From: Amaranthus tricolor | Taxonomy: Eukaryota; Streptophyta; Magnoliopsida; Caryophyllales; Amaranthaceae | Reading direction: 5' to 3' | Length of the DNA: 64,000 nucleotides | Assembly (NCBI RefSeq): GCF_026212465.1 | Contig: NC_080056.1 | Location: 23,892,811-23,956,810, forward strand | Shown: positions 1 through 64,000 of the stretch, piece by piece | Layout of the letters: each line of letters begins with the position of its first letter | How positions within the stretch are numbered: position 1 is the stretch's first letter | The notes under the pieces: generated by a model | What the model was told of the DNA's origin: nothing | The model's input: only the letters and a program-made list of their open reading frames with translations | Databases searched by the model: none | Program-made: the position numbers and the translations under genes

Positions 1-3000
1 TATTATTGTTTTGATATGGTTAGAATCAAAAAGATAGTTATATACTTGATATTACATGCTAAGTTGCGTTTTAAGGTTTTTTTTAGCGTTTTTAGTACTT
101 TGTCGTATAAACTGGTTCAAACTTGGTTTGTTTGCGACGAAAGTTGGCACACAACACCATTTGGTTTAATTTTTTTTGCTGAAATGGTTCGAATCAATAT
201 TACATGCTAAGTTGCGTTTTTGAGGTTGTTCAGAGTTTTTTGCACTTTCTCGCACAAAGTGGTTCAAACTTGTTTTGTTTGGCACGAAACTCTGCACACA
301 ACACTATTTGGTATATGTTATTGTGTTGAAATGGTTAAAATCAAAAAAGATAGTCATATGCTTCAAAAATTACGTTCTAAGTTTCGTTTTTAAGTTTTTT
401 TTGCATTATTCACTCTTCTCGCATAAAGTGGTTCAAACTTGGTTTTTGCCACAAAACTTGATACACAACATTATTTGGTATATTCTATTGTTTTGAAATG
501 GATAGAATCAAAAAATATAGTCATATGCTTGAAACTACGTGCAAAGTTACATTTTTGAAGTTTTTTTAGCATTTTTGGGACTTTTCTCGCATAAAGTGCT
601 TCAAACTTGGTTTCTTTGGCACAAAACTTGGCACATGATTCAATTTGTTATATATTATAGTGTTTAAATAGTTGGAATCGAAAATAATAGACATATGCAT
701 GAAATTACATGCGAAGTTGCATCTTTGACGTTGTATAGCATTTTTGGCACTTTCTCGCACAAAGTGGTTCAAACTTGGTTTGTCTACCATGAAACTTGGC
801 ACACAACACCATTTGGTATATTTTTTTGTGTTGAAATGGTTAAAATCAATAACAATAGTCATATGCATGAAAATACGTACAAAGTTGGGTTTTTGAGGTT
901 TTTTTGAGCATTTTTTACACTTTCTCGCATAAAGTGGTGCAAACTCGGTTTGTTTGGTATGAGACTTGGCACACCAACAATATTTTGTATATGTTATAAT
1001 TTTAAAATGTTTAGAATCAAAAACAATAGTCAAATGTTTGAAATTACGTGCGTTTTTGAGGTTTTTTTTAGTGTTTTTAGCACTTTCTCGAATAAAGTAG
1101 TTCAAACATGGTTTATTTATCACGAAACATGACACACAAACACTATTTGGTATACCTTTTTGTGTTGAATTGCGTAGACTAAAAACAGATAGTCATATGC
1201 TTGAAACTACATGCAAAGTTACGTTTTTGAAGTTTTTTTTAGCATTTTTGGAACTTTCTCGCATAAAGTGGTTCAAAACATTGTTTGTTTGGCACGAAAC
1301 TTAGCACACAATACAATTTGTTATATTTTATTGTGTTTAAATGGTTAGAATCGAAAACAATAGACATATGCATGAAATTACATGCGAAGTTGCGTTTTTG
1401 AGGTTGTTTAGCGTTTTTAGCACTTTCTCGCATAAAGTGTTTCAAACTTGGTTTACCTTCCACAAAACATGGTACACAACACTATTTGGTATATTCTATT
1501 ATTTTGAAATGGTTACTCAAAAAAGATAGTCATATGCTTGAAACTACGTGCAAGTTACATTTTTGAAGTTTTTTTAGCATTTTTTGGCACTTTCTCGCAT
1601 AAAGTGGTTCAAATTTGGTTTGTTTGGCACGAAACATGGCACACATTACAATTTATTATATGTTATTGTGTTGAAATGGTTAGAATCGAAAACAATAGAC
1701 ATAAGCTTGAAATTACATGCGAAGTTGCATTTTTGAGGTTGTTTAGCATTTTTGGCATTTTCTCGCATAAAGTGGTTCAAACTTGGTTTGTTTGGCACGA
1801 AACTCGGCACACAACATTATTTGGTATATTTTATTGCTATGAAATGGTTAGAATCAAAAAAGATAGTCATATGCTTGAAATTACGTGCTATGCTGCGGTT
1901 TTTGAGGTTTTTTTAGTGTTTTTAGCCATTTCTCGAATAAAGTGGTTCAAACTTAGTTTATTTGACGCAAAACATGGCACAGAACACTATTTGGTATACC
2001 TTATTGTGTGGAATTGGTTAGACTATAAAAATATAGTCATATAATTGAAACTACGTGCAAAGTTATTTTTTGAAGTTTCTTTAGCAATTTTTGCACTTTC
2101 TCACATAAAGTGGTTAAAACTTGGTTTGTTGGCGACGAAACTAGGCATACAAAACTATTTAGTATATATTATTGTGTTCAAAAGGTTATAATTATTATGA
2201 TTAGTCATGTGCTTGAAATTACATGCGAAGTTGCGTGTTTGAGGTTTTTTAGCTTTTTTGGCATTTTCTCGAATAAAGTGGTTCGAACTTGGTTGGTTTG
2301 GCACGAAACTCTGCACACAACATTATTTGGTATATGTTATTGGTTTGAAATGCTTGAAATCATAATAAATAGTCATATGCTGTAAATTACGTGCTAGGTT
2401 TTTTTTTTTGAGGTTTTTTTAGCGCTTTTGGTACTTTCTCGAATAAAGTGGTTCAAACTTAATTTATTTGACACAAAACAACGCACACAACACTATTTGG
2501 TATATGTTAATGTTTTGAAAAGGTTAGAATGAAAATAAATACTCAAATGCATGAAATTACGACCTAAGTTGCGTTTTTGAGTTTTTTTTAACGTTTTAGG
2601 CACTTTCTCGAATAATGTGGTTCAAACTTGGTTTGTTTAGCGCGAAAAAGGGCACACAAACCTATTTGGTATATTATTTTGTTGAAATTGTTAGACTCAA
2701 AAATGATAGTCATATGCTTGAATTTACGTGCTAAGTTATGTTTTTATGGTTTTTTTAGCGTTTGTAGCACTTTCTCGTACAAAGTGGTTCAAACATGGTT
2801 TATTTGCTACGAAACTAGGCATACACAACTATTTAGTATATGTTATTGCGTTTAAATAGTTAGAATTAGTAAAAATAGTCATAGGCTTGAAATTACGTGC
2901 TAAGGTTTCTTTTTAAGGTTTTTTTTAGCGTTTTTGGCACGTTATCGCACAAAGTAGTTCAAACTTTGTTTTTTTGGCACGAAACGAGGCATACAACACT

Positions 3001-3235
3001 ATTTTGTAAATATTATTGTGTTCAAATGTTTAGAATCAAAAAAGATAGTCATATGCTTGAGATTACGTGCTAAGTTGCGTTTTTAAGGTTTTTTTAGCGT
3101 TTTTTAGTACTTTCTCGCATAAAGTGGTTCAAACTTGGTTAGTTTGCCACTAAACTTGGAACACAACACTATTTGGTATATGTTATTGTGTTGAAATGGT
3201 TAGCAACAAAAAAATAATCATAGGCTTGAAATTAC
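1..3235 (+). repeat. HOR unit, partial (21-monomer type, variant A)
   Basis: Right part of a 21-monomer unit cut by the window edge. It contains two diagnostic short monomers: one missing about 22 bp after GGTTCGAATC (near 190-205), and one missing about 8 bp between ACGTGC and GTTTTTGAGG (near 1045-1055). Private variants include CAGAGTTTT at 231, ACGTTCTAAG near 372, TGCGTAGAC near 1170, GGTTACTCAAAA near 1510 and a TAAGCTTG variant near 1702. They reappear two units later rather than in the next unit. Confidence 0.85.
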
Positions 3236-6200
3236 GTGCTAAGTTGCGTTATTGAGGTTTTTTTAGCGTTTATGGAACTTCCTCGAATAAAGTGGTTCAA
3301 GCAAAGTTTGTTTGCCACAAAACTAGGAATACAAAACTATTTAGTGTATGTTATAGTGTTAAAATGGTTAGAATCAGTATCACTACTGATCTACTTGAAA
3401 TTACGTGCTAAGTTTCGTTTTTAAGGTTTTTTTTAGCGTTTTTGGCACTTTCTCGCACAAAGTGGTTCAAACATGTTTGTTTGGCACGAAACATGGCACA
3501 CAACTTTATTTGGTATATATTATTGTTTTGATATGGTTAGAATCAAAAAAGATAGTTATATACTTGATATTACATGCTAAGTTGCGTTTTAAGGTTTTTT
3601 TTAGCGTTTTTAGTACTTTGTCGTATAAACTGGTTCAAACTTGGTTTGTTTGCGACGAAAGTTGGCACACAACACCATTTGGTTTAATCTTTTTGCTGAA
3701 ATGGTTCGAATCAATATTACATGCTAAGTTGCGTTTTTGAGGTTGTTCAGCGTTTTTTGCACTTTCCTCGCACAAAGTGGTTCAAACTTGTTTTGTTTGG
3801 CACGAAACTCTGCACACAACACTATTTGGTATATGTTATTGTGTTGAAATGGTTAAAATCAAAAAAGATAGTCATATGCTTCAAAAATTACGTGCTAAGT
3901 TTCGTTTTTAAGTTTTTTTTTTGCATTATTCACTCTTCTCACATAAAGTGGTTCAAACTTGGTTTTTGCCACAAAACTTGATACACAACATTATTTGGTA
4001 TTTTCTATTGTTTTGAAATGGATAGAATCAAAAAATATAGTCATATGCTTGAAACTACGTGCAAAGTTACATTTTTGAAGTTTTTTTAGCATTTTTGGGA
4101 CTTTCTCGCATAAAGTGCTTCAAACTTGGTTTTTTTTGGCACGAAACTTGGCACATGATTCAATTTGTTATATATTATAGTGTTTAAATAGTTGGAATCG
4201 AAAATAATAGACATATGCATGAAATTACATGCGAAGTTGCATCTTTGACGTTGTATAGCATTTTTGGCACTTTCTCGCACAAAGTGGTTCAAACTTGGTT
4301 TGTCTACCATGAAACTTGGCACACAACACCATTTGGTATATTTTTTTGTGTTGAAATGGTTAAAATCAATAACAATAGTCATATGCATGAAAATACGTAC
4401 AAAGTTGGGTTTTTGAGGTTTTTTTGAACATTTTTTATACTTTCTCCGCATAAAGTGGTGCAAACTCGGTTTGTTTGGTATGAGACATGGCACACACAAC
4501 AATATTTTGTATATGTTATAATTTTAAAATGTTTAGAATCAAAAACAATAGTCATATGTTTGAAATTACGTGCGTTTTTGAGGGTTTTTTTTAGTGTTTT
4601 TAGCACTTTCTCGAATAAAGTAGTTCAAACATGGTTTATTTATCACGAAACATGACACACAACACTATTTGGTATACCTTTTTGTGTTGAATTGGGTAGA
4701 CTAAAAACAGATAGTCATATGCTTGAAACTACGTGCAAAGTTACGTTTTTGAAGTTTTTTTAGCATTTTTGGCACTTTCTCGCATAAAGTGGTTCAAACT
4801 TAGTTTGTTTGGACGAAACTTAGCACACAATACAATTTGTTATATTTTATTGTGTTTAAAATGGTTAGAATCGAAAACAATAGACATATGCATGAAATTA
4901 CATGCGAAGTTGCGTTTTTGAGGTTGTTTAGCGTTTTTAGCACTTTCTCGCATAAAGTGGTTCAAACTTGGTTTACTTCCACAAAACATGGTACACAACA
5001 CTATTTGGTATATTCTATTATTTTGAAATGGTTATACTCAAAAAAGATAGTCATATGCTTGAAACTACGTGCAAAGTTACATTTTGAAGTTTTTTTTAGC
5101 ATTTTTGGCACTTTCTCGCATAAAGTGGTTCAAATTTGGTTTGTTTGGCACGAAACATGGCACACATTACAATTTATTATATGTTATTGTGTTGAAATGG
5201 TTAGAATCGAAAACAATAGACATACGCTTGAAATTACATGCGAAGTTGCATTTTTGAGGTTGTTTAGCATTTTTGGCATTTTCTCGCATAAAGTGGTTCA
5301 AACTTGGTTTGTTTGGCACGAAACTCTGCACACAACATTATTTGGTATATTTTATTGCTATGAAATGGTTAGAATCAAAAAAAGATAGTCATATGCTTGA
5401 AATTACGTGCTATGCTGCGTTTTTGAGGTTTTTTTTAGTGTTTTTAGCCATTTCTCGAATAAAGTGGTTCAAACTTAGTTTATTTGACGCAAAACATGGC
5501 ACACAACACTATTTGGTATACCTTATTGTGTGGAATTGGTTAGACTATAAAAATATAGTCATATAATTGAAACTACGTGCAAAGTTATTTTTTGAAGTTT
5601 CTTTAGCAATTTTTGCACTTTCTCACATAAAGTGGTTAAAACTTGGTTTGTTGGCGACGAAACTAGGCATACAAAACTATTTAGTATATATTATTGTGTT
5701 CAAAAGGTTATAATTATTATGATTAGTCATGTGCTTGAAATTACATGCGAAGTTGCGTGTTTGAGGTTTTTTAGCTTTTTTGGGCATTTTCTCGAATAAA
5801 GTGGTTCGAACTTGGTTGGTTTGGCACGAAACTCTGCACACAACACTATTTGGTATATGTTATTGGTTTGAAATGCTTGAAATCATTATAAATAGTCATA
5901 TGCTGTAAATTACGTGCTAGGTTTTTTTTTTGAGGTTTTTTTAGCGCTTTTGGCACTTTCTCGAATAAAGTGGTTCAAACTTAATTTGTTTGACACAAAA
6001 CAACGCACACAACACTATTTGGTATATGTTAATGTTTTGAAAAGGTTAGAATGAAAATAAATACACAAATGCATGAAATTACGACCTAAGTTGCGTTTTT
6101 GAGTTTTTTTTAACGTTTTAGGCACTTTCTCGAATAATGTGGTTCAAACTTGGTTTGTTTAGCGCGAAAAAGGGCACACAAACCTATTTGGTATATATTA

Positions 6201-6759
6201 TTTTGTTGAAATTGTTAGACTCAAAAAAGATAGTCATATGCTTGAATTTACGTGCTAAGTTATGTTTTTATGGTTTTTTTAGCGTTTGTAGCACTTTCTC
6301 GTACAAAGTGGTTCAAACATGGTTTATTTGCTACGAAACTAGGCATACACAACTATTTAGTATATGTTATTGCGTTTAAATAGTTAGAATTAGTAACAAT
6401 AGTCATAGGCTTGAAATTACGTGCTAAGGTTCCTTTTTAAGGTTTTTTTTAGCGTTTTTGGCACGTTATCGCACAAAGTAGTTCAAACTTTGTTTTTTTG
6501 GAACGAAACGAGGCATACAACACTATTTTGTAAATATTATTGTGTTCAAATGTTTAGAATCAAAAAAGATAGTCATATGCTTGAGATTACGTGCTAAGTT
6601 GCGTTTTTAAGGTTTTTTTAGCGTTTTTAGTACTTTCTCGCATAAAGTGGTTCAAAACTTGGTTAGTTTGCCACTAAACTTGGCACACAACACTATTTGG
6701 TATATGTTATTGTGTTGAAATGGTTAGCAACAAAAAAATAATCATAGGCTTGAAATTAC
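3236..6759 (+). repeat. HOR unit, 21 monomers, 3524 bp
   Basis: Full-length unit from GCGTTATTGAGG anchor to anchor. It lacks the private variants of the preceding unit: it has CAGCGTTTT, ACGTGCTAAG, TGGGTAGAC, GGTTATACTC and ATACGCTTG at the matching positions. Single-base insertions occur in TTTCTCG motifs near 3772 and 4445. Confidence 0.88.
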
Positions 6760-9700
6760 GTGCTAAGTTGCGTTATTGAGGTTTTTTTAGCGTTTATGGA
6801 ACTTCCTCGAATAAAGTGGTTCAAGCAAAGTTTGTTTGCCACAAAACTAGGAATACAAAACTATTTAGTGTATGTTATAGTGTTAAAATGGTTAGAATCA
6901 GTATCACTACTGATCTACTTGAAATTACGTGCTAAGTTTCGTTTTTAAGGTTTTTTTTAGCGTTTTTGGCACTTTCTCGCACAAAGTGGTTCAAACATGT
7001 TTGTTTGGCACGAAACATGGCACACAACTTTATTTGGTATATATTATTGTTTTGATATGGTTAGAATCAAAAAAGATAGTTATATACTTGATATTACATG
7101 CTAAGTTGCGTTTTAAGGTTTTTTTTAGCGTTTTTAGTACTTTGTCGTATAAACTGGTTCAAACTTGGTTTGTTTGCGACGAAAGTTGGCACACAACACC
7201 ATTTGGTTTAATTTTTTTTGCTGAAATGGTTCGAATCAATATTACATGCTAAGTTGCGTTTTTGAGGTTGTTCAGAGTTTTTTGCACTTTCTCGCACAAA
7301 GTGGTTCAAACTTGTTTTGTTTGGCACGAAACTCTGCACACAACACTATTTGGTATATGTTATTGTGTTGAAATGGTTAAAATCAAAAAAGATAGTCATA
7401 TGCTTCAAAAATTACGTTCTAAGTTTCGTTTTTAAGTTTTTTTTTGCATTATTCACTCTTCTCGCATAAGTGGTTCAAACTTGGTTTTTGCCACAAAACT
7501 TGATACACAACATTATTTGGTATATTCTATTGTTTTGAAATGGATAGAATCAAAAAATATAGTCATATGCTTGAAACTACGTGCAAAGTTACATTTTTGA
7601 AGTTTTTTTAGCATTTTTGGGACTTTCTCGCATAAAGTGCTTCAAACTTGGTTTCTTTGGCACAAAACTTGGCACATGATTCAATTTGTTATATATTATA
7701 GTGTTTAAATAGTTGGAATCGAAAATAATAGACATATGCATGAAATTACATGCGAAGTTGCATCTTTGACGTTGTATAGCATTTTTGGCACTTTCTCGCA
7801 CAAAGTGGTTCAAAACTTGGTTTGTCTACCATGAAACTTGGCACACAACTCCATTTGGTATATTTTTTTGTGTTGAAATGGTTAAAATCAATAACAATAG
7901 TCATATGCATGAAAATACGTACAAAGTTGGGTTTTTGAGGTTTTTTGAGCATTTTTTACACTTTCTCGCATAAAGTGGTGCAAACTCGGTTTGTTTGGTA
8001 TGAGACTTGGCACACAACAATATTTTGTATATGTTATAATTTTAAAATGTTTAGAATCAAAAACAATAGTCATATGTTTGAAATTACGTGCGTTTTTGAG
8101 GTTTTTTTTTAGTGTTTTTAGCACTTTCTCGAATAAAGTAGTTCAAACATGGTTTATTTATCACGAAACATGACACACAACACTATTTGGTATACCTTTT
8201 TGTGTTGAATTGCGTAGACTAAAAACAGATAGTCATATGCTTGAAACTACATGCAAAGTTACGTTTTTGAAGTTTTTTTAGCATTTTTTGGAACTTTCTC
8301 GCATAAAGTGGTTCAAACATTGTTTGTTTGGCACGAAACTTAGCACACAATACAATTTGTTATATTTTATTGTGTTTAAATGGTTAGAATCGAAAACAAT
8401 AGACATATGCATGAAATTACATGCGAAGTTGCGTTTTTGAGGTTGTTTAGCGTTTTTAGCACTTTCTCGCATAAAGTGTTTTCAAACTTGTTTACTTCCA
8501 CAAAACATGGTACACAACACTATTTGGTATATTCTATTATTTTGAAATGGTTACTCAAAAAAGATAGTCATATGCTTGAAACTACGTGCAAAGTTACATT
8601 TTTGAAGTTTTTTTTTAGCATTTTTGGCACTTTCTCGCATAAAGTGGTTCAAATTTGGTTTGTTTGGCACGAAACATGGCACACATTACAATTTATTATA
8701 TGTTATTGTGTTGAAATGGTTAGAATCGAAAACAATAGAGATAAGCTTGAAATTACATGCGAAGTTGCATTTTTGAGGTTGTTTAGCATTTTTGGCATTT
8801 TCTCGCATAAAGTGGTTCAAACTTGGTTTGTTTGGCACGAAACTCTGCACACAACATTATTTGGTATATTTTATTGCTATGAAATGGTTAGAATCAAAAA
8901 AGATAGTCATATGCTTGAAATTACGTGCTATGCTGCGTTTTTGAGGTTTTTTTAGTGTTTTTAGCCATTTCTCGAATAAAGTGGTTCAAACTTAGTTTAT
9001 TTGACGCAAAACATGGCACACAACACTATTTGGTATACCTTATTGTGTGGAATTGGTTAGACTATAAAAATATAGTCATATAATTGAAACTACGTGCAAA
9101 GTTATTTTTTGAAGTTTCTTTAGCAATTTTTGCACTTTCTCACATAAAGTGGTTAAAACTTGGTTTGTTGGCGACGAAACTAGGCATACAAAACTATTTA
9201 GTATATATTATTGTGTTCAAAAGGTTATAATTATTATGATTAGTCATGTGCTTGAAATTACATGCGAAGTTGCGTGTTTGAGGTTTTTTAGCTTTTTTGG
9301 CATTTTCTCGAATAAAGTGGTTCGAACTTGGTTGGTTTGGCACGAAACTCTGCACACAACATTATTTGGTATATGTTATTGGTTTGAAATGCTTGAAATC
9401 ATAATAAATAGTCATATGCTGTAAATTACGTGCTAGGTTTTTTTTTTTGAGGTTTTTTTAGCGCTTTTGGTACTTTCTCGAATAAAGTGGTTCAAACTTA
9501 ATTTATTTGACACAAAACAACGCACACAACACTATTTGGTATATGTTAATGTTTTGAAAAGGTTAGAATGAAAATAAATACTCAAATGCATGAAATTACG
9601 ACCTAAGTTGCGTTTTTGAGTTTTTTTTTAACGTTTTAGGCACTTTCTCGAATAATGTGGTTCAAACTTGGTTTGTTTAGCGCGAAAAAGGGCACACAAA

Positions 9701-10276
9701 CCTATTTGGTATATATTATTTTGTTGAAATTGTTAGACTCAAAAAAGATAGTCATATGCTTGAATTTACGTGCTAAGTTATGTTTTTATGGTTTTTTTAG
9801 CGTTTGTAGCACTTTCTCGTACAAAGTGTTTCAAACATGGTTTATTTGCTACGAAACTAGGCATACACAACTATTTAGTATATGTTATTGCGTTTAAATA
9901 GTTAGAATTAGTAACAATAGTCATAGGCTTGAAATTACGTGCTAAGGTTCCTTTTAAAGGTTTTTTTTAGCGTTTTTGGCACGTTATCGCACAAAGTAGT
10001 TCAAACTTTGTTTTTTTGGCACGAAACGAGGCATACAACACTATTTTGTAAATATTATTGTGTTCAAATGTTTAGAATCAAAAAAGATAGTCATATGCTT
10101 GAGATTACGTGCTAAGTTGCGTTTTTAAGGTTTTTTTAGCGTTTTTAGTACTTTCTCGCATAAAGTGGTTCAAACTTGGTTAGTTTACCACTAAACTTGG
10201 CACACAACACTATATGGTATATGTTATTGTGTTGAAATGGTTAGCAACAAAAAAATAATCATAGGCTTGAAATTAC
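6760..10276 (+). repeat. HOR unit, 21 monomers, 3517 bp (variant A)
   Basis: Full-length unit sharing private variants with the leftmost partial unit: CAGAGTTTT at 7273, ACGTTCTAAG near 7411, TGCGTAGAC near 8212, GGTTACTCAAAA near 8550 and TAAGCTTG near 8742. The offset from the first unit is about 7042 bp, which is two units. Confidence 0.88.
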
Positions 10277-13200
10277 GTGCTAAGTTGCGTTATTGAGGTT
10301 TTTTTAGCGTTTATGGAACTTCCTCGAATAAAGTGGTTCAAGCAAAGTTTGTTTGCCACAAAACTAAGAATACAAAACTATTTAGTGTATGTTATAGTGT
10401 TAAAATGGTTAGAATCAGTATCTCTACTGATCTACTTGAAATTACGTGCTAAGTTTCGTTTATAAGGTTTTTTTTTAGCGTTTTTGGCACTTTCTCGCAC
10501 AAAGTGGTTCAAACATGTTTGTTTGGCACGAAACATGGCACACAACTTTATTTGGTATATATTATTGTTTTGATATGGTTAGAATCAAAAAAGATAGTTA
10601 TATACTTGATATTACATGCTAAGTTGCGTTTTAAGGTTTTTTTTTAGCGTTTTTAGTACTTTGTCGTATAAACTGGTTCAAACTTGGTTTGTTTGCGACG
10701 AAAGTTGGCACACAACACCATTTGGTTTAATCTTTTTTGCTGAAATGGTTCGAATCAATATTACATGCTAAGTTGCGTTTTTGAGGTTGTTCAGCGTTTT
10801 TTGCACTTTCTCGCACAAAGTGGTTCAAACTTGTTTTGTTTGGCACGAAACTCTGCACACAACACTATTTGGTATATGTTATTGTGTTGAAATGGTTAAA
10901 ATCAAAAAAGATAGTCATATGCTTCAAAAATTACGTGCTAAGTTTCGTTTTTAAGTTTTTTTTTGCATTATTCACTCTTCTCGCATAAAGTGGTTCAAAC
11001 TTGGTTTTTGCCACAAAACTTGATACACAACATTATTTGGTATATTCTATTGTTTTGAAATGGATAGAATCAAAAAATATAGTCATATGCTTGAAACTAC
11101 GTGCAAAGTTACATTTTTGAAGTTTTTTTAGCATTTTTGGGACTTTCTCGCATAAAGTGCTTCAAACTTGGTTTCTTTGGCACGAAACTTGGCACATGAT
11201 TCAATTTGTTATATATTATAGTGTTTAAATAGTTGGAATCGAAAATAATAGACATATGCATGAAATTACATGCGAAGTTGCATCTTTGACGTTGTATAGC
11301 ATTTTTGGCACTTTCTCGCACAAAGTGGTTCAAACTTGGTTTGTCTACCATGAAACTTGGCACACAACACCATTTGGTATATTTTTTTGTGTTGAAATGG
11401 TTAAAATCAATAACAATAGTCATATGCATGAAAATACGTACAAAGTTGGGTTTTTGAGGTTTTTGAGCATTTTTTACACTTTCTCGCATAAAGTGGTGCA
11501 AACTCGGTTTGTTTGGTATGAGACTTGGCACACAACAATATTTTGTATATGTTATAATTTTAAAATGTTTAGAATCAAAAACAATAGTCATATGTTTGAA
11601 ATTACGTGCGTTTTTGAGGTTTTTTTTAGTGTTTTTAGCACTTTCTCGAATAAAGTAGTTCAAACATGGTCACGAAACAGGACACACAACACTATTTGGT
11701 ATACCTTTTTGTGTTGAATTGGGTAGACTAAAAACAGATAGTCATATGCTTGAAACTACGTGCAAAGTTACGTTTTTGAAGTTTTTTTAGCATTTTTGGC
11801 ACTTTCTCGCATAAAGTGGTTCAAACTTAGTTTGTTTGGCACGACACTTAGCACACAATACAATTTGTTATATTTTATTGTGTTTAAATGGTTAGAATCG
11901 AAAACAATAGACATATGCATGAAATTACATGCGAAGTTGCGTTTTTGAGGTTGTTTAGCGTTTTTTAGCACTTTCTCGCATAAAGTGGTTCAAACTTGGT
12001 TTACCTTCCACAAAACATGGTACACAACACTATTTGGTATATTCTATTATTTTGAAATGGTTATACTCAAAAAAGATAGTCATATGCTTGAAACTACGTG
12101 CAAAGTTACATTTTTGATTTTTTTTAGCATTTTTGGCACTTTCCTCGCATAAAGTGGTTCAAATTTGGTTTGTTTGGCACGAAACATGGCACACATTACA
12201 ATTTATTATGTTATTGTGTTGAAATGGTTAGAATCGAAAACAATAGACATACGCTTGAAATTACATGCGAAGTTGCATTTTTGAGGTTGTTTAGCATTTT
12301 TGGCATTTTCTCGCATAAAGTGGTTCAAACTTGGTTTGTTTGGCACGAAACTCTGCACACAAACATTATTTGGTATATTTTATTGCTATGAAATGGTTAG
12401 AATCAAAAAAGATAGTCATATGCTTGAAATTACGTGCTATGCTGCGTTTTTGAGGTTTTTTTTAGTGTTTTTAGCCATTTCTCGAATAAAGTGGTTCAAA
12501 CTTAGTTTATTTGACGCAAAACATGCACACAACACTATTTGGTATACCTTATGGTGTGGAATTGGTTAGACTATAAAAATATAGTCATATAATTGAAACT
12601 ACGTGCAAAGTTATTTTTTGAAGTTTCTTTAGCAATTTTTGCACTTTCTCACATAAAGTGGTTAAAACTTGGTTTGTTGGCGACGAAACTAGGCATACAA
12701 AACTATTAGTATATATTATTGTGTTCAAAAGGTTATAATTATTATGATTAGTCATGTGCTTGAAAATTACATGCGAAGTTGCGTGTTTGAGGTTTTTTAG
12801 CTTTTTTGGCATTTTCTCGAATAAAGTGGTTCGAACTGGGTTGGTTTGGCACGAAACTCTGCACACAACACTATTTGGTATATGTTATTGGTTTGAAATG
12901 CTTGAAATCATAATAAATAGTCATATGCTGTAAATTACGTGCTAGGTTTTTTTTTTTGAGGTTTTTTTAGCGCTTTTGGCACTTTCTCGAATAAAGTGGT
13001 TCAAACTTAATTTGTTTGACCACAAAACAACGCACACAACCTATTTGGTATATGTTAATGTTTTGAAAAGGTTAGAATGAAAATAAATACTCAAAATGCA
13101 TGAAATTACGACCTAAGTTGCGTTTTTGAGTTTTTTTTAACGTTTTAGGCACTTCTCGAATAATGTGGTTCAAACTTGGTTTGTTTAGCGCGAGAAAAAG

Positions 13201-13786
13201 GGCACACAAACCTATTTGGTATATATTATTTTGTTGAAATTGTTAGACTCAAAAAAGATAGTCATATGCTTGAATTTACGTGCTAAGTTATGTTTTTATG
13301 GTTTTTTAGCGTTTGTAGCACTTTCCTCGTACAAAGTGGTTCAAACATGGTTTATTTGCTACGAAACTAGGCATACACAACTATTTAGTATATGTTATTG
13401 CGTTTAAATAGTTAGAATTAGTAACAATAGTCATAGGCTTGAAATTACGTGCTAAGGTTCCTTTTAAGGTTTTTTTTAGCGTTTTTGGCACGTTATCGCA
13501 CAAAGTAGTTCAAACTTTGTTTTTTTGGCACGAAACGAGGCATAAAACACTATTTTGTAATATTATTGTGTTCAAAATGTTAGAATCAAAAAAGATAGTC
13601 ATATGCTCGTGATTACGTGCTAAGTTGCGTTTTTAAAGGTTTTTTTAGCGGTTTTTAGTACTTTCTCGCATAAAGTGGTTCAAACTTGGTTAGTTTGCCA
13701 CTAAACTTGGCACACAACACTATTTGGTATATGTTATTGTGTTGAAATGGTTAGCAACAAAAAAATAATCATAGGCTTGAAATTAC
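10277..13786 (+). repeat. HOR unit, 21 monomers, 3510 bp
   Basis: Full-length unit. It carries GGCACGACACTTAGC near 11839, a variant otherwise seen only near 32441 in the last full unit. A 9-bp loss removes TTTATTTAT-like sequence near 11669. From about 11.6 kb onward it has many more single-base insertions and deletions than the earlier units. Confidence 0.86.
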
Positions 13787-16700
13787 GTGCTAAGTTGCGT
13801 TATTGAGGTTTTTTTTAGCGTTTATGGAACTTCCTCGAATAAAGTCGTTCAAAGCATGTTTTGTTTGCCACAAAACTAGGAATACAAAACTATTTAGTGT
13901 ATGTTATAGTGTTAAAATGGTTAGATCAGTATCACTACTGATCTACTTGAAATTACGTGCTAAGTTTCGTTTTAAGGTTTTTTTTAGCGTTTTTGGTACT
14001 TTCTCGCACAAAGTGGGTTCAAACATGTTTGTTTGGCACGAAACATGGCACACAACTTTATTTGGTATATATTATTGTTTTGAATATGGTTAGAATCAAA
14101 AAAGATAGTTATATACTTGATATTACATGCTAAGTTGCGTTTTAAGGTTTTTTTTAGCGTTTTTAGTACTTTGTCGTATAAACTCTGGTTCAAACTTGGT
14201 TTGTTTGCGACGAAAGTTGGCACACAACACCATTTGGTTTAATTTTTTTTGCTGAATGGTTCGAATCAATATTACCTGCTAAGTTGCGTTTTTGAGGTTG
14301 TTCAGCCGTTTTTTGCACTTTCTCGCACAAAGTGGTTCAAACTTGTTTTGTTTGGCACGAAACTCTGCACACAACACTATTTGGTATATGTTATTGTGTT
14401 GAAATGGTTAAAATCAAAAAAGATAGTCATATGCTTCAAAAATTACGTGCTAAGTTTCGTTTTTAAGTTTTTATTTCGCATTATTCACTCTTCTCGCATA
14501 AAGTGGTTCAAACTTGGTTTTTGCCACAAAACTTGATACACAACATTATTTGGTATATTCTATTGTTTAGAAATGGATAGAATCAAAAAATAATAGTCAT
14601 ATGCTTGAAACTACGTGCAAAGTTACATTTTTGAAGTTTTTTTAGCATTTTTGGGACTTTCTCGCATAAAGTGCTTCAAACTTGGTTTCTTTGGCACGAA
14701 ACTTGGCACATGATTCAATTTGTTATATATTATAGTGTTTAAATAGTTGGAATCGAAAATAATAGACATATGCATGAAATTACATGCGAAGTTGCATCTT
14801 GATGTTGTATAGCATTTTTGGCACTTTCTCGCACAAAGTGGTTCAAACTTGGTTTGTCTACCATGAAACTTGGCACACAACACCATTTGGTATATTTTTT
14901 TGTGTTGAAATGGTTAAAATCAATAACCATAGTCATATGCATGAAAATACGTACAAAGTGGGTTTTTGAGGTTTTTTGAGCATTTTTTACACTTTCTCGC
15001 ATAAAGTGGTGCAAACTCGTTTGTTTGGTATGAGACTTGGCACACATACCAATATTTTGTATATGTTATAATTTTAAAATTTTAGAATCAAAAAACAATA
15101 GTCATATGTTTGAAATTACGTGCGTTTTTGAGGTTTTTTTAGTGTTTTTAGCACTTTCTCGAATAAAGTAGTTCAAACATGGTTTATTTATCACGAAACA
15201 TGACACACAACACTATTTGGTATACCTTTTTGTGTTGAATTGGGTAGACTAAAAACAGATAGTCATATGCTTGAAACTACGTGCAAAGTTACGTTTTTGA
15301 AGTTTTTTTAGCATTTTTGGCACTTTCTCGCATAAAGTGGTTCAAACATAGTTTGTTTGGCACGAAACTTAGCACACAATACAATTTGTTATATTTTATT
15401 GTGTTTAAATGGTTAGAATCGAAAACAATAGACATATGCATGAAATTACATGCGAAGTTGCGTTTTGAGGTTGTTTAGCGTTTTTTAGCACTTTCTCGCA
15501 TAAAGTGTTTCAAACTTGGTTTACTTCCACAAAACATGGTACACAACACTATTTGGTATATTCTATTATTTTGAAATGGTTATACTCAAAAAAGATAGTC
15601 ATATGCTTGAAACTACGTGCAAAGTTACATTTTGAAGTTTTTTTTAGCATTTTTGGCACTTTCCTCGCATAAAGTGGTTCAAATTTGGTTTGTTTGGCAC
15701 GAAACATGGCACACATTACAATTTATTATATGTTATTGTGTTGAAATGGTTAGAATCGAAAACAATAGACATACGCTTGAAATTACATGCGAAGTTGCAT
15801 TTTTGATGTTGTTTAGCATTTTTGGCATTTTCTCGCATAAAGTGGTTCAAACTTGGTTTGTTTGGCACGAAACTCTGCACACCAACATTATTTGGTATAT
15901 TTTATTGCTATGAAATGGCTAGAATCAAAAAGATAGTCATATGCTTGAAATTACGTGCTATGCTGCGTTTTTGAGGTTTTTTTAGTGTTTTTAGCCATTT
16001 CTCTCGAATAAAGTGGTTCACACTTAGTTTATTTGACGCAAAACATGGCACACAACACTATTTGGTATACCTTATGTGTGGAATTGGTTAGACTATAAAA
16101 ATATAGTCATATAATTGAAACTACGTGCAAAGTTATTTTTTGAAGTTTCTTTAGCAATTTTCCGCACTTTCTCACATAAAGTGGTTAAAACTTGGTTTGT
16201 TGGCGACGAAACTAGGCATACAAAACTATTTAGTATATATTATTGTGTTCAAAAGGTTATAATTATTATGATTAGTCATGTGCTTGAAATACATGCGAAG
16301 TTGCGTGTTTGAGGTTTTTTAGCTTTTTTGGCATTTTCTCGAATAAAGTGGTTCGAACTTGGTTGGTTTGGCACGAAACTCTGCACACAACACTATTTGG
16401 TATATGTTATTGGTTTGAAATGCTTGAAATCATAATAAATAGTCATATGCTGTAAGTTACGTGCTAGGTTTTTTTTTTGAGGTTTTTTTAGCGCTTTTGG
16501 TACTTTCTCGAATAAAGTGGTTCAAACTTAATTTGTTTGACACAAAACAACGCACACAACACTATTTGGTATATGTTAATGTTTTGAAAAGGTTAGAATG
16601 AAAATAAATACTCAAATGCATGAATTACGACCTAAGTTGCGTTTTTGAGTTTTTTTTAACGTTTTAAGGCACATTTCTCGAATAATGTGGTTCAAACTTG

Positions 16701-17309
16701 GTTTGTTGTAGCGCGAAAAGGGCACACAAACCTATTTGGTATATATTATTTTGTTGAAATTGTTAGACTCAAAAAAGATAGTCATATGCTTGAATTTACG
16801 TGCTAAGTTATGTTTTTATGGTTTTTTTAGCGTTTGTAGCACTTTCTCGTACAAAGTGGTTCAAACATGGTTTATTTGCTACGAAACTAGGCATACACAA
16901 CTATTTAGTATATGTTATTGCGTTTAAATAGTTAGAATTAGTAACAATAGTCATAGGCTTGAAATTACGTGCTAAGGTTCCTTTTTAAGGTTTTTTTTAG
17001 CGTTTTTGGCACGTTATCGCACAAAGTAGTTCAAACTTTGTTTTTTTGGCACGAAACGAGGCATACAACACTATTTTGTAAATATTATTGTGTTCAAAAT
17101 GTTTAGAATCAAAAAAGATTGTCATATGCTTGAGATTACGTGCTAAGTTGCGTTTTAAAGGTTTTTTTAGCGTTTTTAGTACTTTCTCGCATAAAGTGGT
17201 TCAAACTTGGTTAGTTTACCACTAAACTTGGCACACAACACTATTTGGTATATGTTATTGTGGGTTGAAATGGTTAGCAACAAAAAAATAATCATAGGCT
17301 TGAAATTAC
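13787..17309 (+). repeat. HOR unit, 21 monomers, 3523 bp, indel-rich
   Basis: Full-length unit with many 1-2 bp indels (for example TTTCCTCG near 15661, TCTCTCGAAT near 16002 and GTTTGTTGTAGC near 16704). Its anchor monomer uses the AAAGTCGTTCAA...GCATG variant (near 13844), which also appears near 25905 and 34440, rather than AAAGTGGTTCAAGCAAAG. Confidence 0.85.
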
Positions 17310-20300
17310 GTGCTAAGTTGCGTTATTGAGGTTTTTTTAGCGTTTATGGAACTTCCTCGAATAAAGTGGTTCAAGCAAAGTTTGTTTGCCACAAAAACTA
17401 GGAATACAAACTATTTAGTGTATGTTATAGTGTTAAAATGGTTAGAATCAGTATCACTACTGATCTACTTGAAATTACGTGCTAAGTTTCGTTTTTAAGG
17501 TTTTTTTTAGCGTTTTTGGCACTTCTCTCGCACAAAGTGGTTCAAACATGTTTGTTTGGCACGAAACATGGCACACAACTTTATTTGGTATATATTATTG
17601 TTTTGATATGGTTAGAATCAAAAAAGATAGTTATATACTTGATATTACATGCTAAGTTGCGTTTTAAGGTTTTTTTAGCGTTTTTAGTACTTTTGTCGTA
17701 TAAACTGGTTCAAACTTGGTTTGTTTGCGACGAAAGTTGGCACACAACACCATTTGGTTTAATTTTTTTTGCTGAAATGGTTCGAATCAATATTACATGC
17801 TATGTTGCGTTTTTGAGGTTGTTCAGCGTTTTTTGCACTTTCTCGCACAAAGTGGTTCAAACTTGTTTTGTTTGGCACGAAACTCTGCACACAACACTAT
17901 TTGGTATATGTTATTGTGTTGAAATGGTTAAAATCAAAAAAGATAGTCATATGCTTCAAAAATTACGTGCTAAGTTTCGTTTTTAAGTTTTTATTTGCAT
18001 TATTCACTCTTCTCGCATAAAGTGGTTCAAACTTGGTTTTTGCCACAAAACTTGATACACAACATTATTTGGTATATTCTATTGTTTTGAAATGGATAGA
18101 ATCAAAAAATATAGTCATATGCTTGAAACTACGTGCAAAGTTACATTTTTGAAGTTTTTTTTAGCATTTTTGGGACTTTCCTCGCATAAAGTGCTTCAAA
18201 CTTGGTTTCTTTGGCACGAAACTTGGCACATGATTCAATTTGTTATATATTATAGTGTTTAAATAGTTGGAATCGAAAATAATAGACATATGCATGAAAT
18301 TACATGCGAAGTTGCATCTTTGATGTTGTATAGCATTTTTGGCACTTTCTCGCACAAAGTGGTTCAAACTTGGTTTGTCTACCATGAAACTTGGCACACA
18401 ACACCATTTGGTATATTTTTTTGTGTTGAAATGGTTAAAATCAATAACAATAGTCATATGCATGAAAATACGTACAAAGTTGGGTTTTAGAGGTTTTTTG
18501 AGCATTTTTTACACTTTCTCGCATAAAGTGGTGCAAACTCGGTTTGTTTGGTATGAGACTTGGCACACAACAATATTTTGTATATGTTATAATTTTAAAA
18601 TGTTTAGAATCAAAAACAATAGTCATATGTTTGAAATTACGTGCGTTTTTGAGGTTTTTTTAGTGTTTTTAGCACTTTCTCGAATAAAGTAGTTCAAACA
18701 TGGTTTATTTATCACGAAACATGACACACAACACTATTTGGTATACCTTTTTGTGTTGAATTGGGTAGACTAAAAACAGATAGTCATATGCTTGAAACTA
18801 CGTGCAAAGTTACGTTTTTGAAGTTTTTTTAGCATTTTTGGCACTTTCTCGCATAAAGTGGTTCAAACATAGTTTGTTTGGCACGAAACTTAGCACACAA
18901 TACAATTTGTTATATTTTATTGTGTTTAAATGGTTAGAATCGAAAACAATAGACATATGCATGAAATTACATGCGAAGTTGCGTTTTTGAGGTTGTTTAG
19001 CGTTTTTAGCACTTTCTCGCATAAAGTGTTTCAAACTTGGTTTACTTCCACAAAACATGGTACACAACACTATTTGGTATATTCTATTATTTTGAAATGG
19101 TTATACTCAAAAAAGATAGTCATATGCTTGAAACTACGTGCAAAGTTACATTTTTGAAGTTTTTTTAGCATTTTTGGCACTTTCTCGCATAAAGTGGTTC
19201 AAATTTGGTTTGTTTGGCACGAAACATGGCACACATTACAATTTATTATATGTTATTGTGTTGAAATGGTTAGAATCGAAAACAATAGACATACGCTTGA
19301 AATTACATGCGAAGTTGCATTTTTGATGTTGTTTAGCATTTTTGGCATTTTCTCGCATAAAGTGGTTCAAACTTGGTTTGTTTGGCACGAAACTCTGCAC
19401 ACAACATTATTTGGTATATTTTATTGCTATGAAATGGTTAGAATCAAAAAAGATAGTCATATGCTTGAAATTACGTGCTATGCTGCATTTTTGAGGTTTT
19501 TTTAGTGTTTTTAGCCATTTCTCGAATAAAGTGGTTCAAACTTAGTTTATTTGACGCAAAACATGGCACACAACACTATTTGGTATACCTTATTGTGTGG
19601 AATTGGTTAGACTATAAAAATATAGTCATATAATTGAAACTACGTGCAAAGTTATTTTTTGAAGTTTCTTTAGCAATTTTCGCACTTTCTCACATAAAGT
19701 GGTTAAAACTTGGTTTGTTGGCGACGAAACTAGGCATACAAAACTATTTAGTATATATTATTGTGTTCAAAAGGTTATAATTATTATGATTAGTCATGTG
19801 CTTGAAATTACATGCGAAGTTGCGTGTTTGAGGTTTTTTAGCTTTTTTGGCATTTTCTCGAATAAAGTGGTTCGAACTTGGTTGGTTTGGCACGAAACTC
19901 TGCACACAACACTATTTGGTATATGTTATTGGTTTGAAATGCTTGAAATCATAATAAATAGTCATATGCTGTAAGTTACGTGCTAGGTTTTTTTTTTGAG
20001 GTTTTTTTAGCGCTTTTGGTACTTTCTCGAATAAAGTGGTTCAAACTTAATTTGTTTGACACAAAACAACGCACACAACACTATTTGGTATATGTTAATG
20101 TTTTGAAAAGGTTAGAATGAAAATAAATACTCAAATGCATGAAATTACGACCTAAGTTGCGTTTTTGAGTTTTTTTTAAACGTTTTAGGCACTTTCTCGA
20201 ATAATGTGGTTCAAACTTGGTTTGTTTAGCGCGAAAAAGGGCACACAAACCTATTTGGTATATATTATTTTTTTGAAATTGTTAGACTCAAAAAAGATAG

Positions 20301-20827
20301 TCATATGCTTGAATTTACGTGCTAAGTTATGTTTTTATGGTTTTTTTAGCGTTTGTAGCACTTTCTCGTACAAAGTGGTTCAAACATGGTTTATTTGCTA
20401 CGAAACTAGGCATACACAACTATTTAGTATATGTTATTGCGTTTAAATAGTTAGAATTAGTAACAATAGTCATAGGCTTGAAATTACGTGCTAAGGTTCC
20501 TTTTTAAGGTTTTTTTTAGCGTTTTTGGCACGTTATCGCACAAAGTAGTTCAAACTTTGTTTTTTTGGCACGAAACGAGGCATACAACACTATTTTGTAA
20601 ATATTATTGTGTTCAAATGTTTAGAATCAAAAAAGATAGTCATATGCTTGAGATTACGTGCTAAGTTGCGTTTTAAAGGTTTTTTTAGCGTTTTTAGTAC
20701 TTTCTCGCATAAAGTGGTTCAAACTTGGTTAGTTTACCACTAAACTTGGCACACAACACTATTTGGTATATGTTATTGTGGGTTGAAATGGTTAGCAACA
20801 AAAAAATAATCATAGGCTTGAAATTAC
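17310..20827 (+). repeat. HOR unit, 21 monomers, 3518 bp
   Basis: Full-length unit. The left part still has extra indels (TTCTCTCG near 17523, TTTCCTCG near 18178); the right part is clean. It is the last 21-monomer unit before the shortened block. The TTTGATGTTG variant (near 18320 and 19323) also occurs in the previous unit. Confidence 0.87.
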
Positions 20828-23336
20828 GTGCTAAGTTGCGTTATTGAGGTTTTTTTAGCGTTTATGGAACTTCCTCGAATAAAGTGGTTCAAGCAAAGTT
20901 TGTTTGCCACAAAACTAGGAATACAAAACTATTTAGTGTATGTTATAGTGTTAAAATGGTTAGAATCAGTATCACTACTGATCTACTTGAAATTACGTGC
21001 TAAGTTTCGTTTTTAAGGTTTTTTTTTAGCGTTTTTGGCACTTTCTCGCACAAAGTGGTTCAAACATGTTTGTTTGGCACGAAACATGGCACACAACTTT
21101 ATTTGGTATATATTATTGTTTTGATATGGTTAGAATCAAAAAAGATAGTTATATACTTGATATTACATGCTAAGTTGCGTTTTAAGGTTTTTTTTAGCGT
21201 TTTTAGTACTTTGTCGTATAAACTGGTTCAAACTTGGTTTGTTTGCGACGAAAGTTGGCACACAACACCATTTGGTTTAATTTTTTTTGCTGAAATGGTT
21301 CGAATCAATATTACATGCTAAGTTGCGTTTTTGAGGTTGTTCAGCGTTTTTTGCACTTTCTCGCACAAAGTGGTTCAAACTTGTTTTGTTTGGCACGAAA
21401 CTTAGCACACAATACAATTTGTTATATTTTATTGTGTTTAAATGGTTAGAATCGAAAACAATAGACATATGCATGAAATTACATGCGAAGTTGCGTTTTT
21501 GAGGTTGTTTAGCGTTTTTAGCACTTTCTCGCATAAAGTGTTTCAAACTTGGTTTACTTCCACAAAACATGGTACACAACACTATTTGGTATATTCTATT
21601 ATTTTGAAATGGTTATACTCAAAAAAGATAGTCATATGCTTGAAACTACGTGCAAAGTTACATTTTTGAAGTTTTTTTTAGCATTTTTGGCACTTTCTCG
21701 CATAAAGTGGTTCAAATTTGGTTTGTTTGGCACGAAACATGGCACACATTACAATTTATTATATGTTATTGTGTTGAAATGGTTAGAATCGAAAACAATA
21801 GACATACGCTTGAAATTACATGCGAAGTTGCATTTTTGAGGTTGTTTAGCATTTTTGGTCGCATAAAGTGGTTCAAACTTGGTTTGTTTGGCACGAAACT
21901 CTGCACACAACATTATTTGGTATATTTTATTGCTATGAAATGGTTAGAATCAAACAAGATAGTCATATGCTTGAAATTACGTGCTATGCTGCGTTTTTGA
22001 GGTTTTTTTAGTGTTTTTAGCCATTTCTCGAATAAAGTGGTTCCAAACTTAGTTTATTTGACGCAAAACATGGCACACAACACTATTTGGTATACCTTAT
22101 TGTGTGGGAATTGGTTAGACTATAAAATATAGTCATATAATTGAAACTACGTGCAAAGTTATTTTTTGAAGTTTCTTTAGTAATTTTCGCACTTTCTCAC
22201 ATAAAGTGGTTAAAACTTGGTTTGTTGGCGACGAAACTAGGCATACAAAACTATTTAGTATATATTATTGTGTTCAAAAGGTTATAATTATTATGATTAG
22301 TCATGTGCTTGAAATTACATGCGAAGTTGCGTGTTTGAGGTTTTTTAGCTTTTTTGGCATTTTTCTCGAATAAAGTGGTTCGAACTTGGTTGGTTTGGCA
22401 CGAAACTCTGCACACAACACTATTTGGTATATGTTATTGGTTTGAAAATGCTTGAAATCATAATAAATAGTCATATGCTGTAAGTTACGTGCTAGGTTTT
22501 TTTTTTTGAGGTTTTTTTAGCGCTTTTGGTACTTTCTCCGAATAAAGTGGTTCAAACTTAATTTGTTTGACACAAAACAACGCACACAACACTATTTGGT
22601 ATATGTTAATGTTTTGAAAAGGTTAGAATGAAAATAAATACTCAAATGCATGAAATTACGACCTAAGTTGCGTTTTTGAGTTTTTTTTAACGTTTTAGGC
22701 ACTTTCTCGAATAATGTGGTTCAAACTTGGTTTGTTTAGCGCGAAAAAGGGCACACAAACCTATTTGGTATATATTATTTTGTTGAAATTGTTAGACTCA
22801 AAAAAGATAGTCATATGCTTGAATTTACGTGCTAAGTTATGTTTTTATGGTTTTTTTAGCGTTTGTAGCACTTTCTCGTACAAAGTGGTTCAAACATGGT
22901 TTATTTGCTACGAAACTAGGCATACACAACTATTTAGTATATGTTATTGCGTTTAAATAGTTAGAATTAGTAACAATAGTCATAGGGTTGAAATTACGTG
23001 CTAAGGTTCCTTTTTAAGGTTTTTTTTAGCGTTTTTGGCACGTTATCGCACAAAGTAGTTCAAACTTTGTTTTTTTGGCACGAAACAAGGCATACAACAC
23101 TATTTTGTAAATATTATTGTGTTCAAATGTTTAGAATCAAAAAAGATAGTCATATGCTTGAGATTACGTGCTAAGTTGCGTTTTAAAGGTTTTTTTTAGC
23201 GTTTTTAGTACTTTCTCGCATAAAGTGGTTCAAACTTGGTTAGTTTACCACTAAACTTGGCACACAACACTATTTGGTATATGTTATTGTGTTGAAATGG
23301 TTAGCAACAAAAAAATAATCATAGGCTTGAAATTAC
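20828..23336 (+). repeat. HOR unit, 15 monomers, 2509 bp
   Basis: First shortened unit. At about 21401 the sequence TTGTTTGGCACGAAAC passes directly into TTAGCACACAATACAATTTG. In 21-monomer units these two pieces lie about 1.01 kb apart, so six monomers are missing in register. A further 7-bp loss (GGTCGCATAAAG instead of GGCATTTTCTCGCATAAAG) lies near 21858. Confidence 0.88.
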
Positions 23337-25848
23337 GTGCTAAGTTGCGTTATTGAGGTTTTTTTAGCGTTTATGGAACTTCCTCGAATAAAGTGGTTCA
23401 AGCAAAGTTTGTTTGCCACAAAACTAGGAATACAAAACTATTTAGTGTATGTTATAGTGTTAAAATGGTTAGAATCAGTATCACTACTGATCTACTTGAA
23501 ATTACGTGCTAAGTTTCGTTTTTAAGGTTTTTTTTAGCGTTTTTGGCACTTTCTCGCACAAAGTGGTTCAAACATGTTTGTTTGGCACGAAACATGGCAC
23601 ACAACTTTATTTGGTATATATTATTGTTTTGATATGGTTAGAATCAAAAAAGATAGTTATATACTTGATATTACATGCTAAGTTGCGTTTTAAGGTTTTT
23701 TTTTAGCGTTTTTAGTACTTTGTCGTATAAACTGGTTCAAACTTGGTTTGTTTGCGACGAAAGTTGGCACACAACACCATTTGGTTTAATTTTTTTTGCT
23801 GAAATGGTTCGAATCAATATTACATGCTAAGTTGCGTTTTTGAGGTTGTTCAGCGTTTTTTGCACTTTCTCGCACAAAGTGGTTCAAACTTGTTTTGTTT
23901 GGCACGAAACTTAGCACACAATACAATTTGTTATATTTTATTGTGTTTAAATGGTTAGAATCGAAAACAATAGACATATGCATGAAATTACATGCGAAGT
24001 TGCGTTTTTGAGGTTGTTTAGCGTTTTTAGCACTTTCTCGCATAAAGTGTTTCAAACTTGGTTTACTTCCACAAAACATGGTACACAACACTATTTGGTA
24101 TATTCTATTATTTTGAAATGGTTATACTCAAAAAAGATAGTCATATGCTTGAAACTACGTGCAAAGTTACATTTTTGAAGTTTTTTTTAGCATTTTTGGC
24201 ACTTTCTCGCATAAAGTGGTTCAAATTTGGTTTGTTTGGCACGAAACATGGCACACATTACAATTTATTATATGTTATTGTGTTGAAATGGTTAGAATCG
24301 AAAACAATAGACATACGCTTGAAATTACATGCGAAGTTGCATTTTTGAGGTTGTTTAGCATTTGTGGCATTTTCTCGCATAAAGTGGTTCAAACTTGGTT
24401 TGTTTGGCACGAAACTCTGCACACAACATTATTTGGTATATTTTATTGCTATGAAATGGTTAGAATCAAAAAAGATAGTCATATGCTTGAAATTACGTGC
24501 TATGCTGCGTTTTTGAGGTTTTTTTAGTGTTTTTAGCCATTTCTCGAATAAAGTGGTTCAAACTTAGTTTATTTGACGCAAAACATGGCACACAACACTA
24601 TTTGGTATACCTTATTGTGTGGAATTGGTTAGACTATAAAAATATAGTCATATAATTGAAACTACGTGCAAAGTTATTTTTTGAAGTTTCTTTAGCAATT
24701 TTCGCACTTTCTCACATAAAGTGGTTAAAACTTGGTTTGTTGGCGACGAAACTAGGCATACAGAACTATTTAGTATATATTATTGTGTTCAAAAGGTTAT
24801 AATTATTATGATTAGTCATGTGCTTGAAATTACATGCGAAGTTGCGTGTTTGAGGTTTTTTAGCTTTTTTGGCATTTTCTCGAATAAAGTGGTTCGAACT
24901 TGGTTGGTTTGGCACGAAACTCTGCACACAACACTATTTGGTATATGTTATTGGTTTGAAATGCTTGAAATCATAATAAATAGTCATATGCTGTAAGTTA
25001 CGTGCTAGGTTTTTTTTTTGAGGTTTTTTTAGCGCTTTTGGTACTTTCTCGAATAAAGTGGTTCAAACTTAATTTGTTTGACACAAAACAACGCACACAA
25101 CACTATTTGGTATATGTTAATGTTTTGAAAAGGTTAGAATGAAAATAAATACTCAAATGCATGAAATTACGACCTAAGTTGCGTTGTTTGAGTTTTTTTT
25201 AACGTTTTAGGCACTTTCTCGAATAATGTGGTTCAAACTTGGTTTGTTTAGCGCGAAAAAGGGCACACAAACCTATTTGGTATATATTATTTTGTTGAAA
25301 TTGTTAGACTCAAAAAAGATAGTCATATGCTTGAATTTACGTGCTAAGTTATGTTTTTATGGTTTTTTTTAGCGTTTGTAGCACTTTCTCGTACAAAGTG
25401 GTTCAAACATGGTTTATTTGCTACGAAACTAGGCATACACAACTATTTAGTATATGTTATTGCGTTTAAATAGTTAGAATTAGTAACAATAGTCATAGGC
25501 TTGAAATTACGTGCTAAGGTTCCTTTTTAAGGTTTTTTTTAGCGTTTTTGGCACGTTATCGCACAAAGTAGTTCAAACTTTGTTTTTTTGGCACGAAACG
25601 AGGCATACAACACTATTTTGTAAATATTATTGTGTTCAAATGTTTAGAATCAAAAAGATAGTCATATGCTTGAGATTACGTGCTAATTTGCGTTGTTTAA
25701 GGTTTTTTTAGCGTTTTTAGTACTTTCTCGCATAAAGTGGTTCAAACTTGGTTAGTTTGCCACTAAACTTGGCACACAACACTATTTGGTATATGTTATT
25801 GTGTTGAAATGGTTAGCAACAAAAAAATAATCATAGGCTTGAAATTAC
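23337..25848 (+). repeat. HOR unit, 15 monomers, 2512 bp
   Basis: Shortened unit with the same junction at about 23911. It carries GCATTTGTGGCATT near 24359, shared with the unit two steps downstream. Its right end has GCTAATTTGCG near 25683, shared with the final full unit near 34221. Confidence 0.88.
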
Positions 25849-28358
25849 GTGCTAAGTTGCGTTATTGAGGTTTTTTTAGCGTTTATGGAACTTCCTCGAA
25901 TAAAGTCGTTCAAGCATGTTTTGTTTGCCACAAAACTAGGAATACAAAACTATTTAGTGTATGTTATAGTGTTAAAATGGTTAGAATCAGTATCACTACT
26001 GATCTACTTGAAATTACGTGCTACGTTTCATTTTTAAGGTTTTTTTTAGCATTTTTGGCACTTTCTCGCACAAAGTGGTTCAAACATGTTTGTTTGGCAC
26101 GAAACATGGCACACAACTTTATTTGGTATATATTATTGTTTTGATATGGTTAGAATCAAAAAAGATAGTCATATACTTGATATTACGTGCTAAGTTGCGT
26201 TTTTAACGTTTTTTTTAGCGTTTTTAGTACTTTGTCGTATAAACTGGTTCAAACTTGGTTTGTTTGCGACGAAAGTTGGCACACAACACCATTTGGTATA
26301 ATTTTTTTTGCTGAAATGGTTCGAATCGAAATTACATGCTCAGTTGCGTTTTTGAGGTTGTTCAGCGTTTTTTGCACTTTCTCGCACAAAGTGGTTCAAA
26401 CTTGTTTTGTTTGGCACGAAACTTAGCACACAATACAATTTGTTATATTTTATTGTGTTTAAATGGTTAGAATCGAAAACAATAGACATATGCATGAAAT
26501 TACATGCGAAGTTGCGTTTTTGAGGTTGTTTAGCGTTTTTAGCACTTTCTCGCATAAAGTGTTTCAAACTTGGTTTACTTCCACAAAACATGGTACACAA
26601 CACTATTTGGTATATTCTATTATTTTGAAATGGTTATACTCAAAAAAGATAGTCATATGCTTGAAACTATGTGCAAAGTTACATTTTTGAAGTTTTTTTT
26701 AGCATTTTTGGCACTTTCTCGCATAAAGTGGTTCAAATTTGGTTTGTTTGGCACGAAACATGGCACACATTACAATTTATTATATGTTATTGTGTTGAAA
26801 TGGTTAGAATCGAAAACAATAGACATACGCTTGAAATTACATGCGAAGTTGCATTTTTGAGGTTGTTTAGCATTTTTGGCATTTTCTCGCATAAAGTGGT
26901 TCAAACTTGGTTTGTTTGGCACGAAACTCTGCACACAACATTATTTGGTATATTTTATTGCTATGAAATGGTTAGAATCAAAAAAGATAGTCATATGCTT
27001 GAAATTACGTGCTATGCTGCGTTTTTGAGGTTTTTTTAGTGTTTTTAGCCATTTCTCGAATAAAGTGGTTCAAACTTAGTTTATTTGACGCAAAACATGG
27101 CACACAACACTATTTGGTATACCTTATTGTGTGGAATTGGTTAGACTATAAAAATATAGTCATATAATTGAAACTACGTGCAAAGTTAGTTTTTGAAGTT
27201 TCTTTAGCAATTTTTGCACTTTCTCACATAAAGTGGTTAAAACTTGGTTTGTTGGCGACGAAACTAGGCATACAAAACTATTTAGTATATATTATTGTGT
27301 TCAAAAGGTTATAATTATTATGATTAGTCATGTGCTTGAAATTACATGCGAAGTTGCGTGTTTGAGGTTTTTTAGCTTTTTTGGCATTTTCTCGAATAAA
27401 GTGGTGCGAACTTGGTTGGTTTGGCACGAAACTCTGCACACAACACTATTTGGTATATGTTATTGGTTTGAAATGCTTGAAATCATAATAAATAGTCATA
27501 TGCTGTAAATTACGTGCTAGGTTTTTTTTTTGAGGTTTTTTTAGCGCTTTTGGCACTTTCTCGAATAAAGTGGTTCAAACTTAATTTGTTTGACACAAAA
27601 CAACGCACACAACACTATTTGGTATATGTTAATGTTTTGAAAAGGTTATAATGAAAATAAATACTCAAATGCATGAAATTACGACCTAAGTTGCGTTTTT
27701 GAGTTTTTTTTAACGTTTTAGGCACTTTCTCGAATAATGTGGTTCAAACTTGGTTTGTTTAGCGCGAAAAAGGGCACACAAACCTATTTGGTATATATTA
27801 TTTTTTTGAAATTGTTAGACTCAAAAAAGATAGTCATATGCTTGAATTTACGTGCTAAGTTATGTTTTTATGGTTTTTTTAGCGTTTGTAGCACTTTCTC
27901 GTACAAAGTGGTTCAAACATGGTTTATTTGCTACGAAACTAGGCATACACAACTATTTAGTATATGTTATTGCGTTTAAATAGTTAGAATTAGTAACAAT
28001 AGTCATAGGCTTGAAATTACGTGCTAAGGTTCCTTTTTAAGGTTTTTTTTAGCGTTTTTGGCACGTTATCGCACAAAGTAGTTCAAACTTTTTTTTTTGG
28101 CACGAAACGAGGCATACAACACTATTTTGTAAATATTATTGTGTTCAAATGTTTAGAATCAAAAAAGATAGTCATATGCTTGAGATTACGTGCTAAGTTG
28201 CGTTTTTAAGGTTTTTTTTAGCGTTTTTAGTACTTTCTCGCATAAAGTGGTTCAAACTTGGTTAGTTTACCACTAAACTTGGCACACAACACTATTTGGT
28301 ATATGTTATTGTGTTGAAATGGTTAGCAACAAAAAAATAATCATAGGCTTGAAATTAC
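25849..28358 (+). repeat. HOR unit, 15 monomers, 2510 bp, mosaic
   Basis: Shortened unit with the junction at about 26423. Its first half kilobase carries variants (AAAGTCGTTCAAGCATG, GCTACGTTTCATTTTT, ACATGCTCAGTTGCG) that match 34386-34880 and not the adjacent units. Confidence 0.88.
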
Positions 28359-30871
28359 GTGCTAAGTTGCGTTATTGAGGTTTTTTTAGCGTTTATGGAA
28401 CTTCCTCGAATAAAGTGGTTCAAGCAAAGTTTGTTTGCCACAAAACTAGGAATACAAAACTATTTAGTGTATGTTATAGTGTTAAAATGGTTAGAATCAG
28501 TATCACTACTGATCTACTTGAAATTACGTGCTAAGTTTCGTTTTTAAGGTTTTTTTTTAGCGTTTTTGGCACTTTCTCGCACAAAGTGGTTCAAACATGT
28601 TTGTTTGGCACGAAACATGGCACACAACTTTATTTGGTATATATTATTGTTTTGATATGGTTAGAATCAAAAAAGATAGTTATATACTTGATATTACATG
28701 CTAAGTTGCGTTTTAAGGTTTTTTTTAGCGTTTTTAGTACTTTGTCGTATAAACTGGTTCAAACTTGGTTTGTTTGCGACGAAAGTTGGCACACAACACC
28801 ATTTGGTTTAATTTTTTTTGCTGAAATGGTTCGAATCAATATTACATGCTAAGTTGCGTTTTTGAGGTTGTTCAGCGTTTTTTGCACTTTCTCGCACAAA
28901 GTGGTTCAAACTTGTTTTGTTTGGCACGAAACTTAGCACACAATACAATTTGTTATATTTTATTGTGTTTAAATGGTTAGAATCGAAAACAATAGACATA
29001 TGCATGAAATTACATGCGAAGTTACGTTTTTGAGGTTGTTTAGCGTTTTTAGCACTTTCTCGCATAAAGTGTTTCAAACTTGGTTTACTTCCACAAAACA
29101 TGGTACACAACACTATTTGGTATATTCTATTATTTTGAAATGGTTATACTCAAAAAAGATAGTCATATGCTTGAAACTACGTGCAAAGTTACATTTTTGA
29201 AGTTTTTTTTAGCATTTTTGGCACTTTCTCGCATAAAGTGGTTCAAATTTGGTTTGTTTGGCACGAAACATGGCACACATTACAATTTATTATATGTTAT
29301 TGTGTTGAAATGGTTAGAATCGAAAACAATAGACATACGCTTGAAATTACATGCGAAGTTGCATTTTTGAGGTTGTTTAGCATTTGTGGCATTTTCTCGC
29401 ATAAAGTGGTTCAAACTTGGTTTGTTTGGCACGAAACTCTGCACACAACATTATTTGGTATATTTTATTGCTATGAAATGGTTAGAATCAAAAAAGATAG
29501 TCATATGCTTGAAATTACGTGCTATGCTGCGTTTTTGAGGTTTTTTTAGTGTTTTTAGCCATTTCTCGAATAAAGTGGTTCAAACTTAGTTTATTTGACG
29601 CAAAACATGGCACACAACACTATTTGGTATACCTTATTGTGTGGAATTGGTTAGACTATAAAAATATAGTCATATAATTGAAACTACGTGCAAAGTTAGT
29701 TTTTGAAGTTTCTTTAGCAATTTTTGCACTTTCTCACATAAAGTGGTTAAAACTTGGTTTGTTGGCGACGAAACTAGGCATACAAAACTATTTAGTATAT
29801 ATTATTGTGTTCAAAAGGTTATAATTATTATGATTAGTCATGTGCTTGAAATTACATGCGAAGTTGCGTGTTTGAGGTTTTTTAGCTTTTTTGGCATTTT
29901 CTCGAATAAAGTGGTGCGAACTTGGTTGGTTTGGCACGAAACTCTGCACACAACACTATTTGGTATATGTTATTGGTTTGAAATGCTTGAAATCATAATA
30001 AATAGTCATATGCTGTAAATTACGTGCTAGGTTTTTTTTTTGAGGTTTTTTTTAGCGCTTTTGGCACTTTCTCGAATAAAGTGGTTCAAACTTAATTTGT
30101 TTGACACAAAACAACGCACACAACACTATTTGGTATATGTTAATGTTTTGAAAAGGTTAGAATGAAAATAAATACTCAAATGCATGAAATTACGACCTAA
30201 GTTGCGTTTTTGAGTTTTTTTTAACGTTTTAGGCACTTTCTCGAATAATGTGGTTCAAACTTGGTTTGTTTAGCGCGAAAAAGGGCACACAAACCTATTT
30301 GGTATATATTATTTTTTTGAAATTGTTAGACTCAAAAAAGATAGTCATATGCTTGAATTTACGTGCTAAGTTATGTTTTTATGGTTTTTTTTAGCGTTTG
30401 TAGCACTTTCTCGTACAAAGTGGTTCAAACATGGTTTATTTGCTACGAAACTAGGCATACACAACTATTTAGTATATGTTATTGCGTTTAAATAGTTAGA
30501 ATTAGTAACAATAGTCATAGGCTTGAAATTACGTGCTAAGGTTCCTTTTTAAGGTTTTTTTTTAGCGTTTTTGGCACGTTATCGCACAAAGTAGTTCAAA
30601 CTTTGTTTTTTTGGCACGAAACGAGGCATACAACACTATTTTGTAAATATTATTGTGTTCAAATGTTTAGAATCAAAAAAGATAGTCATATGCTTGAGAT
30701 TACGTGCTAAGTTGCGTTTTTAAGGTTTTTTTAGCGTTTTTAGTACTTTCTCGCATAAAGTGGTTCAAACTTGGTTAGTTTACCACTAAACTTGGCACAC
30801 AACACTATTTGGTATATGTTATTGTGTTGAAATGGTTAGCAACAAAAAAATAATCATAGGCTTGAAATTAC
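28359..30871 (+). repeat. HOR unit, 15 monomers, 2513 bp
   Basis: Last shortened unit, with the junction at about 28933. It shares GCATTTGTGGCATT (near 29381) with the unit about 5022 bp upstream. It shares GTTAGTTTTTGAAG and GTGGTGCGAAC (near 29696 and 29911) with the unit about 2.5 kb upstream. Confidence 0.88.
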
Positions 30872-33800
30872 GTGCTAAGTTGCGTTATTGAGGTTTTTTT
30901 AGCGTTTATGGAACTTCCTCGAATAAAGTGGTTCAAGCAAAGTTTGTTTGCCACAAAACTAGGAATACAAAACTATTTAGTGTATGTTATAGTGTTAAAA
31001 TGGTTAGAATCAGTATCACTACTGATCTACTTGAAATTACGTGCTAAGTTTCGTTTTTAAGGTTTTTTTTAGCGTTTTTGGCACTTTCTCGCACAAAGTG
31101 GTTCAAACATGTTTGTTTGGCACGAAACATGGCACACAACTTTATTTGGTATATATTATTGTTTTGATATGGTTAGAATCAAAAAAAATAGTTATATACT
31201 TGATATTACATGCTAAGTTGCGTTTTAAGGTTTTTTTTAGCGTTTTTAGTACTTTGTCGTATAAACTGATTCAAACTTGGTTTGTTTGCGACGAAAGTTG
31301 GCACACAACACCATTTGGTTTAATTTTTTTTGCTGAAATGGTTCGAATCAATATTACATGCTAAGTTGCGTTTTTGAGGTTGTTCAGCGTTTTTTGCACT
31401 TTCTCGCACAAAGTGGTTCAAACTTGTTTTGTTTGGCACGAAACTCTGCACACAACACTATTTGGTATATGTTATCGTGTTTAAATGGTTAAAATCAAAA
31501 AAGATAGTCATATGCTTCAAAAATTACGTGCTAAGTTTCGTTTTAAAGTTTTTTTTTTGCATTATTCACTCTTCTCGCATAAAGTGGTTCAAACTTGGTT
31601 TTTGCCACAAAACTTGATACACAACATTATTTGGTATATTCTATTGGTTTGAAATGGATAGAATCAAAAAATATAGTCATATGCTTGAAACTTCGTGCAA
31701 AGTTACATTTTTGAAGTTTTTTTAGCATTTTTGGACTTTCTCGCATAAAGTGCTTCAAACTTGGTTTCTTTGGCACGAAACTTGGCACATGATTAAATTT
31801 GTTATATATTATAGTGTTTAAATAGTTGGAATCGAAAATAATAGACATATGCATGAAATTACATGCGAAGTTGCATCTTTGACGTTGTATAGCATTTTTG
31901 GCACTTTCTCGCACAAAGTGGTTCAAACTTGCTTAGTCTACCATGAAACTTGGCACACAACACCATTTGGTATATTTTTTTGTGTTGAAATGGTTAAAAT
32001 CAATAACAATAGTCATATGCATGAAAATACGTACAAAGTTGGGTTTTTGAGGTTTTTTGAGCATTTTTTACACTTTCTCGCATAAAGTGGTGCAAACTCG
32101 GTTTGTTTGGTATGAGACTTGGCACACAACAATATTTTGTATATGTTATAATTTTAAAATGTTTAGAATCAAAAACAATAGTCATATGTTTGAAATTACG
32201 TGCGTTTTTGAGGTTTTTTTTAGTGTTTTTAGCACTTTCTCGAATAAAGTAGTTCAAACATGGTTTATTTATCACGAAACATGACACACAACACTATTTG
32301 GTATACCTTTTTGTGTTGAATTGGGTAGACTAAAAACAGATAGTCATATGCTTGAAACTACGTGCAAAGTTACGTTTTTGAAGTTTTTTTAGCATTTTTG
32401 GCACTTTCTCGCATAAAGTGGTTCAAACTTAGTTTGTTTGGCACGACACTTAGCACACAATACAATTTGTTATATTTTATTGTGTTTAAATGGTTAGAAT
32501 CGAAAACAATAGACATATGCATGAAATTACATGCGAAGTTGCGTTTTTGAGGTTGTTTAGCATTTTTAGCACTTTCTCGCATAAAGTGTTTCAAACTTGG
32601 TTTACTTCCACAAAACAAGGTACACAACACTATTTGGTATATTCTATTATTTTGAAATGGTTATACTCAAAAAAGATAGTCATATGCTTGAAACTATGTG
32701 CAATGTTACATTTTTGAAGTTTTTTTTAGCATTTTTGGCACTTTCTCGCATAAAGTGGTTCAAATTTGGTTTGTTTGGCACGAAACATGGCACACATTAC
32801 AATTTATTATATGTTATTGTGTTGAAATGGTTAGAATCGAAAACAATAGACATACGCTTGAAATTACATGCGAAGTTGCATTTTTGAGGTTGTTTAGCAT
32901 TTTTGGCATTTTCTCGCATAAAGTGGTTCAAACTTGGTTTGTTTGGCACGAAACTCTGCACACAACATTATTTGGTATATTTTATTGCTATGAAATGGTT
33001 AGAATCAAAAAAGATAGTCATATGCTTGAAATTACGTGCTATGCTGCGTTTTTGAGGTTTTTTTAGTGTTTTTAGCCATTTCTCGAATAAAGTGGTTCAA
33101 ACTTAGTTTATTTGACGCAAAACATGGCACACAACACTATTTGGTATACCTTATTGTGTGGAATTGGTTAGACTATAAAAATATAGTCATATAATTGAAA
33201 CTACGTGCAAAGTTATTTTTTGAAGTTTCTTTAGCAATTTTCGCACTTTCTCACATAAAGTGGTTAAAACTTGGTTTGTTGGCGACGAAACTAGGCATAC
33301 AAAACTATTTAGTATATATTATTGTGTTCAAAAGGTTATAATTATTATGATTAGTCATGTGCTTGAAATTACATGCGAAGTTGCGTGTTTGAGGTTTTTT
33401 AGCTTTTTTGGCATTTTCTCGAATAAAGTGGTTCGAACTTGGTTGGTTTGGCACGAAACTCTGCACACAACACTATTTGGTATATGTTATTGGTTTGAAA
33501 TGCTTGAAATCATAATAAATAGTCATATGCTGTAAGTTACGTGCTAGGTTTTTTTTTTGAGGTTTTTTTAGCGCTTTTGGTACTTTCTCGAATAAAGTGG
33601 TTCAAACTTAATTTGTTTGACACAAAACAACGCACACAACACTATTTGGTATATGTTAATGTTTTGAAAAGGTTAGAATGAAAATAAATACTCAAATGCA
33701 TGAAATTACGACCTAAGTTGCGTTTTTGAGTTTTTTTTAACGTTTTAGGCACTTTCTCGAATAATGTTGTTCAAACTTGGTTTGTTTAGCGCGAAAAAGG

Positions 33801-34385
33801 GCACACAAACCTATTTGGTATATATTATTTTGTTGAAATTGTTAGACTCAAAAAAGATAGTCATATGCTTGAATTTACGTGCTAAGTTATGTTTTTATGG
33901 TTTTTTTAGCGTTTGTAGCACTTTCTCGTACAAAGTGGTTCAAACATGGTTTATTTGCTACGAAACTAGGCATACACAACTATTTAGTATATGTTATTGC
34001 GTTTAAATAGTTAGAATTAGTAACAATAGTCATAGGCTTGAAATTACGTGCTAAGGTTCCTTTTTAAGGTTTTTTTTAGCGTTTTTGGCACGTTATCGCA
34101 CAAAGTAGTTCAAACTTTGTTTTTTTGGCACGAAACGAGGCATACAACACTATTTTGTAAATATTATTGTGTTCAAATGTTTAGAATCAAAAAAGATAGT
34201 CATATGCTTGAGATTACGTGCTAATTTGCGTTTTTAAGGTTTTTTTAGCGTTTTTAGTACTTTCTCGCATAAAGTGGTTCAAACTTGGTTAGTTTGCCAC
34301 TAAACTTGGCACACAACACTATTTGGTATATGTTATTGTGTTGAAATGGTTAGCAACAAAAAAATAATCATAGGCTTGAAATTAC
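30872..34385 (+). repeat. HOR unit, 21 monomers, 3514 bp
   Basis: The full 21-monomer form returns after the shortened block. At the deletion site (about 31443) the normal CTCTGCACAC continuation is present, and the six monomers missing from the previous four units follow. It shares GGCACGACACTTAGC (near 32441) with the unit at 10277. Confidence 0.88.
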
Positions 34386-35110
34386 GTGCTAAGTTGCGTT
34401 ATTGAGGTTTTTTTAGCGTTTATGGAACTTCCTCGAATAAAGTCGTTCAAGCATGTTTTGTTTGCCACAAAACTAGGAATACAAAACTATTTAGTGTATG
34501 TTATAGTGTTAAAATGGTTAGAATCAGTATCACTACTGATCTACTTGAAATTACGTGCTACGTTTCATTTTTAAGGTTTTTTTTAGCATTTTTGGCACTT
34601 TCTCGCACAAAGTGGTTCAAACATGTTTGTTTGGCACGAAACATGGCACACAACTTTATTTGGTATATATTATTGTTTTGATATGGTTAGAATCAAAAAA
34701 GATAGTCATATACTTGATATTACGTGCTAAGTTGCGTTTTTAACGTTTTTTTAGCGTTTTTAGTACTTTGTCGTATAAACTGGTTCAAACTTGGTTTGTT
34801 TGCGACGAAAGTTGGCACACAACACCATTTGGTATAATTTTTTTTGCTGAAATGGTTCGAATCGAAATTACATGCTCAGTTGCGTTTTTGAGGTTGTTCA
34901 GCGTTTTTTGCACTTTCTCGCACAAAGTGGTTCAAACTTGTTTTGTTTGGCACGAAACTCTGCACACAACACTATTTGGTATATGTTATTGTGTTGAAAT
35001 GGTTAAAATCAAAAAAGATAGTCATATGCTTGAAATTACGTGCTAAGTTTCGTTTTTAAGTTTTTTTTTTTGCATTATTAGCTCTTCTCGCATAAAGTGG
35101 TTCAAACTTG
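34386..35110 (+). repeat. HOR array edge, partial unit
   Basis: The last recognisable HOR order: anchor monomer, then the next monomers up to the CATTATT...CTCTTCTCG monomer near 35073. The following monomer (from about 35115, with ACTTGTCACTCAACACC) no longer matches the expected HOR position, so regular order ends here. Confidence 0.78.
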
Positions 35111-37249
35111 GTTTGTTTGCAACGAAACTTGTCACTCAACACCATTTGGTATATTTTATTTTGCTGAAATGATTCGAATCGAAAAAAATAGTCATGTTCT
35201 TGAAACTACGTGCAAAGTTAGGTTTTTGAAGTTTTTTTAGTATTTTTGCCACTTTCTCGAATATAGTGGTTTAATCATGGTTTTTTAGAATATAAAACAT
35301 TAGTCATATGCTTGAAATTACGTGCTAAGTTACGTTTTTGAGTTTTTTTAGCGTTTTTGGCACTTTCTCGAAAATAGTGTTTCAAACATGGTTTATTTGC
35401 CACAAAACTAGGCATACAAAACTATTTAATATATGTTACTGTGTTGAAATGGTCAGAATCAGTAACCATAGTCATATGCTTAATATTACGTGCTAAGTTA
35501 CCTTTTTCAGGTTTTTTTTTTGCGTTTTTGGCACTTTCTCGCACAAAGTTGTTCAATCTTGGTTTGTTTGCCATGAAACTTGGCACACAACACTATTTGG
35601 TATATATTATTGTGTTGAAATGGTTAGAGACCAAACAAATAATCATATGCTTCAAATTACGTGCTAAGTTGCGTTTTTGAGGATTTTTTTGTGTTTTTGG
35701 CACTTTCTCGAATAAAGTGGTTGAAACATGTTTATTTTCCAAGAAACTAGGGATACAAAACTATTAGGTATATGTTATTGTGTTGAAATGGTTAGAATCA
35801 GTAACTATAATCATATGCTTAAAATTACGCGATAAGTTGCCTTTTAATGGTTTTTTTTAGCGTTTTTGACACTTTCTAGCACAAAGTGGTGCAAACTTGG
35901 TTTGTTTGGCACGGAACATGGCACACCACACTATTTGGTATATATATTATTGTGTTGAAATAGTTATAATCATAAACAACAGTCATATGCTTGAAATTAC
36001 GTGCTAAGTAGCCCTTTTTTGGTTTTTTTTAGCGTTTTTATCACTTTCTCGCATAAAGTGGTTCAAACTTGGTTTCTTTGTCCAAAACTTGGCACACAAC
36101 ACTATTTGGTGTATTTTATTGTGTTGAAATTCTTAGAATCGAAAACAATAGTCATATGCTTGAAACAACGTGCATAGTTGCGTTTTTGAGATTTTCTTAG
36201 CATTTTTGGCACTTTCTCGATTAAAGTGGTTCAATCATGGTTTGTTTGCCATGCAACTTGGCACGCAACACTATTTGTTATATGTTTTTGTGTTGAAATG
36301 GTTAGAATCGAAAACATTAGACATATGCTTGAAATTACATGCGAAGTTGCGTTTTTGAGGTTTTTTTAGCGTTTTTGGCACTTTCTCGCTTAAAGTGGTG
36401 AAAACTTGGTTGGTTTTGCACAAAACTTGGCACACAACACTATTTTGTATATGTTATTGTGTTGAAATAGTTAGAATCAAAAACAATAGTCATTTGCTTG
36501 AAATTAGGTGCTAGGTTGCGTTTTTGAGGTTTTTTAGCGTTTTTTTGCACTTTCTCGAATAAAGTGGTTCAATCATGGTTTGTTTGCCATAGAGCTAGGC
36601 ACACAACTCTATTTGGCATATAATATCATTTTCAAATGGTTGGAATAAAACTCAATAGTCATATGCTTTAAATTACGTGCTAAGTTGCATTTTTGAGGGT
36701 TTTTTAGCGTTTTTGGAACTTTCTCGAATAAAGTGGTTCAAACTTGGATTTTTTGGCACGAAACATGGAACACAACACTATTTGGTATATATAATTGTGT
36801 TAGAATCAAAAAGCATATTGATATGCTTAAAATTACGTGCTTAGTTGCGTTTCTGAGGTTTTTTTAGCATTTTTGGCACTTTCTCGAATACAGTGGTTCA
36901 ATCATGGTTTGTTTGCCACGAAACTAGGCACATAACACTATTTGGCATATGTTAATGTTTTGAAATGGTTAGAATAAAAAACAATAGTCATATGCTTGAA
37001 ATTACGTGCTAAGTTTCGTTTTTGAGGTTTTTATAGTGTTTTTGACACTTTCTCGAATGCAGTGGTTCAAACAAGGTTTGTTTGCCACGAAAATAGGCAC
37101 ACAACACTATTTGACATACGTTATTATTTTAAAATGGTTAGAATCAAAAACAATAGTGATATGCTTTAAATTAGGTGCTAAGTTGCGTTTTTGAGGTTTT
37201 TTTAGCGTTTTTGGCACTTTTTCGAATATAGTGGTTCAAACATGGTTTG

Positions 37250-39763
37250 TTTGCCACGAAACTAGGAATAAAAAAACTATTGAGTATATGCTATCATGTT
37301 GAAATGGTTAAAATTAGTAAAAATAGTCATATGTTATAAATTACGTGCTAAGTTGCCTCTTTAAGGTTTTTTTTTAGCGTTTTTGGTACTTTCTAGAATA
37401 AAATGGTTCAAACTTGGTTTGTTTGGCACGAAACTTGGCACACAACACTATTTGGTATACGTTATTGTCTTGAAATGATTAGAATCTAAAACAATAGTCA
37501 TATGCTTGAAATAACGTGCTAAATTGTGTTTTTGAGGTTTTTTTTAGCGTTTTTTGCACTTTGTCAAATAAAGTGGTTCAATCACGGTTTGTTTGGCACG
37601 AAACTTGGCAAACAGTATTTGGAATTTGTTATTTATTTTAAATGGTTGGAATCAAAAACAATAGTCATATGCTAGATATTACGTGCTAAGTTGCGTTTTT
37701 CAGGATTATAGCGTTTTTGGCACTTTCTCGAATGTAGTGGTTCAAAACTGTTTTGTTTGCCGCGAAACTAGGCACGTAAAACTATTTGGTATATGTTATT
37801 TTGTCAAATAAAGTTGTTCAATCACGGTTTGTTTCGCACGAAACTAGGCACACAACACTATTTGGCATATGTTATCGTTTTGAAATGGTTAAAATGAAAA
37901 ACAATAGTCATATGCTTAAAATTACCTGCTAAGTTGCGCTTTTGAGGTTTTTTTAGCGTTTTTAACACTTTCTCGAATAAAGTGGTTCAATCATGGTTTG
38001 TTTGCCACGAAAATAGGCACACAACACTATTTGGTATGTGTTATTGTTTTGAAATGGTTAGAATCAAAAACAATAGTCATAGGCTTGAAATTAGGTGCTA
38101 AATTATGTTTTTAAGGATTTTTTAGCGTTTGTTGCACTTTCTCGAAAATAGTGGTTCAAACATGGTTTGTTTGCCACGAAACTAGGCACACAACACTATT
38201 TGGCATATGTTATTGTTTTGAAATGGTTAGAATCAAAAACAATAGTGATATGCATGAAATAAGGTGCTAAGTTGCGTTTTTTGAGGTTTTTTTAGCGTTT
38301 TTGGCACTTTCTCGAATATAGTGGTTCAAACATGGTTTGTTTGCCACGAAACTAGGCATACAAAACTATTGAGTATATGTTATCGTCTTGAAATGGTTAG
38401 GATCAGTAACAATAGTCATATGCTATAAATTACGTGCTAAGTTGCCTTTTTTAGGTTTTTTTAAGCGTTTTTGGCGCTTTCTCGAATAAAGTGGTTCAAA
38501 CTTGGTTTGTTTGGCACGACACATGGCACACAACACTATTTGGTATATGTTATAGTCTTGAAATGGTTAGAATCTAAAACAATAGTCATATGCTTGAAAT
38601 AACGTGCTTAATTGTGTTTTTGAGATTTTTTTTACCGTTTTTCTCACTTTGTCTAATAAAGTGGTGAAATCTTGGTTGGTTTGGCACAAAACATGGCACA
38701 CAACACTATTTGGCATTTGTTATTTTTTTTAAAAGGTTGGAATCAAAAATAATAGTCATATGCTAGATATTACGTGCTAAGTTGCGTTTTTTCAGGATTA
38801 CAGCGTTTTTGGCACTTTCTCGAATATAGTGGTTCAAACATGGTTTGTTTGCCGCGAAACTAGGCACACAAAACTATTTGGTATATGTTATTTTGTTGAA
38901 ATGGTTAAAATCCGAAACTATAATGATATGCTTGAAACTACATACTAACTTGTGTTTCTGAGGTTTTTTTAGCGTTTTTGGTGCTTTCTCGCATAAATTG
39001 GTTGAAACATGGTTTGTTTGGCATGAAACTTGGCACACAACACTATTTGGTAGACATATTATTGTGTTGATATGAATAGAATCAAAATTAAAAGCCATAT
39101 GATTGAAATTACGTGCTAAGTTACCTTTTTCATTTTTTTAGCGTTTTTGGCACTTCTCGATTATAGTGGTTGAAATGGTTAGAATCGAAAACAATAGACA
39201 TATGCTTGAAATTACATGTTAAGTTGCATTTTTGAGGTTTTTTTAGCATTTTTTGTACTTTCTCGCATACAGTGGTGAAAACTTGGTTTGTTTGGCATAA
39301 AACTTGGCACACAACACTATTTGGTTTATGTTATCGTGTTGAAAAGGTTAGAATCTAAAACAATAGTCATATGCTTGATATAACGTGCTAAATTTCATTT
39401 TTGAGGTTTTTTAGCGTTTTTGGCACTTTGTCAAATAAAGGAGTTAAATCACGGTTTGTTTCACACGAGACTAGGCACAAACAACACTATTTGGCATATG
39501 TTATCGTTTTGAAATGGTTAGAATGAAAAACAATAGTCATATGCTTGAAATTACGTGCTAAGTTGCGTTTTTGAGGTTTTTTTTAGCATTTTTAACAATT
39601 TCTCGATTAAAGTGATTCAATCATGGTTTGTTTGACACGAAATTAGGCACGCAACACTATTTGGCATATGTTATAGTGGTTCAAACATGGTTTGTTTGCC
39701 ACGACACTAGGCATACAAAACAATTGCGTATATGTTATCGTCTTGAAATGGTTAGAATCAGTA
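37250..39763 (+). repeat. Degenerate higher-order period of about 1.09 kb in the flank
   Basis: Variant monomers recur in order at an offset of about 1090 bp. The ACTATTGAGTATATG variant occurs near 37275 and 38363. AATCTAAAACAATAGTC followed by AAATAACGTGCT occurs near 37484 and 38573. CAGGATTA.AGCGTTTTTGG occurs near 37702 and 38791. A third weaker echo of the first and second variants is seen near 39720 and 39352. This looks like an old, decayed higher-order unit of about six to seven monomers. Confidence 0.6.
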
Positions 39764-39771
39764 ACAATTGT
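39764..39771. repeat. Left target-site duplication of hAT element
   Basis: ACAATTGT, one base different from the right copy ACAATAGT. The right copy matches the undisturbed satellite. Confidence 0.8.
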
Positions 39772-41416
39772 TAGGGGTGTTCAAAACCAGATACCGGGTC
39801 GATCCGGTTCCGAAAAACCGGGTACCCGGTTTTCCGGATAGTTAAAATTATGTTCCGGATCCGACCCGGATTAAACCGGGTACCCGGTTTAAACCGGGTC
39901 GGAAACCGGATACCCGGTTTTGTTTTGTTTTTTTTTTTTTCCTTATTTCTTTTAACATTTTTTTTAAGTATATAATTCAAATAATATTAAAAAACTTAAT
40001 CAGTAAGAAAATAGACATGGTAATTGGTAACGATCGCAAAATAGATTTTACAGTAAGCTAAAATTATTGATACAATAGTCTAAAGTAATACAAGCGATTC
40101 AAAATTTGGAAGAAAAACTGAGAGTGCTTGAGGGATTGATGTTAAAAGTTACACTAATGGCGCCAATCTGCACTCTTAAATCATCCAAGGTCCAACAACA
40201 AACGATGCACAACAAGAACGCGAGGCTTCACAAATGCAATTAACTCATGGAAATTTACATTTGTCTCAGCTTTAGCTTCCCAGTTAACTCATGCAATTAA
40301 CTCATGTAAATTCACAAATGCAATTAAATTTACAAGAAATCTACACATGCCTAATCACCAAATATCAAGTCTACATTCCCAGTTCACATAATTTAAGTTG
40401 GAATTAACCCTAAATATAGTGTGAATCAGCAAGGAAAACTTAAACCAGCCAGAACAAAATTAGCACAATATTAGGTAAAATCATCCCTATATTGAAGAAG
40501 CCATCAAGAAATCGAGAAACAAAAAAAATCAGAAATACAAGCTATTGAACTCTCATAAAATATCCAACTTCATAAATAAAAATTTATGCACAATTGAACC
40601 TTTAAAAGAAAAACAAAGACACCATAAATAAAAATCAGAATAAATTTGTCTTCAAATCTGTGATCAAAACTACAGAATATTTTTCAACAAATGCTAAGGA
40701 ACTACCGAAAATCTAGATGGTGGAACCGATGGGTAAGAATCCATGTAGATCTTCAATTCACTACCGAAAATGGCAGATTAAATCTGTGTTCAAATAGAAA
40801 ATGGCAAAAAAAAAATTAAATAAGTACTAAAGAGTGAAGATGTTGTGTGACAAAATCGTTTAATGCGAAAATGGTGAAGAATTAAGATAACGAAATCGAA
40901 AATGGAAAAAAAGAAATTTAAATACGTACTGAAGAAGAAGAACAAGAACTGAAGAAGAAGATGGCAAAAAAATTGAAACAAACTTCCCCAATTAAAGATG
41001 ACGGCGTGAATGGTGAAGGAGGAAGAAGGCAAGCAGCAGCCAGCAAGCAGCAAGAATGAAGGAGGAAGAAGAAGCCAAGAAAGAATATGGAATCGCGAAT
41101 AGGAGGAAGAAGAAGGAAGAAGATTGGAATAGGAGGTGGCCCAGTTTAAGAAATCTGATACATTAAGTCATTTTTCGGGTTTGCAATTTCATTTTTCACA
41201 TTTAAAAAAAAGGAAAAAAAAAACTCAAACCGGATACCGGGTACCCGGTTTTCCAAAATTCGCGATCCGTATCCGACCCGAATACCCGGTTTTAAAACCG
41301 GGTACCCGACCCGAAATATCCGAATTTGGAAAACTGGGTAATTTACCCGGTTTTTAAAATCGAAAAACGGGTTTTCGGATCGGGTTTTCGAAACCGGATA
41401 TTTTTGAACACCCCTA
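39772..41416. mobile_element. Non-autonomous hAT-type DNA transposon inside the satellite
   Basis: A 1645-bp insert whose ends are inverted: TAGGGGTGTTCAAAA at the left, and the reverse complement of TAGGGGTGTTCAAAAA at the right. It is flanked by an 8-bp duplication, ACAATTGT on the left and ACAATAGT on the right (one mismatch). The intact satellite has GTAACAATAGTC at this point. An 8-bp duplication is typical of hAT transposons. Both subterminal regions are packed with ACCCGG and the palindrome GGGTACCC. The middle (about 39990-41100) is AT- and purine-rich, and I find no transposase reading frame, so the element is non-autonomous. Confidence 0.85.
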
Positions 41417-41424
41417 ACAATAGT
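41417..41424. repeat. Right target-site duplication of hAT element
   Basis: ACAATAGT, identical to the normal satellite sequence; the satellite monomer resumes directly after it. Confidence 0.8.
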
Positions 41425-44400
41425 CATATGCTATAAACTACGTGCTAAGTTGCCTTTTTAAAGTTTTTATTAGCGTTTTTCGCACATTCTCGAATAAAGT
41501 GGTTCAAACTTGGTTTATTTGGCACGAAACTTGGCACACAACACTATTTGGTATATTTTATTGTGTTAAAATGGTTAGAATCGAAAACTATAGTCATATG
41601 CTTAAAATTACGTGCAAAGTTGTATTATTGAGGTTTTTTTAGTGTTGTTGGCAGTTTCTCACATAAAGTTGTTCAAACATGGTTTGTTTGGCACGAAAAT
41701 TGGCACACAACACTATTTTGTATATATTATTGTGTTGAAATGGCTAGAATCGAACACTATAGTCATATGCCTAAAATTACGTGCAAAGTTGCATTTTTGA
41801 GATTTTTTTAAGCTTTTCTGGAACTTTCTCGCATAAAATGGTTCAAACTTGGTTTGATTTGCACGAAACTTGGCACACAACACTATTTGTTTTATGTTAT
41901 TGTGTTGAAATGGTTAGAATCAAAAACTATAGTCATATGCTTTAAATTATGTGCTAAGTTGCATTATTGAGGTTTTTTTAGCGTTTTTGGCACTTTCCCG
42001 AATAAAATGGTTCAAACGAGGTTTGTTTGGCATGTAACATGGCACAAAACACTATTTGGTATATATTATTGTATTGAAATTGTTAGAATCAAAAAACATA
42101 GTCATATGCTTGAAATTACGTGCTAAGTTACCTTTTTAATGTTTTTTTAGCGTTTTTAGCACTTTCTCGCATAAAGTAGTTCAAAATTGGTTTCATTGCC
42201 ACAACACTTGGCACATAACACTTTTTGGTATATTTTATTGTGTTGAAATGCTTAGAATCGAAAACAATGGTCATATGCTTAAAATTACGTGGAAAGTTTT
42301 ATTTTTGAGGTTTTCATAGTTTTTTTTAGCACTTTTTCGGATAAAATGGTTCAAACTGGGTATGTGTTCCATGAAACTTAGCACACAACACCATTTGGTA
42401 TATGTTATTGTTTTGAAATGGTTAGAATCAAAAACAACAGTCATTTGGTATATGTTATGGTTCAAACTGGCTATAAGTTTTTTTTATCGTTTTTTTTTTT
42501 AAAGAAAGTGGTTCATACTTGGTTTGTTTGCCATGAAACTTGGCACACAACACTATTTGGTATATGTTATTGTGTTGAAATGGTTAGCTACAAAAACAAT
42601 AATCATATGCTTGATATTACCTCCTAAGTTGCGTTTTTGAGGTTTTTTAAGCGTTTTGTCACTTTGTCGAATAAAGTGGTTCAAACATGGTTTGTTTGCC
42701 ACGAAACTAGGAATACAAAACTATTTAGTATATGTTATTGTGTTGAAATGGTTAGAATCAGTAACAGTAGTCATATGCTTGAAATTACGTGCTAAGTTGC
42801 CTTTTAAAGCTTTTTTTAGCGTTTTTGGCACTTTTTCGCACAAAGTTGTTCAAACTTGGTTTGTTTGGCACGAAACGTGGCACACAATACTATTTGGTAT
42901 ATAATATTGTGTTGAAATGGTTATAACAAAAAACAATAGTCATATGCTTGAAGTTACGTGCTAAGTTGCGTTTTTAAGGTTTTTTTAGCGTTTTTAGCAC
43001 TTTCTCGCATAAAGTGGTTCAAACTTGGTTTTTTGCCACGAAACTTGGCATAGAACACTATTTTTTATATATTATTGTGTTGAAATGGTTATAATTAAAA
43101 ACAATCATCATATGCTTGAAGTTCCGTGCTAAGTTGCGTTATTAAGGTTTTTTTTAGCGGTTTTAGCACTTTCTCGCATAAAGTGGTTCAAACTTGGTTT
43201 GTTTGCCACGAAACTAGGGATGAAGAACTATTAGGTATATGTTATTGTGTTGAAATGGTTAGAATCGGTAACTATAATCATATGCTTGAAATTACGTGCT
43301 AAGTTGCATTTTTAAGGTTGTTTTAGCGTTTTTGGCACTTTCTCGAATAAAATGCTTCAATCATGGTTTGTTTGCAACGAAGCTAGGCACACAACACTTT
43401 TTGGCATATATTATTGTTTTGAAAAGGTTAGAATGAAAAACAATAGTAATATGCTTGAAATTACGTGCTAAGTTGCATTTTTGAGGTTTTTTTAGTGTTT
43501 TTAACACTTTCTCGAATGTAGTGGTTCAAACATGGTTTGTTTGCCACGAAACTAGGAACACAAAAGGTTTTTGTATATGTTATTTTGTTGAAATGGTTAG
43601 AATCAAAAACAATAGTTATATGTTTGAAATTACGTGCTAAGTTGTGTTTTGGGGGTTTATTTAGCATTGTTGGTACTTTCTCCCATTAAGTGGTTCAAAC
43701 TTGGTTTGTTTGGCACGAAACTTGGCACACAATACTATTTGGTATATATTATTGTGTTGAAATAGTTAGACACAAAAAAGATAGTCATATGCTTGAAATT
43801 ACGTGCTAAGTTGCGTTTTTAATGTTTTTTCGCGTTTTTAGTACTTTCTCGCATAAAGTGGTTCAAACATGGTTTGTTTGCCACGAAATTAGGCGTACAA
43901 AACTATTTAGTATATGTTATTTTGTTGAAAAAGTAAGAATTAGAGACATTAGTCATATGCTTGAAATTACATGCTAACTTTCCTTTTTAAGGTTTTTTTT
44001 AGCGTTTTTGGCACTTTCTCGAATATAGTTGTTCAAACATGGTTTGTTTGCCACAAAACTAGGCATACAAAACTATTGCGTATATGTTATTGTGTTGAAA
44101 TGGTTAGAATCAGTAACAATAGTCATATGCTATAAATTACCTACTTTAGTATATGTTCGAACTTGGTTTGTTTGGCACGAAACATAGCACACAACACTAT
44201 TTGGTATATTTATTGTGTTGAAATGGTTGGAATCCAAAACAATAGTCATATGCTTAAAATTACGTGCAAAGTTCCGTTTTTGAGGTTTTTTTAGCGTTTT
44301 TGGCACTTTCTCGCATAAAGTGGTTCAAACTTTGTTTGTGTGCCATGAAACTTAGCATGCAACACTATTTGGTAGATGTTATTGTGTTGAATTTGTTAGA

Positions 44401-45562
44401 ATCAAAAACAATTGTCATAAGCTTAAAATTATGTGCTAAGTTGCGTTTTTGAAGTATTTTTAGCGCTTTTGGCACTTTTTCGCAGAAAGTGGTTCAAACT
44501 TGGTTTGTTTGCCACGAAACTTGGCACATAACACTACGTATATTTTATTGTGTTGAAATGGTTAGAAACAAAAACAATAGTCATATGCTTAAAAATACGT
44601 GCAAAGATGCGTTTTTGAGGTATTTTAGCGTTTTTGGCACTTTCGTGAATAAAGTGGTTCAATAATGGTTTGTTTGCCACGATACTAGGCACACAACACT
44701 ATTTGGTATATGTTATTGTTTTGAAATGGTTAGAATCAAAAACAATAGTCACATGCTTGAAATTACGTGCTAAGTTGTGTTTTGTGGTTTTTTTAGCGTT
44801 TTTGAGGTTTTTTTTAGCGTTTTTGGCACTTTCTCGCATAAAGTGGTTCAAACTTGGTTTGTTTTGCACGACAATTGGCACACAATACTATTTGGTATAT
44901 ATTACTCTGCTGAAATGGTTAGAATCAAAATTATAGTAATATGCTTGAAATTACGTGTTTAGTTGCGTTTTTAAGGTTTTTTTTATCGTTTTTAGCACTT
45001 TCTCGCATAAAGTGGTTCAAAGTTGGTTTGTTTTCCACGAAACTTGGCATACAACACCCTTTGGTTTAATTTATTGTGTTGAAATGGTTAGAATCGAAAA
45101 CAATAGTCTTATGTTTAAAATTACATGCAAAGTTGCGTTTTTGAGGTTTTTTTAGTGTTTTTGGCACTTTCTCGCATAATGTGGTTCGAACTTGGTTTGT
45201 TTGGCACGAAATTTGGCACACTACATTATTTGGTATATGTTATTGTGTTGAAATGGTTAAAATCCAAAACAATAGTCATATGCTTGAAATTACGTGCTAA
45301 GTTGCGTTTTTGAGGTTTTTTTAGCCTTTTTTTGCACTTTCTCGCACAAAGTGGTTCAAACTTGGTTTGTTTGCCATGAAACTTAGCACACAACATTATT
45401 TGGTATATGTTATTTTGTTGAAATAGTTAGAATCAAATACAATAGTCTTATGCTTGAAATTATGTGTTATGTTGCGTTTTTGACCTTTTTTTAGCGCTTT
45501 TTGCCCTTTTTCGTAGAAAGTGGTTCAAACTTGGTTTGTTTGCCATGAAACTTGGCACACAA

Positions 45563-47298
45563 AGTTAACAATTGTGGGTCTTCTCTTTTATTAAAATATT
45601 ACCCAATTAAGCAACAACCGAAATTCGCTTTCATGCCCTAAAATTTTTGCCGAAATGTGGAAAACCGAATAAGGTGTTGGTCCTGTTTGATTAGGCATCG
45701 AGATCCAAGCCAAGAATTAATTTCAAAATCTAATATTTTGCATCTCATTTATGCTGTCAACAAGAGGTAATCACTTCTTGATTTTCTTTTGCTTTTCCTT
45801 ACTATTTATTTTGTTGTTTATATAAGGTTATTTTCATTGGCATGTTTCCCACTTGTGTATTCTCTTTTACCATGTATTAAACACTCAATATTCATGAATC
45901 TTGCAAATTTATATGAATTAGTTAGATGAGAACTTAATTGGGAAATTTATGGAAAATGAGTGTTACTAGTGAATTATGAGATTAGTGATTTCAAGATGTG
46001 TTATAAAGAATTATTTTAAAATAGGGGAACAAGAGAATTTTGATGTTGATTGATATTAATTAAGTGAATCGTAGGATCATTGTTTGGATTTAAAGAAATG
46101 TTAAGATTACAGAATTTCTTGAGGAATACTTGTGAAAATTACATGTTTGGTAAGATTATTGGATATTGATTATTAGTAGGAATACGATGAAATGAACCTT
46201 GCTGAAGTATTAAATTTAAGGGTGCACAAGCCTTTAAGGTTCAATTATATTACAATAAAGTCCCGGTTAAGGTGTAGTTGCTAGGAAGAGATGCAATAAG
46301 TTATATAGACCTAGATTGTAGAATCGAACGCTCTTTTTGTGATGTTGTGATTTATGTTATGCTTCAAGAGGCGACATCATTGAGGAACCTTTCTAGTGAT
46401 CGCGGAGAACTAGGCTTAGCTCCTTAAAGCGGCTTTTGGTGAGTAGTAACAATCCCTTAAAGGGTCTGGCCAAACTACTTTTCTTTGAAAATAGTTTTTA
46501 ACAAAATTGTTTTGAAATTGATAATTGTTGAGATAAAGTGATTGTGACATGTTATGATTATATTATTATATGAGCCAATGGATCAGGCTTACGAGCTGGT
46601 TATTGGCGGAGTGATGGTACACTGTTCCTTACTCACTATATTTGAGTCAAATTGTCATTCAGATATTGACTAGCCTCACTCGAGAGACATAATTATAGAG
46701 CTATGGGGTTCCTCTCAACTAGACTCGTTGCGCACATAGATCTAGAAAACTGGTGGTACTTCTAAACCTGCAATTTGATTTATTTTGTTTTTTTTTGTTT
46801 TGGATTGTTACTTCACATTCAGTTAAATCTGACTCCCTATTGTTTTCATCTTTTAGATTGTTTACAGATTGGTACCGGTCGAGAACGATGGGTTAGCATA
46901 GGTGTTTATATGGATGACATATTGAATTGAGTATATGAGAAGTTGTAGCGTTGTATTAGGTTTTTGGTAAATGCATAACAGATTTGGTTGTGTTAGTTAT
47001 TTTGAACTTTTATGGTGACTTGTATGATAACTTTGTATTTTAATTTAGATTTTGGAATGAGGAATAATTGATACAACTATATTTTAGAACTTGTGACCCA
47101 TTTTCAAAAGATTTGATTTGAGACTTGAGTTTCTTGGGTAAATAAACCCCGTGATGACCCTGTCTACTTAGCCAACAATAAATCGAGTTGTTACAAAAAG
47201 AGACTTTACAAGAAGTTGGTGGAGAGTCGAGCGACAAGCTCAGCTCCTATACCTTTTGGATACATAAAGCTATTTTATGGAAGATGTATGCCTTAGAT
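45563..47298. other. Unclassified non-satellite stretch, possibly LTR-derived
   Basis: Unique AT-rich sequence that starts abruptly inside a satellite monomer. I find no convincing reading frame. An LTR origin is suggested only by the terminal pattern: a TGTGGGTC-like start near 45574, and an end of GAGTTGTTACA near 47186-47196 that resembles Ty3/Gypsy LTR ends. I could not find matching target duplications or a clear primer-binding site, so the assignment is weak. Confidence 0.35.
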
Positions 47299-47462
<164 letters not shown>

Positions 47463-48164
47463 CATGGGTCCAGGACCCTGTTGGACCCGCTCCGTACCCG
47501 CCCCTTTTTTAAGGGTCGGGGTCTTAATTTTCGAGACCCATCGGATCCGAATCAGATCTGGATCCAAAAAATATTTAATGGGTCCGGGTCCAGGTCCTAA
47601 GGTGAAGACTTGGACCCTAAACTTTTAAATTTTATATTATGAATTTCTGATTTCTAAATTCTAAAATTAATTTTTTTATTATTAATATATAATGCCTTGA
47701 ATATTGATTGCCTAATTTGCCTTCTCATTAATCTCAATCCTGTAACTAGTAAGGTACTACCGCAGTACCAGTGTCTAGTAACCCTAATATTTTCTTTCTC
47801 CTCTAATATAAACTATATATCTCATTTAGTCTTTTATATTTGATTTTTAATTATGTATTTATACAAGTGTTTTTACGTTTTAGTAATTATTTTGTATTTG
47901 AATTTTATGGACTCGAACAAGTGTTTGTAATACGATAATAAGTTGCTTACAAAAATACAAAAAGACTCGCAAAAGATTCAATTTTGACAAATCAAAGAGA
48001 CTTTGTATAAGACCCATTAAGGACCCTAGACCCGTCAGATCCGTAGGGTCTGGGTCTGGGTCTGAAAATATTGGACCCTTAGGGTCCGGATCCGGGTCTG
48101 GATCCATAAAAAATAAAAGGGTCCGGGTCCGGGTCTGGCCAGACCCGCCCCATGACCATCCCTA
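47463..48164. mobile_element. GC-rich hAT-like non-autonomous element inside TAG microsatellite
   Basis: About 700 bp with GC-rich ends and an AT-rich centre. The right end, read inward on the minus strand, is TAGGGATGGTCATGGGGCGG, followed by alternating GGGTCCGG/GGGTCTGG motifs. The left end has GTCATGGGTCCAGGACC and further GGACCC motifs in inverted orientation. TAG repeats lie on both sides (up to 47462, and again from about 48165), so the element appears to sit in the microsatellite. The first bases of the left terminus seem lost or overwritten by TAG repeats, so no target duplication can be defined. No coding region is visible. Confidence 0.6.
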
Positions 48165-49312
48165 GTACTAGTAGTAGTAGTAGTTGTAGTAGTTGTAGTA
48201 GTAGTATAGTGTTTAATTCGTATAATATTAGTTGTATTAGTATATAAATAGAATTAATATAATATTAGTTGTATTAGTATATAAATAGTCGGATTAATGT
48301 ACTATTAGTATATAATTAGTCATATTTGTGTATTGGTGTCGTATTAAGGTAGTATTAATATGTTATTAGCTATATTAGTATATTATTACTCGTATCAGTG
48401 CATTATAAGCATATTATTAATTTTATTAGTGTATTACTAGTCGTATTAGTGTAATATTAGTATGTAATTAGTTGTATTATTGTAGTATTATTATATTATT
48501 AGTTGTGTTAGTATATTATTACTTCTATTAGTGTATTATTAGTATATCATTATTTATTTGGTGTATAATTAGTCGTATTAGTTGTATTAGTGTATTATTA
48601 TTATATTATTAGTTGTACAAGTTTATTATTACTCGTATTACTTCATTATTAGTACTTCATTAGTTATTAAGTATATAATTAATCGTATTAGTTTATTACT
48701 AGTTGTATTAGTGTATTATTATTATAATTAGTTGTATAAGTATATTATAACTCGTATTAGTGCATTATTAGTACTTTATTAGTTATTTAGTATATAATTA
48801 ATTGTATAATATTAGTCGTATTAGTGTGTTATTATTATATTATTAGTTATATTAGTATATTATTACTCGTATTAGTGCATTATTAGTATATTATTACTCA
48901 TATTAGTTATATTAGTATATTATAATTACTCGTATTAGTCGTATTAGTGTAATATTATTAGTATATTATTTGTTGTGTTAGTATATTATTAGTCGTATTG
49001 TATTGGTGCATTATTATTCATATTAATGTATTATTAGTCGTCGTATAGTTTTAATCTTATTAGTGTATTATTAGTTGAATTAGTATATAATAATTAGTAG
49101 TATTAGTATATTATTACTCGTATTAGTGCATTATTACTCATATTAGTGTATTAGTTTACTATTAGTTATGTTAGTATATTATTAGTCGTATTAATGTATT
49201 ATTATTTGTATTAGTATATTATTACTCGTATTAGTGAATTTTTATTATATTATTAGTTATTTTAGTATGTAATTAGTAGTATTAGTCTAGTATTAGTATT
49301 CTATTATTAGTA
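48165..49312 (+). repeat. Degenerate TTAGT/TATTAG-rich low-complexity tract
   Basis: After a short residual TAG run, about 1.1 kb consists of imperfect units such as GTATTAGTATATTATTAGT, with CGTATTAGTG and GTTGTATTAG variants. It looks like an aged, expanded derivative of the adjacent trinucleotide microsatellite. There are no genes. Confidence 0.8.
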
Positions 49313-49559
49313 TTTTTTTAAACTTAAAATTTTTTATAGAATCAACTATCAACTACATTTAATAATTAAATAAAACTTTGAAAATGAAAATTTGGTAAAC
49401 ATAGGTAAACATAGGTACTTCTATGAAAACCATAATTAGTTGAATAGAATTACAAAAAATAACTTTGGTCAACTAAAATTTCTTATTGCAACATAATTAC
49501 CATATAAGGCTTTTTAGTAATGGGTAGAGTAGAATACTGCTAAAAACAAATTAATGAAT

Positions 49560-49826
49560 ATCTGGTAATTTTGTTTGCCAACTAAAATTCCGACTAAATT
49601 TTAGTCGGGAAATGGTCGGTAGTTTTTCCAATTAAAATTCAGTTGAAAATTAGTCAGAAAATAATAAGCTCTAAATTTCCCTTTTTTCCAATATAAAATT
49701 CCGACTAAAAGTTGATTTGGTCGCAATTTAGTCAGAAATTCTTACTAACGTATGTTAGTCGGAAATTTTCGACTTTTTTATGTTAGTCGGAACTGTTCAG
49801 CGGAAATTGTTGCATTTTTTTTAGTG
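49560..49826. mobile_element. CACTA-like transposon terminal fragment
   Basis: Repeated AAATTCCGACTAAA, TTAGTCGGAAAT and related inverted motifs lead to an end reading TTTTTTTTAGTG, which as reverse complement starts CACTAAAAAAAATGC. CACTA elements end in CACTA and carry short subterminal repeats of this kind. No partner terminus was found, so this is a fragment. The preceding 49313-49559 holds nothing I recognise. Confidence 0.45.
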
Positions 49827-50047
49827 GCAGGAGTAAGAAAATAGAAGCAATATGTCGTTTTTGTTTATAAATGATGTTTTTCGGAAGGAAGGAGGAAGCA
49901 CAAGGGAGGAATGAGGAAGAAGCAACAACAGTATGTAATTAAGAAAAAATATATTGTTTTTAGAAATTAGAAATTAGGTTTTAAAGTCGCGCCTCTAATT
50001 TCAAAGTGAAGAATTCGGCGGTACAAATTAGAAATTAAAAATTAGGT

Positions 50048-50253
50048 GTTAAGTACACGATGCAAATACCTCTTATTTGTATCGTTTTTAAGACAAATGA
50101 TACATATAATACTTATTTGTATTGTTTGTTTACAAGCGATACAAATAATACATTATTTGTATCATTTATTTAATTAAAAGATACAAATAAAAGATACAAA
50201 TAAAAATAAAGGATACAAATTGAAGTTACTAATGAAAGTTTTTTTTACTAGTG
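50048..50253. mobile_element. CACTA-like terminus with GATACAAAT subterminal repeats
   Basis: Several copies of GATACAAATAA and its complement TTATTTGTATC lie in both orientations, ending at TTTTTTTTACTAGTG (reverse complement CACTAGTAAAAAA). The partner end is not visible in the window. The stretch between 49827 and 50047 may belong to the same element. Confidence 0.45.
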
Positions 50254-51507
50254 TAAGAATAGGTTCTAGAAAACTGTTTAAAGTGACATACAAGGCCTTG
50301 AAACCGGATTACAAAGAATAATAAAAATTTGTCCCCCTCCCCCTAGAGAGTTATAGTCATCCTATAAACCTTCACTTTGGTCATCTTATATTAGTTGAGT
50401 GATTTTATTTTTTCATTGTATTACTCGAAATTATATTAATTTCGGAGTTATACTTAAAAGTTTCATTTTTATCTTTACATTAAAAGAAAGAAAAGGGGAA
50501 GGTTGAAGAGCAAAAAAAAATTCTTTGTTTACTAGGATTTGAGTTTTTAGTTGGTAGCGTAGGGCTACGATCAGAAAATAAGTGTGACCTTCTTCTAAAG
50601 TTTATAATCAAGAACTCCAAGTGAAAGTAAATAAAGATACTTTGCCAAAATCCTGAGAGTTACAGAAAATTTGAGGTAAGAAATCATTGGTCTTTTAAAG
50701 GAATTAACTCTAAACATTATTGTCACTTATTATTTTCTTTGTCTTGCTTTCATTCTTGTTAATCAATTTGTTTTATTTTCATTTTAGACATTCGGTAAAC
50801 TTGCTTCCGCTGAAACATTTTTTCCGTTTTTAAGTTTTAAGGCCCAGACTTTTCAAGTCAAGGCCCAGTCTTATTTAAATTTGTCGTACACTATTCAACC
50901 CCTACCTTCTAGAGTATTCCCATCCCCACAGAAAATTTTCATGATGTAATAATCTGTTTCATAAAATTCCTCTAATCGTAGGTCTTAAATCCTACAATGC
51001 GAACTGTATTAAATGTTAATATTGGTGTTGGTAACAACTCTCATGCATCACTCAATTCTTGAATGTAGCTAAACTACTGTAGATATATGAAACTGGTAAA
51101 ACTGGGTAGCAAGTCACATGCGAATACTTGAATTCTAACATTTTCATTTTCCATAAATACAAAGGTCTATGAAATAGGCGACTACTTGAAGTGTGTCATT
51201 AATTTCTCACTTTATTTTTCCTCATAATTTGACACTACAAATTTACTTTGGATCAGTTTGATATACCCATCAGTAACTTATTTATGTATATAAAGATAAA
51301 GACTAATGACTACTGCACGCCTTGCTAATCATTTTTCACACGTTCCCTTCACTTTTCATTTTTCATATTTGATATTTCCTTCAATTAAACTCTTTCTCTT
51401 CACCAATTACCCATGTCTTTTTATTCATCATTTGTTTTTCATCAAGTGTGAATTCAAAATCACTAACAATGTATATAAATAAAACAAATACTTTCTGTTG
51501 AAACGTC
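50254..51507. other. Intergenic stretch without recognised gene
   Basis: AT-rich sequence with no long frame and no transposon end that I recognise. A short imperfect direct repeat, AAGGCCCAG...TTTCAAGTC, lies at about 50841-50873. Its GGCCCA cores resemble plant TCP-type site II elements, but no transcript is apparent downstream. Confidence 0.6.
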
Positions 51508-51730
51508 GCCAATATAATAGTAACGTTTTATTTTGTATACCGAAAAATAATATAATTATGTGATCTTTTCCTTTGTCTATTATTTATTTTTTATAAAAAT
51601 ATTAATGAAAAATTTATACTTAATTTTTATGAATATTTTTGTTATGATGCAAGATTTTACAAACAACTTAATTATAATTCCATCGGTTGGTGTTCTGATT
51701 TCTAAATTATTGAGAAATATTTTAAAAAAC

Positions 51731-51770
51731 ACCCCTTAAATTGGTATTATTCATGGTTAATAAAAAGTTG
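51731..51770. repeat. Possible remnant of the same MITE family
   Basis: CCTTAAATTGGTATTATTCATGGTTAAT resembles the interior of the MITEs at 52553 and 53168 (GGGATTATTCATGGTTAAT). It is short and may be chance. Confidence 0.3.
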
Positions 51771-52552
51771 ACATTATTAAAAAAAATAAGCATAATAAAA
51801 TATTAATTCTGATAATTTTTCGTCGACAATAATGCTTAATTTTAGTTAACATAAAATTTTGATTAAGTAACATTCTTCTAGTTTTGTCTCTTTCGTAAAC
51901 AGAGAGTTTATGACAAGTAAAATATTTTTATTTGAATAGAAAAACTGAGTGCAACAATTTTACACATAAAGATATGTTACTCCTAGCAAGTAGAAAAGCT
52001 TTACATGATCCAAAGACATATATAAAAGTGAAACGTATTGAAACGTATAAATTCAAGGCATTTATAAAAATCAACAATTTGCAATACTTAACTTGTATAA
52101 TATAATAAGTGTAACTGATTCTAACCTTTAGAAGTGTTTGATTTCCTTAATGAGACCAACAAGTAGCGTACAATGTCGTGCCTATTGTTTAGAGTTGAGA
52201 TTTACTCATCATCAAAGTTCAAGTACGCGGATACCTCGTATATGTATTTATTAAAATACTAACTATATACTCTTACAATACACAAATGTGTAAGTGTTTA
52301 AATACGTATAATTTAAATATAATGATAAATATTAATTAGTAATAAGAATGCGGAATTATAATAAATTTTAAAAGTGAACATACTAAAATTTCACCACTAT
52401 TGAAGAGAGAAAAAGTGGAAAAGGGGAAAATATAAAAGACACTGGTTAGTATAGAAAATAAATTATTGTTGATGAGATTTATTTTATGAAACATGCTTCT
52501 ACTACTATCTAAAAAATAATTTTAAATTCAGGAGAAGTTTAATTTTATTTTA

Positions 52553-52980
52553 GGAAAAATTACCTAGAATAATCCAACATTTTCCTAATTTTTCCACAAT
52601 AATTTCACCTATTGATTAACCATGAATAATCCCAACTTCAGGGGTATTTTCCTAGAGTAAACTTGGATAACCCGATGACTTACTATAGTAGGTAATTCAC
52701 CAAAAAAAATAAACTGAAAATTAATGTAAAATAGAAAAAAAATGTTAAAAACTTACATAAAAAATTATGAATAATTATTTTTCACATTTTTTTACATTTT
52801 TTCGACATTTTATTTTATTTTATCTTTTTTTTAAGTAAAATTTGCTATAATAAGTCATCAAGTTATCGGGTTTACTCCAAAAAAATATCTTTCAAAGTTG
52901 GAATTAATTATGTTTAATTAATAAGTGTGATTATTGTATGAAAATCATAAAAATATTGAATTATTCTAGGTAATTTTTAC
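52553..52980. mobile_element. Mutator-type foldback MITE, copy 1
   Basis: A 428-bp element with long inverted arms. The left end is GGAAAAATTACCTAGAATAA, and the reverse complement of the right end is GTAAAAATTACCTAGAATAA. Similarity of the arms extends well over 100 bp, including TAGAGTAAAC and GATGACTTACTAT on one arm and their complements on the other. It is flanked by a perfect 9-bp duplication TTTATTTTA (52544-52552 and 52981-52989), the length expected for Mutator-like elements. It has no coding capacity. Confidence 0.85.
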
Positions 52981-53167
52981 TTTATTTTATTGATACTTTA
53001 ATAGTTAAAATATTTTAAAAATAGCTTTAAATTGTAGTAGATTTAGGAGAACTTTAGGTTAAAAAAGAGATTTTTAGTTCTTACTTTTTAAAAGTTGAAA
53101 AATTGTACAACTACTAGACATGAAAAAGTTGATCAAAAATAAAAAATATAAATGAGATAATTATAAA

Positions 53168-53882
53168 GGAAAAATTACCTAGAATAATCCAACATATTTA
53201 TGATTTTCCTATAATAATTCCACCTATTAATTAACCATGAATAATCTCAACTATGAGGGGTATTTTCCTAGAGTAAACCAGGTGACCGGATGACTTGCTA
53301 TGGTAAATTTTATTTTTTTAAATAAAAAAGATAAATTAAAATAAAATGTCGAAAAAATTGTTCAAAAAAATGTTCAAAAAAATTTATGATTTTTTTATTA
53401 TTTAAAATTTTTGTGTAAATTTTTAATTTTTTTTCTAATTTTAAATTAATTTTCAGTTTAATTTTTTGGGTGAATTACCTACTATTGCAAGTCATCAGGT
53501 TACCCAAGTTTACTCTAGGCAAATACCCTCTAAAATTGGGATTATTCATGGTTAATCAATAGGTGTGATTATTGTAAGAAAATCGTACTCCCTCATTTTC
53601 TTTTTGTTTTTCCCATTTACTTTTTGCACAATTTTCCATGAAAATTTTAAACCTTAATATCTCTAAATACACATAATAAAAAAATTATAAAAAATACAAA
53701 ATAAAAAATTATATATTAAGACGAATCTAACGAGATCTCACATGAATGTATTTTATCTTCTAAATATGAGTCAAAAACATTAATTAAATTTCTCTCTCTT
53801 TAAGGTAGAATCTTTTAAATAGGAAGTACATTAGAAATCAAAAGGAATAAAAAAAAGTTGAATTATTCAAGATAATTTTTTC
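53168..53882. mobile_element. Mutator-type foldback MITE, copy 2, with nested insertion
   Basis: Same family as the element 188 bp to its left. The left end is GGAAAAATTACCTAGAATAA; the right end as reverse complement is GAAAAAATTATCTTGAATAA. It has a perfect 9-bp duplication AATTATAAA (53159-53167 and 53883-53891). The right arm is split by a Stowaway-like element at 53588-53826. Without that insert and its TA the element is about 474 bp. Confidence 0.83.
53588..53826. mobile_element. Stowaway-like MITE nested in the Mutator-type MITE
   Basis: It starts CTCCCTCATTTTC directly after TA and ends AAATAGGAAG directly before TA. The reverse complement of the end (CTTCCTATTT) resembles the CTCCCTCCGTTCC-type terminus of plant Stowaway (Tc1/mariner) MITEs, which insert at TA. 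It is 239 bp and interrupts the right arm of the enclosing element, so it arrived later. Confidence 0.65.
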
Positions 53883-53891
53883 AATTATAAA

Positions 53892-54207
53892 TACTTAATT
53901 CTCTATAGAATAAACGATTATAAATGCTGAGAAAAGATTTTTAAAAAGGTTAGAAAATAAAAAACATTTAGTATGTTCCAAGAATGGGCAAAATATCTAT
54001 TCAGACCGATTCCACAACGTTATATCAAAGACAATTTAAGTTAAGATTGTAAGAAAAACTATCTAAGGGAGCAACTGTTTATTATATAGTCATAAACTAG
54101 TTGGTGTTTATTGAAATAAATTAGCAGTAAGTTGTTAATAGATTTTTGCCAAATCATAATGTATTGTGAAACAATTATTTTAAAATTTTTAATTTCATTA
54201 TTATATT
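53892..54207. other. Intergenic, nothing recognised
   Basis: AT-rich sequence between two MITEs; no gene or repeat structure is evident. Confidence 0.5.
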
Positions 54208-54403
54208 CACTAGTAAAAAAATATCTACCTCTCATATGCTGCGGGTTACACATTATCAAAAGGATTGAAAAAATTAGGCTAAACAAAGATTTTGAACCGG
54301 AGCAGCAAATGAAACCTATATATTGCTATCACAAGTGCTTATGGTCAACACCGTAACATATATGGCCTAAAAAACCGCAGCATAACAGATTTTTCCACTA
54401 GTA
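54208..54403. mobile_element. CACTA-type MITE, 196 bp
   Basis: The left end is CACTAGTAAAAAAATATCT, followed by ATATGCTGCGGGTT. The right end as reverse complement is TACTAGTGGAAAAATCTG, followed by TTATGCTGCGGTTT. The 3-bp flanking duplication ATT (54205-54207 and 54404-54406) fits CACTA elements. The last base of the right terminus appears changed from G to A. It lies about 0.8 kb upstream of the zinc-finger gene. Confidence 0.75.
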
Positions 54404-54406
54404 ATT

Positions 54407-55112
54407 GTATGACGTATTTACAGTACTCTAAAAGTTACCATATTTTAATGGTAAAACAATTCCCACTAAATTTCATTATTTATCATCCTTACATTTATCA
54501 ATTCTTTTTTTTAAGTATCATGTACACAATTAAATTTTATTTTCTTAAACTCCCTACAAATGAATCATTGCTTAATATTTTTGTTACTTATATTAAAAAT
54601 AAACTCAAAGTGGACATAAAAAGTATATCCGAGAACCTCATATAATTGCTAAGTATAGGAAATATATTAGTCCGATTAGCATGCATGGTCCACCCTAATA
54701 AAATAAAGTGAACCCCTTTATAAAAATTACATAGAATGAAACTTGTTGTAAAATTTAATTTATAAATCAAAAGAATCCACATAAAACTAAGAATTAGAAG
54801 ATAAATTGAAATATTTCAGCAGCAGGGCCTCTTGCTAATTTTATAAGACATGTCCCAATTATATTATAATTGTTTCTTATTACTTATTATTCTAAAGTTT
54901 ATTTACATTAATTAGAACAAGAAAATAAGCATGCAAAAAGAAAATTGAATATTTATGGCTCTTCCCTATAAACCACTTTACACATGTTAATAAATGGCAA
55001 TATGAATATGCGTATAGAGGAAATATTGATCTTAGTCTTCCTACGATCAAAGCTTTAATAATATAATTAGTTCCACGCACTCACATCAATAACTAGCTTG
55101 CGAGCGTTTATA
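54407..55112. other. Upstream region of the zinc-finger gene
   Basis: AT-rich promoter-distal sequence. Short open frames are present on both strands, but none has recognisable domains or supporting context. Confidence 0.5.
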
Positions 55113-55114
55113 AT

Positions 55115-55128
55115 CTATATATATAAAC
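55115..55128 (+). promoter_or_regulatory. Candidate TATA box of the zinc-finger gene
   Basis: CTATATATATAAAC lies about 60 bp before the ATG. This leaves a short 5' leader that contains a GA-rich tract (GATAGAGAGAGAGAAA, about 55161-55176), common in plant leaders and core promoters. Confidence 0.6.
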
Positions 55129-55183
55129 ATTCAGTTTGATATATCAAATTATATTAGAAAGATAGAGAGAGAGAAATTAAATT

Positions 55184-55675
55184 ATGGAGGATTATGAAAA
55201 ATCAGAGAGTTTAACAGAGAGCGAAGAAAACGACAAGAATGGAGTAGGAAGAATGTATGAGTGTAGGTTTTGCAAGAGAGGGTTCACCAATGCTCAGGCT
55301 TTAGGTGGACATATGAACATTCACCGCAAAGATAAGGCTAAAGCAAGACAAAATCAAAATCACTCATCTTCATATTCATATTCTTCTTCTTCTTCTTCTT
55401 TCATACCTCACAGAATAGGCTTAGGTTACTACCCTTTTGCCAACACTTTTAACACGGACACCCCTTTGCCTCTTAAATTTTCATCTCAACCCTCTCTTAA
55501 TAATAAATGGAAAACAAGTACGCTTTTTGGTGTTGATTTGAGTCTGAAGATCAACTCATCATCCTCAACCATTGACGATCAACCTTCTGCTGGTAAACAG
55601 AATAACAAACAAAACCAACATGTTTACAAAAATAATGACGTTGATTTGGAGCTTCGATTAGGGTATAATCCTTGA
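55184..55675 (+). CDS. Single C2H2 zinc-finger transcription factor, SUPERMAN/TAC1-like, with EAR motif
   Basis: Intronless frame of 163 residues. An acidic, Ser/Glu-rich N-terminus (residues 1-22) precedes one C2H2 finger with Cys27, Cys30, His43 and His47. It contains the plant-specific QALGGH signature (38-43) in the context [13 protein letters not shown]. This wording is closest, from memory, to Arabidopsis TAC1 and more distant from SUPERMAN and RABBIT EARS. A basic stretch (KDKAKAR, 49-55) follows the finger, as in nuclear DNA-binding members, and then a Ser/Tyr-rich low-complexity segment (about 61-73). The C-terminus has DLELRLG (154-160), an LxLxL EAR repression motif. The expected role is a nuclear DNA-binding regulator of developmental or hormone genes, likely a repressor through TOPLESS-type co-repressors (family knowledge). 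The start is the first ATG after a TATA box and GA-rich leader. Length and intron-free structure fit the family. The precise orthologue is uncertain. Confidence 0.9.
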
Positions 55676-55785
55676 TTATACTTGTATTGTCACTTCTATT
55701 GTGTTTCTATTTCTGAGTACTACTTATTATATATATATGACTCGTACTTTCTAAAACTATGTTACATTTATTATACTTGATTATT

Positions 55786-56615
55786 GCCAATATAATAGTC
55801 ATGTTTTAATTTGTATTTCCCTTTGCTTATTAATTTTTTTATACATAAATTTTTTATAGATAGTTTCTTTATCGTACTAGATTTTATAAACAACTTAATT
55901 ATAATTTCATCGGTTGGTGTTTTATTCTATTTGTTGTATGGCATTTTTATTAATGAATTTTTAAGTTACTCTAAAAAAAAGTTAACTTAAAATTTGGATA
56001 AGTAACATTTTTCTGCTTTTGATAAATAACAATACAGTATTTGATTTACTTGATGAGACCAAGTAGCGTACAATGTCTTGTAAACTGTTTAGAATTGAGA
56101 TTTACTCATCATCAAACTAAAAGTACGCGAACACATTTTACTTTCGTATTTGTATTTATGAAGATACTAATTATATATGGCGTACAAAATACAAATGTGT
56201 AAGTGTGTAGATGTATAAAATTCAAATATACTCAAATTAGTAATAGGAACGTGCAATTGTCATAAATTTTAGAAATTGCATATATTAAAAAATTAACACT
56301 GTAGAGCAGAGAAAAAGTTAAAAAGAAATATAAATAAAATACATTAGTATGAAATTAAATTATTTTTGGTTAAATTTATTTTATAAAAGACACTTTTACT
56401 ACTATCTAACTAAAACAAGTTTAAATTAAGCTTGCAAGAGAAGCTTTCTTTTAATTGATGCTTTAATTACATTATAAACATATAGTTGAAAATAGAAACA
56501 GTGATAACTTTTAGCAGCTGGGTTAAATAAGAGATTTGTATTCTTATAATTTTAAAGTTAGAATATTGTACAACTACAATATATAAAAAATTGATTAAAA
56601 AACTAATGTCCATGA
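55786..56615. repeat. 3' flank of the zinc-finger gene, downstream copy of the local duplication
   Basis: Begins about 110 bp after the stop codon and matches 51508-53158 in the same order and orientation, without the MITEs that interrupt the upstream copy. It ends where the Copia LTR begins. No gene is seen in it. Confidence 0.75.
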
Positions 56616-56632
56616 GTTAATTATTATTAATT

Positions 56633-57566
56633 ATTATTACAAATGTAATAATGCAAAATACAAATTACAATTGATTACAATTGGGATTTGTACTTTCGCT
56701 TTGCTGATGGTTAAATAAAACTTACACAATGTAACACTAAGAATAAACTTGAAGATGAACTTTGTAATGACAACCGTTACCCGAAAACTTGATACTTGTT
56801 GTAGGCGTGTAATTACTTTCCTTTTGTAATATTTCCCCTACAAAGGTAATTGGGTTGAGACTTGAAAATTACCAACGAGATACAAACAACACAACACACC
56901 CTTACTACTTAGGGTATGTCACTTAATGACAAAGTGTTTGGTGAATTATAAACTTTGGAAATTCTATCAAGAAGTTTATAACTCTTTTTGAAAGAACACA
57001 AGTGAAAGAGAAAGCAAGGATAAGAGAGTTAAGAAATTAGGTGTATTTGACATCCATCCCCAAGCCCCTATATATTACTAGTTTAAGTATGCCAAAGGGT
57101 CATGGCACATTCAATCACCCATTGATGATCAAGCATAATGACCATCAATCAATACCATTATGACTATGGTATTCATGAGCATTATTCTTCCTCATTAAGC
57201 ATTGGTAACATCAGAATTGATATGTAATAAGAGAAGGAATCCAATGCACTTAATTTAAAGAAAACGTAAAGTCACAACAGTTTGATCAGAGCCTAAAGTC
57301 GAGTCGGCTTTTGGTCCATTCCCAGGAAAGCCGACTCGGCTTTTTGTGTTGGACAAAAACATTTTCCAGTACCTAATGTTGAGTCGGCTTTAGGCCCAAT
57401 ATCAGGAAAGTCGAGTCGGCTTTTCTTGTTGACTCGGTTTTCCAATTGACTTATGTCATATTCTTTGAACCCCTTTTGGACCTTGTATTTTTAATACATT
57501 TTATCCTAATATAATTTTTAGTACTTGATATATTTTTATGATTTAACATTCACTAAATGTTCAATA
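56633..57566 (-). repeat. 3' LTR of the Copia element (about 0.93 kb)
   Basis: The left part (56640-57010) matches the right LTR. Its right limit is inferred from the purine tract of the minus strand just outside it, and from an LTR start TTGAACATTTAG on the minus strand. Read on the minus strand it contains a TATATAGG promoter-like box (about 57070), placing U3 at about 57080-57566 and R-U5 to the left. Confidence 0.7.
57301..57425. repeat. Two 80-bp-spaced GAGTCGGCTTT repeats in U3
   Basis: GAGTCGGCTTT, then GGTCCA/GGCCCA, then CAGGAAAG, then CGGCTTTT, occurs at 57301 and again at 57381. In the first copy AAAGCCGACTC (57327-57337) is the exact reverse complement of the start, so it can form a hairpin. 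In U3 such repeats often act as transcriptional control elements; that role is inference. Confidence 0.75.
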
Positions 57567-57579
57567 ATCCTTCCCCATT
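57567..57579 (-). other. Candidate polypurine tract of the Copia element
   Basis: The minus strand reads AAATGGGGAAGGATT immediately before the inferred 3' LTR. This resembles the GTGGGAGATT tract that precedes Copia 3' LTRs and primes plus-strand DNA synthesis. Confidence 0.55.
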
Positions 57580-58124
57580 TAGAGTATATTAAAACCTCTT
57601 TCTCAATTAAAAAAAAAATTATAATTCCATTTCATGCATCAACTCTAATATCCCTACGAATTAAACTGATATTCATTCGAATTTAAGTAAAATGACCCTT
57701 CCAATCACTCAAAGATGAATTACACACAAAATCAATAACACAAAGTCATTAACCTAACACATTGAATGGTCGTGTCCTTATCTTATACATAAGTTTATCA
57801 TAGTCAGTATGCCAATCTTGACTACTTGAAGTGGCCACACTTCAAACTTATATAAGTAGGTTCTCAATACGTATAAAACATATCCCCAAAAAACGGATAC
57901 AAAACTAACAGCTCTTCAACTCTTGATTTTAAGAACTTTCAATGGACGACTACTTCGTTCATCACAGTTCAAAGCAACGCTGGGTCATTAGAACTTATTG
58001 CTTACAAAAATGAAAAGGAATTTTACCATATCGAATTGAAGACATGATGTTACTCATGTGTGAATTGGGCTTTTCCAAATGACATTTATTGACATAATTC
58101 AACTGCAATTGACGCCTGTTCAAT

Positions 58125-58724
58125 TCAATCCCTATTCATGGCTTTCATAAAATAATCAACCACATTGAACTTAGTGTTCACATAGTCAAAAGTTATGACC
58201 TCATTAATGATAAGTCCTTGTACTAGGTTGTGCCTGATAGTAATATGGCAAGACTTACCATTATACACTTGACTATAATCTCTACCAAAAGTCGTCATGC
58301 AATCTGCATGAATCAGCCAGTGAAAGTGGCTTAGATAACAAAGGTATCTCAAACATGAGATTCCTTAATCACTATGCTTCACTTGATGCGGATGCAAGAG
58401 CTATGAATTCGCCGACATAGTGGAATCAACTATACATCTTTGTTTCTTAGAGGACCATGATAAGGCACCTCCCACATAAATAAACACCCAACAACTAGTG
58501 GAAAAACTATCCTCTTTATTAGTGATCCAACTAGTATTGGAATAACCTTCCAAAATAGAAGGTTCTCCACTGTATGCTATACAATAATCCTTGGTACGCA
58601 GCAAGTATCTTAATACTCTCCTTATCTCCATCCAATGACGGGGACCTAGTTTGCTTGTAAATCTACTTAGTTTACCAACCGCGAAAGCTATATCTGGTCT
58701 TGTACAAGTCATGACATACATCAA
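58125..58724 (-). pseudogene. Copia RNase H region, broken
   Basis: Reading right to left, the first frame (58724-58401) has TRPDIAFAVGKLSRF, LRYLLRTKDYCIAYSG and WSSKKQRCIVDST, typical of the end of Copia reverse transcriptase and the RNase H domain. The usual acidic ADW-type site reads YSNTSW, so a catalytic position appears lost. After a frame break, 58352-58125 carries the C-terminal portion with CHITIRHNLVQGLI, corresponding to the family's conserved H-I-x-x-R-x-H segment. The interval from 58124 to 57580 is non-coding. Confidence 0.85.
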
Positions 58725-58728
58725 AGAT

Positions 58729-59510
58729 CTAATGACCTTTGATACTCCAATTGTGAAATTGGTTGTCCGATATGTTTGTCAATTTCATATCTAGTTCAAT
58801 GGGAGTAGAGACCGGTGCCTTATCAAGCATGCTAAACCGCTTAAGTATTTTCTCAACATAGTGAGACTGACTTAGCTTGATTTGGTTAACTTGTCTCAGA
58901 ATCATAATACCTAGGATCACATCAGCCTCCCCCATATCCTTCATTTGGAAAGACATTGACAAAAAGTCTTTTGTCCCTTGAAATTGTACAAAACTAGTAC
59001 GAAAGATGAGCATGCCATCTACATATAGACAAATGATAACCCCATTACCATAGCTATCAAATTTGATATAAACGCACTTATCGGCTTGATTTGATTTGAA
59101 TCCATAGTACAAAATCATTTCATCAAATTTTTGATGCCATTTTTTAGGTGCTTGTTTAAGTCCATATAAGGATTTAACAAGTTTACACACCTTTTGCTCT
59201 TGTCCTTCCAAAACAAACCCTTCAGGTTGTTTCATATAAACTTCATCATTTAATTCTCCATATAGAAATGTGTTTTTAACATCCATTTGATGGATCTATA
59301 GATGATAGATTGTAGCTAAAGCTAACAATAACCGAATGGTGGTTATTCTTCCAACCGGTGCATATGTATCGAATGATCGATACCAAGTTTTTATCTAAAG
59401 CCTTGTGCCACTAAAAGAGCCTTGAACTTGTTAATAGTACAATCAATCTTCATTTTCTTTCGAAAAATCCACTTGCAATCTTTTGGTGTACCAGTGGGAG
59501 GAAGATCCAC
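58729..59510 (-). pseudogene. Copia reverse transcriptase, broken
   Basis: The longest frame (59286-58729) has MDVKNTFLYGEL, VCKLVKSLYGLKQAPKKWHQ and a catalytic box reading YVDG where active enzymes have YVDD, so the second metal-binding Asp is lost. The N-terminal part (about 59510-59287) is recognisable only in pieces across two or three frames with stops. There is a further frame change at the junction with the RNase H part near 58726. Confidence 0.88.
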
Positions 59511-59516
59511 TAACAC

Positions 59517-59864
59517 CTAAGTGTTATTTCCCTTGACGGATTGCATCTCATCATTAATAGTGTCTTTCCGAAAAGCACCATTATGTGATGCCATAGCATC
59601 TCCATAAGTCAATGGGTCACCTTCCACATTTAGTAAATATGGAATACTAGAAGAAATTTCGCTTCTTCTACCTTGAACCAAAAACAATTCAAAAAACGGT
59701 TCAAAGCTCTTAGCTTTCCGTTGTCTCTTACACCGTCTGGGAATAAGATCAACAATTTGTTGTTCATCTAGTTGTAAATTCTCATCAACATTTAGAGGTG
59801 AACCTTTTTGATTATCATCAACATCCTCATTGGTACAAATTTGTAGATTTCTTTGTCTACTCAA
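59517..59864 (-). pseudogene. Copia linker between integrase and reverse transcriptase
   Basis: Acidic, Asn/Asp/Gln-rich segment with PRRCKRQRKAKSF, then a region ending DEMQSVKGNNT. The family's corresponding segment just before reverse transcriptase has the theme E-A-M-x-S-x-x-x-x-x-W. It has no catalytic role; it joins the integrase C-terminus to reverse transcriptase. It is cut off from its neighbours by stops. Confidence 0.7.
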
Positions 59865-59983
59865 TTATAAAATTCTACTTTCATCAAATATTGCATCTCT
59901 TGACTAAATAATCAAATGAATCGATATGTAGTGATTTTGTTCTATAACATAGAACTTGTAATTTTTTCTATGAATAGCATAAC

Positions 59984-60882
59984 CTATATTTCTATCCCTC
60001 GTTCACCGAGTTTCTTTCTTTTGTTACCAGGCAATCCTACAATGGTCCTACAACCCAAAACTTTTAGATGACTTAAGTTTGGTTTTCTTTTGTACCAAAG
60101 CTCACAAGAACTTTCCTTATTTGTTTTCGTTGAAACCCGGTTAAGAATGTAACAAGCCGTCAACATTGCTTCACCCAAAATCCTTCACTCAAGTTAGAGT
60201 AGGATACCATGGAATTAAACGTCTCTTGTAGACTACGATTTTTTCTCTCCGCGACACCATTTAATTGTGGTGCGTATTCGGTAGTTGTTTCATTTATAAT
60301 ACCCATTGAATTAAAATAAGTTGGATCATAATATATATTCACCTCCTTTATTGGTTCTTAACCTTTTAAGTTTACTACCAATTTGTATTTCTACTTCAAT
60401 TTTGTAAATCTCAAAGTAATTAAGAGCCTTATCTTTTGTATGCAAAAGGTATACCTAACAAAACTTGGAAAATTTATCAATAAAAGTTATGACATATTTC
60501 TTATTTCCCAATGATGATGTACTATGAAAGTTACAAAGATCACTATGTATTAATTCCAAAATTTCGGATATTCGTTCAATACTTTTAAATGGTGTCCTTG
60601 TGATCCTATTTAACATGCATGTTTTGCAATTTTTAGACATTTTAGTGCACATAGGAATTAAGTCATGTTTAGACATAAATCAATTTTGTCAAAATTCACA
60701 TGTCCTAGTCTAATATGCCATAAATAATGCAAATCAACCTTTTCATTACTTAATTCATGAGAAACATTACATATAAAATCTTTATTTAAACTTAAAGATA
60801 AGTTGAAAAGACTATTACATAAATAAGCACGTCCTACAAACAAGTTATTGTTAAGGATAATACACCTATCCGCTTTAAACAC
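59984..60882 (-). pseudogene. Copia integrase (with GAG-pre-integrase zinc motif), broken
   Basis: The first piece (60882-60658) ends in LWHIRLGHVNFDKI, the two His of the HHCC zinc site. The second (60676-60455) has CKTCML, the two Cys, and then LELIHSDLCN with the first catalytic Asp of the DDE core, followed by YVITFIDKFSKF. After a gap with stops (about 60454-60343), the third piece (60342-60160) holds NGVAERKNRSLQE with the catalytic Glu. The fourth (60178-59984) has LNRVSTK and HLKVLGCR. At least three frame breaks separate these parts. Confidence 0.87.
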
Positions 60883-60999
60883 TAGTTTGTAGCCTAATGG
60901 ATTCTAGATCGTCCCCAAGACAAGATTCCTAATAATTTTGGGTGCAGCTTGAAACCAAGAGATTTCCTGAAGTAAATAATAGCTTAATTTGTCCTTTGC

Positions 61000-61400
61000 C
61001 TTAGATCATAATAGGTGCATTGTTTTCAATAAAGAGATGCTCCCCACCAACCACCTTATGTAAGGTTTTGAACCATTTTGTAGGGTTGCATACATGTCTC
61101 GAAGCCCTCGAATCAACAAAGACAAAGTATTATCCTGCATAACATTAAAGTTAGTATTCATTGAAGAAAAATTCGAAGAAGAATTTTTATCAAGATTGCA
61201 GATCACCTTGATTAGGAGAGTCCTTGCTTGTAGAAGCTTGATTACCCTTTGCCTTCTTTTGCATGTTCTTGAAAATAAATTTTTTTTTCTTTTGGTGTCC
61301 AGGCTTGCGACATTTCCAACATGTCTTTTCACCGGCATTAGAACTAGTGGCCTTCCCCTTGAAAGATGCATTTTTCCTTCATTTCTCACCGGAATGGGAT
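61000..61400 (-). pseudogene. Copia zinc knuckle and protease, broken
   Basis: Near 61320-61290 the minus strand encodes CWKCRKPGHQKKK, a CCHC knuckle whose final Cys is missing. Near 61125-61085 one frame reads FVDSRASRHVCNPTKW, where active Copia proteases have Asp-Ser/Thr-Gly; the Gly is replaced by Arg. The two parts fall in different frames relative to the longest open stretch (61389-61006). Confidence 0.75.
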
Positions 61401-62035
61401 GGTTTCTTCTTGAAAGTGGCCTTCTAATTCTCTTGAATCCTTATACTAGACTCAACAACTATATGTTGTCCAAAATTGGAGAGTGTAATCTCCTCTCTTT
61501 TATGCTTTAGAGCATGTCTAACATCCCTCCAAGAAGGAGGCAACTTGTTTATAATGCTTGATACAATAAAAACTTCATCCATATTAATTTCAAGAATTTT
61601 CATATTAGCATGCATTCTTTGTAGTTCATGAAATTGATCAATTACAGGGCGATTTTCAACCATCTTATAAGAATTAAAATTACTTACAAGAATTAAAATT
61701 ACTTACAAGAAATTTCTTATAGCTAGCATCCTCCGCCATGTATTTGTTCTCTAAAGTTTCCCATAATTTCGTAGCGGCCTCATGGTATTAGTAAATGTCA
61801 AAGAGCGAGTCTTTCATCCCGTTGAGAATGTGTCCCCGGCAAATGAAGTCATCGTTTTCTCATTTACTTCTTTTTGTTGTTTGCTCAAGGGTTTAAATTT
61901 CTACCTTCTCCGGTTTGGGGGTACTTATCACGTAGGCCACATTCAAAGTAGTGAGAAGGATCATCATTTTCTTTTGCTAACGTCGAAAATTGATGCCGAT
62001 CAACTTATCCAACTTAGTGAAATTCGATGTTAGTT
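61400..62035 (-). pseudogene. Copia gag, broken
   Basis: Reading leftward from about 62035, minus-strand frames contain NFTKLDKLIGINFRR followed by a stop where the family has Trp, then LWETLENKYMAEDASYKKFLVSNF-like sequence, then MVENRPVIDQFHELQRM and INKLPPSWRDVRHALKHKR. This is the order typical of Copia gag (UBN2-type) proteins, which form the particle shell. A short tandem duplication (AATTAAAATTACTTACAAG twice, about 61672-61710) lies inside it. Confidence 0.82.
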
Positions 62036-62045
62036 CTTTGATACT
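62033..62045 (-). other. Candidate primer-binding site of the Copia element
   Basis: The minus strand reads AGTATCAAAGAAC just inside the 5' LTR. It resembles the common plant site TGGTATCAGAGCC (initiator tRNA-Met) with several substitutions. Confidence 0.5.
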
Positions 62046-62046
62046 T

Positions 62047-62437
62047 TGCATCCCAAAGAAAAATATCACAAAAGATTATTACAAATAAAATAATGCAAAA
62101 TACAAATTACAATTGAGATTTGTATTTTCGCTTTGTTGATGGCTAAATAAAACTTACACAATAATACTAAGAATAAACGTGAGATGAACTTTGTAACGAC
62201 AACCGTTACACAAAAACTTGATACTTGTTGTATACGTGTAATAACTTTTCTTTTGTGATATTTCCCCTACAAAGATACTTGGGTTAAGACTTGGAAATTC
62301 ACAACAAGATGCATACAACATAACACAACTTTAGTACTTAGGGTATGTAACTTAATGACAAAGTGTTTGGTGAATTATAAACTTTGAAAATTCTATGAAG
62401 AAATTTATAACTCTTTTTAAAAGAACACAAGTGAAAG
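62047..62437 (-). repeat. 5' LTR of the Copia element, truncated
   Basis: Begins TGCATCCC next to the primer-binding site and aligns to 56633-57010 until AAGTGAAAGA at 62437, where similarity stops. Only the R-U5 side remains. The U3 part, including the promoter-like box and the GAGTCGGCTTT repeats, is missing, so this copy has no upstream promoter. Confidence 0.75.
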
Positions 62438-63324
62438 ATAACTGTTTTCCTTGAAAAATTTTTCCTTTAAAAATTGCTCATAAACTTGTAGATGCTTCAA
62501 ACTGTTTTCAGAAAACTGTTCTTAGGTCGAATAAGAAAACTAAGACTTAAGTGCAAAAAAAATATAGGCAAAACAAGCGATATGTTATCGAGGTTCAGCT
62601 ATTAATATCCAACTCCCTGCCTATGGGTTCCTTTCAATCTCTTAGGATTCAAACCTCTTTTATTAATGGAACCTAGACCACTAAGAAAATCTCTCTATCT
62701 TTTCTCACCAAGTTCTTCCTATTTAAGAACGGTCTACAAATTCCATTTAATAAAAGACTAATCTCAATCTCACAAAAGAGAACAACCGAATATTTTCAAA
62801 AGCATTCTAAGTTTGAAGCTCCTCTTGTCCAAATTTAAACACGTATATCTATTTTTAAGGCTTCTCCAAGACTTAGTCAACCCTATCAAGTTAGTTCTAG
62901 AAATAGCAATAATCAAGTGCTTTTATATTTATTTTTCAACTTTTAATTAATTCAATTCAACTCAATTTAAATCATGAATAATTATTAGTCCAATTTTAAA
63001 TTTTATAAAGCATTTTTAATTCAAGGACTTTAAAATCTGCTACAAACATCCTTACCCATAATGAAACAACACTTGACACCACACATTTAGGAATAACTTA
63101 ATTTCAACGTAATATGTCTTGTTTAGCAAGTAATAATTATCCTAATTACCAAGTAGTCTAAGTATTCCAAGACTAAAAACGTGTAGTTGACATATGATTA
63201 GGTTATTTTTGGACTAATTTTAACTTAGGTTATTTTTGGACTAAAACTATTATGATTATGATATCATTTAAACCTATATATATTAAATATGATTTTGGAC
63301 CAATTAATCAATTAAGGCAAAATG
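62438..63324. other. Unassigned AT-rich stretch, possible second LTR remnant
   Basis: No coding region. At 62577-62635 the text GATATGTTATCGAGGTTCAG followed by CCCTGCCTATGGG resembles the conserved part of some plant Copia LTRs, but no element structure can be built around it. A direct repeat GGTTATTTTTGGACTAA lies at about 63201 and 63228. Confidence 0.35.
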
Positions 63325-63500
63325 TTAAAAAACTACCTAGTATATACCCCATTTTGCAAATAACTACCTTAAATAAAAATTTTTGCAAAAAACTACCTTA
63401 CATAATACAATTGTTTTCAAAACACTACCTTATAACGGATTTTGGCATTTGACCGGTATATTTAACCGTTGACCAGCACGTGCCAGGCACGTGGTACTTT
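63325..63500 (+). mobile_element. Candidate Mutator-like (MULE) left terminal sequence
   Basis: Spaced repeats AAAAACTACCT, AAATAACTACCTTA, AAAAAACTACCTTA and AAAACACTACCTTA, followed by CATTTGACCGG, CCGTTGACCAGC and GCACGTGCCAGGCACGTGG. This wording is characteristic, from memory, of plant MULE terminal inverted repeats. The other end would lie beyond the window. Confidence 0.55.
63449..63493 (+). promoter_or_regulatory. Clustered TTGAC and CACGTG motifs
   Basis: Two TTGAC cores (63449-63453 and 63469-63473) resemble WRKY W-boxes. Two CACGTG G-boxes (63477-63482 and 63488-63493) start 11 bp apart, roughly one helical turn. They lie upstream of the frame starting at 63855 and within the candidate MULE terminus. 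Function is inferred from motif only. Confidence 0.4.
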
Positions 63501-63650
63501 AATTAACCTAACTCTTCTTCATTTCACTTCAGAGCATTCGAAATTCTTTTCAATCCTGCCATTTCCAGCCATTTTTCCATTGCTGTAGCTTCTCATTTCG
63601 CTCCCATCCACCTCGTAACTTCATCTCATTGAAATTTCTAAGCAAATCCG

Positions 63651-63730
63651 GTATGTACTATTACTTAATTATGGTTTTGTACTTCATTGTTGTATTTTAG
63701 GTATAATTTAAAATTTATTTCGTTTTTCAG
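63651..63730 (+). other. Candidate intron in the 5' leader
   Basis: CCG/GTATGTACTA at the left and TTCGTTTTTCAG/ATTTGC at the right give an 80-bp GT-AG intron with a T-rich 3' end, upstream of the ATG at 63855. An alternative acceptor TATTTTAG lies inside it. Confidence 0.4.
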
Positions 63731-63854
63731 ATTTGCTTTCTTTTGCATCGATTTTTCTATTGAATTTGTTGTTTCATATCTTGTAATTTGTAAATTGATT
63801 GTTGTTGTATGTGAATAATGTATTAGGGTTCTTAAAATTAGCTAAATCAATAAG

Positions 63855-64000
63855 ATGAAGAAATTGACAATCCGTAAAAAAGCCAGTGATTCGAAAAAGA
63901 AGCAGTCTGAGTTGGCAACTGAGGTGGGTAATGTAAGGGTAGATGAGGTGGTGATTGAAAGTTCTGAGTTGGTTTTAGCAAATGTAGATGGTGATGCTGA
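63855..64000 (+). CDS. 5' part of an unidentified protein gene, possibly carried by a MULE
   Basis: From ATG at 63855 the frame stays open to the window end (48 codons plus 2 bases). It begins MKKLTIRKKASDSKKKQSEL and continues with an acidic, Val-rich stretch. The first 17 residues are strongly basic (a possible nuclear localisation signal); the rest is acidic. Base composition changes here: the frame is richer in G than the surrounding AT-rich DNA, which supports real coding sequence. Because a MULE-like terminus lies about 0.5 kb upstream, it may encode a MULE-associated protein such as a transposase or a captured host gene. There is not enough sequence to recognise a family. Confidence 0.5.
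   Translation, partial: MKKLTIRKKASDSKKKQSELATEVGNVRVDEVVIESSELVLANVDGDA

What the first reader, a model, noticed from the sequence alone, without database searches (positions are those of the whole stretch)
1..35110. Twenty-one-monomer higher-order repeat in a plant satellite
Seen: 168-169-bp monomers arranged in a fixed order of 21 that repeats every 3.51-3.52 kb, with nearly identical units and clearly different neighbouring monomers. Known: long, regular HORs typify human alpha satellite; many plant centromeres show only weak or short HORs. Inference: this is the homogenised core, or its edge, of an active or recent centromere.
Basis: partly seen in the sequence, partly recalled or inferred. 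Interest (0 to 1): 0.88.

Follow-up and report, generated by a model that had tools for sequence, protein, structure and literature searches.

The report
Amaranth satellite with 21-unit super-repeats
In the first 35 kb of this stretch, likely from a vegetable amaranth, a DNA unit of about 169 bases repeats in a fixed order of 21 variants (15 in four copies), and the array is likely a flanking or displaced piece of a centromere region; whether it works as a centromere is untested.

Summary
Window 3-45562 is head-to-tail ~169-bp satellite with one 1.6-kb insertion. Window 20-35003 is a higher-order repeat (HOR) of 21 monomer classes: six 21-mers, four 15-mers (monomers 3-8 missing), one 21-mer and a broken copy. 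So the "fixed order of 21" holds for 7 of 11 full units. All four 15-mers share one monomer-2/8 fusion with an 18-bp crossover interval.

The genome matches the published Amaranthus tricolor assembly (exact scaffold N50). The monomer consensus is 87% identical to the published A. hypochondriacus centromeric repeat. The window is one block of a C10 mosaic that also holds 24-, 11-, 8-, 7- and 6-mer HORs; C15 has a 13-mer.

The centromere inference stays open: no CENH3 data, a dispersed family, and a published "126-bp" centromere unit for this species. A 42-bp satellite with that period (3 x 42) forms large blocks elsewhere on C1, C10 and C15. I favour a pericentromeric or displaced ex-centromeric array. 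Long, chromosome-specific plant HORs are already in print, so this is a new, well-resolved member of a known kind. Part of the array appears to be assembled twice.

The parts
20..21129 (+). HOR units H1-H6, 21-mers of 3511-3524 bp
   Evidence: monomer phasing and clustering; H1-H4 seem also present at the end of the upstream contig
21130..31172 (+). HOR units H7-H10, 15-mer variants of 2508-2512 bp lacking monomers 3-8
31173..34686 (+). HOR unit H11, 21-mer of 3514 bp
34687..35124 (+). broken last HOR copy: monomers 1 and 2 (about 96% to their classes) and a decaying monomer 3 (87%); right edge of the HOR
188..334 (+). monomer 2 of H1, a short monomer (147-148 bp) that recurs in each HOR unit
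21385..21402 (+). 18-bp crossover interval of the monomer 2/8 fusion in H7 (the same fusion starts near 23894, 26406 and 28916 in H8-H10)
35125..45562 (+). diverged satellite without HOR order, broken by the insertion below; relic block duplication at offset 7 (monomers at 37138-37800 and 38227-38904, pairs 87.5-93.5%)
39772..41416 (.). non-satellite insertion with terminal inverted repeats (15 of 16 bases) and an 8-bp target duplication (7 of 8); hAT-like by recalled criteria
55184..55675 (+). intact open reading frame (163 aa) for a plant C2H2 zinc-finger protein (TAC1-like and SUPERMAN-like names among hits)
   Evidence: two Pfam C2H2 models match at E about 1e-4, below their curated cut-offs
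58401..61702 (-). broken frames read as Copia-type retrotransposon remnants; RVT_2 found in 58729-59295, no Pfam match in two other frames scanned
   Evidence: extent inferred

Best explanation
Window 20-35003 is a 21-monomer HOR array of the Amaranthus 169-bp satellite whose four 15-mer units all carry the same monomer-2/8 fusion, likely made by one unequal exchange that was then copied in tandem, and the array is likely pericentromeric or displaced ex-centromeric DNA rather than the present kinetochore core. Shown: the monomer order, the shared fusion, the mosaic of other HOR families on the same chromosome, and the separate 13-mer on C15. Inferred: unequal exchange or break-induced replication duplicates and deletes whole monomers in register and homogenises neighbours, so each chromosome evolves its own HORs, while unhomogenised edges decay into plain monomers. 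Inferred: 169-bp monomers with 17 helical turns would rotationally phase nucleosomes, whether CENH3 or ordinary heterochromatin. Untested: that a 42-bp satellite now holds the core position and the 169-bp family was pushed outward.
For: HOR anatomy. 15-mer fusion: in H7, 43 of 43 informative sites left of the breakpoint match monomer 2 and 7 of 7 right of it match monomer 8, with an 18-bp crossover interval; H8-H10 switch at the same place, and a 43-base string across the fusion occurs exactly four times in the window. A like event on C15: left of the breakpoint 22 sites match monomer 8 and 0 match monomer 13, right of it 19 match 13 and 0 match 8, 10-bp interval. Exchange between units: 141 of 465 informative site pairs fail the four-gamete test, and 15-mer H8 is closest to 21-mer H11, 99.64%. 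Mosaic of HOR families on C10 and a 13-mer on C15. WW dinucleotide power peaks at 17 cycles per monomer in all 4 class groups tested (at most 2 of 5000 block permutations). Edge monomers decay. The 169-bp family is dispersed, and a 42-bp satellite lies at C10 27.5-29.3 Mb, C15 23.3-23.8 Mb and C1 20.11-20.95 Mb. On C1 its first exact match lies about 2 kb after a 169-bp run. A later paper says A. tricolor chromosome 10 appears telocentric (passage), which fits a core at the C10 end if the numbering is the same.
Against: No CENH3, FISH, Hi-C or recombination data were available, so the centromere could still be on the 169-bp arrays. The 42-bp satellite also occurs at 29 Mb on C1, so it is not one block per chromosome. 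I equate it with the published 126-bp unit by its period only; the published sequence was not seen. The four 15-mers share no biallelic point variant exclusive to them, which 'one deletion, then tandem copying' would favour. The 21-mer's left edge and one F11b junction are not clean two-monomer fusions. Assembly gaps, an inverted contig and overlapping contig ends flank the array.
Confidence: 0.5

Rival explanations
1. The array is part of the active C10 centromere: CENH3 nucleosomes sit on the 169-bp HORs, and the 42-bp blocks are ordinary heterochromatin.
For: The 169-bp monomer is the putative centromeric repeat of A. hypochondriacus, said to align with the presumed, gene-poor centromere locations. 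C10 holds the largest 169-bp cluster that I read, within 23.64-24.29 Mb, with several HORs of 95-100% within-class identity. CENH3 is said to associate with conserved HOR arrays in Pennisetum.
Against: The family is dispersed over C1 and C10. An intact reading frame of a plant transcription-factor type lies about 20 kb from the HOR. The A. tricolor paper places centromeres on a 126-bp unit. Non-centromeric arrays with HORs and no CENH3 exist in poplar.
Confidence: 0.3
2. The array is dispersed, knob-like or interstitial satellite heterochromatin that never carried a centromere; the HORs reflect local recombination only.
For: 169-bp matches lie at many places on C1 and in C10 samples. Poplar shows HORs in arrays without CENH3.
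Against: The same family is the dominant putative centromeric repeat of a congener, and on C1 a 169-bp run borders the 42-bp block.
Confidence: 0.17
3. The HOR pattern, or the 15-mer variants, are assembly artefacts.
For: N gaps of 100, 100 and 5791 bases lie nearby. A 47.5-kb contig is an inverted near-copy of DNA to its left, and the upstream contig end repeats window units 1-4.
Against: Units differ from each other by point variants. The upstream contig carries the same 21-mer beyond the overlap. HORs of other lengths occur elsewhere on C10 and on C15.
Confidence: 0.03

Closest known systems
169-bp major centromeric repeat of Amaranthus hypochondriacus (PMC5577786; passages seen)
   Same: Monomer length 169 bp; 143 of 164 aligned bases identical to a window-derived consensus, alignment score 213 against a maximum of 29 in 200 shuffles.
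   Different: That paper's text holds no 'higher-order', 'higher order', 'HOR' or CENH3. Individual HOR monomers are only 70-84% identical to it.
Human alpha-satellite HORs and cascading HORs (PMC8997354, PMC11050224; passages seen)
   Same: Long HORs of ~170-bp monomers that differ between chromosomes, shorter deletion variants, decayed monomeric edges; the neighbouring C10 24-mer re-uses monomer classes.
   Different: No CENP-B box above chance. The 21-mer block is about 54 kb if the contig ends overlap, against megabase arrays in human. Sequence relatedness was not tested.
CentP HORs of Pennisetum purpureum (PMC12933667; passages seen)
   Same: Chromosome-specific plant HORs; largest block reported 24 monomers, 3744 bp.
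   Different: Different monomer length (156 bp for that block), with CENH3 data there. The passages seen do not say whether the 24-monomer block is a regular multi-copy unit.
Maize CEN10 CentC HORs and monomer loss (PMC4806543; passages seen)
   Same: A deletion through 28 identical bases leaves a chimeric monomer, the same kind of event as the 2/8 fusion here.
   Different: One monomer lost there; six lost here, and the variant is present in four tandem copies.
Switchgrass and sorghum HORs (PMC4053949; passages seen)
   Same: Plant HORs; those of switchgrass include a truncated monomer.
   Different: Units of two to about seven monomers, seen in single reads.

Membership tests
Higher-order repeat (HOR) array | Distinct monomer classes recurring in a fixed order over several units | tested here: met
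   21 classes; 7 units of 21 and 4 of 15 in the window
Higher-order repeat (HOR) array | Units much more alike than neighbouring monomers | tested here: met
   98.4-99.6% between units; adjacent monomers mean 77%
Amaranthus 169-bp centromeric satellite | 169-bp monomer with sequence similarity to the published repeat | tested here: met
   143 of 164 aligned bases, score 213 against 29 for the best of 200 shuffles
Amaranthus 169-bp centromeric satellite | Very high copy number in the genome | tested here: met
   27,643 exact matches of one 24-base motif, 0 in the reversed control; rough estimate 43 Mb
[quoted passage not shown]
   Scattered matches on C1 and C10 besides a large cluster on C10; lists are capped and no recombination map was available
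Active centromere | CENH3 nucleosomes on the array | not testable with these tools
   no chromatin data
Active centromere | Primary-constriction FISH signal | not testable with these tools
   no cytology
Active centromere | Matches the centromere repeat published for this species (126-bp unit; itself without CENH3 data) | tested here: not met
   Period here is 169 bp; a satellite of period 42/84/126 lies elsewhere on C10, at 27.5-29.3 Mb
Active centromere | Centromeric (CRM-type) retrotransposons in the array | not tested
   Only Copia-type domains were seen in the few frames scanned; no systematic search was made
Primate alpha satellite | CENP-B box | tested here: not met
   0 sites with all 9 essential bases and 2 with 8, against 0.1 and 2.0 per shuffle
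Cascading HOR (as defined in PMC11050224) | Unit with more than one copy of some monomer classes | tested here: not met
   The window's 21 classes are distinct at the 10% cut; the neighbouring C10 24-mer does meet it (11+10+3 monomers, two full units read)

The most novel reading that the evidence does not exclude
Amaranthus tricolor is caught part-way through a centromere-satellite take-over: a 42-bp satellite, itself in a ~1091-bp HOR, has seized the chromosome cores, while the genus's older 169-bp centromeric satellite survives beside and beyond it as human-like, chromosome-specific HORs of 6 to 24 monomers.
Probability: 0.33. Interest if true: 0.75.

Novelty: new member of a known kind. 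Interest (0 to 1): 0.5.

Why it matters
Long regular HORs are often treated as a primate speciality. A compact plant chromosome region that shows a mosaic of HOR families from 6- to 24-mers, with deletion junctions resolved to 10-18 bp, lets models of HOR birth (unequal exchange, break-induced replication, end joining) be tested outside animals. If the 42-bp satellite has displaced the 169-bp one, two Amaranthus species give a before-and-after pair for centromere turnover. The published centromere assignments of A. tricolor (126-bp unit) and A. hypochondriacus (169-bp unit) differ, and one CENH3 experiment could settle the matter.

Tried and rejected
CENP-B-box search: nothing above chance. 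A clade of 15-mers by point variants was expected and not found. RNA families in a GC-rich sample at C10 24.5 Mb: no match. A dimer (A/B) organisation of the whole 21-mer: rejected, offsets 1-10 are alike (77-79%); instead four XY dimers (monomers 4-5, 8-9, 10-11, 13-14) stand out, 2 of 2000 permutations reaching them. The idea that every HOR carries one truncated monomer is only partly right: short classes occur in F21 (147 b), F11a (119), F6 (117) and C15 (154), but F8's shortest is 160 b and F11b has an enlarged 239-b class. Clean fusions at every irregular junction: not so; the 21-mer's left edge (m8 to m19) and the F11b junction at 23782687 fall at a monomer boundary of my phasing or are unclear, while the F11b junction at 23791328 is a fusion with one odd site. 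Two Arabidopsis HOR papers were not held. A right flank that is 'the chromosome arm' was rejected: satellite of the same family returns, inverted, at 24.23-24.29 Mb.

Not claimed: that amaranth HORs are absent from print. Searches for Amaranthus with 'higher-order repeat' (2 papers; passages of PMC11656428 seen, off topic; PMC13081366 seen only in listings) and Amaranthus with CENH3 (9 papers, listing only) found nothing on it in the held open-access library, which lacks most subscription papers.
Full report
OBSERVATION. Wrap-around alignment of a monomer consensus to the + strand traced 273 monomer starts in window 3-45562, about ten of which fall in the non-satellite insertion at 39772-41416. 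Average-linkage clustering at 10% gave a regular class string: 1-21 six times, then 1,2,9-21 four times, then 1-21, then 1,2, then monomers that nearly all stand alone. Unit lengths are 3511-3524 bp for 21-mers and 2508-2512 bp for 15-mers; unit-to-unit identity over ungapped columns is 98.4-99.6%; monomers of the same class average 98.1%, of different classes 78%. Its claim of a constant 21 is not: 4 of 11 full units are 15-mers.

THE 15-MER EVENT. Monomer 2 of the 15-mers is a fusion. In H7, left of the breakpoint 43 of 43 informative sites match monomer 2 and right of it 7 of 7 match monomer 8; the parents are identical over the 18-bp crossover interval. H8-H10 switch at the same place (alignment), and a 43-base string across the fusion occurs exactly four times in the window, once in each 15-mer. 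One event is the simplest origin. Point variants do not group the 15-mers: the closest pair of units is the 15-mer H8 with the 21-mer H11 (99.64%), no biallelic variant is exclusive to the four, and 141 of 465 pairs of informative sites fail the four-gamete test. I read this as later exchange or conversion between units; recurrent mutation and assembly error may contribute (54 of 79 gaps examined between the duplicated contig ends lie at homopolymers).

ORIGIN OF THE 21-MER. Class consensus comparison shows four related adjacent pairs, monomers 4-5, 8-9, 10-11 and 13-14 (2 of 2000 permutations reach this), so the unit likely grew by internal duplication of a dimer. Class 19 is the class nearest to the published A. 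hypochondriacus repeat (83%) and the best HOR match of 39 of 53 edge monomers, the insertion's rows left out.

WHERE IT LIES. The whole genome answered late: the window is G000:C10:23892811-23956810 in an assembly of 519,850,330 bases and 45 contigs. I read the lengths of 22 of the 45 contigs (20, C10 and C15): C1-C17 are 20-45 Mb and the five others 12.5-127.5 kb. C8 is 31,692,477 bases, exactly the scaffold N50 printed for Amaranthus tricolor cv. Red; the paper's 17 chromosomes and 'longest 45 Mb' also fit. Its printed total, 520,084,113, differs slightly. Other signs agree: the window's zinc-finger protein has its best outside hit in A. hypochondriacus (60%), then Chenopodium quinoa (45%), and the satellite matches the A. 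hypochondriacus repeat. The species name is an inference, but a strong one.

SURROUNDINGS ON C10. The 21-mer also occupies the upstream contig, from 23806544 to 23839419; all 21 matches of 92% or more to a 400-bp HOR probe are on C10, 9 upstream and 12 in the window (only 40 of 7398 candidates were scored). The last four upstream units align to window units 1-4 with 6 mismatches and 78 gap openings over 14,021 columns by BLAST, while the other registers listed have 0.5-1.0% mismatches; MAFFT gives 31 mismatches and 80 gap columns for the same stretch. So the contig ends probably overlap, and the whole 21-mer block is then about 54 kb with 12 21-mers and 4 15-mers. Between the two contigs the scaffold places a 47.5-kb contig that is an inverted near-copy of 23.732-23.780 Mb: 96.8% over 44,358 columns by BLAST; 517 mismatches by MAFFT, 410 of them in the first 7.5 kb, plus about 1.2 kb of indel. 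It may be a second haplotype, a false duplicate or real. To the left come irregular satellite, an 11-mer (1938 b), more irregular satellite, a 6-mer (961 b), another 11-mer (1793 b), an 8-mer (1341 b) and a 24-mer of about 4038 b that re-uses classes (11+10+3; two full units read); satellite is seen to 23.643 Mb (capped list). To the right, inverted, a 7-mer of ~1184 b lies at 24.268-24.273 Mb, with further matches from 24.230 to 24.292 Mb. C15 at 19.989-20.005 Mb has a 13-mer (2175 b) with one 8-mer copy, made by a fusion of monomers 8 and 13 (left: 22 sites for 8, 0 for 13; right: 19 for 13, 0 for 8).

RESULTS AGAINST A SIMPLE CENTROMERE READING. A 24-base motif of the family has 27,643 exact matches and none in the reversed control; the places listed (a capped list, all on C1) are scattered from 4.5 to 23 Mb. 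Another probe found matches on many contigs. Among 40 samples of 600 bases from C10, 37 were not all N; 3 of 37 hold the 169-bp satellite (9.8, 21.0, 25.9 Mb) and 2 of 37 show a 42-bp period (28.0, 28.7 Mb). Finer samples find the 42-bp satellite at 5 of 12 further C10 places (27.5-29.3 Mb) and at 2 of 8 C15 places (23.3, 23.8 Mb), and the 169-bp satellite at 1 of 12 and 1 of 8. A 29-base motif of it has 286,745 exact matches, none in the control; the first on C1 is at 20,109,827, just beyond a 169-bp run whose last listed match is at 20,107,735. Of 20 C1 samples 4 were all N; 6 of 16 hold the 42-bp satellite (five at 20.25-20.95 Mb and one at 29 Mb) and 1 of 16 the 169-bp one. A part of the listed C1 positions recurs at 1091 bp, near 26 x 42. 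The A. tricolor paper reports a 126-bp unit as the centromere repeat, longest array 3.12 Mb, from Tandem Repeats Finder with a size cut-off, and says that all chromosomes contained centromeres; 126 = 3 x 42, and I take the two to be the same, without having seen the published sequence. A later paper says that A. tricolor chromosome 10 appears telocentric; whether its number 10 is C10 was not tested.

INTERPRETATION. The HOR is genuine and its units are still nearly identical, so a homogenising process likely acted recently. By analogy with layered human arrays (passages of PMC8997354) it would be centromeric or ex-centromeric, but poplar arrays without CENH3 also form HORs (passages of PMC12046899). 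Helical-scale WW periodicity of 17 cycles per monomer is the strongest harmonic in all four class groups tested (at most 2 of 5000 permutations each); the groups are homologous, so this is one fact rather than four. It predicts rotational nucleosome phasing, untested.

LITERATURE STANDING. In the passages that I saw, plant HORs include chromosome-specific ones with a largest block of 24 monomers in Pennisetum purpureum and a maize CentC monomer loss through 28 identical bases leaving a chimeric monomer. The Arabidopsis papers that I looked for are not held. So the kind is known; what seems new is the resolved mosaic in Amaranthus. HORs are not mentioned in the A. tricolor and A. hypochondriacus genome papers under the words searched; the A. 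tuberculatus paper speaks of 'high-order repeats' from identity heat maps.

Noticed in passing
55184-55675 (+): Intact 163-aa C2H2 zinc-finger reading frame about 20 kb from the HOR edge, between two satellite domains of C10; 60% identical to its best outside hit, an A. hypochondriacus protein.
   Followed up: partly
39772-41416: hAT-like insertion (label recalled) inside the satellite with an 8-bp target duplication and GC-rich CCGGGT-type subterminal repeats.
   Followed up: partly
L009:4356-7551 (C10:23744356-23747551): 3.2-kb insertion in the satellite that encodes part of NADH dehydrogenase 5 (Pfam NADH5_C), so likely mitochondrial DNA.
   Followed up: partly
L027 and start of L026 (C10:23710919-23721516): Copia-type element with a further 562-aa frame (Pfam Transposase_32) inserted in the satellite.
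   Followed up: no
C10:23839520-23887019 (L018-L023): 47.5-kb contig that is an inverted near-copy of C10:23732510-23780009, bounded by N gaps; possible haplotig or false duplication.
   Followed up: partly
L091, L092 and C1:20109827 onward: 42-bp satellite with 286,745 exact motif matches and a ~1091-bp higher-order period; candidate for the published 126-bp centromere unit.
   Followed up: partly
47342-47462 and 48190-49314: Perfect (TAG)40 microsatellite near a 1.1-kb AT-rich, TATTAG-type minisatellite.
   Followed up: no
L071 (C10:24500001-24500600): GC-rich (53%) sample with a 181-bp direct repeat; no Rfam match.
   Followed up: no
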